Below are positions 1-40,498 of a DNA stretch of 40,498 nucleotides, piece by piece. Source of the DNA: a virus; IMG/VR virus record IMGVR_UViG_3300024256_000021, positions 1 through 40,498 of that record. The stretch is one strand, 5' to 3'. A program made the translations under genes and the position numbers. Under the pieces are notes generated by a model. It was not told where the DNA came from. It saw only the letters and a program-made list of their open reading frames with translations, and ran no database searches. Within the stretch, counting starts at the first letter, position 1. Each line of letters starts with the position of its first letter.

Positions 1-704
1 ATACCACCAGCTAACACTGCGTCAGCAATGTAACATACAATATCGTGTGTTTCAAGTGTGGATAAATTTTCACCATCAGATTTACTTTCTAAAATACCTT
101 TTATTTTAACAATACATTCCTTTAATGGTTGTGGTCCCGGTGCTTTACCGCCAGAAGTAACTAATCTAGCTCCTTTTGGTCTAATGTCGGAAAAATCAAA
201 TTCTATACTAGAACTTCTTTTATCACCAATATATGATTTCATCAATACTTTAATTGAGTCAGCCCACCCTTCGATTGAGTCCCCGATTAAGAACCTTCTT
301 TTTCTTTTACTATATGGTTTATTTATTGGTTGTAGTTTCTCTACATGATGTTTTTGTACTGAGTACCCAACACCTGTACCACCTAAAAGTAAAAACATTG
401 TCTCACTAAACGACTCTACTGAATCGATAGGTAAAAACGCACAGTTATAAACTCTGTTAGGTGATATCTCAATAGACTTACCAGCGAATTGCATTGATCT
501 CATCGATGGTAAAACTTTTTTATCATATACAAATTTATACTTTTCTTCTATTTCATCTTTTAATTCAGGATATTTCTTAATGTGCATATTCTTATTTCTA
601 GTCACCAATTCTTCCCATGTCTCTCTCCTATTCAATTCGGGTAGGTATTTAGCGTATTTCATATACACTGTGATATCTGATAATATTTTATTTGTTATGT
701 CCAT
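1..704 (-). CDS. nrdJ: Adenosylcobalamin-dependent (class II) ribonucleotide reductase, N-terminal part
   Basis: Partial gene; the 3' end lies beyond the left edge of the window, so only about 234 residues are visible. The reading frame opens with ATG at 704 and gives MDITNKILSD. The segment RRETWEELVTRN, then MRSMQFAGK, then YNCAFLPIDSVESFSE and the glycine-rich LLLGGTGVGYSVQKHH match the N-terminal region of monomeric class II ribonucleoside-triphosphate reductases. Cys88 in the NCAF motif corresponds to the N-terminal redox cysteine. The enzyme reduces ribonucleotides to deoxyribonucleotides for phage DNA synthesis using B12 as radical source, without needing a separate small subunit. It sits just downstream of the helicase gene in the same direction, consistent with a nucleotide/replication module. 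The thiyl-radical cysteine and the cobalamin site are outside the window, so the class assignment rests on N-terminal similarity. Confidence 0.85.
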   Translation of the reverse strand, partial: MDITNKILSDITVYMKYAKYLPELNRRETWEELVTRNKNMHIKKYPELKDEIEEKYKFVYDKKVLPSMRSMQFAGKSIEISPNRVYNCAFLPIDSVESFSETMFLLLGGTGVGYSVQKHHVEKLQPINKPYSKRKRRFLIGDSIEGWADSIKVLMKSYIGDKRSSSIEFDFSDIRPKGARLVTSGGKAPGPQPLKECIVKIKGILESKSDGENLSTLETHDIVCYIADAVLAGG

Positions 705-756
705 ATTCTTTATTTTTTTTGTGTTTTTATTTAGATCTTAAGGTGAGTATTTCCTT

Positions 757-807
757 AACGATTGATTTAAAATCGTTTGTTACATTTAAATAACTTAATT
801 AAGTTAT
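757..807 (-). other. Tandem hairpins after the helicase gene (possible terminator or mRNA end)
   Basis: An 18-bp perfect palindrome, ATAACTTAATTAAGTTAT, spans 790-807 and includes the helicase stop codon. A second hairpin follows downstream on the minus strand, with stem AACGATT (757-763) and AATCGTT (771-777). Neither is followed by a clear T-run, so an intrinsic terminator is doubtful; an mRNA-stabilising or processing structure is equally possible. Confidence 0.35.
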
Positions 808-2192
808 CCTCCTCCTGAAGTCGCTCTGTTTTTATTTATAACATCCGTTATAAAGTTCGCATCTTTCTTCTTTGTACCTTTTTCAAAGTCTAAGAAAGAT
901 ACGTCACTAGAATCATTAGTATCGATTACAAGTGTCCCATTATCAAATAAAATATCTTCAAATATAACACCATCTTTACCGAATCTAGATTTAAGAATCG
1001 CCATAGTGGCTCTACCTTCTTCTTTTTGTTCTAAAGTTTTAGCTACTGAAACAATGAAATGTCCGATTTGCCCCTTTTTAATAGAACCACCAATCATATC
1101 CGCTTGTACAACATTCGCCCCAATAGAACTTCTGTTTCCTTGTATCGCAGTCCAACCAACAATATCCAATTCTGATATCATAGTTTCAAATTGTCTCATA
1201 ACATTACCTTCACCTGACCATTCATCTTTAAATTGTTTGGTAGGTGCAATACAATCAATGTAATCCACAAAGACAACATCAGGTTTCATACCATTAGAAG
1301 TCAATTTCCTTAGATATTGTTTAATCTGAGGTATTGTTGTTCCATCACTAGCCATTTTCTTTAAGATAAGGTTACCTTCTTTACTCTTAAGGGTGGGTAA
1401 CAATCTTTTAACTTCTTCTTTGTTTTCTGTTAAATCACTTAAAGGTATTTCAGTCCAACATGTTAAATGTTTTCTCTGTATAACTTTTGGGTTATCTTCA
1501 AAAAAGATTTGAACTACATTGTATCCTAAATTATAAGCAGTATTAGCCATTCTAGTAACCAAAGTAGTTTTCCCAACTCCAAATGGAGCCAATATAACCC
1601 CTAACTCACCTTTAGCCAATCCACCATCCATAAGGTTATCTAAACCTACGATACCAGTTTGTATTGGTGATCTAAAGTCATCGCTAAGAACATCTTCTAT
1701 GGCGTGAAACACATCAATTCCATCATCGGTTACATCACCAATAGTTAAAGCTTGTTTTAATATTTCTTCACACTCTTCATATCTATCAAAATCTCCTGTA
1801 TCTAAAATCTTTTGGATTTTCTGATTAGCCTTCTTAAGTTCTTGTTGTTTGCAGAACTTAATGGCAACTTCTTGTGTATGTAAACAATCTTTACTATCAG
1901 AGTTTAGTACTTCTTTAACCATTTCTAAAGCCGACTCTCTGGCAATGTCTCTTCTAACTTCAGACTTAATAATTTGGTTTATAGTCTCATATGTAGGTAT
2001 AGTCTCATAACTATCTTTATAATCTTTTACACTAGCGATGATTAATCTAATATACTCATTATCAAAATAATTCGGTGAAATAATGTCTAAGATACTTTCT
2101 GAAAACTTAGTATCTTCAACAATTTGTTTAACTAACTTAATCTGAAAACTATACCCTAAATAACCTAAATTCTTAACTTCTTTTTTCTCCAT
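804..2192 (-). CDS. 41: Replicative DNA helicase, DnaB/T4 gp41 type
   Basis: A 462-aa RecA-fold helicase that would unwind the phage replication fork as a hexamer. The N-terminal 170 residues are helical, as in the DnaB/gp41 N-domain. The core begins near TGIVGLDNLMDGGL; Walker A is APFGVGKTTL (about 202-211) and Walker B is VVFVDYID (about 306-313). A conserved QGNR motif follows, then a stretch ending KSRFGKDG that resembles the DnaB C-terminal motif. Length fits gp41 (about 475 aa). It is followed by the RNR gene and preceded by a 163-aa gene and the 5'-3' exonuclease, forming a replication cluster. The N-terminal start is MEKKEVKNLG, 12 nt after the upstream stop. No separate primase or helicase loader is visible in the window. 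Confidence 0.9.
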   Translation of the reverse strand: MEKKEVKNLGYLGYSFQIKLVKQIVEDTKFSESILDIISPNYFDNEYIRLIIASVKDYKDSYETIPTYETINQIIKSEVRRDIARESALEMVKEVLNSDSKDCLHTQEVAIKFCKQQELKKANQKIQKILDTGDFDRYEECEEILKQALTIGDVTDDGIDVFHAIEDVLSDDFRSPIQTGIVGLDNLMDGGLAKGELGVILAPFGVGKTTLVTRMANTAYNLGYNVVQIFFEDNPKVIQRKHLTCWTEIPLSDLTENKEEVKRLLPTLKSKEGNLILKKMASDGTTIPQIKQYLRKLTSNGMKPDVVFVDYIDCIAPTKQFKDEWSGEGNVMRQFETMISELDIVGWTAIQGNRSSIGANVVQADMIGGSIKKGQIGHFIVSVAKTLEQKEEGRATMAILKSRFGKDGVIFEDILFDNGTLVIDTNDSSDVSFLDFEKGTKKKDANFITDVINKNRATSGGG

Positions 2193-2204
2193 AACTCTAT
2201 TAGT

Positions 2205-2696
2205 TTATTTATTAATAAATATGCAGTCTAAGTCATAATCACAATATTTTTTTGTATAATCTTTCTGACTTAACCCCTGTTGAATTTGATCAATGATTTT
2301 AGGTAAAATTTTTCTTATATCGACATCATATCTTACTTTTGGTGGGAAGTCATTTCCAGTAAAAATCTTTTCCCCTACAATTCTTTTCTTATGTAATATC
2401 TGAAAAGTGAAAAAGTCTTCTTCTTCGTAAATACCCTTTGTCTCAAACTCTGTAGTTACAACTTCTTCAGCGGTAGTATAAAAATATGGGTTATAGTATT
2501 TGTACATATAATCATATGTTTTATTTTTAAAATGTGTTTTAATAATATCTACACAATCATCTACTAACTCTTTTATCTCTATTGAAGATAATGAATTCTT
2601 ATTGAAATTATAAACTGGGAAGTTTCTTCCTACAATTGGGTTTCCGTTTATTTGAAATAAAAATTCATACGGAAATGTTTTATACACTTTTTTCAT
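2205..2696 (-). CDS. Unknown protein of the replication cluster
   Basis: 163 aa, not recognised. It is rich in Tyr, Phe, Lys and Asp, has no membrane segment and shows no motif I can name. The N-terminus (MKKVYKTFPYEFLFQING) overlaps the end of the exonuclease gene by 17 nt, which suggests translational coupling. The gene sits between the exonuclease and the helicase, so a role in replication, for example as an accessory or loader protein, is possible by position only. The sequence does not obviously resemble T4 gp59 or gp61. Confidence 0.75.
   Translation of the reverse strand: MKKVYKTFPYEFLFQINGNPIVGRNFPVYNFNKNSLSSIEIKELVDDCVDIIKTHFKNKTYDYMYKYYNPYFYTTAEEVVTTEFETKGIYEEEDFFTFQILHKKRIVGEKIFTGNDFPPKVRYDVDIRKILPKIIDQIQQGLSQKDYTKKYCDYDLDCIFINK
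2214..2222 (-). promoter_or_regulatory. ATATTTATT element before helicase gene
   Basis: Minus-strand ATATTTATT, 21 nt upstream of the helicase start and inside the last codons of the 163-aa gene. It is one of a set of similar elements found upstream of minus-strand genes in this window; promoter function is inferred only. Confidence 0.2.
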
Positions 2697-3744
2697 CTTT
2701 CTCTGTTTTTGTTTTTAAATAATAATTTTTCTCTTTTTTTATAATTCTTAGGAATGGTTGTAAAAAGTTTATATACCCATCTCTTCCTCCTGGTAACGCC
2801 ATCATTAAACCATCTTCAATCATCATATTAATCACATTTTTTACTTCTCTACCCTCTGGATCAATAGTGGTTTCAAATAAATAATCTAATTCTTCTTTTG
2901 AAGACTCTGTTAGTAATGGATTCTTAAGATTGATTAACTTTTCATTAATATCGTAAATATCTTTACCTTGTACACCAACAGTAACTCTATTTATTATATT
3001 ATCTAATGTTTTCAATCTATTTTTTCTTTCGTTTTGTATAGTATCAATCTTACTAATAATATTTTCCAATGTCAAAGTTTTTTCAACAATTTCTGGAAAA
3101 TATTTTTTAATAGTTTTTTCACTAATACCTTGTATCCCTTTTATGTTATCACTAACGTCACCAGAAATCATCTTTATTAGTTTAAGATTGGTGGGGTGAT
3201 GGTCAAAATAGTTCAAATAATTATCTTTAGTGACAATAGTTCTTAAGTTTAAAACATACATCCCCACTCTATCATCAATCAACTGACATAAATCTCTATC
3301 GTTGGATAGAATGACAACTTTTTCATTATCCTTTATCTTAGATACATAATACGCTATGGAATCATCAGCTTCAACTATCTCATCTTTATATTGTCTGATG
3401 AATAGTTCCTCACAATAAGACATTACCCTTTCTTTCTGAATATATAAATCTGGATCACTTTGTGGTGTTTCATTATAGAAATCTTTGTCTCTATTGGACT
3501 TATATTCCTTATATATGTCATACCTTAGTCTACCACTAAATCTTCCATCCCAGAAGACATATACCCTATCAAAACGATATTCTTTAATTATCTTCCTTAA
3601 CATAGTTAAGAACTGAAAAATACCGCCTATGTGGACATCCTTATTATAAAGATTTTTAGCTCCAAAATAGGCGGTTTTTAATAACGAGTCACCGTCAACT
3701 AATAAAGTGTGTGAGTAAGTTTTTTTCTTGTTAGGTAGTTTCAC
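2680..3744 (-). CDS. rnh: 5'-3' exonuclease / RNase H (FEN family, T4 rnh-like)
   Basis: A 354-aa PIN-like/FEN nuclease expected to remove RNA primers and 5' flaps from lagging-strand fragments. Metal-binding acidic motifs are in family order: LLVDGDSLL (Asp17, Asp19), VYVFWDGRFSGRLR (about 61-74), EADDS (125-129), LSNDRDLCQL (146-155) and the helix-hairpin-helix-like GDVSDNIKGIQGISEKT (195-211). Length is slightly above T4 RNase H (305 aa), with an added C-terminal Lys/Glu-rich tail. The gene overlaps the next one (163 aa) by 17 nt and follows uvsX by a 26-nt gap, so co-transcription with the recombination and replication genes is likely. DNA polymerase I-type fusions are excluded because no polymerase domain follows. 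Confidence 0.88.
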   Translation of the reverse strand: MKLPNKKKTYSHTLLVDGDSLLKTAYFGAKNLYNKDVHIGGIFQFLTMLRKIIKEYRFDRVYVFWDGRFSGRLRYDIYKEYKSNRDKDFYNETPQSDPDLYIQKERVMSYCEELFIRQYKDEIVEADDSIAYYVSKIKDNEKVVILSNDRDLCQLIDDRVGMYVLNLRTIVTKDNYLNYFDHHPTNLKLIKMISGDVSDNIKGIQGISEKTIKKYFPEIVEKTLTLENIISKIDTIQNERKNRLKTLDNIINRVTVGVQGKDIYDINEKLINLKNPLLTESSKEELDYLFETTIDPEGREVKNVINMMIEDGLMMALPGGRDGYINFLQPFLRIIKKEKNYYLKTKTEKDEKSV

Positions 3745-3770
3745 CGATCATATCTTATGTGGTTAAACAA

Positions 3771-4826
3771 TCAATCATCAGAATAATCTACGGGTGCTTC
3801 AATATATTCGTTATCAGAGACAATATCAAAATCTAACACATCGTTACCAACATTTTCAAATATTTCAGACCAATAAGTTTTCTGTTCGTCTTTATATTGA
3901 TCAATATATTTTTTATCGTCTTCAATAAAACCATGTGTTGTTGCCAATATTCTACAATCAGCAAACCCTAAACCATTCATATGGTTCTTATGTATACCAA
4001 CCTTAGTTCTAATAGCGAAATTAACTTTTCTACCTTTATTAGTGGCAGATAGTTTAGATACTCCAGCATTTTTTTGATTTCCAAATAAGAATACTAACGC
4101 ACAAGATAAGTATATTGATTGACCGCCCTTTGGTTGTATTTTAGGTTGTCCAAATGAATTATCTGGTAACTCTACCCAAGGCTGGTTTACGAATATCATA
4201 GTGTTAGTGTATGGGGATGATTCTTTTCTCGAAGATGTAATCCTCTGAGCCATTCCCATACCCCATTTTTCAGATATAGTTCTAGCGGTATGTTGATTAC
4301 CACCTTTCCCATCAAAACTCATTTTACAAGGTATAGTACCTATAGAGTCCCAACAAAATAGTATATCGTGAGGTAATTCCCCATTCTTTTGTCCATCTAA
4401 AACTTCCGTTACATATTCAAAAGCTTGTTCAATATAGTCAAATCCTAACTTATATAATAGGAATCCATCCCAAAAACCAGTAACCTCACCAGTTGTTTCA
4501 TCTATTTCCTCAACGTATTCAGTTTTTAACCCCATTTGTCTGGCGTGTTCAAAACTAAATTTTTGTTCAGTAATAATGAATATCGGTAAGATACCCTTTT
4601 TCTGGGCGTCTACCGCAGCTTGTATAAGTGCGGTAGTTTTTCCTGTGTCAGAATGACCTAACATCATATTAATTTGTCCCATAGCGGGTCCAGGTATACC
4701 TGTAGCCTTCTGGAAGGCTTCCCCCAAATCAAAATACTTTTGTTCTTTGTATCTCTCAGAGGAGGAAAACTTTTTTCTTATAGAAGAAAAATCAGATGTT
4801 TTCTTTTTTAAAGGTTTCTTAGCCAT
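3771..4826 (-). CDS. uvsX: UvsX/RecA-like recombinase
   Basis: A 351-aa RecA-fold ATPase that would form filaments on single-stranded DNA and drive strand exchange and recombination-dependent replication. Walker A is GHSDTGKT (57-64), the catalytic Glu lies in IITEQKF (about 85-91), and Walker B is ILFCWD (155-160), followed by SIGT. The disordered-loop region with GMGMAQRITSSRK and the motif IFVNQPW match UvsX more than bacterial RecA. The length is close to T4 UvsX (about 390 aa). The C-terminus is acidic (ending YSDD), as is usual for recombinases that regulate DNA access. It lies 13 nt downstream of gp32, its usual functional partner. No UvsY-like mediator is visible nearby. Confidence 0.88.
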   Translation of the reverse strand: MAKKPLKKKTSDFSSIRKKFSSSERYKEQKYFDLGEAFQKATGIPGPAMGQINMMLGHSDTGKTTALIQAAVDAQKKGILPIFIITEQKFSFEHARQMGLKTEYVEEIDETTGEVTGFWDGFLLYKLGFDYIEQAFEYVTEVLDGQKNGELPHDILFCWDSIGTIPCKMSFDGKGGNQHTARTISEKWGMGMAQRITSSRKESSPYTNTMIFVNQPWVELPDNSFGQPKIQPKGGQSIYLSCALVFLFGNQKNAGVSKLSATNKGRKVNFAIRTKVGIHKNHMNGLGFADCRILATTHGFIEDDKKYIDQYKDEQKTYWSEIFENVGNDVLDFDIVSDNEYIEAPVDYSDD

Positions 4827-4839
4827 ATATTATTTTATA

Positions 4840-5718
4840 TTAAAATGGTAGTTCGTCTTCATCAGAATCTTTAGAATTTAAATCTGTAACGAATACATCT
4901 TCTTTTTCCGAACTTTCTGAGGTGTCTGACATAAATGAAATCTCTTTTTCTAATGAAGCGGATTCAGCCTCTTCTTTGTCTTCTTCAGCAACATAAATCT
5001 TTTGTTCCGAATCCCAAATAGGCGTTTTATTCGTAGCAATAATTTCTAAATACTCAAGTGACTTTTTAGCGTAAACATCTTTATATGTCTCTTCGTTACC
5101 CATCCAGTCATTCGCCTTTGCGGTATCACTAGTTAAGATTGCAACATCATCACACATAATAGAATTAACGACAGAATGGTTTTTGTCATTTCTTCCAGCG
5201 ACAATTACGATATCCCTACCTTCTCTTGGATCAGTGATATCACCTTTTAATTTAAATAAAGGGATTAATTTATCCATAACACCGTCTCCAGTCCACTTAT
5301 GTTTAAATCTCCAAAACTTAACACCATCATCTTCGTTATCTCTATCGATACCTTTTACAACGTACCATTTACGAGGATTTAACCCTTTAGCCAATTCTTT
5401 AGCCTTTTCTGACCCATCTTCCAATAATGCACTTCTAGCTTCACATAATGGACAATGTTCTCCATCATTAAGTTTAGGACAATATGTTTTAGGGTACGTA
5501 CCATTTAACTCTTTCTCGTGGAAATAAGCTTCAGTAAATGGAGATTCCTCACCTTTTCCAGGTAAGATTCTAAAGGTTCTGGTTGCAGATTTTACACCTT
5601 TCTGTAATTTTTCTGTGAAGTACTTTTTAAGTCTATCTTCGTTAGAAATTTTTGATTTTCCTTTCGATTCAGTATTTTTTTCATACTGTGAAAGAATTGC
5701 GTCTAATTTTTTACTCAT
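4840..5718 (-). CDS. 32: Single-stranded DNA-binding protein, T4 gp32 type, with SSB-like tip
   Basis: 292 aa. Coats single-stranded DNA during replication and recombination. The zinc-binding set is His67, Cys80, Cys89 and Cys92 (spacing H-x12-C-x8-C-x2-C), almost the same as T4 gp32 (His64, Cys77, Cys87, Cys90). The basic N-terminus (SKKLDAILSQYEK) fits the cooperative-binding domain, and the core contains KWYVVKGIDR and KFWRFKHKW. The C-terminal 50 residues are very acidic, as expected, but end in DEDELPF. That is the tip type of bacterial SSB proteins (Asp-rich, then hydrophobic-Pro-Phe), not the usual gp32 ending. It is immediately upstream of uvsX. This gene is well supported; the meaning of the tip is inference. 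Confidence 0.9.
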   Translation of the reverse strand: MSKKLDAILSQYEKNTESKGKSKISNEDRLKKYFTEKLQKGVKSATRTFRILPGKGEESPFTEAYFHEKELNGTYPKTYCPKLNDGEHCPLCEARSALLEDGSEKAKELAKGLNPRKWYVVKGIDRDNEDDGVKFWRFKHKWTGDGVMDKLIPLFKLKGDITDPREGRDIVIVAGRNDKNHSVVNSIMCDDVAILTSDTAKANDWMGNEETYKDVYAKKSLEYLEIIATNKTPIWDSEQKIYVAEEDKEEAESASLEKEISFMSDTSESSEKEDVFVTDLNSKDSDEDELPF

Positions 5719-5815
5719 TTTTATTTTTTTTAATGTTTATTTAACAATAATAGTAATAAAACATTAAAAAGTCAATAAGTATCTTAAATTAGTTTATGTA
5801 TTTTGGTTATTTACG

Positions 5816-6895
5816 TTATTTCCCAGAAAAGTTTGAAGCGTCCTTGGACAATTTTTCGTTAGGGGTAATCTGTAAATTCTTTATAATATTTAATTTCGAG
5901 TCTTTAACGGTATTAGGATCATTACTGACAATATTAACAAAAGAATCTCTTAATGTTTTTTTAGGTATGGTTATTTGATCACCTATTAACGCTTCAGACC
6001 ACCTAATTGTGTCAATTTCTGCTACAGTAAAATCACCTAATGAAGTAGTACCATCCATCAAAGGGTTAAAATCTACATTCCCCCTATCAACTATTAGTTT
6101 ATTATTGCTTATCTTTATACCCCAAGTAGTTTTTGGTATCTTTACCAAATTTGTGTTCATTAAAAGTTTTTCCAATATTATATCTAAACCAATATTTAAG
6201 TTAGTTTCGAATAACTCATAATTACCTTTAATATCTGCACTCACCTCTATTAATCGATTCATTTTAAACAATCCGTCTGGGACATTAATATCCACATTAA
6301 AGGTTGCACCCCCACTAATATAATTAGTTGTTAACGTATCAATCTTAATTTGTGTTAATGTAATTTTTATAGTGACATTAAAATACCCCAAACCACTTCC
6401 CACATTTTCACTAAAAGACTCATCATATAATACACTTCCAACCTCTTTATTAAGTTCCCCATTAACCAATGGAATTATAATCTCTTGGATATCAGGTGTC
6501 TCAATGTACTCAGATATTAGTGTACTTAACTTAACACCATAATTTTCTGTTTTAGATTCGACTGCCTTTATAATATTTGACACAGCTCCTGCGAATTTAT
6601 CCCCAAAACCATCCGTTTCACCTGTATTATACCCTAATTGTTGTAACGTATCGCTTAAATTTTTCACTGTTTCGACATTGCTCCATTCACCAAAAAGATA
6701 ATCCCCCAACGATTTGGCAACTTTATCACCAAACCCTGGTTTTCCAGTATCATATCCCTTAGATGTTAAAAATTTTTGTATTTGTAAAAAATTCGGACCA
6801 GGTAAATTATCTTGTTCCGTCAGTAACCTATCTCCTTTCTGAAAAGAATAGAGTCTCTTAATTTTATCTATTTCCTCCGTCAAAGATATTTTCAT
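5816..6895 (-). CDS. Probable packaged protein with leader and two peptidoglycan-binding-like repeats
   Basis: 359 aa. The N-terminus reads LTEEIDKIKRLYSF and then GDRLLTE followed by Q28; Leu25-Thr26-Glu27 fits an (L/I)-x-E prohead-protease site, so residues 1-27 look like a capsid-targeting leader. Residues about 36-67 and 78-110 form two similar repeats (IQKFLTSKGYDTG then GFGDKVAKSLGDYL; LSDTLQQLGYNTG then GFGDKFAGAVSNII) that resemble PG_binding_1 domains. The remaining 250 residues are beta-strand rich, with alternating hydrophobic and polar residues such as GGATFNVDINVPDG, and I do not recognise them. There is no signal peptide. The start is set by ATG at 6895, 5 nt after the upstream stop, which suggests an operon with the acidic 247-aa gene. 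A role in contacting peptidoglycan after ejection is inferred. Confidence 0.75.
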   Translation of the reverse strand: MKISLTEEIDKIKRLYSFQKGDRLLTEQDNLPGPNFLQIQKFLTSKGYDTGKPGFGDKVAKSLGDYLFGEWSNVETVKNLSDTLQQLGYNTGETDGFGDKFAGAVSNIIKAVESKTENYGVKLSTLISEYIETPDIQEIIIPLVNGELNKEVGSVLYDESFSENVGSGLGYFNVTIKITLTQIKIDTLTTNYISGGATFNVDINVPDGLFKMNRLIEVSADIKGNYELFETNLNIGLDIILEKLLMNTNLVKIPKTTWGIKISNNKLIVDRGNVDFNPLMDGTTSLGDFTVAEIDTIRWSEALIGDQITIPKKTLRDSFVNIVSNDPNTVKDSKLNIIKNLQITPNEKLSKDASNFSGK

Positions 6896-6900
6896 AGTTA

Positions 6901-7644
6901 CTATTCTTCGTCTTCTTCGTTATTAGAAGTAAAGGAATCTCTTATTTCCTTTTTATCGTAATTATCAACATCGCTCTGAGTTAACGTATATTCAGTTTCT
7001 TCTTCGGTTGCTTCATACCCTTCTTTATCTGACCAAAAATCAGTTAAGGATACACTATATGGAAACGAATCCATTGACCTCATTTCTAACCTTTCTACTG
7101 GTGTAGGGTTTCTTTTTTCGATTTCTTTTTCTAAATCATCTATTTTACCTATTACCTGATCCATTCCTCCTACTTGGGATTCTAAATCTGATAGTTTACC
7201 CAATAGCTCATCCATTTTAGTATTAATACCATCTACAGATGTTTTTGTTTCTTCAGTTTTATCAACTATATCTGTAACATCTACCTCAACAGTTTCTTCT
7301 CCTCCCATATCGTCTGAAGCAAATTCATCTTCAACTTCAGCACCTTCACCAGCATCGGCAAATGGGTCAGTTTCTTCAGTACCAGTCGCATCAACCGCAA
7401 ATGGGTCTTCTACTGGAGTATCAGTTTCTTCACCTTCTGGTGTTTCATCACCAGCAGCATCAGCCGCAAATGGGTCCTCTACTGTATCATCAGTTTCTTC
7501 ATCCCCAACTGGATCTTGTTCATTTAAAATCTCGTCAAATAAAAAATTTTCTTTTTTATCAGTTTCTTCGGGAACATAAAAACTATATTCCAATAATTGT
7601 TGGTGTCTTTTTAATTCTTCAGATAATAATTCTTTCTTATTCAT
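6901..7644 (-). CDS. Highly acidic protein with DPFA repeats and leader-like N-terminus
   Basis: 247 aa, function unknown. The N-terminal part (NKKELLSEELKRHQQLLEY) is charged and helical, and Leu40-Asn41-Glu42 followed by Gln43 fits the same (L/I)-x-E pattern seen in neighbouring proteins. Residues about 45-115 are a low-complexity acidic stretch with four imperfect repeats around (V/T)(E/D)DPFA, mostly Glu, Asp, Thr, Gly and Ala. Residues about 120-165 form a probable coiled coil (VDGINTKMDELLGKLSDLE and onward). The C-terminus ends in a run of Glu and Asp. Strong acidity plus coiled coil would also suit a scaffolding or assembly protein. It sits between the 62-aa and 359-aa genes in the same operon. 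Confidence 0.75.
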   Translation of the reverse strand: MNKKELLSEELKRHQQLLEYSFYVPEETDKKENFLFDEILNEQDPVGDEETDDTVEDPFAADAAGDETPEGEETDTPVEDPFAVDATGTEETDPFADAGEGAEVEDEFASDDMGGEETVEVDVTDIVDKTEETKTSVDGINTKMDELLGKLSDLESQVGGMDQVIGKIDDLEKEIEKRNPTPVERLEMRSMDSFPYSVSLTDFWSDKEGYEATEEETEYTLTQSDVDNYDKKEIRDSFTSNNEEDEE

Positions 7645-7649
7645 TTCTA

Positions 7650-7838
7650 TTACATTAATAATTGTCTACCATCATTTGTTTTGTAAACTTTATTTACCCT
7701 CTCAACGATTTCTTTACCATCGTTGATTAAACATTCGTCACCTATACACTCTTTTTCTTCAGTATCGTTGTCACCCAAGAAATTATCTAGTTTTTTCTTA
7801 AGAACGTCTTTTTCGTTTGTGTCGTCTATATTATCCAT
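7650..7838 (-). CDS. Small unknown phage protein
   Basis: 62 aa, acidic in the N-terminal half with a CIGDEC pair of cysteines near the middle and a basic end, VNKVYKTNDGRQLLM. I do not recognise a domain. It ends 5 nt before the 247-aa gene starts, so it is probably co-transcribed. The start ATG at 7838 is preceded by an ATATTTATA element at 7853-7861. Confidence 0.6.
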   Translation of the reverse strand: MDNIDDTNEKDVLKKKLDNFLGDNDTEEKECIGDECLINDGKEIVERVNKVYKTNDGRQLLM

Positions 7839-7852
7839 AATACTTCTTTAAC

Positions 7853-7861
7853 TATAAATAT
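7853..7861 (-). promoter_or_regulatory. ATATTTATA element before the 62-aa gene
   Basis: Minus-strand TATATTTATA, 14 nt upstream of the ATG at 7838, in the 27-nt space after the 137-aa gene. Possible promoter core; inferred from recurrence at several gene starts. Confidence 0.3.
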
Positions 7862-7865
7862 AAAA

Positions 7866-8279
7866 TTATTCAGAAAAATCCCGTTCTATCCCCATTATTT
7901 TTAATTCACCTCTTTTAACAATGATTATTTTATTCTGGTAGTTATCCCAATCTATTTTAAAATCTTTATAATTTATATTACCAGATTCAGAATCACTAAG
8001 ACTTTCAATTAATAAATTTAATGCGTTTATGGTGTAAAAACAGACACCTTTTTTATGTACAATGATGGTTGTGGGGAAAAACGATGTTATATCAACGTTT
8101 TGATGTTCCTTGAGATATATTCTATATGTAAGAATTTTTTTATTATCCTCATCACAATTATACTGAAATATTTTATCGTCATCGATACCAAACCTTTTTA
8201 AAAGGTATTTTTTAAAACTATCAACTTTATCTAAATAAACAAAAGATGCTAGTGTTATACTTTTATCCGAATTCTCCAT
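7866..8279 (-). CDS. Unknown phage protein
   Basis: 137 aa, not recognised. Mixed alpha/beta composition, no membrane segment, no cysteine motif. It overlaps the end of the 200-aa gene by 17 nt, and the A+T-rich, Lys/Ile/Asn-rich coding matches its neighbour. The two genes are likely translationally coupled and may act together. It has no leader of the (L/I)-x-E type. Confidence 0.7.
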   Translation of the reverse strand: MENSDKSITLASFVYLDKVDSFKKYLLKRFGIDDDKIFQYNCDEDNKKILTYRIYLKEHQNVDITSFFPTTIIVHKKGVCFYTINALNLLIESLSDSESGNINYKDFKIDWDNYQNKIIIVKRGELKIMGIERDFSE

Positions 8280-8865
8280 TTTTATAAATGTAAGGTATCA
8301 ATTTATTTTTATATTTTATCTTATATAATAAACCCTTACATTTATTAAATATCTCATCAGAAACCAAAACATTATTATTTAAATTTTTAATCCGATTTAA
8401 TATTTTTTCTTTTTTTATGGAACTATATTCTATTATGTTTAAATCTATACCAAATATTATGTTTTCACCATAAACGTACACCATATTTTTATTACTTATA
8501 TAAATAACTGAGTCACTTAATGATAAAATCTTTTTTATTATTTTTTTATTTACCCTACTTTTTCCATGTAAAATATCCAAATAAACATACGGAATATTAT
8601 CACCAAAAGTATTAAAACATACCTCTTTAAATTTTTCTAAATCAACTTCAAAGTCAACCTTTCTTTCCTTTTTACTAAATGTCCAGTATAATTTTCGGTT
8701 TATCTTTTTATGGATAATAGAAATGTTATCCCCAATAAACTCTTTTGCGTTATCCCAACCGATTATTAATGTAGATAAATCATTATCTATAGAATCTAAA
8801 TCGTTACAGATATTGAAGTTTTCTTCTTCTAATTTTAAACTTGTTATTATATTTCCAACGTACAT
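8263..8865 (-). CDS. Unknown conserved-looking phage protein
   Basis: 200 aa, no domain I can name. The N-terminal half contains LIIGWDNAKEF followed by KKINRKLYWTFSKKERK, a segment of the kind found in uncharacterised proteins of marine myoviruses; I recall the pattern but cannot verify it. The rest is Lys/Ile/Asn-rich. The gene is first after the giant baseplate gene, with a perfect TATATTTG only 5 nt before the ATG at 8865, which would place the transcript start at or very near the start codon. It overlaps the 137-aa gene by 17 nt. Confidence 0.7.
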   Translation of the reverse strand: MYVGNIITSLKLEEENFNICNDLDSIDNDLSTLIIGWDNAKEFIGDNISIIHKKINRKLYWTFSKKERKVDFEVDLEKFKEVCFNTFGDNIPYVYLDILHGKSRVNKKIIKKILSLSDSVIYISNKNMVYVYGENIIFGIDLNIIEYSSIKKEKILNRIKNLNNNVLVSDEIFNKCKGLLYKIKYKNKLIPYIYKNGEFG

Positions 8866-8870
8866 AATTA

Positions 8871-8878
8871 CAAATATA
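8871..8878 (-). promoter_or_regulatory. TATATTTG, possible Bacteroidota-type -7 element
   Basis: Minus-strand TATATTTG matches the Bacteroidota -7 consensus TAnnTTTG and lies 5 nt before the ATG at 8865. No TTTG -33 box was found at the expected spacing. If used, it would give a nearly leaderless transcript. Confidence 0.35.
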
Positions 8879-8906
8879 GTGATTTTATTTTAAAAAGTTA
8901 ATATAT

Positions 8907-11900
8907 TTATGGATTATTATCATCTTTTAAGTCAAAAGCCAATAAAACTGATTCAAAAGCGTTATACGCTTCTTCTGGTGTTACCTTGGTGCACGATATC
9001 TCATTAGTTAGTGCGAAATCTGAAGAGGTACCATCCCTCTCCTTATCTGTCCCATTTCCACCAGCTGCGTCATACGAATTTTTATATGGACCCTTTAAAG
9101 TCGATTCGTTGGTTGGCTTTTTAGTTTTCCAAACATAAATTGCTGCATTAAAGGATTCGATAAAATTATTTTCTAAAGTATATGGTTCAATAAACACCGA
9201 TGAAAAACCTAAAGGAGATTTACTATATTCAAAATATTCTCTTCTTCCCGTAATATATAAATATCCTCTAGGTTTAAATCTCCACCCATCACCAGGATAT
9301 ATATTATAATATTTTAATTTTGCAGCCGCTATCTTTACGAAGGCTTCATCTGATATCTCATCACCCGTAGAACTTTTTGTGGAAATTGTGTTAACTTCTT
9401 CATACTCACTATCTCCTACCGAAACGTAAGCAACGTTATTATCTCCAGACCCAGTATATGATGGGGTACTACCTAATATCCCTTTGGGGTTGTTAGCTGG
9501 AATACTTAATATATCTTTAAATGGGTTATCAGCAGGTATTGTAGAATTATCACCATAAAACATTGTTTTACCTGAATATATTGTACTATTATCAAATTCC
9601 GACTCTTTAATACTATCGTCTTCACTACTCCAACTGATGGTATCATTCCCTAAATAGTTCGATTGTACCATCACATTTGCAACAAACATACACACTTGGG
9701 AATTAGTATAAATACCCTGTTTTTCCATAAAAAATCTAACACCATTTAAATCACTTTGTATTCCGTCTTCTCCAAATGAACTTAATCCAGTTACATAATT
9801 AAAGTCTACCCCCATTTCTTTAAAGTTACTTACCTTCCATTTTGTATCAAAATCAAAACGGTCTTGAGGGTCTAATACACCTATTTTATATGTATCGTTT
9901 TTAGACGTTTTATTAATAAGTTCAATTTTAGGTATTTCATTTGTTTCATTTAAATCTAGATTTAAATCTGCCAATATTTCTTCATTAGGTTCACTTATAA
10001 ATTTAGATTGTCTAACACCTGTAAAATTTGTAGTCATATGGTTAGGGGATATACTATGATTTACACTAGTTATTAAATATGCCCCATTAAAAAACGGAAC
10101 GTTTTCTAAATTAAAATACATTAATGGTTGTATGTTCATACAACCTAATGCGTCTACTTTACATGTATATGACCTAGTTTTAAATAACTTAAGTAAATCC
10201 GTACCTTGATATACCTTTTGGGTTCCCCCTCTTTTATCTACCAATTCTGATAATGCCTTAAAATATTCACCAGTTTCTTTATGTTCTTGCTGGTTTAAAG
10301 AGACGTTTTTAAATATCGTTTGGTTTTCGGCACCAAACCCAACTCTAAACGCAACTAATGAATTATCACCCTCTTTAATCATATCAGAAGGTGGACTATC
10401 TAAGGAGAATCCGTCATTGGCAAACGCGTACGTACTTTTCTCACCAATATCCAAAGCTTTTGAGGCTGCACCAATATAAATACCACAATACATTGGACCC
10501 GAAGACTTATTATTCTGAAGTGTAGTGACAGGTTTAAACATTCTAGACACTTCTTCAGCGTCTTTATAATTTACAAATGTGGGTAGTATCTGAAGTAAGA
10601 AATTACTATCTCTTAATAATTTTGACATAAAGAAATATACACTTGTTTGTAGGTTACTCCCTAAAGTTAAAAAACTGCTTAAATTTATAGTTGCTTTATG
10701 TCCAATTTCATTCCAACCTCTATCAATAAACTTAAAATAATCATATAAAGATCTGTTACCATCTCCACCTGAACCACCACAAACATTAAAACATTGTTTT
10801 GTATCTGAAACCCACTTATCGTTTATATTTTTAAAATAATTATAAATCTGTAATTTTATTTTATTCGTAGTTGCGTTTGCACTTATTTCTGATTCTGAGT
10901 CATCTTGAGCTGTTTCTTTTTTACCATTTTCTATATTAGAGTATGTCACTAAAAAACTTTTTATATAGGCTAGTATTTCTGACCTACTAGCTTTAAGGTT
11001 TTCTGGTATACCATTTGGTTCGAAAATTCCTGGAGCCAAAACTATCATACTGGTAATTTTTAATAGTCTGGCTTTTATCTCCCTTGCAGCTTTCGATATC
11101 TGTGTCTCGGAATGTGTAGTATTAGACCTGTAAACTTTCATATCTTGTTCAAAAGATTTGAATTTGGATTTATCTGCCCAATCGGTGAATTTTTTAATAA
11201 GTAACTCTTTTGTCGCTGCAGGTATATTTAACAATTCATCTTCTAAAGGTAAATCGGAAGTATTACCATTTAAAGCTTGGTAACCGACTTTTGTTAAATA
11301 ACAATTATTAGGAGAAGAAAAATCTGAATACCCGCAACCTCCATTTGATGGTGTAAATTCCCAATCAATATCCCCTTCTTTGTTTTTCCATAGGAGTCCA
11401 CCTATAAAATACGCGTAATATAGTGGTAGGTTAATTATTTTTGCGTTCTCATATTTTCCATTAGGAAAAGCTGCACCTAATACCGCCTCTTTGAAAGTTT
11501 TAAATGGTAATGTAGATAATAGTAAAATAGCTTTAGCTCTATCACTTTGAACAGTATAAAAATCACTTTGGATTAAAAACTGTGGGTACGGACAAGTATC
11601 ACCACTTACAAAATTTGTTCTATTTAAAAATTTCCCTTCTGGTGTCGTACTTCCCGTTAAATCAATAGTAGATAAACTATCTATTTTAAAATCTTTATAT
11701 ATTCCGTTATCTATCCCCTTCAACCCTATAGAGACTTCTTTATCCCAAACATTATACCCCAAATACGTAGTTATATTATTATTTCTTAAATCTTGACTCC
11801 TATACTCACTACTATTATCTGTCGTAATTTTATCAGTTTTAATTGCACTATATCTTGAATTTTGTGTTATCTCAATAGGTAATCTTTTAGAATTATTAAT

Positions 11901-14378
11901 TATTGATTTCTCATCAAATAAAATATATTCCACTGACTCTTTTGGTGTACCTTGATTCGTCCCCCCTATATTTATCCCACCTATAGTAGTGGGGGTTTTT
12001 GATGTGTAAACAAAATCATCAGCGACTAACTTTAACCCCCTACCAAATTCAGTAGTTAATATAGAGTTCAAATTCGCATTTATTTTTTTCAACTTAGTAT
12101 TATAAATATTTCTAATATCCGGAGTTACAAACGCCTTATTTGCCGCAATACCATCTAAAGCACCAAAGCTTTCTAGTGACCTAGACGTTGTACCCCATTT
12201 AGAATAATTTTTTAAAATTGCAACCCTAGTAAATAAGTTTTCTGCAATAAAGCTATCCATTTCACCATCATCGTTTCTAGTAGAGAACCCAATCCATGGG
12301 TTTATCTTATAATCAATGGGGTTTATAGGTAACCAATTATCAGTATCTAACCCATTTTTAAGTACAGATGCCTTACTAGTTTGTTCTAAGGATTTAGTTT
12401 TGGCAATTAAACTTGTAAAAACCTCTTCAACAAATTTTACTTCAGGGAAACTAGATGTATCTGACACATGATCTTCATCTCCAAGATAAATTTCCTCCAA
12501 CGTACCAGAATCATTTTCAACATAAGCCGATGGCCAAGCAATAGGATCGGTAATTGTTTCGGGAACATCTGTTTGGAAATTAAGTAGAGCTTCTCTTCTA
12601 GCGTCTTTTAACCCAGGAGCACTCGACTCTTTTGTTATGTCCCAAATTGTTGCTGTCATTGCTTGAGTATTATTAGCAATAATCCTAAAACAGTTATCTA
12701 TTGTCGGTCTAAACCCTAATTCCTCTTGGAATTTTTTCGTCATATCATCATTTAACGTTTTCTGAACTTTTTCTTTCTCTTCTTTAGCAATGATTATTAG
12801 TTCTTCTATCACACCTTGAACCCTCTCTCTTTGTTCCCTAAAATCTACAACTATTACGTTTGTATCTTTTGATAACGAACTACCTTTCGGGTAAAAGAAA
12901 TCAGGCGAAGTTACTTTACCACTAAAAGAAACCATATTAAAAAATTTGTTAGTGTCATGCGCTGATTTATCATATGTTTTTAAAAGGTTTAAACTATTAC
13001 CCGGTAAAGACATACTACTTAACACTGTAGGTAACTTTATCGGTTCTACTTTACTATCTTCATCTAAACTAACTACAAAATTTTTCCAATAATCTTCTGA
13101 CGAATCGGATATGTTAAAACTTTCCAACATATCTTTATTCTGAGAATCTACTGTTTCTCCAGGAGAATCTGCTACAGATAATAGTTCGTTATTTTCCTTA
13201 TAACTTTTTATTAAATCATGTAATGTTTCCATATAAATTTTAAATGCGGATTCTTGCACTGAGTTAATTAACAAGTAGTCTCTAATAGAGAGATAATTTT
13301 TATCCCTTTGTAATATAAGATCATCAATTTTCGATGACCTTATAACACTTCTATTGTTATATTTATATAGATAAGTGTCTGATCCTTGACCAAAAGCTTT
13401 TTCATCCTTATCAATTTTACCATCGTTATTACTATCACTAGTTTTTGGTATGGGTCCACCGATGAAGGACCTTATGGACTTTAATTGACTTAATTGTGTG
13501 TTTATCTGTTTTAACCTATCTAACTCATCTGTTTCCGATTTTAACACTTCCACATCTATTTGTAATTTAGCTATCTTAGTGAAAAAATCATCTATTTTTC
13601 TAGTGTTTACACCTGAGTTATTTTGAATCTGCTCAAGTGTCGCGCTGGTAGTTTCTGTTTTACCTATTTGTTCATCATCATTAGCTTCTTGTTTATTAAA
13701 AATTTCTTCTAAATTATCAAATCCTCTCTGTGTATTGACAGTACCAATAATATTCCCAATATTCATATCGTTTAAAAAGGCTTGTTGGAAACCTAAAAAA
13801 TTGGCAGATATATCAAAATTACCTGTCGAACCATCAAAATTAGATGACCAATTAACCATATGTAGGCAATAATCAATTGACTGACCAAAATACCCTTTTA
13901 CTGATAAATTAAATACTGGGTAAGGCATCTTAAAAAATATACTATATGGTGATAACCTTTCTTTGTCTTTAATGGTGTCAAATAATCCAGCCCCTCTAAT
14001 ATCAGTAAACGTTATATCTACAACAGGAACTAAACTAGCGTTGTATTTAATATCAATACTTTTTATACCGAAACCTTCTAAAACCCCTCTACTCTCTTCT
14101 GGAGCTAACCCACCTATATTTGTCCAGCTAGTTGTTGAATATGTTTTTTGAGATTTTGGGTCTAATTCACCTGATGAGTCATACTTTATTTTAGTGGATA
14201 TAAAATCTACCTCATCAGCAACTCCGTTTTCAACACCACCATCTATAAATCTACTTCTTGGTGTTGCACTAAACTTGACATAGATAAACATGTCTTCAGG
14301 TGGTATCATATCCCTACCTGGTGGGTTGGGATCAACAATAAATAAACTACCTTGTTGTTTTACATTTTCAGTACCCAT
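8907..14378 (-). CDS. Giant baseplate/hub-like protein with C-terminal GH19-like domain
   Basis: 1823 aa. The N-terminal 220 residues contain MFIYVKFSATPRSRF, VDITFTDIRGAGLFD and FNLSVKGYFGQSIDYCLHM, the style of large baseplate proteins of contractile systems. Residues 315-326 (DSNNDGKIDKDE) form a perfect EF-hand-type calcium loop. Near 1430-1460, PFFNGAYLITSVNHSISPNH resembles hub-type domains. The C-terminal 250 residues look like a GH19 chitinase/lysozyme fold: QVCMFVANVMVQS (about 1562-1574), GDGWRFKPRGYLYITGRREY (about 1693-1712), AAIYVWKTKK, then AGGNGTDKERD. At the usual catalytic His-Glu-Ser the sequence is Val-Gln-Ser (Gln1572), so hydrolase activity may be lost. Position after the gp53-like and 1184-aa genes supports a baseplate role. 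Hub identity is inferred from context; the GH19 match is from motif pattern. Confidence 0.72.
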   Translation of the reverse strand: MGTENVKQQGSLFIVDPNPPGRDMIPPEDMFIYVKFSATPRSRFIDGGVENGVADEVDFISTKIKYDSSGELDPKSQKTYSTTSWTNIGGLAPEESRGVLEGFGIKSIDIKYNASLVPVVDITFTDIRGAGLFDTIKDKERLSPYSIFFKMPYPVFNLSVKGYFGQSIDYCLHMVNWSSNFDGSTGNFDISANFLGFQQAFLNDMNIGNIIGTVNTQRGFDNLEEIFNKQEANDDEQIGKTETTSATLEQIQNNSGVNTRKIDDFFTKIAKLQIDVEVLKSETDELDRLKQINTQLSQLKSIRSFIGGPIPKTSDSNNDGKIDKDEKAFGQGSDTYLYKYNNRSVIRSSKIDDLILQRDKNYLSIRDYLLINSVQESAFKIYMETLHDLIKSYKENNELLSVADSPGETVDSQNKDMLESFNISDSSEDYWKNFVVSLDEDSKVEPIKLPTVLSSMSLPGNSLNLLKTYDKSAHDTNKFFNMVSFSGKVTSPDFFYPKGSSLSKDTNVIVVDFREQRERVQGVIEELIIIAKEEKEKVQKTLNDDMTKKFQEELGFRPTIDNCFRIIANNTQAMTATIWDITKESSAPGLKDARREALLNFQTDVPETITDPIAWPSAYVENDSGTLEEIYLGDEDHVSDTSSFPEVKFVEEVFTSLIAKTKSLEQTSKASVLKNGLDTDNWLPINPIDYKINPWIGFSTRNDDGEMDSFIAENLFTRVAILKNYSKWGTTSRSLESFGALDGIAANKAFVTPDIRNIYNTKLKKINANLNSILTTEFGRGLKLVADDFVYTSKTPTTIGGINIGGTNQGTPKESVEYILFDEKSIINNSKRLPIEITQNSRYSAIKTDKITTDNSSEYRSQDLRNNNITTYLGYNVWDKEVSIGLKGIDNGIYKDFKIDSLSTIDLTGSTTPEGKFLNRTNFVSGDTCPYPQFLIQSDFYTVQSDRAKAILLLSTLPFKTFKEAVLGAAFPNGKYENAKIINLPLYYAYFIGGLLWKNKEGDIDWEFTPSNGGCGYSDFSSPNNCYLTKVGYQALNGNTSDLPLEDELLNIPAATKELLIKKFTDWADKSKFKSFEQDMKVYRSNTTHSETQISKAAREIKARLLKITSMIVLAPGIFEPNGIPENLKASRSEILAYIKSFLVTYSNIENGKKETAQDDSESEISANATTNKIKLQIYNYFKNINDKWVSDTKQCFNVCGGSGGDGNRSLYDYFKFIDRGWNEIGHKATINLSSFLTLGSNLQTSVYFFMSKLLRDSNFLLQILPTFVNYKDAEEVSRMFKPVTTLQNNKSSGPMYCGIYIGAASKALDIGEKSTYAFANDGFSLDSPPSDMIKEGDNSLVAFRVGFGAENQTIFKNVSLNQQEHKETGEYFKALSELVDKRGGTQKVYQGTDLLKLFKTRSYTCKVDALGCMNIQPLMYFNLENVPFFNGAYLITSVNHSISPNHMTTNFTGVRQSKFISEPNEEILADLNLDLNETNEIPKIELINKTSKNDTYKIGVLDPQDRFDFDTKWKVSNFKEMGVDFNYVTGLSSFGEDGIQSDLNGVRFFMEKQGIYTNSQVCMFVANVMVQSNYLGNDTISWSSEDDSIKESEFDNSTIYSGKTMFYGDNSTIPADNPFKDILSIPANNPKGILGSTPSYTGSGDNNVAYVSVGDSEYEEVNTISTKSSTGDEISDEAFVKIAAAKLKYYNIYPGDGWRFKPRGYLYITGRREYFEYSKSPLGFSSVFIEPYTLENNFIESFNAAIYVWKTKKPTNESTLKGPYKNSYDAAGGNGTDKERDGTSSDFALTNEISCTKVTPEEAYNAFESVLLAFDLKDDNNP

Positions 14379-14387
14379 AACTTTTTT

Positions 14388-14714
14388 TTAATCTATTCCG
14401 TTGAGTCTTCTATATTCTTCAACCGCATTAATATATTGTTGTATACTATCTGTTAATGGAAAAGGTACTCTAATTATTTCTTTATCTGGTATATTTTCTT
14501 CTACACCACCATAAATAGGGTTAGCCAATAAAATTAACCACCCATGATATGGGTTATCGTAATACTGTTGACTTAGTTTATCTAATCTAGTTCTTTGAGC
14601 GTTATAAACTACTGTTTTATCAGAATTTTTAGGTTCTATTTTTATAAATGGTAGTGGTTTATAACTACCATCTACTTTAAAGTCTTGATATCTATCGAAA
14701 TATTGATTTCCCAT
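14388..14714 (-). CDS. 53: Baseplate wedge protein, gp53/LysM-like
   Basis: 108 aa. The core RTRLDKLSQQYYDNPYHGW followed by LILLANPIYGG is the LysM-like segment typical of T4 gp53 and related tail LysM proteins, which join baseplate parts and bind the tail-tube end. The N-terminus (MGNQYFDRYQDFKVDG) and the C-terminal helix (DSIQQYINAVEEYRRLNG) are consistent with a short wedge protein. T4 gp53 is longer (about 196 aa), so this may be a minimal form. It lies between two giant baseplate genes and ends 9 nt before the 1823-aa gene. Confidence 0.72.
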   Translation of the reverse strand: MGNQYFDRYQDFKVDGSYKPLPFIKIEPKNSDKTVVYNAQRTRLDKLSQQYYDNPYHGWLILLANPIYGGVEENIPDKEIIRVPFPLTDSIQQYINAVEEYRRLNGID

Positions 14715-14716
14715 TT

Positions 14717-14755
14717 TTATAATTTTAATTCTTTTCCACCATAAGTAAACTCTTT
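14717..14755 (-). repeat. Partial duplicate of the 3' end of the 1184-aa gene
   Basis: Reads KEFTYGGKELKL then stop; the true gene end at 14773-14811 reads VEFTYNGTELIK then stop. Both copies are 39 nt, share AGAGTTTACTTAT exactly, and are offset by 56 nt, so the second copy is out of frame with the first. It looks like an old tandem duplication of the gene end. Confidence 0.55.
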
Positions 14756-14772
14756 TATGTGGGACTAACCTT

Positions 14773-17700
14773 TTATTTAATTAACTCAGTTCCGTTATAA
14801 GTAAACTCTACCGTCTGCTTACTTCCTTTTTTATTTTTTGTAAAAAATGCCGTAACCTTTACTGTTGGCTGTTGTTTTTTATCCTTTAATAATTCTTTTT
14901 CTAATTTTTCAATTTCCTTTTCTAGTTCTTTAATGTCCTTAATATTTTGGGTTACAGATGTGCCTGAACTTACTGCAGCTTGTTTGTTTGATAATGTTTG
15001 GTTAGCAGCTGTTAATCCAGAAGTTATTTGAGCTTCAGTTCTTCCTTTGTCACTATATTCAAAACCATCTCCCCACTCTGATTTAAATACTGGGAATTGT
15101 GATTCATTTGTAGTTTTATTAATAATACCTTTACCATTTACACTTACTTTATATGATAATAAATTATCTTTATCTACTTTACCATCTATTTCTACTTCTG
15201 AAGGTGGAACCCCTTCTTTTACTGATATAATAATATCTTCCCCGTCTGACACCACTAAAATATTACCTTGTTCGTTGGTGGTGTCGTCATCCCCACTTTC
15301 AGAATCTTTTAATTCATCGGTTATTCCTTCGTTTTTAAGAAATTCTGTAAGTGCGTCTGGGTCAACACCACCTTTTGCTTTCTCCTCTCCCAATTTAATA
15401 CCGTCAACAATAGTACCTCCTTTGGTTACGTCAATCTTATCTGCCCTAGGGTCATACATTTGAGTATTTGCGTAATAATTAAATGATACTGCGTTTTGTA
15501 ATCTATCTATTGGACCAACTAAAGAATGCCCACCAATTAAATCTACGGATAGTTGTACATTAGCTATCATAGGTTGTACCCCGATCCCCTCTGGGTTTAA
15601 ATCCCATTTTATACCAGAATCATCATAGGTGATATTTAAACTGTTTATTATAACTTTTGTGTGGAAGAAATCTCCAATTCTTAATATACATACTGGGGGT
15701 CTACCAAAAGCAAGGTTTTGTGGTTTTACCCCTGTTTCTGTGTTATTATTAATACTAGGACCTTGTCTCATACACTGATTTAAGAATGTTAATCTAGTGT
15801 TTAATCCCTCTGGGGATGTTGAGTGGTATCCTGGTTGGAAATATTGTATTTTTTGGGATATTGTTTGAAAATAATTAGGGTAATTCGCATCAATAAAATC
15901 AAAATATTTTGTTTCATCAATAATTAACCCATCAATTAAATTAGCGAACTCTGGATAAAAAGATAACCCATCTACATTTTCTTTTTTAGGTTCCGCATCA
16001 GGACCTTCCTTACTATTATTTTCTATTGTAATATCTACCCTTCTATTGTTTGCATCACCAGCATCATCTGTAGACGCTGAAGACCCCTTACCAATTTTTT
16101 TAAAACTTATCCCCTTTTTCCCTGTACCTATTTCTATTTGATCAGCAATTTCCTTAGCCCTATTTTTAGATAATTTCTTTGTGGACCCTTCTGTATTAGT
16201 ATTGGACTCACTCTTTGCAGGATCATCAGCACCAGTATCAATAACACCCTGTTTTTCTTTTTTGGCGGCGTAACCCTCACAAGTAATTTTCACTTTGTTA
16301 CCTGCCAATATTTGTTCTTGAACCCATGGTTTTACCTTACCATTTACCCATTCAATTACTTTATCCATTCCCTCAGTGGGTTTTAAAGAATTCTCATCAA
16401 ACTTAAAAGATTTTGACTCAAGTTTTTGTTTTACAGTATCAGTAGATTTTTGTTTTGCAATACTATTTAATTTCTTATCAATGTCATCTTTTGTTGTTTG
16501 ACTAATATCACTGTTTTTACCAATTGCTGCTAAAAAATCATTCGCTGATGTACAACCAGCAAAAAATCTTTCTATAGCGTCATTTTGTTTACCTCTATAC
16601 CCATTTATAACTCTTGGGTGATCAACAATAATTTTAAACGATATTTGACCACTTCTTTTGGAGTTGTTGTATGTGTAAACGGGCTCACTTCTACCTATAA
16701 ATTCTGTAGATGTCCAATTAGCGCTAGTATTTTCGTCAAAACTTAACCCATAAGGTGGGAACCACATAATTCTACCTTTATTTCTAGATAATACATCCCC
16801 AGGACCAATTTCACTTAATGGTAAATCAGGTAGATTGTCAGCCCAAGCCAAATTCTCAATGGATAACATATATTTTTTAAGTGTTGTTTTTCCATCTTCT
16901 TTTGTAGGGTGGTACTTTGGAAACCCATTGTCCATTAACACACTTAAAGATGCGTCACCAGTTTTAACTGAAAAACCAGAACTTTGTTCAGCAGATGATG
17001 AAAATAAACCAGTATTTCTTATGGCTTTTAAGTAATTATAGTCATCATTTACTGTCCATACTCTACAATAATTACCATTGGCTTCAGCATCTATTAGAGC
17101 TAAGGGGCTAATAGCGTTACCCCTACTAATAAGTTTATCTTCTTTTTTATCTTTAAAATACTTTTTTGTTTGGTTTATAAAAACCTCAGTACTACTATTA
17201 TTAACTAGTTGTTGTGTTTTATATAATAGTGTTTTTTCATTGAAATCAGCCCCGCCACCTGTCTTCCAAAAGAACTTTTCATTAACATCAGTTTTTTGTT
17301 GGTTACCGCTAGTATCTATTTCACCATTAAAATCTGAAGAGTTAAATGTCTTAGGTGTTATCGCCCCTCTGTTGGTACTTTTTTCTGTACCAATATAGTA
17401 ACTAGAGTTAGTACCTTCATCAGACGTACCCTGTAACCTTCTATCTTTATATAATGGTCTATACGTATTCTGGTTTAGTAAGTTGAATAAGAATGTCACC
17501 TGTGAGGTACTGGTTCTGGTTAATAATGTATTAACTCTAATCTCAGTACCTAATGTTGGTTCAACCCCCTCTTTTTGATCCCCACTTAATTGACCAGTCT
17601 TTTGATTATACTCATTCCAACCAACAGCCCCATTTGGTAATGTATTAAAATATTGTTCTGCACCCCTTAACCTATTAACATAACTACTAACCCCTCCATC

Positions 17701-18327
17701 ATTACCTATAGGTGGTGTTATATTTCCAGTACTTGGTGATTGGTTATTAGCCTCATCCTCTATCTGAGCGATTTTATTGATTATTGTCTTTTCAAGTTCT
17801 TGACCACCTACTAAACCCAAAGAACTCTCTCTTTGGAAAGTTAATGTTTTATATGTATCTATTACGTTAAATGGGTATGGTACACCCTTGGTGACACCTT
17901 TATTAACAAGAAAAAATTGATCACTATTATAAGATGTTGGGTAAAACCCCTTTACCTTTTCACCAAAACCTTCTGGTGTAGGATAACCCAAGTTCGGTGG
18001 TATTGTCAATTCATATGTTCTATAATCATCATTTTGTGGAACAAATCTATTAAGATTAACGTTTTGGGTGGTTCTAAAAAAGGTTCCAAGTGGAAACATC
18101 TTTTCATCTTCATTATAATGAATGGGAATATTTTCAGAAGCGACACCAAGAACTGGTACATTAATAATTTTCCCTATATCCTGTAATTTAGATACAAGTC
18201 CAGATTGTGTTAATGTTTCATTTACAGGAGGTGGTAAATTTCTACCTAGTAGACTATTTCTAAAGTCTTCAGTAGAAAGTGGACCCGATTGGTAAAATAA
18301 CCCTTGATGATTTAATATTCCAGCCAT
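14773..18327 (-). CDS. Large baseplate protein with internal OmpA-like domain
   Basis: 1184 aa. The middle holds SGQISFKIIVDHPRVINGY, and later residues about 875-965 contain PVCILRIGDFFHTKVIINSL, WDLNPEGIGVQPMIANVQ and a YANTQMYDPRAD stretch, typical of tail-tube/baseplate proteins of contractile phages and injection systems. Between them, at about 640-770, is an OmpA-like peptidoglycan-binding domain: SFKFDENSLKP, then KVKITCEGYAA, SKNRAKEIADQIE and ANNRRVDITIEN at the end. Residues about 1127-1160 form a Lys/Glu coiled coil (ELEKEIEKLEKELLKDKK). The gene lies upstream of gp53 and downstream of the tape measure, the usual baseplate position. The OmpA part may bind cell-wall peptidoglycan or meso-diaminopimelate during infection; this is inferred from the family. 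Confidence 0.75.
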   Translation of the reverse strand: MAGILNHQGLFYQSGPLSTEDFRNSLLGRNLPPPVNETLTQSGLVSKLQDIGKIINVPVLGVASENIPIHYNEDEKMFPLGTFFRTTQNVNLNRFVPQNDDYRTYELTIPPNLGYPTPEGFGEKVKGFYPTSYNSDQFFLVNKGVTKGVPYPFNVIDTYKTLTFQRESSLGLVGGQELEKTIINKIAQIEDEANNQSPSTGNITPPIGNDGGVSSYVNRLRGAEQYFNTLPNGAVGWNEYNQKTGQLSGDQKEGVEPTLGTEIRVNTLLTRTSTSQVTFLFNLLNQNTYRPLYKDRRLQGTSDEGTNSSYYIGTEKSTNRGAITPKTFNSSDFNGEIDTSGNQQKTDVNEKFFWKTGGGADFNEKTLLYKTQQLVNNSSTEVFINQTKKYFKDKKEDKLISRGNAISPLALIDAEANGNYCRVWTVNDDYNYLKAIRNTGLFSSSAEQSSGFSVKTGDASLSVLMDNGFPKYHPTKEDGKTTLKKYMLSIENLAWADNLPDLPLSEIGPGDVLSRNKGRIMWFPPYGLSFDENTSANWTSTEFIGRSEPVYTYNNSKRSGQISFKIIVDHPRVINGYRGKQNDAIERFFAGCTSANDFLAAIGKNSDISQTTKDDIDKKLNSIAKQKSTDTVKQKLESKSFKFDENSLKPTEGMDKVIEWVNGKVKPWVQEQILAGNKVKITCEGYAAKKEKQGVIDTGADDPAKSESNTNTEGSTKKLSKNRAKEIADQIEIGTGKKGISFKKIGKGSSASTDDAGDANNRRVDITIENNSKEGPDAEPKKENVDGLSFYPEFANLIDGLIIDETKYFDFIDANYPNYFQTISQKIQYFQPGYHSTSPEGLNTRLTFLNQCMRQGPSINNNTETGVKPQNLAFGRPPVCILRIGDFFHTKVIINSLNITYDDSGIKWDLNPEGIGVQPMIANVQLSVDLIGGHSLVGPIDRLQNAVSFNYYANTQMYDPRADKIDVTKGGTIVDGIKLGEEKAKGGVDPDALTEFLKNEGITDELKDSESGDDDTTNEQGNILVVSDGEDIIISVKEGVPPSEVEIDGKVDKDNLLSYKVSVNGKGIINKTTNESQFPVFKSEWGDGFEYSDKGRTEAQITSGLTAANQTLSNKQAAVSSGTSVTQNIKDIKELEKEIEKLEKELLKDKKQQPTVKVTAFFTKNKKGSKQTVEFTYNGTELIK

Positions 18328-18518
18328 ATATAATAATTCTTATTATATAAATATTAGATACTAAATTTTCAGGTAATAAATTAATACTTTATATACTTAT
18401 TCAAGTTTTTTTAATTCTTGTTTTTGTTTCTTGTATATTATTTTAAGTATTAATCTGGTCCTTGTAATAATAGGAAATAATATTTAATAAGTCAATAGTA
18501 AAATCGAATTTTTTTTAA
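18328..18518. other. 191-nt intergenic space
   Basis: The longest gene-free stretch of the window. It contains an ATATTTATA element at 18346-18354 and a 10-bp inverted repeat (ATTAATACTT and AAGTATTAAT) about 50 nt apart, but no clear terminator, ORF or RNA gene. A small RNA cannot be excluded. Confidence 0.5.
18346..18354 (-). promoter_or_regulatory. ATATTTATA element before the 1184-aa baseplate gene
   Basis: Minus-strand AATATTTATA, 18 nt upstream of the ATG at 18327, in the gap after the tape measure gene. Possible phage promoter core. Confidence 0.35.
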
Positions 18519-20579
18519 TTAAGTGTATAAAATATCAGAACCTTTAGATGGTTGAGCTTGAAAAACTGACGAAGGATCCCCATCACCATTAGCTATCTTT
18601 TGATATACTTCAATGATTTTACTAGTTAACTGACTTTCCATGTTGGCGCTTATTGCGGTATTAGAATTAATGTTAACATTTATGGTTGCCGTACCACTAA
18701 CTTTCATTTCTGAAGAAGTTCCATTTCCATCTCCTCCACCCATTAACTTTTTAGGGTCACCAGCCGCTATTAAATCCCTATCATCTAAAGATATTGACCC
18801 AAACTCACCTGATAAAACTCTACCATTTGATCCTGGAAATGAGACTATATCCTTACCTGGAACTTCTTCTGCTGCTGAGTCATCTTTCACCACCTTTTCT
18901 GGTGTATCTTCTTTTTTAATCTTCAAAAACTCACCTATTGATTCCTTTACTGTAGTGACAAATTTTGCTACCTCTTCTGTTGCACCATTAAAAGTGGTAT
19001 CCCACTCAGTTTTATCAAATAAATCACCAGGTTTAAATTCTGATGTAAATTTTGATGTCATAGCATCCATACTGAGTTTCATAGGACCTAATAAATTCTC
19101 TTTCATTTCCTCAGCAGTTATTTCATATAAATCAGTTGTCCCCGCAATGGTTGCCATAGAAGCTTCTTTTGCGCTAACTAATTGTTCTGACATTGTTTGG
19201 GTATTCATTGCGATACGTTTAAAAAGGTCACTATCTGTTTTACCTTCCACATTCTCATCATCTGCTTTAATTATCTCAGCAGCTAAATCATCCCCAATCT
19301 GATCTAACCCCAGTTCTTCACCCTTATGTTGTATAACAAATTCCCCCCTTTCTGCAGAAAACTTTGCCAAAGAAGCTAAACTTTCTTTAGTGTCAGAATC
19401 AGTAAGTGATGTGAATTTCATTTTAACGTCTTTTATTTTAGATGACTGACGAGCCATTTCTACCATCTTTTCAGTATTAATACCTAATTGTTCACCAGCA
19501 GATTTTAATTGCATTCTAACTTCCGCGGGAAATTCATACTCACCAGTCTCATCGTTAAACTGCATCATATTTTCAGTCATATCACCTAATTTCTTAGCTA
19601 ACTCTTCTGGTTTGTTACGAGCTAAATACATCGTTTCAAAAGGGTCACCAAATGCATCCGCAATATCACCACCCAACATCTGTAAATTAGCAGCAGCTTC
19701 AATAGCCGCTTCGGGTTGGTAGAATTTATCTGCCATTTGTAAAACATCACTAACGTCTAAACGCATTTTAACAGCTTGTTTAGCCATTTCCGTCATACCC
19801 CTAACACCACTAGAAAAAGAATACGATTGTAAAGTACCCATATTATTTGATAAAACTTTTATAACTTTATTAGCGTTTAACCCTATTGCTTGTGATTCTT
19901 TAAAAACAGTTGCTAAATGCACTCCCATTGTATCAGTAGAAACCCCCATTAAATCAAACTTTTCAGCCATACGTGCTGCATCGGCAGCCATCATATTCGT
20001 ACCCTTACTTATTTCTTCTATATTAACAATATCTTCAGCATCTAATACTTTCATTCTACCAGACTCTTCAGCCATTGTATTCATTATATTGGTAACATCT
20101 TCCATACTACCACCCATCTGTTCTACCTCTGACAATGAATTTTTAAATGACCTAGTTAGTCTATCACTCATACCTGCAGTCGCACCCATATCTCTAGAAA
20201 CGGATAAATATTCTTTTGCAATCTTTTGTGCGTAATTATATTGTGCTGCGGTAGTTTGTAAGAAGTTGGTAAACTCCCTATATGTGACATTAACCTCTTG
20301 TTGTATTCTCCCTACTACCTTTTCTTGCCTACCTAAAACCTTTAGTTGTTTTTCCTGTAATTTTAATAATTCTTTAGCTTGCTCCCCAATCTTATCATTT
20401 CTTTTTGATAAATCTTTATATTGGGCAATTTTATCCTTTATAGTGGCTTTCTGTTCCTCCCTTTCTTTTAAACTTATTCCGTTGATATCCGAAAACCATC
20501 CTTTAGATTCAGCCCTTAATTCCTTTAATTGTTTAACCTTTTTTCGATACCCATCGTCATCCCAAGGATCTGCTGCCAT
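18519..20579 (-). CDS. Probable tail tape measure protein
   Basis: 686 aa, almost entirely alpha-helical. A Lys/Glu-rich coiled-coil N-terminus (residues about 10-95, for example AKELLKLQEKQLKVLGRQEK) is followed by a long Met/Ala/Ser-rich helical region with repeated EEISKG-, MAEKF- and AANLQML-type segments typical of tape measures. The C-terminal part has a Gly/Ser-rich stretch and the sequence SGTATINVNINSNTAI, a short beta segment often seen near tape-measure ends. The position, after the tail chaperone gene and before the baseplate genes, is canonical. At about 1.5 angstrom per residue a tail of roughly 100 nm would fit. No transmembrane helix or lysozyme domain is evident. Other helical tail proteins such as gp29-type hub parts remain possible. 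Confidence 0.7.
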   Translation of the reverse strand: MAADPWDDDGYRKKVKQLKELRAESKGWFSDINGISLKEREEQKATIKDKIAQYKDLSKRNDKIGEQAKELLKLQEKQLKVLGRQEKVVGRIQQEVNVTYREFTNFLQTTAAQYNYAQKIAKEYLSVSRDMGATAGMSDRLTRSFKNSLSEVEQMGGSMEDVTNIMNTMAEESGRMKVLDAEDIVNIEEISKGTNMMAADAARMAEKFDLMGVSTDTMGVHLATVFKESQAIGLNANKVIKVLSNNMGTLQSYSFSSGVRGMTEMAKQAVKMRLDVSDVLQMADKFYQPEAAIEAAANLQMLGGDIADAFGDPFETMYLARNKPEELAKKLGDMTENMMQFNDETGEYEFPAEVRMQLKSAGEQLGINTEKMVEMARQSSKIKDVKMKFTSLTDSDTKESLASLAKFSAERGEFVIQHKGEELGLDQIGDDLAAEIIKADDENVEGKTDSDLFKRIAMNTQTMSEQLVSAKEASMATIAGTTDLYEITAEEMKENLLGPMKLSMDAMTSKFTSEFKPGDLFDKTEWDTTFNGATEEVAKFVTTVKESIGEFLKIKKEDTPEKVVKDDSAAEEVPGKDIVSFPGSNGRVLSGEFGSISLDDRDLIAAGDPKKLMGGGDGNGTSSEMKVSGTATINVNINSNTAISANMESQLTSKIIEVYQKIANGDGDPSSVFQAQPSKGSDILYT

Positions 20580-20582
20580 AAT

Positions 20583-21671
20583 TTAAGCTTTTAAATTTGT
20601 TATTTTACCTTTCCAATTCACAATTGCACACTTAACGTCTTTTGTTGTTTTATCTATCCATTTTATAGTCCCACCATTTTGAATACCTCTATCAGCGTTC
20701 TGAAAAGTCATCAAGCAATGTTTCCCATCAATTAGTAACTCAACAGTTTTACCTTCATTTTTATTGCTAGCTGACATAACTTTAAATTTCTCTGTATTCG
20801 ATAATGATTTACCATGTGTCATACAGTCCACATTGATCCCATCATTTGCTGGTGGAGCTGGATTAGGGTTGAATTCTATAGTTATCTCTTCATACTGTAT
20901 TAATTTCTCTGCCACAGAATTACTTTTTTTATTTTTATTTGGATCTCTTTGATTTTTAATTCTAAAATATTTACCCAATAACGAACCAAGATCATTCGCT
21001 ACAGTATCTGCGTCATCTAACATAACCTTAAATTCTCTACACCCCTGGTTAAATTCATCTCTTTTTGTATAGTCAAAAATAATTTTTGCATGATTGTTTC
21101 TACAATCTCTAGCATAATCATCCGCAATTTTACCTTCATGATCCGAAAGGGTTACAATTTCAGCCTTTATCGCATTTTTAAATGTTTGATGACATCCTGA
21201 TATGTTTAAACAGTCCGATGGATCAGATGTATATTTTTTAACAAAGGCGATACAATTACAAATATCGGGATCAACCTTTCTTTTAAAGGGGTTTTTTAAT
21301 TTTGTTTGTCCAGTAGTTAATTGATATACTTTATATGCCCCAACCACTGGTGCTGCTAATACCTTACCAGCGTATTTACCACCAACTATAACATAACCAA
21401 CACCCTCAGAGCCTTTTCTTTCCCACTCCTCAAAACTTTTAATTTCATCTGTGGTGAAGACACTCTCCCAAGTCACGTCACCACTTATTAAATCTTTACC
21501 GAGTTGATCTGACCTGTCACCAATAGTTAACTCTCCCTTATCTTTACTAACGATATCATCATACTTTTTATTTGTTGTGTTATCATCATCAATTTGTTCA
21601 AGTAATAAACTATCTATATAGATGTTAATATCCTCGACTATCTTATTTATATCATTAATATTATTCATCAT
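20583..21671 (-). CDS. Cysteine-containing unknown protein with packaging-like leader
   Basis: 362 aa. The N-terminus DINKIVEDINIYIDSLLLE followed by Gln26 is a charged helix ending in Leu23-Leu24-Glu25, matching the (L/I)-x-E leader pattern. A hydrophobic stretch near 94-115 (GYVIVGGKYAGKVLAAPVVG) could insert in a membrane. Residues about 135-215 contain clustered cysteines (DPDICNCIAF, SDCLNISGCHQ, YARDCRNNH, FNQGCREF), unusual for a cytoplasmic protein and perhaps metal-binding or disulfide-forming after ejection. No family recognised. It lies between the chaperone and tape measure genes, where T4-like phages do not usually carry such a protein. An ATATTTATT element lies 13 nt before its ATG. 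Confidence 0.7.
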   Translation of the reverse strand: MMNNINDINKIVEDINIYIDSLLLEQIDDDNTTNKKYDDIVSKDKGELTIGDRSDQLGKDLISGDVTWESVFTTDEIKSFEEWERKGSEGVGYVIVGGKYAGKVLAAPVVGAYKVYQLTTGQTKLKNPFKRKVDPDICNCIAFVKKYTSDPSDCLNISGCHQTFKNAIKAEIVTLSDHEGKIADDYARDCRNNHAKIIFDYTKRDEFNQGCREFKVMLDDADTVANDLGSLLGKYFRIKNQRDPNKNKKSNSVAEKLIQYEEITIEFNPNPAPPANDGINVDCMTHGKSLSNTEKFKVMSASNKNEGKTVELLIDGKHCLMTFQNADRGIQNGGTIKWIDKTTKDVKCAIVNWKGKITNLKA

Positions 21672-21684
21672 CTAACTTTTATTA

Positions 21685-21693
21685 AATAAATAT
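21685..21693 (-). promoter_or_regulatory. ATATTTATT element before the 362-aa gene
   Basis: Minus-strand GATATTTATT, 13 nt upstream of the ATG at 21671, just after the stop of the overlapping chaperone frame at 21708. Possible promoter core. Confidence 0.3.
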
Positions 21694-21707
21694 CAATAAA
21701 ATATAAA

Positions 21708-21923
21708 TTAGTCACCTTTAGGTAGTAATTGATTTAAAAATATTTTTCTGGAATATGTTGGTATGTTCATAATGTCACCATAACTAAACCCACCATGTTT
21801 AACTAAATACCCAATTTCTTTATGTAAGTTTGAGAGATAGTTAGAATTCAGGAAAGAAAAAATTTTTGCCGAATCTAAGAAAGCATTTAACGGACCCCTC
21901 CCCCTGGATCCGTGCGACCGTAT
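21708..21923 (-). CDS. Second frame of tail assembly chaperone, probably made by +1 frameshift
   Basis: A 71-codon open frame overlapping the end of the 260-aa gene in the +1 frame. It reads RGPLNAFLDSAKIFSFLNSN, then LHKEIGYLVKHGGFSYGDIM and NIPTYSRKIFLNQLLPKGD before TAA. This looks like a conserved phage chaperone tail (an EIGYLV, GFSY, DIM, PTYSR pattern). No ATG, GTG or TTG lies between the upstream in-frame stop (21924-21926) and the conserved part; the first ATG is deep inside it. Translation therefore most likely requires ribosomal frameshifting from the 260-aa gene. The position between tail tube and tape measure is where G/GT-type frameshifts are almost universal. Product: fused C-terminal extension of the chaperone. 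Confidence 0.65.
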   Translation of the reverse strand: MRSHGSRGRGPLNAFLDSAKIFSFLNSNYLSNLHKEIGYLVKHGGFSYGDIMNIPTYSRKIFLNQLLPKGD

Positions 21924-22623
21924 TTAAATCGATTCCTGGTTCATTATCGTCAATATATTTTCTTAATTTTCTAGAATCTAATAGTGGAATCTTCTTAAGT
22001 ATGTTCGATATTTGTATTTTACTCCTATCACCATCTACTTCAGTTACCATACTTTCAAGTCTTAAAACCACTTTATTAGAAATTTTACTACCTGACCTTT
22101 TCATTTGTGCCCTATCTCTTTCGATTACGTCATCCTCATCTTTAGCAGTTAATAATTTAAATTTTATTTTTTTATTAGATGTCGGTAGCGTAAAGTCGAA
22201 CTCATTATTTTCGTCAGGTTTTATGGTTAGTTTTTTTAGTTTTAATTCACTTAAATTAATTTCACCATCTACAAAATCACCAACACCCTCATCATAAACA
22301 ATTTGTTGGTATATCTCACCGATACCTGTTGACCTAAGAAATATTAATAAGGCAACCCTATCCCCCTCTAATAACTCATTCACCTCAAAACCCAAATCCT
22401 TAACTTTAGATTTTAATAAAACATCTATCATTTCGTTAGAATTATTACTTAAATTAGGTGACGTTAAAATAGATTCATCCATTGCGGTTAAATATTCTAC
22501 CTTAACCTTAGATTTCTTATTTTTATATAATAACCCTTGAGATGGTAATTCTACAACATCGTAAGGTGTTTTAAGATCCTCAGGTATATGGTTAGGATCC
22601 ATTGTTGACATAATTTCTTCCAT
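21841..22623 (-). CDS. gp26-like baseplate hub / tail assembly chaperone protein
   Basis: 260 aa. The N-terminus (YDVVELPSQGLLYKNKKSKV followed by KVEYLTAMDESIL) is the LPS-x-G-x-x-Y plus T-x-x-DE signature of the T4 baseplate/gp26-like family. The middle has an EIYQQIVYD segment and an acidic FKLLTAKDEDDVIERDRAQ. The end is FGKNFFFPEF, like the hydrophobic aromatic ends of this family. The gene lies upstream of the tape measure, so an assembly-chaperone role is as likely as a hub role. Its last 28 codons overlap the start-less frame at 21708-21923, and the overlap contains an unusually G-rich hairpin. A start further downstream at MSTMDPNHIP is possible, since the ATG at 22623 is only four codons before it. 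Confidence 0.7.
   Translation of the reverse strand: MEEIMSTMDPNHIPEDLKTPYDVVELPSQGLLYKNKKSKVKVEYLTAMDESILTSPNLSNNSNEMIDVLLKSKVKDLGFEVNELLEGDRVALLIFLRSTGIGEIYQQIVYDEGVGDFVDGEINLSELKLKKLTIKPDENNEFDFTLPTSNKKIKFKLLTAKDEDDVIERDRAQMKRSGSKISNKVVLRLESMVTEVDGDRSKIQISNILKKIPLLDSRKLRKYIDDNEPGIDLNTVARIQGEGSVKCFLRFGKNFFFPEF
21891..21912 (-). promoter_or_regulatory. G-rich hairpin in the chaperone overlap, possible frameshift signal
   Basis: On the minus-strand RNA, CGGAUCC pairs with GGGUCCG (one G-U pair) around the loop AGGGGGAG. This compact G+C-rich island is unlike the surrounding A+T-rich sequence and lies inside the region where the two chaperone frames overlap. It could stimulate or regulate frameshifting, or be an unrelated mRNA structure. 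Confidence 0.45.
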
Positions 22624-22684
22624 AAAACTTTTTTAATAAAAATAACATATTATATATAATAATAAATACTAAAAATAATATTTT

Positions 22685-25051
22685 TTAATTAGATTCGAAA
22701 AATTTATTGAAACACCATGGCATCAAATTAACATATGCGACAAAGTCAGTTATACATTCTTCTTTTGACTTTTCTCCATAAATATTACCATAAGAACAGA
22801 AATAAGGGTAATTTGTCTCAAAATAATTAATATTTTTTTCGTTTATTTTAAAAACAACCTTACCGTTGGAATTTACCCAGTCAACTTTTGCTGGAATTAA
22901 AACTCCTTCTACCTCAGATGGTTCCAGTATTTCTACGAAATCACTTTTATTATTATTCCATGTCAGAAACCAATAGGCTTGAATTGATCCACAGTCAATT
23001 TTTTCGTCACCCTCCAAATCTTCATCTAATTGCCATCCATAATCTTTGTTCGGTTCTTCCAACCCATAAGTCACAGACGGAAGACTAATAGTTTTGTCTT
23101 TACTTATCTCACCTCTTTTAACAGCATCTTCCTCACAAATTGATGCGTACGATTTCTGAATTGTTATTTCATTTTCACTACATTTCGCTACTTTTGTTAT
23201 ATCAATGACATTTTCACCACCAGCGTTTATCCATACAACCTCCAGATCTTCTATTTCTTTTTTAACCACATCACACTCACTCACACTAAATATTTTGTTG
23301 TTATAATTCTTAATATCTTTAAATCCATCAGCAGAGTATATATCTAATTTCCCAATAACCCCTTTACAGTTCTCCCCATTATTGATTTCCTCTGTTAACT
23401 GTTTTAATTTCTCATAAATAAAAAAATACTTTTTGCAATTACATTTATGTCTTATTCTTTCTCCAATACCGTAATTTTTCATTTGATATTTACCCTCAAC
23501 ACCGTCATTATAGTTACCCAAGTCGATTTTAATCATATCTGCTTGCTTCTGAATTTCTTCTTGGGTGTTGTCAAACGTCTCAATACCTGCAGCAATAGCA
23601 TTTCCAAGTTTCTCCGAATCCACCCCCCCATACCCAGTAATTTGAGTAAAAATGTCATTCATTATTGTCTGTTCCGAACCACTCGTTAATGCATTTTTTG
23701 CAATCTCCGATGCTTTTGCCTCACAATCAAAGTTTACTATTTCCTTTACTGTTAAGTTTTCTAAGGCATCTTCAACCGCTTTTTCCCCTTTTGACTGGAT
23801 GATCTTTGTCAATGATTCTGAAGTTTTTTTAAAACTTAACGACATTCCACTAATAAGTGTAATCCCCCCTCTAACAGGCCATGCCCATGGTATTATAACA
23901 TCAAAGAAATCGACATTCATCTTTTTCCTTGGGTTAGGATTTAAAGTATCCAACTCCTCAACATGTACCCTAATACAATCGTCCAATTCATACTCCTTCA
24001 CAATCGTATAACTATCCTTAACTAAACCTGAATTCTTATCATCATACTCATTATACGTTTCGTTGTTCATTAACATTATACATTCATACAACCAAAAAAT
24101 TCCGGCAATCGTCATTTCAATAGCAGTTATTCCAAGAAATTTCCAAAGTAAACCCCATTTCGCCCCAAGAATACCCCTTTTAATCACATCAGCATCTGTA
24201 ACTTGTATACTTTTCTTTTTGTTCGTTTTTTTGTTGAAACTCGAACTTGATTTGTCTGTAGGTATCAATTCATACCCTTTGGATTTTAATGTTGTCTGAA
24301 GCTGTGATGTAGCATCAGCGGATTTCAAAAGCATATAAGTATCATAATCTTTGTGGCTCACTAGAAAATCCCCAGCACCAAAATTATTATGTCTCACCAT
24401 TTTTTTCACTGAGTATTTCTTCCCCCGTAAAACGGACATTTTAGTGTTTACAAACTGAGTTATATTTTGTTTAGATAGATATACAAAATTTTCTGAGACA
24501 GCTCCTTTAATATCACCCCTATTTATAATTTTACTTCCATCAGACATACCAATATTGATAAGTTTGGGATTATCGTCAAAGATTTCAGCAACATATTTTT
24601 CTTTTTGTTTCAAAGTTAAATTAGTGTCATCTAACCTATTAATTATAGAAGTAACACTATTATTTCCTCTTTTTTGTAATACATCGTCAACACCAGCAAT
24701 CACTTTAAAATAATTATTCAAACCATCCACCTCAACACTATTTAATTCTACCCCCGACTTCTTTAAATCATTTTTAATAGAGTTAATACCAATGAGTCCA
24801 TCAGCACTTCTTGTGTTTAACAATTCACCTATATTTTTAGAAGATATACCATTGTTTAAGTCACCCGTTAAATTTTGTAATCTCTGTATTTGTGGTGTTT
24901 TGACACTAATATTTTTCAATATATTGAAGAACCCCTTTCCAAACCCCTCTGTCAATAATTGTTTATTTTTTAATTCTATGGATTCATCATAAGAATATCT
25001 ATTAGACATTCTTTCTAATAGTAAATTAAATTGATTTCTATTGTATTTCAT
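22685..25051 (-). CDS. Large unknown membrane-segment protein with packaging-like leader
   Basis: 788 aa. The leader starts MKYNRNQFNLLLERMSNRYS and ends QLLTE then Gly36 (Leu33-Thr34-Glu35), fitting an (L/I)-x-E cleavage site. A hydrophobic segment at about 294-330 (WGLLWKFLGITAIEMTIAG and onward) is a likely membrane helix; a weaker one lies near 380-400 (VIIPWAWPVRGGITLISG). The C-terminal half has many cysteines (for example RHKCNCKKYF, NGENCKGV, AKCSEN, DCGSIQ). No enzyme motif is recognised. A virion protein that inserts into the host envelope after ejection would fit. The first 16 residues are similar to those of an orphan 28-codon ORF at 25055-25141 just upstream. Confidence 0.75.
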   Translation of the reverse strand: MKYNRNQFNLLLERMSNRYSYDESIELKNKQLLTEGFGKGFFNILKNISVKTPQIQRLQNLTGDLNNGISSKNIGELLNTRSADGLIGINSIKNDLKKSGVELNSVEVDGLNNYFKVIAGVDDVLQKRGNNSVTSIINRLDDTNLTLKQKEKYVAEIFDDNPKLINIGMSDGSKIINRGDIKGAVSENFVYLSKQNITQFVNTKMSVLRGKKYSVKKMVRHNNFGAGDFLVSHKDYDTYMLLKSADATSQLQTTLKSKGYELIPTDKSSSSFNKKTNKKKSIQVTDADVIKRGILGAKWGLLWKFLGITAIEMTIAGIFWLYECIMLMNNETYNEYDDKNSGLVKDSYTIVKEYELDDCIRVHVEELDTLNPNPRKKMNVDFFDVIIPWAWPVRGGITLISGMSLSFKKTSESLTKIIQSKGEKAVEDALENLTVKEIVNFDCEAKASEIAKNALTSGSEQTIMNDIFTQITGYGGVDSEKLGNAIAAGIETFDNTQEEIQKQADMIKIDLGNYNDGVEGKYQMKNYGIGERIRHKCNCKKYFFIYEKLKQLTEEINNGENCKGVIGKLDIYSADGFKDIKNYNNKIFSVSECDVVKKEIEDLEVVWINAGGENVIDITKVAKCSENEITIQKSYASICEEDAVKRGEISKDKTISLPSVTYGLEEPNKDYGWQLDEDLEGDEKIDCGSIQAYWFLTWNNNKSDFVEILEPSEVEGVLIPAKVDWVNSNGKVVFKINEKNINYFETNYPYFCSYGNIYGEKSKEECITDFVAYVNLMPWCFNKFFESN

Positions 25052-25054
25052 ATT

Positions 25055-25141
25055 TTAAATTTTACTTAATAAATTATCTAATGACTCTAAATCTACCATG
25101 TTTACTAATATTAAATGTAATTGGTTTATATTATATTTCAT
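25055..25141 (-). pseudogene. Orphan copy of the leader of the 788-aa protein (28 codons)
   Basis: Reads MKYNINQLHLILVNM then VDLESLDNLLSKI and stop. The first residues match the start of the next gene (MKYNRNQFNLLLERM), and the DNA around both start codons is similar (ATTT then CATATTTTAA on the plus strand). After the match the sequence diverges and ends without the (L/I)-x-E site. It looks like a duplicated leader that lost its cargo, though a real small protein cannot be ruled out. Confidence 0.5.
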
Positions 25142-25148
25142 ATTTTAA

Positions 25149-26021
25149 TTATTTGAATACCTTTAACATATCATCTAAGCTTCCGTACCCTATCATCTTC
25201 GCCCCATTATTGTCAGTCACCAATTGATCTGTAGAGAGACCAGTGGACCATTTCCTACTGCTGTGAGGATCAGACATGTCAGATAGGGGGTTATATCCCG
25301 TAGGATTATTGATACTATCAGTTAACATCGTATCTAAACTCTTGGTTTTGATAAACCCTTGTTTATAATACCCAGCAACACTAATATCATTGTACATATC
25401 ATTATCAAAATCATACTTAAATTTATATTTCACATATTTTATTATTGTGCTATGATTAATCAATTCATTAGATCCTGCAACTGTTAATAACGCAGTAGAA
25501 GGATCTCCAATTGTTCGCGTCAATTTTTCGACACTATTTAAATTAATTTCGTATGGTAATTTTAAATAAAAACCACCATCCCCGTCATCCCAAAAATTTA
25601 TTCTTTCTACTGCGGTAGTACCAAGCGCAGTAATAAGATTCAAATACTTAACATAGTAAAAACATATACCCCCATTTGACGAAAAATTACTCATAATTTT
25701 TCCATTTTTTACTATGGACCCACCATCATAACTTTTAACCCTATCATAAATCTTCTTCATGTTTGGTTTTTCGTAACATATATTTTGCACATTTTTTTCA
25801 ACTCCACCACCCTTTTTAATAAAATAGTCCTGTGATTTTAAAAACGCGGACGCTTCTTCAGGATTAATATCACTACCTGAAGCAGTAAATTCAACACCAT
25901 CTATTACACCATCATTATTGGTGTCAGGATTACCCTGCTCATTTATTATATTCCCATATAACCTTTCTTCTGTAAAAAGTTTTTTAATCCTTTCTACCTC
26001 TTCTTTTAATCTATTTTTCAT
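25149..26021 (-). CDS. Unknown protein with packaging-like leader and EF-hand loop
   Basis: 290 aa. The leader EEVERIKKLFTEERLYGN is almost the same as that of the 564-aa MORN protein (EEINRIKSLFTEERMFGN), and ends Ile26-Asn27-Glu28 before Gln29. Right after the predicted cut, residues 33-44 (DTNNDGVIDGVE) are a perfect 12-residue EF-hand/dockerin-type calcium loop with ligands at Asp33, Asn35, Asp37, Asp41 and Glu44. The rest (for example GICFYYVKYLNLITALG and FKYDFDNDMYNDISVAGYY) is a mixed fold I do not recognise. It is followed after 97 nt by the 788-aa gene and preceded by the 933-aa gene (25-nt gap). Confidence 0.72.
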   Translation of the reverse strand: MKNRLKEEVERIKKLFTEERLYGNIINEQGNPDTNNDGVIDGVEFTASGSDINPEEASAFLKSQDYFIKKGGGVEKNVQNICYEKPNMKKIYDRVKSYDGGSIVKNGKIMSNFSSNGGICFYYVKYLNLITALGTTAVERINFWDDGDGGFYLKLPYEINLNSVEKLTRTIGDPSTALLTVAGSNELINHSTIIKYVKYKFKYDFDNDMYNDISVAGYYKQGFIKTKSLDTMLTDSINNPTGYNPLSDMSDPHSSRKWSTGLSTDQLVTDNNGAKMIGYGSLDDMLKVFK

Positions 26022-26046
26022 ATCATTTTTAATTATCTTAATTATT

Positions 26047-28848
26047 CTATTCTAAACCATCAAAATTGAAATTGACAATATCGATATTATTTTTTTTGTA
26101 GAATTCTTCATCTTCTTTGGATAATGGATTAGAGTTATGTGCATTTATTATGTCTTTAATTATATTCGGTTTTACTGATTCTGTTTCTAAATATTCTATT
26201 TCTGCGTTATATTGAGTTTCTAAGAAATCTTTAATTTCAGATTCAGTTTTATTTTCCCCCTTCATTGATTGTACGATTTGGACTAAATCTTCAAGTCTTG
26301 ATTTAACATTTGTTAAAGGTTCACCAATAATACTATTCTCCCCATTAATTATTATATCCTCTAAATTTTTCTTAGGTGTAATACCATAATCATTTAGGTA
26401 TTTATAAATATTATCTTTAAGGTTGTTTTGGATTTCAGTTATCAATGTACTATATTGACCGAATTGTTTTAAGTTATCTTTTAATATTTGTGATTCATTG
26501 TCATCTGGGTTAATATCTGTTGATACTCCTAACATTTTCACCAGCCCAATACTTGGAACTAATTCATCAAAGAACTTCAAACCTTTCTTTACTGCCTTAG
26601 CCGTTTCTTCTGGATAACCAAACATTAATGCGAATAAAGAACCTTGAAACAAAACGCTTTTTACATTAGGTACATATTTAGTGTAATTTTTTAATATTGT
26701 TGTAAAATCTACTCCTTTATCAAACTCTGATTGAATGTATTTTCTTAGTGTAACATTCTTTTCCGATGATTTTAACATTTTATTAAAAGCACTCTTATTA
26801 CTTGTAGATACACTTTCCATCTGCTTTATGAAAGCCTTCATCTCTTTAGTACCAGCAAAAGACATCACTGAATTATTTAGACTAATTAATTTTTTTATCT
26901 CACTTGACGATAAACCTTCAAACGACTCCTCAAAAGCCTCTTTCTGGAATTTCGACCGTTGTTCCTTAGATAACGATTTCCACGCTACTTCCGAGTAGTT
27001 TTTCATTGAGTTTTTTATGACTTTGTTATAAATGTCTGTATATTTTTTACCGTTTACTACCAAACCTTTGGCTACTTTACCTAATTTACCAGCGCCAAAA
27101 GTAAAAACTGAGAAAAATTGTAATCCCGCATTAAATTTCCACCCTTCATCTTGTTCATATACATAACCTAAACCACTTACAGCATCAATTGCTATCGACA
27201 ACATCGCCCCAGATGCTAAACACCCTGCACTACCAGTAAATGGACAAGTTAAGAACAATACTGCAATTGACATAATATCGAACATACAATGCCAATCAGA
27301 TGGACATTTCTTAATAAAATCATCCGCCTTGTAATAAAAGTCTCTAGTGTCGTGCATAGTTTGACCTAACCTCTTCGCTGGGTTATAAAAACCAGCACCA
27401 AAGGCTGACCCATTAAAAACATTCATATTTTTATTTAGTGTGTTAACACACCCACAACCCATAATAAAGTCTTTATTACCATAGTCATCTTGATCTCTTA
27501 CCTCACCATCAACGTCTACACCACTACCGGCATTATATATCCAATTTCCCATATTATTTCCCTGTTGACAAAACGTTTTCCAAGTACTATATTTATATTT
27601 TGCTGGACCCTGTAGTACTGACTGAAGAGTAGCCAAAGGCTGTAACCCCCCTACTGGAGTTCTACTACTATCATAAACAGCATCATCACAAAGGTACGCC
27701 TGTTTAGGGTTCTGAGTATCAAATCTATCATTCCAATTTTTTATCATATCCAAAAGTGAGATATACCCTTTCATCATCGACTCTACAGGTGTACCATTTT
27801 CCTTTTTAAAATTCACTATATCATTCTCAATTTCTGATACTAGGTCTTGAGCTGCATCCCACTTATCATCTTCGGACTCGGACTCGACACCACTAACATC
27901 ATAGTTAAATTTCCAAGGTTTCCGTTTACCACCAGGTCGGGGGGTTGCAATCAGTTTCTTAGCTTGATAGTAACCTTTTTCTTCTTTGAACTTCTTCACC
28001 CATATATCTCTCATAATAACGTCAGGGGTATAATTTTGACCTTTGTAAGTGTTATGATATAGTGACCATACTTCATTTACTACCCACTCTGGGGATAATA
28101 AGGTGGTTCTATTCATATCAAAAAAGTCGTCTAAACCTAAGTCCCCTACCCCCACCGCAACACTAAGGAATTTGGTTACAAATTTTTGATCTACCATCGT
28201 AAGAGACCCATCCTTCCATCCGAACACCTTTCGACATTCATTCCAATTGTTTTTTGTTTTATTATAACTACTTACATATTCTTTAAGATCTATTGAGTTA
28301 GCAACCCATTTTGGTAATATAAGTTTGTCCATCGAAACCTTTGTTAATGTGGTTTTAACTTTATTTCCGTAATACTCTTTTTCTTTACTGGTATACATGC
28401 TGGGGGGTTTTGCATCTCTTTTAACACCGTCCCAGCTATCTATAGTATTTAAATCATTTTCTCCTTTCTTCTTATTACCCACCCCCTTTATTTCTTTCTG
28501 TCTTTCTTTTGTCGACCTATAATACAACTCACCACCTCTACTCCAAGCAACCTTAAAATGTTCATTACCATATGCACCACTTTTAGAAAACCCATCCGTA
28601 TACCCTAATTTCTTTAATTCATTATTTATGGTGTCGAGTCTTTTTTTATCTTTATAAACCCACTCTCTAAAATTATCACCATCAGATTTATTTTTTATAA
28701 GTTTATTATAAAGATCTTGATACGTTTTAAGTGTATCATAATTAAAGAACAATTTTCTATTTAATATTTTATCGGCACCATTTTTGGTTTGTTCATTTAA
28801 AAAAACGCGACTATACTGAGATTCCGATATAATTATTCTGTTACCCAT
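26047..28848 (-). CDS. Very large unknown protein with leader and hydrophobic core
   Basis: 933 aa. A short leader (IIISESQYSRVFLNE then Gln20) is of the same kind as LTESQY/LTESDL leaders nearby, with Leu17-Asn18-Glu19 as possible cleavage site. A long hydrophobic region at about 517-560 (MSIAVLFLTCPFTGSAG and AMLSIAIDAVSGLGYVY) and others near 570-590 and 735-750 could span or enter a membrane. Around it are Gly/Cys-rich motifs such as FIMGCGCVNTLN. The arrangement of a membrane-like segment between soluble domains recalls translocation parts of large toxins, but no catalytic domain is recognised. It starts 5 nt after the 564-aa gene ends, in one operon. Confidence 0.72.
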   Translation of the reverse strand: MGNRIIISESQYSRVFLNEQTKNGADKILNRKLFFNYDTLKTYQDLYNKLIKNKSDGDNFREWVYKDKKRLDTINNELKKLGYTDGFSKSGAYGNEHFKVAWSRGGELYYRSTKERQKEIKGVGNKKKGENDLNTIDSWDGVKRDAKPPSMYTSKEKEYYGNKVKTTLTKVSMDKLILPKWVANSIDLKEYVSSYNKTKNNWNECRKVFGWKDGSLTMVDQKFVTKFLSVAVGVGDLGLDDFFDMNRTTLLSPEWVVNEVWSLYHNTYKGQNYTPDVIMRDIWVKKFKEEKGYYQAKKLIATPRPGGKRKPWKFNYDVSGVESESEDDKWDAAQDLVSEIENDIVNFKKENGTPVESMMKGYISLLDMIKNWNDRFDTQNPKQAYLCDDAVYDSSRTPVGGLQPLATLQSVLQGPAKYKYSTWKTFCQQGNNMGNWIYNAGSGVDVDGEVRDQDDYGNKDFIMGCGCVNTLNKNMNVFNGSAFGAGFYNPAKRLGQTMHDTRDFYYKADDFIKKCPSDWHCMFDIMSIAVLFLTCPFTGSAGCLASGAMLSIAIDAVSGLGYVYEQDEGWKFNAGLQFFSVFTFGAGKLGKVAKGLVVNGKKYTDIYNKVIKNSMKNYSEVAWKSLSKEQRSKFQKEAFEESFEGLSSSEIKKLISLNNSVMSFAGTKEMKAFIKQMESVSTSNKSAFNKMLKSSEKNVTLRKYIQSEFDKGVDFTTILKNYTKYVPNVKSVLFQGSLFALMFGYPEETAKAVKKGLKFFDELVPSIGLVKMLGVSTDINPDDNESQILKDNLKQFGQYSTLITEIQNNLKDNIYKYLNDYGITPKKNLEDIIINGENSIIGEPLTNVKSRLEDLVQIVQSMKGENKTESEIKDFLETQYNAEIEYLETESVKPNIIKDIINAHNSNPLSKEDEEFYKKNNIDIVNFNFDGLE

Positions 28849-28853
28849 ATCTT

Positions 28854-30548
28854 TTATACAACTCTACTTAGAAGTTTAGCCCATTGGACTGGACCCTTTT
28901 GGATTATTCCCGCCACAGTAAGTTCCTCATTTTCGGGTAACTCTATAGCTTTATTGACAGCGTCTTCAAACCCATCCTTAAACTGTTTATTTCTACCGAA
29001 TATCTTCTCTTCAGGTTTAGAAATTATTCTATACTCATTCTCACCCACTTTTTTAATTTTTCCGCGACTTCTGCCATTTATTATAATTTCGTATTTTTGA
29101 CCAATAACACCACCATCGGGTTTTTCATAATCGATATTCCATTGTTTTTTTAATAGATAAACACCCTTTCCCTTTTTAAATAGACCAATTTTTTCTAATT
29201 TACTATGGTAATTACCTAAACACCATTCTATATAACCTCTCGCGTCATCTTCCTTATCACCAAAAGCGTCTTCCATTGTCATACCTTCCTTAGCCAACTT
29301 AATATAATTACCCATATTTTCTCTACACCCTCCAGGACCAGAAAATATCTTTTTAAATTCCCCTTTATCTTGCCTATCGTCTTTTCTTTTTTCCGCCACA
29401 GTTGTTATATTGTCAACACCGTCAGAGTCAACAGGGACATAAAACATTTTACCGTCATTATCCACTAACTTACCACTATCATCCATTATCTTCATCGATT
29501 TTGATGGTGTTTTTGAATTCTTCTCACTAAACATACTACGTAATATATCAAAAGATATCCTTGTTCCACCCACAGGTTTCCAATCGACACTTTCAAAATC
29601 ATCAATATCTTTCCGTTTCTTTATAATAGTTTCGTCTGTGGGGTTTTTATACCATATATCATAAAATAATATATTATCACCCTCTTTCTTAACATTAGTT
29701 AAGATAGTGTCATATTCAGTTTTATATTCAGGGGTATCATTTCCAGCTCCACTATCAGTACCAGCTCCACTATCAGTTCCACTATCAGTATCATTTCCAG
29801 CTCCACTATCAGTATCAGTATCAGTATCAGTATCAGCTCCAGTATCAGTATCATTTCCAGCTCCACTATCAGTATCAGTATCAGTATCAGCTCCAGTATC
29901 AGCTCCACTATCACTATCAGTATTACCTTCAGGTTCCGTATAAGAACTATTTATGGTTGAAGCTTTAACTTTACCCAAAGAATCAACCTTACTTGAGTTT
30001 ATTCTCGTTTCAATAGCGTCCATCCCTTTTTGGTTAGTTTGTTGTTTCCAGTTTGTCCCATCAGTACTATACCAATATGTACCATCTGGTAGCTTTGAGT
30101 AACTATACTTACCCCCTTTATCTTTAAAAGTCTCCACAGTACTTACAACATTTGACTTATCTGGAGTCACTAACTCACCATTTACAAATGTTCCAGATGT
30201 CACTGTTCCATCCTCCTTAGTAAATGTACCCTTACCATTCTCCATATCATCTTTGAATTCTCCGACATATATTTCACCAAAACTATTTTTATACGTCCCT
30301 TTACCACTTCTCTTACCATCTACATATCCACCCACATATTCAAAATCCACATCTTTCCAAGTACCTTCCCCATTTTTACAGTCACCTGCAACACATTTCC
30401 CTGATATTTCTCCTGGTGGTGTTATACCTGTTGGTATTTCCACCTCTGTTGATGCTTCAGTAATTAAGTTACCGAACATTCTTTCCTCTGTAAACAGAGA
30501 TTTAATTCTATTAATCTCTTCGTTTATTGATTTATATTTTCTCTCCAT
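28854..30548 (-). CDS. MORN-repeat protein with Asp/Thr/Ser/Gly low-complexity linker and leader
   Basis: 564 aa. The leader INEEINRIKSLFTEERMFGN ends Ile29-Thr30-Glu31 before Ala32. Residues about 58-125 contain three MORN-type repeats (GEGTWKDVDFEYVGGYVDG, GKGTYKNSFGEIYVGEFKD, GKGTFTKEDGTVTSGTF). Residues about 208-271 are a low-complexity stretch of Asp, Thr, Ser, Gly and Ala (units such as DTDTDSGAGN) encoded by a short DNA tandem repeat. The C-terminal half (for example GGVIGQKYEIIINGRSRGKI) is a globular region I do not recognise. MORN motifs usually bind lipids or proteins at membranes. The protein lies at the head of a run of leader-bearing genes. The leader and linker suggest a virion-carried protein with a flexible spacer. 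Confidence 0.78.
   Translation of the reverse strand: MERKYKSINEEINRIKSLFTEERMFGNLITEASTEVEIPTGITPPGEISGKCVAGDCKNGEGTWKDVDFEYVGGYVDGKRSGKGTYKNSFGEIYVGEFKDDMENGKGTFTKEDGTVTSGTFVNGELVTPDKSNVVSTVETFKDKGGKYSYSKLPDGTYWYSTDGTNWKQQTNQKGMDAIETRINSSKVDSLGKVKASTINSSYTEPEGNTDSDSGADTGADTDTDTDSGAGNDTDTGADTDTDTDTDSGAGNDTDSGTDSGAGTDSGAGNDTPEYKTEYDTILTNVKKEGDNILFYDIWYKNPTDETIIKKRKDIDDFESVDWKPVGGTRISFDILRSMFSEKNSKTPSKSMKIMDDSGKLVDNDGKMFYVPVDSDGVDNITTVAEKRKDDRQDKGEFKKIFSGPGGCRENMGNYIKLAKEGMTMEDAFGDKEDDARGYIEWCLGNYHSKLEKIGLFKKGKGVYLLKKQWNIDYEKPDGGVIGQKYEIIINGRSRGKIKKVGENEYRIISKPEEKIFGRNKQFKDGFEDAVNKAIELPENEELTVAGIIQKGPVQWAKLLSRVV
29735..29922. repeat. Short tandem repeat coding the Asp/Thr/Ser/Gly linker
   Basis: Imperfect tandem units of TATCAG and CCAGCTCCACTATCAG, repeated about a dozen times within the MORN-protein gene. 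They encode DT/DS and GAG(N/T) units. Copy number is likely to vary by slippage. Confidence 0.8.
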
Positions 30549-30572
30549 AACACAATAATTTTATCTTTATAC

Positions 30573-30581
30573 TATAAATAT
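30573..30581 (-). promoter_or_regulatory. ATATTTATA element before the MORN gene
   Basis: Minus-strand AATATTTATA, 24 nt upstream of the ATG at 30548, just after the terminator of the homing endonuclease gene. It is well placed to restart transcription of the tail/cargo operon. Confidence 0.4.
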
Positions 30582-30615
30582 TAAATTTTTATAAAAAAAA
30601 CACTTATATATAAAA

Positions 30616-30650
30616 AATCCTCTTTATAAGTTTATATTATAAAGAGGATT
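30616..30650 (-). terminator. Rho-independent terminator after homing endonuclease gene
   Basis: A 14-bp perfect stem (AATCCTCTTTATAA at 30616-30629 with TTATAAAGAGGATT at 30637-30650) and 7-nt loop, followed on the minus strand by a T-run (ATTTTTTAT). It ends the gene at 30659-31537. Confidence 0.85.
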
Positions 30651-30658
30651 AATAAATA

Positions 30659-31537
30659 TTAAGTTAAATGTCTTTTGAGTTCACCTATAACCCATTCGGG
30701 TTTATCGTTAATATCCGTCTCCCAAAAACGAAGTAATGTATAACCATTTTCTAAAGTCCATTTATTTTTTATCTTATCCTTAGTTAAATTTTTTATTTGA
30801 TGTTCTGTTACCGGTATCTTATGTTTAGTGTTAGGGTTACAGTGCCAAAAATCCCCATCTACTTCTATTAATATATTTTTACCCTTAATTTTAAAGTCGT
30901 ATAAGGCTTTAATCTCCCTCACATAAAACTGTGGGTGATATTCAATACCACAATCATCCATTAATTTACTAAAATATTTTTCTAAGTTAGAGACAGGTGT
31001 TAAACCATTTTCTTTTATATAAGACACTCTTTTATGACTTTGTTTTTCCCTGTTCACCTCTTTACTCCAATATTCCCTCATACCCTTATCGAGACTATCT
31101 AAAACATGTTGGGGTCTTTTCCTTCCTTTTAGAGCTTGGGAAATTTTTTTATTCCTTTCTAAATTATTAGATATTTTCTCACCATAGTCCAATCTTTCGT
31201 CATCGTCTTTGGTTAATCCCTTATTCCATATAACTAACTCACCATATCCGTACAATCTTCTTTGGGTGTCCTTAGACTTTTTCTGAGCGTCAGTATTATG
31301 ACCCCAATTATTGTTAATTCTAGAAGCGTGACCATGAATAAAATCTCTAAAACCCTTTTTAATTCCTAAAAATGATGGGGTTTCACCACACCCACAATTA
31401 CATTTTGGTGATATACCTTCTAAATTATGTTTAATAAAGGTTTCTTGTGGTTTGATATCATGTTTTTTGACATTATGAGATGATAATCCCCATAATGAAT
31501 CAAAGTCTTTATCACATATTTCACATTTGTGTTGCAT
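30659..31537 (-). CDS. Free-standing homing endonuclease, Vsr-like fold with zinc finger
   Basis: 292 aa. Starts with a C2H2-type zinc finger (Cys5, Cys8, His21, His26), then a Cys-rich CNCGCGETP. Residues about 104-142 (NKGLTKDDDERL and ISQALKGRKRP) are a NUMOD3-like DNA-binding segment common in homing nucleases. The C-terminal domain has SNLEKYFSKLMDDCGIEYHP, YDFKIKGKNILIEVDGDFWH and GYTLLRFWETDI, the E...D...E-x-D pattern of very-short-patch-repair-like (PD-(D/E)xK-related) nucleases such as the EDxHD homing enzymes. It would cut a related genome lacking the insertion and copy itself in. It sits between the tail tube and MORN genes, with its own terminator. Confidence 0.85.
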   Translation of the reverse strand: MQHKCEICDKDFDSLWGLSSHNVKKHDIKPQETFIKHNLEGISPKCNCGCGETPSFLGIKKGFRDFIHGHASRINNNWGHNTDAQKKSKDTQRRLYGYGELVIWNKGLTKDDDERLDYGEKISNNLERNKKISQALKGRKRPQHVLDSLDKGMREYWSKEVNREKQSHKRVSYIKENGLTPVSNLEKYFSKLMDDCGIEYHPQFYVREIKALYDFKIKGKNILIEVDGDFWHCNPNTKHKIPVTEHQIKNLTKDKIKNKWTLENGYTLLRFWETDINDKPEWVIGELKRHLT

Positions 31538-31543
31538 AAAAAA

Positions 31544-31577
31544 TCCCTTTTACATATAAATATACACGTAAAAGGGA
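31544..31577 (-). terminator. Terminator of tail tube gene, overlapping homing endonuclease leader
   Basis: Stem TCCCTTTTAC (31544-31553) with GTAAAAGGGA (31568-31577), loop of 14 nt, followed on the minus strand by TTTTTT just before the endonuclease ATG at 31537. The loop holds an ATATTTATA element, so termination and re-initiation signals are nested. Confidence 0.75.
31555..31563 (-). promoter_or_regulatory. ATATTTATA element in terminator loop before homing endonuclease
   Basis: Minus-strand TATATTTATA, 17 nt upstream of the ATG at 31537 and lying in the loop of the hairpin at 31544-31577. A possible promoter for the endonuclease alone. Confidence 0.35.
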
Positions 31578-31602
31578 AAGTCTTATGTTTGATAAAGGAA
31601 TT

Positions 31603-32091
31603 CTAGAAAACATTTATTGCTCTGTCAAACCGGAGTGTACAAGTAATATCAGCCAAATCTGAAGAGGAATAATCTAATGAACCGAAATCGGCATCATTTA
31701 ACTGAGTTCCTTGTAAAATCCATTTCTGAACAACAACACCAGTTGGATCTAACATTTCCAATTCAACATCCTTTTTGTATCCAGCGGCATAACCCTGTCT
31801 ACCTGTTACTGATTCTGAATGTAGTCTAACCCACTCCATTAAAGCTTGTGTAGCTGAAGGACCGATTGGGTCTCTAAATGTAACTGAGATTGTTTCCCAT
31901 CTAAATCTACCGATAACATAAGTTTCAGTATTTAGAAAAGGTATAGATACCTCATCACTTGTATATTTTGGTCGGCTTGTTGTTGATACCCACCATTCTT
32001 GTATTCCCAGTTCATCGGGAAACCTTAAAATAAACCTATTCTTTCTTAATGGTTCATAAGGAACAGGCATTCGCATTAATAAATCCGCCAT
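31603..32091 (-). CDS. 19: Tail tube protein, T4 gp19 type
   Basis: 162 aa, the usual size of gp19 tube proteins. It forms the inner tube through which DNA passes. The motif set KNRFILRFPDELGIQEWWV, RFRWETISVTFRDPIGP and ALMEWVRLHSES, plus the end SLDYSSSDLADITCTLRFDR, is typical of the T4 gp19/Hcp-like tube family. It lies downstream of the sheath gene, as in other contractile phages, but here four other minus-strand genes and a plus-strand cassette separate them. It is flanked by homing endonuclease genes on both sides. The start ATG at 32091 is followed by ADLLMRMPVPYEP, a normal tube N-terminus. Confidence 0.92.
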   Translation of the reverse strand: MADLLMRMPVPYEPLRKNRFILRFPDELGIQEWWVSTTSRPKYTSDEVSIPFLNTETYVIGRFRWETISVTFRDPIGPSATQALMEWVRLHSESVTGRQGYAAGYKKDVELEMLDPTGVVVQKWILQGTQLNDADFGSLDYSSSDLADITCTLRFDRAINVF

Positions 32092-32149
32092 TTTTTAATT
32101 TTTTTTATATTTATTATTGTATTTGATAAGTTTTTTCATTACCTTTATT

Positions 32150-32158
32150 AATAAATAT
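32150..32158 (-). promoter_or_regulatory. ATATTTATT element upstream of tail tube gene
   Basis: Minus-strand GATATTTATT, 58 nt before the ATG at 32091, in the divergent region next to the plus-strand endonuclease gene. Possible promoter for the tube gene after the interrupting plus-strand cassette. Confidence 0.3.
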
Positions 32159-32174
32159 CTAAAAACCAAAAAAA

Positions 32175-33797
32175 GTGGATTATAAAAAGTTTTTTTTAGA
32201 AAATAATAAAGCTGGATTAAAAACCAGAGAATCTTATATTGAAAATAATTATAATGAAATATATAATTCAATTAACCTTTATTGTGATAGTATAAACTTA
32301 AATGGGGTTATTCCGTTTAAAGAAAAAATATATATCTTCATAAATAAATTAAGTGATACCCCCATATGTAAAAATTGTGATAAAAAATTAAAGTTTAAGA
32401 AAAGTTTAAGAGAGGGGTATGGTAGTTATTGTTCCATAAAATGTACAAACCAACACGAAGATCATAAAAACAACGTTAAAGAAACATTTAACAGAAAATA
32501 TGGTGGTTCACCAATAAGGGATAAGGATATAAAGAAAAAAATAGAACAGACAAACTTAAAAAGGTATGGTGTTACTAATATATTTAAAGATAGTGAATAC
32601 ATACAAACCAAAACTAAAGAGAAGTTAGGTGTACCCAACCCAAACCAATTAGATAGTGTAGTAGAAAAAAGGAAAAACACTAACCTCAACAAATATGGTG
32701 TAACCAATACACTATTATTAAATAACTCCCGTAAAAAGAACCAAAGTTCAAAACTAATTAATTTTAATGAAAAATATAAGGGGTTGAATGTTATTGACGA
32801 TTCTGGTGATTATGTTAAACTTAAATGTAATAACTGTAATGGTGAATATGATATAGATAGGGGTCTATTGTTCTATAGATTTAAAAATGGTATAAACCCT
32901 TGTACGATATGTAACCCTGTAAGTGAGTTAAAATCTATAAAAGAAAAGGAACTAACAGATTTCTTATCATCTTTGGGATTAAACCTTATTAAGGGTGATA
33001 GAGATATTCTTAATGGTAAGGAGATTGACATACTATTACCTGATTTTAATATTGGTATAGAATTTAATGGTTTGTATTGGCATTGTGAGAAATATGTTGA
33101 TAAGGATTACCATTTAAATAAAACTGATGTGTGTGAGTCCAAAGGAATACACCTAATACATATCTTTGAAGACGAATGGGTTAATAACAAGGATATTGTT
33201 AAAAGTAGATTAAAAAACTTATTTAAATTAACTGATAATAAAGTATATGGTAGAAAATGTATAATAAAAGAAGTTAATACTAAAGATAAAACAAAATTCT
33301 TAAATGATAACCATATTCAAGGTACAATAGGTAGTAAAGTTAATTTAGGTTTATATTATAATGATGAACTGGTGTCGATAATGACATTCGGTAAAGGTAG
33401 GGTTGTTATGAATGGTGTTAAAAATGAATGGGAGTTATTAAGGTTCTGTAATAAAGTTAATCATTCTGTTATCGGTGGGGCTAGTAAACTATTTAAACAC
33501 TTTATTAAAAACTATAAACCAAACCAATTAATAAGTTACGCTGATAGAAGGTGGTCACAAGGTAACTTATATGATCAATTAGGGTTTAATAAAACACACA
33601 ACTCAACACCAAACTATTTTTATGTTGTTAACAATGAAAGGGAACATAGATTTAAATATCGTAAGAATTTATTGGTTGAGTCTGGGTTTGACATTAAAAA
33701 AACTGAAAGAGAAATTATGTATGATAGGGGAATATATCGTATATATGATTGTGGAAATTTAGTTTATATTTATAATAATAAAGAAATTTCTTTGTAA
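32175..33797 (+). CDS. Homing endonuclease, Vsr-like, with two zinc clusters
   Basis: 540 aa from a GTG start (no ATG in a suitable place; A-rich leader before it). Two zinc clusters are visible: Cys65, Cys68, Cys86, Cys90 and Cys218, Cys221, Cys243, Cys246. Between them lie NUMOD-like repeats (TNLKRYGVTNIF, TNLNKYGVTNTL). The nuclease core is EIDILLPDFNIGIEFNGLYW (about 283-302) and YHLNKTDVCESKGIHLIHIF followed by EDEW (about 312-335), a pattern well known in phage-encoded Vsr-like homing enzymes. The C-terminal 190 residues (for example SIMTFGKGR, ELLRFCNKVNHSVIGGASKL) belong to the same family and probably contact DNA. It is on the strand opposite to the tail genes, directly beside the tail tube gene. 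Confidence 0.85.
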   Translation: MDYKKFFLENNKAGLKTRESYIENNYNEIYNSINLYCDSINLNGVIPFKEKIYIFINKLSDTPICKNCDKKLKFKKSLREGYGSYCSIKCTNQHEDHKNNVKETFNRKYGGSPIRDKDIKKKIEQTNLKRYGVTNIFKDSEYIQTKTKEKLGVPNPNQLDSVVEKRKNTNLNKYGVTNTLLLNNSRKKNQSSKLINFNEKYKGLNVIDDSGDYVKLKCNNCNGEYDIDRGLLFYRFKNGINPCTICNPVSELKSIKEKELTDFLSSLGLNLIKGDRDILNGKEIDILLPDFNIGIEFNGLYWHCEKYVDKDYHLNKTDVCESKGIHLIHIFEDEWVNNKDIVKSRLKNLFKLTDNKVYGRKCIIKEVNTKDKTKFLNDNHIQGTIGSKVNLGLYYNDELVSIMTFGKGRVVMNGVKNEWELLRFCNKVNHSVIGGASKLFKHFIKNYKPNQLISYADRRWSQGNLYDQLGFNKTHNSTPNYFYVVNNEREHRFKYRKNLLVESGFDIKKTEREIMYDRGIYRIYDCGNLVYIYNNKEISL

Positions 33798-33886
33798 AAC
33801 ACCCTATTTATGGGGATTTTTAATAAAAATGTAGAAAAAAAATAAAATTTATTACAAAACATAGCGCGATATCGAAAAGTTTGGCT

Positions 33887-33894
33887 TATATTTG
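33887..33894 (+). promoter_or_regulatory. Bacteroidota-type promoter core TATATTTG
   Basis: A perfect TAnnTTTG -7 element, 23 nt before the ATG at 33918. No TTTG -33 box is present at the standard distance. The A-rich leader (AAAAAATAAACAACT) without Shine-Dalgarno also fits Bacteroidota gene starts. Confidence 0.6.
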
Positions 33895-33917
33895 TAACAA
33901 CTAAAAAATAAACAACT

Positions 33918-34493
33918 ATGAAAAAAATAATTTTAATACTCGGAATCCTAATTGGATTAACAATTGGTGTATCAGCTGAAGTGAGAGAAGATACGGTAAC
34001 AAGAAAAAACTCACTAACCCAAAGAAGTGTAATCAAAAAGAATTTTGAAACATCATTTACCAATGAACTGGTGAAATACATCGAAACAGGTGATGTAACA
34101 CCCTTATTAGATTTGGCTCAAGAAGATGATATAACCTTTTATGGTTTAAGTGATGATAAATACGAACTAAGTGAGGACAAAGAATACTTCAAACAATTCA
34201 TTAAGAAATATTTAAATGTTCGATCCAAAGATTTAACAATACTTAGAATTGATAAAGAATATTATGACAATTCTAATCACAATTTTGGTTCAAAATATAA
34301 AATAACTATTCTATATCCTAATTCAGAAAGATACGATAACGTACAAATTTATTATAGTTGGGCTGGTAAAGTTAGAGGAATCACAATTAACGATAATCTA
34401 CACGAAAACTCATATATAGACGGTGATTTAAATAAAATATTTGGTCTTGATTCTGGTTATGAAGGTGAGAGTTTAAGTTGGAAAAAGTTGTAA
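33918..34493 (+). CDS. Secreted protein of a moron cassette, function unknown
   Basis: 191 aa. A clear signal peptide (MKKIILILGILIGLTIGVSA) with a likely signal peptidase I cut after Val-Ser-Ala. The mature part is Asp/Lys/Tyr/Asn-rich, probably alpha plus beta (IYYSWAGKVRGITINDNL), with the general look of a small NTF2-like or periplasmic domain; I do not assign a family. It has its own host-like promoter, reads opposite to the tail genes and ends at a strong bidirectional terminator, the hallmarks of a moron expressed independently of the lytic programme. It could alter the host envelope or exclude other phages, but the sequence does not show which. Confidence 0.8.
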   Translation: MKKIILILGILIGLTIGVSAEVREDTVTRKNSLTQRSVIKKNFETSFTNELVKYIETGDVTPLLDLAQEDDITFYGLSDDKYELSEDKEYFKQFIKKYLNVRSKDLTILRIDKEYYDNSNHNFGSKYKITILYPNSERYDNVQIYYSWAGKVRGITINDNLHENSYIDGDLNKIFGLDSGYEGESLSWKKL

Positions 34494-34522
34494 ATAATAG
34501 TTTAAAAATTGGGTACGGTAAA

Positions 34523-34552
34523 TTAAAAAGGTGGGAATTCCCACCTTTTTAA
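34523..34552. terminator. Bidirectional terminator between moron and minus-strand genes
   Basis: A perfect palindrome with core AAAAAGGTGGGAATTC and its complement: a G+C-rich 6-bp stem flanked by A-run and T-run, so it can stop transcription from both the 191-aa plus-strand gene and the 150-aa minus-strand gene. Confidence 0.9.
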
Positions 34553-34571
34553 TTTTTAAATGGTCTTAATA

Positions 34572-35024
34572 TTAATTAAATGGAACGATCCCAATAGAAT
34601 CTTGAAAACCCTTTTTTATGGTTGCAAAAACAGTTGAATCCTTCTTACTACAATCTTCATCCTGACAAGCACCCACTAACCTTAAGAAGTCTATGGATTG
34701 AATAGCCCTTTGCCATTTACCATTAGAGAATACCTTCCCAGCACTAACTCGACCTTCTTTATTTTTTACATATACTGAATAAAAGGGTAATTTAAGTTTT
34801 TTAGTTTTTGGGTCTTCAAGTTGTGTCTTATATATTAATACAGTACCCGGTAATTTAACATGTGATGCTCCGCCAGGTTTAAACGGAAACTCCCATTGTC
34901 TCTTCCCACCTGTGGTAGCATCGGCAACTGGAGCTTCATCTTGTTCTTTTATTACTTTTTTTACAATACGTCTTAAATCTGACTCTGTTAGATTTATAAC
35001 TTTTCCGTTTTTCTTAATTTTCAT
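34572..35024 (-). CDS. Small leader-bearing protein, unknown
   Basis: 150 aa. Leader LTESDLRRIVKKVIKE then Gln28, with Ile25-Lys26-Glu27 as possible prohead-protease site. The leader DNA contains 49 bp identical to the 3' end of the 391-aa gene (36440-36488). The mature part is basic, about 120 residues (FYSVYVKNKEGRVSAGKVFS), with two cysteines in ACQDEDCSKKD; not recognised. It is the last gene before the bidirectional terminator. A packaged cargo protein is the favoured reading. Confidence 0.75.
   Translation of the reverse strand: MKIKKNGKVINLTESDLRRIVKKVIKEQDEAPVADATTGGKRQWEFPFKPGGASHVKLPGTVLIYKTQLEDPKTKKLKLPFYSVYVKNKEGRVSAGKVFSNGKWQRAIQSIDFLRLVGACQDEDCSKKDSTVFATIKKGFQDSIGIVPFN
34951..34999. 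repeat. 49-bp direct repeat, copy 1 (leader of 150-aa gene)
   Basis: Identical to 36440-36488 over 49 bp. It codes for NLTESDLRRIVKKVI at the N-terminus of the 150-aa protein. Confidence 0.9.
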
Positions 35025-35051
35025 TTTTTTTATTTTTATTTTTTTATTTAA

Positions 35052-35483
35052 TTACCCTCTATCAAACTGAGGTTCTACATTATCAGCCGGTCTTTCATCT
35101 CCTCTTTCATTACTAACAGAAAAATCTAGGTCTTCAATTATAACATCATTAACACCAATAACCATCTTATACGCATCTAAAGCGTCATCAACATGTTTTG
35201 ATAATCTATCATAAGAAACATTGGACATTTTAGATTTATTGGATTTATCAACGATTTTTCCAACCTCAATTATAGTCTCCTCTAACTCTTCATTTAATTC
35301 TTTTAAAGCACCAGATAATTCGTAAGCGTATTTTGTATAACTATACCCTGTACCTTTAAACATTCCACCAATACCTTTTAATTTAGATCGTAATCCTTCA
35401 TCTAAAGATATCTTTTTCTTAATAATCCTTTTGATGTCGGATTCGGTTAATGTTATTATTTCACCTTCTTTCTTAATTTTCAT
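35052..35483 (-). CDS. Small leader-bearing helical protein, unknown
   Basis: 143 aa. Leader MKIKKEGEIITLTESDIKRI and onward to SLDE then Gly30 (Leu27-Asp28-Glu29), diverged from the 150-aa leader at DNA level but very similar in protein. The remainder is helical (ELNEELEETIIEVGKIVDKS and HVDDALDAYKMVIGVND), perhaps a bundle, with an acidic C-terminus. No family recognised. It lies 27 nt upstream of the 150-aa gene and is preceded by an ATATTTATA element at 35510-35518. Confidence 0.72.
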   Translation of the reverse strand: MKIKKEGEIITLTESDIKRIIKKKISLDEGLRSKLKGIGGMFKGTGYSYTKYAYELSGALKELNEELEETIIEVGKIVDKSNKSKMSNVSYDRLSKHVDDALDAYKMVIGVNDVIIEDLDFSVSNERGDERPADNVEPQFDRG

Positions 35484-35509
35484 AATATATTAATATTATT
35501 ATCTTTTTA

Positions 35510-35518
35510 TATAAATAT
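35510..35518 (-). promoter_or_regulatory. ATATTTATA element before the 143-aa gene
   Basis: Minus-strand TATATTTATA, 26 nt upstream of the ATG at 35483. It directly follows a small hairpin (GTAACTT at 35521-35527 with AAGTTAC at 35533-35539) that covers the stop codon of the preceding HAD-like gene. Confidence 0.4.
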
Positions 35519-35535
35519 AAGTAACTTATAAAAAG

Positions 35536-36357
35536 TTACCTCTTTATAATCATTTTCTTCTTTTTTGGATTGTCTGGGTCTGAGGTATCATACACCAAGA
35601 ACTTTATATCAGGATATTTCTGTTTTAATTTTTCTTCTATTAACTTTTCAACAACCTCAACGTTACTGATATCATCATCACTAAACCCAATACTAATACC
35701 TTCAAAATCATTGGTATCTTGATATGAACTAACTCTATCTACAACCCTATCAACAAAATCTTCGAACGCTATCTTCTTACCCTCTTCTGGGTTTGTGGAA
35801 TCTATATCCAACCCCCATTTATTAATAAATTCTTCTGAAGAAACTGGGTGGTAATCTTGTAAATTAAGATATTCGTCCATTGTTACCCCATTTAAATTGT
35901 TTTTCATCTCTTCTTGTTCATCATAACTAAAGGATTTTCGAATAATTAACTTTATACCGTCTTTAATCGCTCGTGGTGGGTTTGATCTGGCAGTTATAAT
36001 AGAGAAGTCGCTACCACTAATTAAAGCTTCTTTAAACTTATTAAAACTAGGTCCATATCTACGACTATCTAACGCTTCTTTAGTGTCACTTATAAAGGCA
36101 TCATATTCTTTAAAATCTTTAAACGCTTCACCCTCATTATCATTTAAAAATCTAAACTCCGTACCTAACTTATGTCTAATACTTCTAAATTCTTCTGTTG
36201 ATACGGATACTGGAACCCAAGCTAAACCATTAACACTATAATCCAAATGAATTCTTGTTGGCATCATAAGAATATTATCGTCCCAATCAAAAGAGTAAGC
36301 TCTTTTTTTAAATTCTTTTAATAATTTATATTGAGATTCGGTAAGTTTAACTTTCAT
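35536..36357 (-). CDS. HAD-like hydrolase with leader-like N-terminus
   Basis: 273 aa from the ATG at 36357 (MKVKLTESQYKLLKEFKKRA). An upstream GTG at 36393 extends the frame by 12 codons but lies inside a terminator hairpin, so it is rejected. HAD motifs: SFDWDDNIL (Asp24, Asp26; the usual Thr/Val after the second Asp region is Asn28), SIITARSNPP (Thr122), Lys194/Lys195 and GFSDDDIS (Asp227-229). These would catalyse phosphoryl transfer, probably phosphatase; the substrate is unknown. The first 16 residues carry an LTESQY leader with Leu13-Lys14-Glu15, as in the cargo proteins, but the leader is short and runs directly into the HAD core, so cleavage is less certain. Confidence 0.75.
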   Translation of the reverse strand: MKVKLTESQYKLLKEFKKRAYSFDWDDNILMMPTRIHLDYSVNGLAWVPVSVSTEEFRSIRHKLGTEFRFLNDNEGEAFKDFKEYDAFISDTKEALDSRRYGPSFNKFKEALISGSDFSIITARSNPPRAIKDGIKLIIRKSFSYDEQEEMKNNLNGVTMDEYLNLQDYHPVSSEEFINKWGLDIDSTNPEEGKKIAFEDFVDRVVDRVSSYQDTNDFEGISIGFSDDDISNVEVVEKLIEEKLKQKYPDIKFLVYDTSDPDNPKKKKMIIKR

Positions 36358-36362
36358 ATTCT

Positions 36363-36371
36363 TATAAATAT
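36363..36371 (-). promoter_or_regulatory. ATATTTATA element before the HAD-like gene
   Basis: Minus-strand AATATTTATA, only 5 nt before the ATG at 36357, between the terminator at 36386-36406 and the gene. If it is a promoter core, the transcript would be nearly leaderless. Confidence 0.3.
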
Positions 36372-36385
36372 TCTTGGAAATAAAA

Positions 36386-36406
36386 AAACCCACATATAGT
36401 GGGTTT
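36386..36406 (-). terminator. Terminator after the 391-aa gene
   Basis: Stem AAACCCAC (36386-36393) with GTGGGTTT (36399-36406), loop ATATA, followed on the minus strand by a run of seven T. It separates the 391-aa gene from the HAD-like gene. Confidence 0.8.
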
Positions 36407-36432
36407 AATTATTAATTTATTTGTTTAAGGTT

Positions 36433-37608
36433 TTATTTTATTACTTTTTTTACAATACGTCTTAAATCTGACTCTGTTAGATTTATAATATTACCATCCT
36501 TTTTAATTCTCATGGTTTTTTGTTCGTTTACGTTGTATTTAGACTTACCCTTACTTCTCTTCTTAAAAGGGTTTCTAATTTTTAACCTTCTTCTCTTCTT
36601 TACTTTTTCTTTAGCTTTATTTTCGAATTCTGCATCAAGTTGTTTTTCAATTTCTTTTTCTTCTTTCCTACTTGGGAAGACATTTGGTAGAGGTTCATTA
36701 GGGTCAAAATCTGCTTCAACATCAGTGTTAACATCAGGTACAACATCAGGTACAATCTCAGGTCCAATCTCAGGTCCAATCTCAGTGTTAATATCATCTT
36801 CTGGTTGATCGGGTGACCCTTTTCCTGCTCCAATTGCACTAATTAAAGCATCATGTGTTTTTTTACCATAATACCCATCATCTTTAAGTTCTAATTCACC
36901 TTGTACTATTTTAACTTCTTTAATAGTGTTGTTACCATAAGCACCGTCAACATCGATAACTTCAGACCCTTCATACTCATTCATATGATCTTGAGCTACC
37001 TCAACAGCTTCTCCACAATCACCTTTTTTAAGGTAACCTTTCCCCATTTTTAATTTATCGAAATACCAATCAATGTCTAAATTTCTTTTACACCACTTCT
37101 CTTGAATTTTAGGTTCGGTACTTGAATCATCATTACCAGACATATCATCATTACCAGACATATCAGGTGATGGTAGATCAACAGGTCCAGACATATCATC
37201 ATTAGATGGTGTCGTAGAATTCTCTATTGGTGCAGCTTTCCCAAAATTCTTAAACACCCAATTTATAGTTTGTTCTTCATTTGGAAGTACATCGTTAATT
37301 ATTACCAGTCCTGAACCTGCGTTTCGTGCCCCACCCCAGTTTTTTGTTGGTCGTATTTCAAAATATCTATCATCAGATGATGGTTTTATTGTGGACATTA
37401 ATTCATCACCACGTTTAATATATATAGTATCTTTGTCTGAGTTTGCTGCCCAATTATCGTAAGAAGGTAATACTTCCGAAATTCTTTTACGCATTGGTGA
37501 TAAAGCCACACTTTCATTTAACGATTTTGGTGCGTTCTCATTAATGGGTTGTAGCCCCATCATTCTACGCATAAAATTCGTTTCGTTAATTCTTTTTTTA
37601 TAATTCAT
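36433..37608 (-). CDS. Peptidoglycan-binding-domain protein with leader-like sequences at both ends
   Basis: 391 aa. N-terminus INETNFMRRMMGLQPINE then Asn25 (Ile22-Asn23-Glu24). Residues about 172-262 form a PG_binding_1-like region with two repeats (KKGDCGEAVEVAQDHMNEYE then DVDGAYGNNTIKEVKIVQ; LKDDGYYGKKTHDALISA). Linkers are low-complexity: MSGNDD repeats near 150 and GPEIGPEIVPDVVPDV near 275-290. Residues about 325-360 are strongly basic. The last 26 residues (INLTESDLRRIVKKVIK at the end) equal the leader of the 150-aa protein and stop exactly before its cleavage Glu; 49 bp of the DNA are identical. The protein probably binds the cell wall when released. It lies just downstream of the tail sheath gene. 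Confidence 0.8.
   Translation of the reverse strand: MNYKKRINETNFMRRMMGLQPINENAPKSLNESVALSPMRKRISEVLPSYDNWAANSDKDTIYIKRGDELMSTIKPSSDDRYFEIRPTKNWGGARNAGSGLVIINDVLPNEEQTINWVFKNFGKAAPIENSTTPSNDDMSGPVDLPSPDMSGNDDMSGNDDSSTEPKIQEKWCKRNLDIDWYFDKLKMGKGYLKKGDCGEAVEVAQDHMNEYEGSEVIDVDGAYGNNTIKEVKIVQGELELKDDGYYGKKTHDALISAIGAGKGSPDQPEDDINTEIGPEIGPEIVPDVVPDVNTDVEADFDPNEPLPNVFPSRKEEKEIEKQLDAEFENKAKEKVKKRRRLKIRNPFKKRSKGKSKYNVNEQKTMRIKKDGNIINLTESDLRRIVKKVIK
36440..36488. repeat. 49-bp direct repeat, copy 2 (3' end of 391-aa gene)
   Basis: Identical to 34951-34999; here it codes for the C-terminal NLTESDLRRIVKKVI. Both copies are read in the same phase, so recombination between them would give an in-frame fusion and delete 1489 bp. 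Confidence 0.9.
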
Positions 37609-37677
37609 ATCATTTTCATTTTATATCAATAATCAATTTTATCTACTAATAGTAATTTACGTTATTATCTTTTTTTA

Positions 37678-37686
37678 TATAAATAT
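37678..37686 (-). promoter_or_regulatory. ATATTTATA element upstream of the 391-aa gene
   Basis: Minus-strand CATATTTATA, 69 nt before the ATG at 37608, in the 106-nt space after the sheath gene. Possible promoter core. Confidence 0.3.
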
Positions 37687-37714
37687 GTAAATTTCATTTA
37701 AATTCATTTTAAAT

Positions 37715-40498
37715 TTATATATCATCAAAGTTTGCTCCAGTGTTAGTGATGTTAAATTCGATACTAATGTATTCTAACGATCTTGTTGGTTTGATAAATA
37801 CCCTACCATTTAACTCATTTCTATCAATTGATTCTGGAGTATCATCCAACGTAACCCTAAAGTCTGTTAAACCTCTTTCCTTTCTAATGTTATCCAAAAT
37901 TGGATTAACTAAACTTAAGAACTGATTTCTTACAACCTCATCATTTTGTTCGAATAACAATCTGATTGAGACCGCTGATATAAGTTTTCTAGCTTGTAGT
38001 AACAATCTTCTAACATTAATTCTGTTAAGAGCTGTTTCTTTAACTTGTAACGTTTTGTTACCAAAGATTACAACACCAACATCAGAGAATGTAGCCATTG
38101 GGTTAATTCTTCCTTCATATAAAGTATCTCTATCATCCAATCTAAGTTTCACTCTCGCTTTAACTGCGTTTGTTGTTCCTCTATTTAAACCAGCTGCTGC
38201 GAACCAAGGGAACGCTACGTTATCTGTCAGTGCAATGTTTCTCATAACTTCAACAGTAGGTGGTAACCATACGTATCTGTTATTTTCTGTATCATTCATC
38301 TGTAACCATGGCCAGTATGTTGCTGAATAGTTTGAATCGATTCCCGAATCTTCTACTAAGTCAACCGCCTCACCAACTGTTAATGGTACGTTATCTGCAT
38401 CAACATCTGGTGTGGTCATAACATAAAGCGAATCCGCTCTATCAACCTCAACCATATCCACAGCACCCTCTACTAAACTAATTTGATTCTGTAAATCTAA
38501 CCCTGGTGAAGCGAATACATTAATGTTAACCGCTTCTGGGTTATTATATGTATAAATACCATCTAAGAATGCGTAGTAATCAGAAGTGATACCATCATCT
38601 CCCTCAGAAGTAACATACGTATCAAACAAACCACTTTGAAATCCTGTAGATCCTTTACTACCTGTTTTGGTATAATTATCACCATTTGTTCTTTGTGTTC
38701 TATATTCATCCCACCCATCATATCCACCGAAAGATGTGAATGTAAATTTCCTAGCTGCTAATTTTTCATATGGTCCACCGACTAAACCACTGTCTGTAGT
38801 AAATGCTGATACACCAACTTGTAATGATGGTGTGTATGTGTTAACACCCGCATCAATAACACCGCTAGTTGAGTTCACATCTAAATGGAACCCATCTGTT
38901 CTACCACTATATGTGTTTTTACCGTTAGCATCGGTAACACCAACACTAACTGCTTTTATACCTTTATAGTCGAAGAAGTCTTGATCAACACCTATAGTTG
39001 AATTTAACCCTAAATAAGTTTTTCTTAGTTTAGAAGTGGTAAATTCAGAATAAGCAGTTTTATATTCTATCTTTGGTGCGATTGCGGTACGATTACTACC
39101 TACATATGTTCTATTTAACACACCCTCGAATCCAGCTGGAAAATGGTTCTTTAAATCTGGATCATTTTCATCATATAATTCCACCATTATATATTTACTT
39201 CTTAACGGATATTCACCATCAGTAGTACCAATTTTTCTAGCTATGTAACCATTTGATGTACTATCCATAGATAAGTTAGAGAATTTTTCTACAACTGACG
39301 GATTAGCGTCAGTGTCATTAAAGTTTCTAACCATTAAATCAAAAGTTTTGTTATCTGGTCTAATGTTTATAATTGAGAATTTAACGTCTTCGTTAGCCGC
39401 ATTACCATCTGATATCGTAATAAACCTAAATAGTCTTTGTAATGTGGAACCTGCACCTGTACCTTTAAGTTCCGATAAAACCCAAGGTGAATAAGCCGAT
39501 AACCATTTTTCTTTATAATCATTTAAGCTATCTGTAGTCTCAGAACCAATCTCAACAAAATCAATATCTAATCCCCTTACCTTTCCGTTGGTAATTAAGT
39601 CTTCTAATACATTACCATAAATTTCTTCTACCCATAACTCAGTCTCTTTATCTTGAACCGAACTACCGAATACTTTAGGTAAGTAATTTTTAGATGTTTT
39701 ATCCATTGAAACGTCATAATCAATAGATAACCCAGCACTAGTAGTACCTGTAATTTGGAAGGACGCTAATGAGTTACTTGGAAGGTTTGAGGTGTTAAAC
39801 ATCGCAACGTCTGTAGAACCAGTAATATCAAACACTAATTGTTCAGCTCCGTTATAAGTTCCTCTCGATCTAAGTGTTGCAATAACTGAACCATCGATGT
39901 CTGTTAAACAACTAGCGGTATATGTTACCACACTACCTGAAGTGGTACCTGTTGCAAATGTCCCTGATGTTCCAGCGGCGGTAACTTCTAAGTCAAAAGT
40001 AGCACCACTAAAATTACACATAGTTTTTACGTATACTGGATCCGTAATTGAAAATGTAGTTGCGGTTGTTGCTAAACCTATACTAGCGAATGTTGAGGTT
40101 AATTGACCATCATCATATAATGCTTGTAGATTATCATCAGTGAAGTCCATTATAACTGGTGTGCCACCTGTAGATGCTGTATAATTTAAAACACCTGTAT
40201 CACCTGTAAATGTACTAGCAACGGTTGTAGGATCCTCAGCGGAATCCAATGTTATTGACCACGCATTTCCTGCGTCATATCCAGACAAACCTAAAACCCT
40301 ACTCACCCATAGTTGGTTTGTTTGTGTCAAAAATGATTTTGCAATGTAATTGAGTTCATATTTTTGAAACCCATTACCTTTAAATTTTTCAGCGTTTAAC
40401 CCACCAAAATAACTAATAAACTCATCGTAATTAGAAATAAAGACTGGTTCAAAAGCTGGACCTTTAGGTGTTTCTCCTAATAACCCTAATGTAGTTAC
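37715..40498 (-). CDS. 18: Tail sheath protein, T4 gp18 type (5' end outside window)
   Basis: At least 927 aa; the frame is open to the right edge, so the true start lies outside. The first visible residues (VTTLGLLGETPKGPAFEPVF, then DEFISYFGGLN and LWVSRVLGLSGYDAGNAW) are the usual sheath N-terminal region. The C-terminus (LLLQARKLISAVSIRLLFEQ, then RNQFLSLVNPILDNIRKERG, ending in an EYISIEFNI strand) is the conserved sheath handshake domain. The protein surrounds the tube and contracts at infection. The middle, with many Ser/Thr/Gly-rich strands, is longer than in T4 (659 aa), so extra decoration domains are likely. A TTG inside at 40330 could be mistaken for a start; the homology upstream of it rules this out. 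Confidence 0.93.
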   Translation of the reverse strand, partial: VTTLGLLGETPKGPAFEPVFISNYDEFISYFGGLNAEKFKGNGFQKYELNYIAKSFLTQTNQLWVSRVLGLSGYDAGNAWSITLDSAEDPTTVASTFTGDTGVLNYTASTGGTPVIMDFTDDNLQALYDDGQLTSTFASIGLATTATTFSITDPVYVKTMCNFSGATFDLEVTAAGTSGTFATGTTSGSVVTYTASCLTDIDGSVIATLRSRGTYNGAEQLVFDITGSTDVAMFNTSNLPSNSLASFQITGTTSAGLSIDYDVSMDKTSKNYLPKVFGSSVQDKETELWVEEIYGNVLEDLITNGKVRGLDIDFVEIGSETTDSLNDYKEKWLSAYSPWVLSELKGTGAGSTLQRLFRFITISDGNAANEDVKFSIINIRPDNKTFDLMVRNFNDTDANPSVVEKFSNLSMDSTSNGYIARKIGTTDGEYPLRSKYIMVELYDENDPDLKNHFPAGFEGVLNRTYVGSNRTAIAPKIEYKTAYSEFTTSKLRKTYLGLNSTIGVDQDFFDYKGIKAVSVGVTDANGKNTYSGRTDGFHLDVNSTSGVIDAGVNTYTPSLQVGVSAFTTDSGLVGGPYEKLAARKFTFTSFGGYDGWDEYRTQRTNGDNYTKTGSKGSTGFQSGLFDTYVTSEGDDGITSDYYAFLDGIYTYNNPEAVNINVFASPGLDLQNQISLVEGAVDMVEVDRADSLYVMTTPDVDADNVPLTVGEAVDLVEDSGIDSNYSATYWPWLQMNDTENNRYVWLPPTVEVMRNIALTDNVAFPWFAAAGLNRGTTNAVKARVKLRLDDRDTLYEGRINPMATFSDVGVVIFGNKTLQVKETALNRINVRRLLLQARKLISAVSIRLLFEQNDEVVRNQFLSLVNPILDNIRKERGLTDFRVTLDDTPESIDRNELNGRVFIKPTRSLEYISIEFNITNTGANFDDI

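Follow-up and report, generated by a model that had tools for sequence, protein, structure and literature searches.

The closest described system is that of phage T4, in which the internal proteins IPI, IPII and IPIII and the protein Alt have unrelated bodies behind a common N-terminal leader running to (L/I)-x-E (PMC9026906, PMC3012670, PMC12373910). The T4 leader is an experimentally established targeting signal and holds the gp21 site (PMC9026906). Ip1-3 have only this leader in common, each of them blocks a restriction enzyme after injection, and at least 10 such proteins have been reported (PMC12373910). In phage P1, the N-terminal 30 residues of DarB suffice for packaging a reporter (PMC9024508), and many head-internal proteins of phage SPN3US carry N-terminal propeptides that are cut past a three-residue motif ending in Glu (PMC10052503). 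Head proteins of phage phiKZ are also said to carry prohead-protease propeptides.

The window, that is, the whole stretch of 40,498 nucleotides analysed here (IMG/VR record IMGVR_UViG_3300024256_000021), was a 40.5-kb fragment without head genes. In the preliminary description, leaders of 15–42 residues closing in (L/I)-x-E had been reported on at least eleven unrelated proteins, with Q after the Glu in six cases and A, G, N or F in the others. This was borne out. A minus-strand ATG opened a long ORF at each of the eleven starts, (L/I)-x-E closed the leader in 11/11 proteins, and the residue after Glu was Q in 6/11, the others being G, G, A, F and N (Table 1; the slash follows the Glu). The longest version of the ORF with start 36357 opens at GTG 36393, and several homologues use the ATG equivalent to 36357. 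Six of the 11 leaders were assigned to class A, B or C by HMM, and in three more, alignments read by eye showed [LI]xE kept in all diverged homologues found. The N-terminal leader of ORF 36433-37608 had no independent support, the homologues found at that end being identical copies. The C-terminal leader copy of this ORF was preceded by NVNE/Q and shared 70/78 bases with the leader of 34572-35024. Inspection by eye showed a terminator-like hairpin and a run of T after this copy.

Table 1. Leaders and leader-like segments of the window.
Feature	Positions	Strand	ORF and remarks
Leader, 27 aa, class B/E-like, LLTE/Q	6815..6895	-	ORF 5816-6895; seventh classed leader: class E HMM iE 0.0046
Leader, 42 aa, LLSEELKRHQQLLEY type, ILNE/QDP	7519..7644	-	ORF 6901-7644; [LI]xE/QDP in 5/5 other records (ITE, LTE, LTE, LYE, LTE)
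Leader, 25 aa, LLLE/Q	21597..21671	-	ORF 20583-21671; [LI]xE in 3/3 homologues (ISE, IVE, LGE), the third alignable only from residue 99
Leader, 35 aa, N..FNLLLERM type, LLTE/G	24947..25051	-	ORF 22685-25051; FNLxxERM + [LI]xE in 5/5 homologues, two near-identical
Leader, 28 aa, class B, IINE/Q	25938..26021	-	ORF 25149-26021; HMM B match
Leader, 19 aa, class C, FLNE/Q	28792..28848	-	ORF 26047-28848; HMM C match
Leader, 31 aa, class B, LITE/A	30456..30548	-	ORF 28854-30548 (MORN repeats, above cut-off); HMM B match
Leader, 27 aa, class A, VIKE/Q	34944..35024	-	ORF 34572-35024; HMM A match
Leader, 29 aa, class A, SLDE/G	35397..35483	-	ORF 35052-35483; body homologues carry A or B
Leader, 15 aa, class C, LLKE/F	36313..36357	-	ORF 35536-36357; HMM C match; residues 1-20 low pLDDT
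Candidate leader, 24 aa, PINE/N	37537..37608	-	ORF 36433-37608 (PG_binding_1 body); motif only
Extra class A leader copy, VIK-stop, one residue before Glu	36436..36513	-	C-terminus of ORF 36433-37608

Further leaders, for which the preliminary description had suggested a search of the rest of the genome, were abundant in relatives. Among the matches listed, 393 distinct proteins began with a leader core of classes A-E (619 ORFs; the ORF counts of the leader searches include some contigs more than once). At least five leader classes were recognised, several per genome, with class E grading into class B, and one 254-kb record held 30 HMM-recognised leader ORFs. The bodies of 617 leader ORFs fell into 148 sequence clusters (among the matches listed) by blastp at E 1e-3, a number that exact copies do not inflate and in which distant relatives are possibly split. 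Leaders A and B gave no match by tblastn against 50,697 phage records, four of the leaders searched against PHROGs found nothing better than E 0.086, and no prior description of these leaders was found in the open-licence PMC literature, subscription papers and most preprints being outside that scope.

HMMs trimmed to leave out LxE (A, LTESDLRRIVKKV; B, EEIxRIKSLFTEER; C, ITESQYKRL) gave 250 N-terminal and 11 internal or C-terminal matches in 1,400 ORFs, redundant contigs included; eight of these 11 were leader copies inside fused proteins, and a further scan gave 21 more non-N-terminal matches of all kinds. Rebuilt HMMs had no match in 2,554 reversed ORFs and two in 1,154 ORFs with shuffled N-termini. 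The (L/I)-x-E motif alone was rejected as evidence, being present within residues 10-45 in 318/600 (53%) of non-leader proteins (239 ± 11 in shuffles). A misleading example is ORF 59030-59524 of contig G003, with LLNEQ near its start, the sequence of which resembles a ferritin-type helix. When measured from the core, the Glu of [LI]xE lay at most 6 aa away in 41/54 representatives, versus 4.0 ± 1.9 (maximum 12) in 1,000 shuffles; the representatives were one per body cluster and class, and the leaders are mutually related, so these are not independent. By these sequence controls the leader cores are not a product of chance; the motif by itself is weak evidence, and it is the relatives that make the pattern real.

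The boundary between leader and body was sharp. Leaders of the same class on different bodies had pairwise identities mostly of 0.13-0.48 up to the Glu, versus mostly 0.05-0.10 from three residues past it. Homologues of the body of ORF 35052-35483 carried leader A or B, with E29-G30 invariant in 8/8. Two genes of a single contig (L245) were 74% identical over 173 aa and carried leaders B and C, respectively, their alignment starting about six residues ahead of Glu-Gln. At the DNA level, an unrelated gene in contig L005 had exactly the same first 84 bases (leader plus Gln codon) as 34572-35024, and two leader A genes matched at 30, 30, 28, 13, 4, 9, 9 and 3 positions in successive 30-base blocks. 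Leader exchange at the Glu, or within a few residues before it, was observed in these comparisons. The swap evidence comprises only cluster 6 and those pairs of cluster 1 that were read by eye; the mixed-leader clusters 0, 2 and part of 1, chained by fused or repetitive proteins, were left out, as were most of the 423 cross-class pairs, which stem from internal leaders of fused proteins.

Of the 148 clusters, 109 offered a body 110 aa or longer and clear of stretch borders, and 90 of these were surveyed. Six Pfam families and 18 PHROGs were matched, each in one member; the matches included nudix, LysM, MORN, ParB-like and one 'portal', and no theme emerged. The cargo named 'mostly unknown' in the preliminary description does appear, from these profile searches, to be almost entirely of unrecognisable function; the label 'effector' remains an inference. 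Its domain assignments stood in part: MORN and one PG_binding_1 were above the cut-off, the other PG-binding match was below it, EF-hand had no Pfam match, and HAD could not be confirmed. For the last, ORF 35536-36357, the AlphaFold model (pLDDT 71.6, pTM 0.52) offered a motif-like resemblance only and the HAD reading was rejected; the best PDB structure match had E 0.34, the best PDB sequence match E 0.25, and there was no PHROG match. The model of ORF 35052-35483 was helical (pLDDT 66), with nothing below E 0.07 against the PDB.

The preliminary description had also pointed to a gp21-type protease. None was found in the 40.5-kb window; one was present in 15/15 leader-bearing records with full-length gp23 found, several of them near-duplicates. 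The 24 long leader records tested were hand-picked among the matches listed, and further leader contigs, e.g. of 304, 317 and 413 kb, were left out. Profile matches to PF03420 (Peptidase_S77) reached E values down to 5e-27, and two T4 gp21 motifs, GE-x(2)-HP and SSRG, were conserved in 6/6 aligned sequences, T4 included, as were H95 and S158-S159, presumably the catalytic residues. The major capsid protein carried [LI]xE/[AS] near its N-terminus in the 15/15 gp23 records, as in T4 gp23, and in 23/23 variants from gp21 loci. The linkage of leaders to gp21 and gp23, and the motif on gp23, are observed in the records themselves. A scaffold-like protein lacked the site in 11/40 variants; it had no PHROG match, and its role rests on position.

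The likeness to T4 extends to an encoded gp21-family protease, a capsid protein with the same motif and varying cargo. As controls, T4 ipII and ipIII have MKTYQEFIAE/A in common and T4 gp23 has FLTE/A. The T4 leaders are 10-19 aa long (PMC9026906), whereas those of the window measure 15-42 aa, and 148 body clusters (among the matches listed) compare with at least 10 T-even internal proteins (PMC12373910). The relation to the T4 signal is one of analogy, because the leader HMMs matched none of 113 ORFs in a T4 stretch that includes ipI-III. As is proposed for the leaders here, the Dar system of P1 has an N-terminal packaging signal, and it has several internal defence-related proteins; its authors found no common consensus among the N-termini (PMC9024508), in contrast to the strong consensus here. 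SPN3US resembles the system proposed here in its many head-internal proteins with propeptides, and differs in its motif, A-X-E (PMC10052503): P3 of the capsid-protein motif here was L or I in 15/15 and never Ala, and the leaders say nothing on A-X-E, the search pattern having allowed only L, I, V, M and F at P3. The available part of the SPN3US source makes no mention of common exchangeable leader families (PMC10052503), and the phages here are T4-like. Flavobacterium phage immuto (host Flavobacterium sp. LMO8; from a Baltic Sea mesocosm) is a cultured relative with a similar design, which makes the system testable. Two of its proteins are led by MKKQILSEQF[RK]RMQ[KF]LAGIITE and others by NF[ND]L[RK][SK]FL[TV]ENKLT. 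The leader HMMs matched only one off-site stretch in 298 immuto ORFs. In the immuto pair with the second leader, the alignment ran on into the bodies, as far as residues 72 and 63, and these bodies are thus not cleanly unrelated.

We read the leaders as capsid-targeting propeptides, with the cargo loaded, trimmed at the Glu and ejected with the DNA, and give this reading a probability of about 0.77; it is well supported but, in the absence of proteomics, unproven. The leader-bearing phages are T4-like (gp21, gp23, sheath, tube), their hosts are probably Bacteroidota, and the system would on the best reading be analogous to the capsid-targeting and internal-protein system of T4, but greatly expanded and with new leader families. 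The leader, amphipathic or charged, would bind the scaffold core of the prohead and draw in the fused protein. During head maturation, a gp21-type serine protease would cut past the Glu of (L/I)-x-E and free the cargo inside the head, the same cutting rule applying to the major capsid protein and often to the scaffold-like protein, and the mature cargo would leave together with the DNA when the next cell is infected. As the leader alone would hold what is needed for targeting and cutting, recombination could put any reading frame behind it, which would account for many unrelated bodies and few leader types. Core binding, cutting, head location, ejection and a function in host takeover or anti-defence are all inferred. 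Evidence against includes the many leader genes among tail genes, the lack of head genes in the window and the lack of virion proteomics, and the internal and single C-terminal leader copies are not predicted by a purely N-terminal signal. The class C and scaffold-like proteins without a site, the lack of similarity to the T4 leader, the immuto pair and the near absence of recognisable body functions also count against it.

The position of the genes is also what gives weight to the alternative that survives best, namely that the leaders sort proteins to the tail or neck (tail tube, tape-measure region, baseplate), with cutting at the Glu occurring there or not at all. In the window, the genes for sheath, tube and baseplate have leader genes scattered among them, and the PG-binding and MORN domains on some of the proteins would suit a tail or envelope role. 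We nevertheless consider it unlikely: the protease described for L/I-X-E works on the prohead (PMC9026906), the capsid protein bears the same motif, the leader genes L102:8097-8951 and L205:159-1019 adjoin the terminase gene, and some leader genes of G003 are far from the sheath gene. Much less probable is that the N-terminal segments are uncut chaperone, stability or regulatory tags (e.g. for GroEL recruitment or turnover) with an incidentally conserved Glu. Class C representatives with no [LIVMF]xE up to 22 aa from the core (7/32) would fit such tags, as would the direction of proteins to GroEL that is reported for the T4 gp23 N-terminus; the start of body homology around the Glu in swaps and the match of the site to that of the capsid protein would be left unexplained. 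Least credible are neutral 5' segments without a role at the protein level, spread by recombination for start codon or translation context. Identical leader DNA on unrelated genes does indicate mobility by recombination or duplication, but the leaders are conserved at the protein level with synonymous changes (26 codons of 34572 and 35052: nine identical, eight synonymous, nine non-synonymous), keep one consensus across many contigs and end at a protease motif.

With the capsid-targeting reading, a broader one may be entertained, tentatively and at somewhat less than even odds: an open packaging code, in which several independent leader classes (A-E and further types) address the same core and protease and any gene that acquires a leader becomes injected cargo. 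At least 30 injected proteins per virion would then be possible, and the leader would be a barcode for hundreds of unknown ones in uncultivated T4-like and huge phages, most of them infecting Bacteroidota; class-specific core layers, and internal or C-terminal copies acting as tags, are conceivable. If capsid targeting is true, new portable signals for protein loading into phage heads would be at hand, and a direct test would be possible in the cultured phage immuto. A short readable tag would single out, from the many unknown genes of uncultivated phages, those whose products are packaged and are the first to be injected. Functions in anti-defence and takeover are expected among these, and the tag points to an almost unexplored protein space.

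The preliminary description had assigned leaders to eleven window proteins; rechecked on the sequence, 11 of 11 starts, Glu positions and next residues matched. However, [LI]xE also occurred within residues 10-45 in 318 of 600 non-leader proteins from the window and six long relatives. The motif alone is thus uninformative, and HMMs were therefore built from the leader cores after removal of the LxE. They were searched in 1,400 ORFs, taken from the window, the other sheath loci and the six long relatives, with G005 among these covered only as far as 60 kb of its 71.5 kb. Of the matches, 250 lay at N-termini and 11 elsewhere (internal or C-terminal); the bodies behind them (the protein part after the Glu) formed 50 clusters. 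Of the 54 cluster-class representatives, 41 had the Glu of an [LI]xE at most 6 residues from the core, compared with 4.0 ± 1.9 (maximum 12) in shuffles; Gln followed the Glu of the wider [LIVMF]xE in 15 of 53, against a background of 2.5%. The 54 representatives have common leader ancestry, and therefore this result reflects conservation and not 54 independent events. The rebuilt HMMs gave no matches in 2,554 reversed ORFs and two in 1,154 ORFs with shuffled N-termini.

In pattern scans of IMG/VR, 67 stretches matched leader B and at least 120 matched leader A, on records reaching 413 kb. Further types were class D (MKxxIxxILKE) and, merging gradually into B, class E; because the site is part of both profiles, counts of it in these classes cannot serve as evidence. 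Classes A-E together comprised 619 ORFs, of which 393 were distinct in sequence. Clustering the bodies of 617 leader ORFs gave 148 clusters, with 91 singletons. HMM-recognised leader ORFs were 30 of 335 in relative G003 (254 kb), 16 of 450 in G014 and 16 of 369 in G017; some leader types escape the HMMs on which these counts are based.

As inferred from three tests, the module boundary is at the Glu. First, identity between same-class leaders with different bodies was mostly 0.13-0.48 ahead of the Glu and dropped to the background level over the next few residues (0.23, 0.13, 0.09 and 0.08 in class A; 0.10 then 0.06 in B and C); the Glu was the alignment anchor, and the value at the Glu itself is by construction. 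Second, homologous bodies carried different leaders: one family has leader A in the window (35052-35483) and leader B in contigs G006, L078 and L239, with an invariant Glu-Gly at the junction in 8/8 sequences, and in contig L245 two genes with 74% identity over 173 aa carry leader B and leader C, respectively. BLAST alignments of such swap pairs mostly start two to nine residues ahead of the Glu, and hence the homologous part contains the cut site. Third, at DNA level, the first 84 bases of a window gene (34572-35024) recur unchanged at the start of a gene of contig L005 that is unrelated to it, with no similarity thereafter.

Six Pfam families, with one member each, were found among 90 scanned bodies. 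Two AlphaFold models (pLDDT 72 and 66) were of low confidence over the leader or leader junction, and their comparison with the PDB gave no significant match.

The window record is a linear virus fragment of 40,498 bases in which ribonucleotide reductase, DnaB-type helicase, 5'-3' exonuclease, UvsX, ssDNA-binding protein, baseplate proteins, tail tube and tail sheath were recognised; no head genes were found in these 40,498 bases. Judged by these genes, it is a piece of a T4-like phage. In IMG/VR, 288 relatives of its sheath protein were confirmed and 80 of them kept; among the matches listed, annotated phages showed 30-37% identity over the matched part. Sheath-family matches start only at residue 489, so the protein has a large extra N-terminal part. 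Two nuclease-like genes between the tail tube and the leader genes are possible homing endonucleases. A small protein on the opposite strand has a signal-peptide-like N-terminus and no Pfam or PHROG match (see the table).

The capsid protein of G003 has relatives in five bacterial genome contigs (three Bacteroidota MAGs, one Prochlorococcus single-cell genome and one Mycoplasmatota MAG), and its best matches among cultured phages were Flavobacterium phage immuto, Microcystis phage Mel-JY01 and Rhodothermus phage RM378. The host is likely a member of Bacteroidota, although this is not shown. The contig filed under Prochlorococcus (L124, QCKH01000009.1), where class C leader genes lie near the relative's capsid gene, is probably a virus attached to or infecting that cell.

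Among 13 sheath relatives of 30-254 kb, three encode the prohead protease gp21 (PF03420), as do 13 of 24 hand-picked long leader records. Full-length major capsid protein gp23 was found in 15 of the 37 records, all 15 of which also have gp21. G015 has gp21 near the record end without gp23, and G001 a gp23 fragment at the record end without gp21; these absences are as expected from fragments. The 15 records are not independent: G006, G009 and G021 share the same capsid N-terminus, as do G014 and G027, and G017 and G025, while those of G032 and G036 are nearly the same. The gp21 motifs GE-x(2)-HP and SSRG were conserved in 6/6 aligned sequences, T4 and immuto included. Capsid N-termini read LLNE/S, LLTE/A, LINE/A, LLKE/A or LIYE/A (the slash marks the predicted cut) in 15/15 records, and LxE/[AS] in 23/23 capsid protein variants from gp21 loci. 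A protein encoded between gp21 and gp23, named scaffold-like from gene position only and without PHROG match, contains SLxE in 29 of 40 variants (one counted by eye, its ORF start lying further upstream) and lacks it in 11. Contig L205 encodes terminase, portal, gp21, scaffold-like protein with SLRE/Q and capsid protein with LLNE/S. It comes from the same metagenome as L001, whose sheath protein is 100% identical to that of the window, and could be, but need not be, part of the window phage. In G022 and G016 the protease gene is split in frame beside the conserved His motif (after ALDHPS in G022, between ALGE and NHPE in G016) by intein-like insertions that begin with Cys and end HCLWSGN-S or HWTKN-C (assigned by eye); that of G016 is long enough for a homing endonuclease.

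In T4, with cut marks placed from the literature, MKTYQEFIAE/A is common to ipII and ipIII, ipI has STITE/A and gp23 FLTE/A. According to a review, internal-protein propeptides direct proteins to the core, 10 residues of IPIII are sufficient for targeting and gp21 cleaves after L/I-X-E (PMC9026906). A second source states that Ip1-3 have only the leader in common, that each blocks a different Type IV restriction enzyme and that at least 10 proteins of this kind are reported (PMC12373910). Immuto has an annotated prohead protease gene and a capsid protein with IVSE/A; two of its proteins share MKKQILSEQF[RK]RMQ[KF]LAGIITE, without similarity past residue 33. The immuto record has a second leader at three positions, and for two of them the proteins align past the leader, so that these two may be relatives. 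Bases 100,001-109,999 of immuto were outside the analysis.

Some leaders depart from this arrangement. A clear site is often absent from class C of G014, and among all 32 class C representatives, 7 have none within 22 aa. Such proteins could be either targeted but uncut, as T4 IPIII is reported to tolerate (PMC9026906), or class C could have a different role. Leader B was internal in eight of the 1,400 ORFs, preceded by an in-frame Met in the five whose context was read; these proteins of about 1,040-1,200 aa, with the second leader B near residue 900-940, resemble in-frame fusions of two leader genes. One window ORF has at its C-terminus a close copy of leader A (70/78 bases) that stops one residue short of the Glu, preceded by VNE/Q and followed by a terminator-like hairpin. 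By analogy with the C-terminal propeptide reported for T4 Alt (PMC9026906), it is possibly a C-terminal propeptide.

Positions of sequence features (window coordinates unless a contig is named)
Feature	Position	Strand	Basis or remark
Apparently fused leader genes	L031:9910-13509; L065:5716-9237; L030:9423-12917; L027:9965-13525; four others		core HMM search
Leader A near copy, C-terminus of ORF 36433-37608	36436-36513		
Tail sheath, at least 927 aa	37715-40498		
Baseplate-region protein, 1,823 aa	8907-14378		endolysin-type match near C-terminus (residues 1684-1752, E 1.6e-6)
Nuclease-like genes	32175-33797; 30659-31537	+; -	DUF7487, sub-cut-off REase_MTES_1575 and Mom matches; DUF559
Small protein	33918-34493	+	
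Split protease genes	L398:1420-2613 (G022); L400:1429-3255 (G016)		

Tests of T4-family membership were met for architecture, protease and capsid motif, and not for similarity of the leaders to the T4 targeting sequence. The interpretation in the preliminary description, head-packaged cargo trimmed in the prohead and ejected with the DNA, remains the best available, with head location, trimming and ejection all inferred; we give a probability of about 0.77 that the leaders work like the T4 capsid-targeting and internal-protein system. The literature search, confined to open-licence PMC papers, retrieved no description of these leader families or of such a scale.

Follow-up and report, generated by a model that had tools for sequence, protein, structure and literature searches.

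A probable +1 frameshift at a phenylalanine codon linking two forms of a gp26-like tail assembly chaperone in a T4-like marine phage

The analysed stretch of DNA (the window; 40,498 nt, IMG/VR record IMGVR_UViG_3300024256_000021) contains two overlapping frames, one of which has no start codon ahead of its conserved part, raising the question of how this frame is translated. The window derives from a T4-like marine phage and encodes a gp18-like sheath, a gp19-like tube, a gp32-like protein, a 5'-3' exonuclease, a DnaB-type helicase and a RecA-like protein. A gene for a 260-aa protein (21841–22623, − strand, frame 0, ATG start) is overlapped by an open frame of 71 codons plus stop (21708–21923, − strand), lying +1 relative to it. 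The coordinates of both agree with the first-pass annotation, and its further statements, i.e., that no ATG, GTG or TTG precedes the conserved part (EIGYLVKHGGFSYGDIM) and that the frame carries both EIGYLVKHGGFSYGDIM and PTYSRK, were borne out by the window sequence. A programmed +1 frameshift had been proposed for this site; chaperone frameshifts of this type usually slip back by one base.

The 260-aa protein scores above the curated cut-off of PF12322 in profile searches (28.2 versus 24.5 bits), representing the only match to this family in the 40.5-kb record, which is a fragment of a genome, and also matches phrog_150 (baseplate hub, E 5.5e-10). An AlphaFold model, comprising the short form only, reached a pLDDT of 92.6. 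Foldseek comparison of this model with predicted viral structures retrieved the SP-15 baseplate hub protein (E 9.5e-18), T4-like hub assembly proteins (E 1e-8 to 7e-15), Gp26 of phage 25 (E 9e-5) and gp51-like predicted proteins. Searches of the PDB yielded no significant match by fold (HK97 tail assembly chaperone 2ob9 at E 4.3) and none by sequence. As judged from profile and predicted fold, the gene product (short form, G-like) is a T4 gp26-family protein; T4 gp26 and gp51 are listed as hub assembly chaperones (PMC3004832).

Conservation of the second frame was examined in related loci. In a first scan (12 loci), the same C-terminal motif followed in the +1 frame wherever the junction was complete, and after two wider scans the set numbered 170 loci in which the junction is complete. 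With a profile of the T part, i.e., the product of the second frame, seeded with 11 T parts from this set (the scores of these 11 are inflated), 167 of the 170 loci were found to carry it in the same +1 frame (136/139 after removal of near-duplicates), so that the relation of the two frames, which the first-pass annotation had suggested comparing in relatives, proved to be kept. The profile matches a locus identical to that of the window (L002) with 77 bits; this locus resides on a second assembled contig of 24,458 bases, which shares 6,780 bases with the window at 100 % identity. Within the window's clade, substitutions in the +1 frame past the gene's stop fall mostly on third codon positions (657, as compared to 412 at first and 255 at second positions). 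Since the T part recurs in the +1 frame of relatives and substitutions are concentrated at third positions, frame 21708–21923 is far more than a chance open frame, in agreement with the earlier claim. This comparison lends good support to the view that the frame encodes the T part, i.e., the conserved C-terminus, of a tail assembly chaperone of the lambda G/GT type. The T part proper is predicted to comprise 49 codons plus stop (21708–21857, − strand; SFLNSNYLSNLHKEIGYLVKHGGFSYGDIMNIPTYSRKIFLNQLLPKGD), and its translation would follow a +1 slip on TTT|T.

The +1 arrangement also occurs in annotated phages of Flavobacterium, Microcystis, Bacillus, Streptococcus and Streptomyces; for phages of the latter three genera profile scores are weak (6–11 bits), and the T part was assigned by frame, place and a motif seen by eye. 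Exceptions to the +1 frame are three loci (L020, L167 and L170). L167 and L170 have their T part in the −1 frame and lack an ATG for it, which possibly reflects a natural switch of recoding mode. Both are close relatives of the +1 group, and L167 also has TTC TTC at its Phe pair.

The site of the shift can be narrowed to an interval bounded by the last stop in the +1 frame and the gene's own stop, within which the shift is obligatory. This interval spans at most 30 nt in 20 loci and at most 45 nt in 54, the shortest one (17 nt, L013) reading TTT TTT TGG CCT GAA. Thereby the shift is confined in relatives to the FFWP codons TTT TTT TGG CCT; the corresponding codons in the window are TTT TTC TTT CCT. 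From these intervals and from motif counts, the slip region in the window was placed at TTT TTC TTT C (21852–21861, − strand), with TTT|T (21861–21858) and TTT|C (21855–21852) as candidate P-site codons; slippage at the former gives a predicted fusion of 304 aa. A codon able to re-pair after +1 slippage is present within the interval in all 136 nonredundant loci. The sequences are related, so the counts at the slip site are descriptive and do not represent independent trials: such a codon is found in 20/20 intervals of up to 30 nt, versus 6.8 expected on the basis of stretches elsewhere in these genes; TTC TTC at the Phe-Phe pair, located by motif anchoring since FFRPFF proteins contain a second Phe pair, occurs in 0/108 versus 8.5 expected; and the Pro codon following the Phe pair is CCT in 127/129 versus 41.7 expected. 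CCT preserves the Leu of the +1 frame, which reads Gly-Leu at this position in 106 loci. Judged by this bias at the Pro codon, selection on the +1 frame already acts several codons ahead of the gene's stop, which is not explicable by a start codon downstream of that stop.

A further candidate site of the shift was a G-rich patch (CAGGGGGAGGGGTCC; 21892–21906, − strand), which codes for Gln-Gly-Gly-Glu-Ser and is kept in close relatives. This placement was abandoned, since many relatives (e.g., L007) contain a +1-frame stop between the patch and the T part, and the T-run at about 21852–21861 takes its place. Downstream of the slip site no RNA structure was apparent (mean z −0.12, mononucleotide shuffles), neither a stalling codon nor a stop codon was found next to it in the loci examined, and a search of the window for tRNA genes retrieved none.

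The reading that accounts best for the locus, with a rough probability of 0.88, is that of a tail assembly chaperone made in two forms by a +1 slip at a Phe codon. Supporting evidence for the proposed programmed frameshift is comparative, with two conserved frames and their +1 relation (136/139), the confined shift interval with its re-pairing codons (136/136), and the selection acting on the +1 frame ahead of the stop. We infer that the shift is ribosomal, and likewise its efficiency: most ribosomes would synthesize the 260-aa gp26-like short protein and then stop, and in a minority the P-site tRNA-Phe on TTT of the FFWP-coding segment would slip one base forward, from TTT onto TTT or TTC, to yield a fusion of ~304 aa ending in a 49-aa T domain. 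A chaperone function is suggested by homology to T4 gp26/gp51, by gene order and by analogy to lambda. As in lambda gpG/gpGT, binding of the tape measure protein may fall to the shared part and recruitment of tube subunits to the T part; the likeness to the lambda pair is one of arrangement, and the shift there is −1 as opposed to +1 here.

The same frame could also be reached by slipping back two bases at the same T-run, with one extra residue in the product, as in phage Mu, which attains the same net frame via −2 (PMC5009743). The window would permit such a slip from TTC onto TTT, and some codon able to re-pair after −2 slippage is present in 106/136 loci, but the obligatory interval lacks one in the remaining 30/136, as compared to a +1 codon in 136/136. 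Of the two shifts that the first-pass annotation had left side by side, +1 is accordingly favoured and −2 appears unlikely. Translation of the T part as a separate gene, from a non-standard start codon or by re-initiation past the stop of the short form, is a very unlikely explanation. It is exemplified by a single distant relative (L020), in which the T part has its own ATG at the gene's stop, and the annotation of Mel-JY01 lists the frame as a gene of its own. Moreover, the T frame of 60/136 loci contains a possible start codon close to the slip or beyond it (40 ATG, 20 GTG/TTG), so that some loci could make a free T part as well. However, no ATG, GTG or TTG is nearby in the T frame of 76/136 loci, including the window's clade; apart from L020, the relatives share no consistent start, and a separately started second part, which the first-pass annotation had named as refuting its reading, thus does not apply to this lineage. 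Furthermore, the +1 frame is already selected at the Pro codon ahead of the stop, and a single frame relation in 136/139 loci would not be expected of a free gene.

Slippage of RNA polymerase on the T-run, generating a mixed mRNA population, would be conceivable for the 65 loci with a run of seven T (TTT TTT TGG). Several loci, however, have only four or five T (TTC TTT TGG, TTA TTT TGG, TCT TTT TGG), and in some the run is broken by C (TTT CTT TGG); such runs are short for transcriptional slippage, rendering this explanation highly improbable. The probability of a sequencing or assembly indel in the window is negligible: a single base would indeed join both frames, but the same arrangement is present in 136 nonredundant loci from many assemblies, including finished phage genomes, and the assembly error named in the first-pass annotation as a ground for dismissal is countered by more than a hundred contigs having this frame.

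A +1 slip at the Phe codon of the window gains in context from T4 and the cyanophages, where homologous parts are arranged differently. In profile alignments, with E-values referring to single comparisons, the T part matches cyanophage gp51 (E 8.6e-8) and the C-terminal extension of T4 gp51 (E 1.4e-4, versus 0.35 for T4 gp26); likewise, the cyanophage T part matches the C-terminus of T4 gp51 (E 1.8e-11), and T4 gp26 and gp51 align with each other over their shared part (E 2.3e-21). On the strength of these alignments, cyanophage gp51 and the C-terminal extension of T4 gp51 are homologues of the T part, the N-terminal part of T4 gp51 being a paralogue of gp26. T4 thus has a short (gp26) and a long form (gp51) as two genes, in opposite orientation, whereas the window has a single gene with a +1 shift. 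This two-gene form is already published (Vladimirov, Gautam, Davidson 2022); PMC10885494 refers to that work for the two copies, one short and one long, and PMC12846349 for poly-T −1 signals in T4-like chaperones.

Cyanophages (P-SSM2, Syn9) possess a homologous short form and T part (gp26/gp51) and share the Phe-Phe T-run at the end of the short form, but their T part is located in the −1 frame instead of the +1 frame. An invariant T TTT TTC precedes it in 38/38 nonredundant cyanophage loci. In most of these an ATG is found just past the stop, so that re-initiation is possible in cyanophages. The T part corresponds to the annotated cyanophage 'gp51' of 47–57 aa (L206 996–1891, L207 6478–7391, L208–L287).

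Among other known systems, a +1 shift with the same net frame is predicted for HSTV-2, a virus of haloarchaea (PMC5009743). Chaperone genes of Vandenendeviridae and Andersonviridae carry a poly-T slip site (GTTTTT) at the end of the short gene, as does the window, but shift by −1 and belong to another lineage (PMC12846349). A further link concerns DUF6760 (PF20546), which the T part matches weakly, below the Pfam cut-off, but exactly in place; the profile of the T part in turn matches a true DUF6760 member with E 2.1e-9. In genome-wide scans, DUF6760 falls exactly on the T part beside the gp26-like gene (L178, L179, L180). A true member (E 5.8e-17; L294 1118–1668), from a bacterial contractile-tail locus, follows the genes for the sheath, a gp19-like tube and a 122-aa protein with a CPKC motif, and is in the −1 frame versus +1 in the window. 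From this similarity and position, DUF6760 appears to represent the T part of tail assembly chaperones.

Two-form chaperones as such are an already known kind of system, and a broadly conserved +1 mode within the gp26 family, judging from the literature searched, looks new. On balance, we lean towards the view that a single homologous chaperone gene exploits its terminal Phe-Phe T-run in two opposite directions, namely for +1 in this widespread lineage and for −1 (T TTT TTC) in cyanophages, with gene duplication in T4 instead. The +1 signal would then consist simply of a slip of tRNA-Phe in front of a sense codon (often TGG), involving neither a stop codon nor structure downstream; no description of such a +1 signal was found in the literature searched. 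According to a 2016 review (PMC5009743), G/GT frameshifting is a conserved feature of long-tailed phages 'except T4'. T4 has since been assigned two genes, and its gp26 family would by itself meet the same need in three ways, by +1, by −1 and with two genes. With three solutions in one family, it becomes testable how one recoding mode gives way to another in a phage and why two forms have to stay. Annotations of relatives can also be corrected, the T part being entered as a truncated hypothetical ORF from an internal codon (Immuto, SP-15, LuckySocke) or as a separate hypothetical gene (Mel-JY01), or missing altogether (GXN1).

With respect to gene order, the locus had been described as standing between tail tube and tape measure. 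This holds loosely, as the gene does lie between the gp19-like tube gene (31603–32091) and a putative tape measure gene (18519–20579, assigned by position only, without a family match), but several large genes intervene in the window. In the annotated relatives Immuto, Mel-JY01 and SP-15, the order is tube, short form, T part and (putative) tape measure, with the short form directly after the tube.

On either side of the tail tube gene of the window, two probable free-standing endonuclease genes were observed, encoding a DUF559 protein (30659–31537, − strand) and a DUF7487/MTES_1575/Mom-like composite protein (32175–33797, + strand). Many proteins of the window carry at their N-terminus a short charged leader that ends close to [LI]-x-E (RLLTEQ, SLLLEQ, QLLTEG, IINEQ, FLNEQ, NLITE); genes with such leaders are located at 5816–6895, 20583–21671, 22685–25051, 25149–26021, 26047–28848 and 28854–30548 (all − strand). 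By eye, these resemble the T4 leaders for prohead-protease cleavage and capsid targeting, and the respective products may be packaged internal proteins. The last of these genes (28854–30548, − strand) encodes a protein of 564 aa that combines a MORN repeat with a long repetitive stretch rich in Asp, Thr, Gly and Ser.
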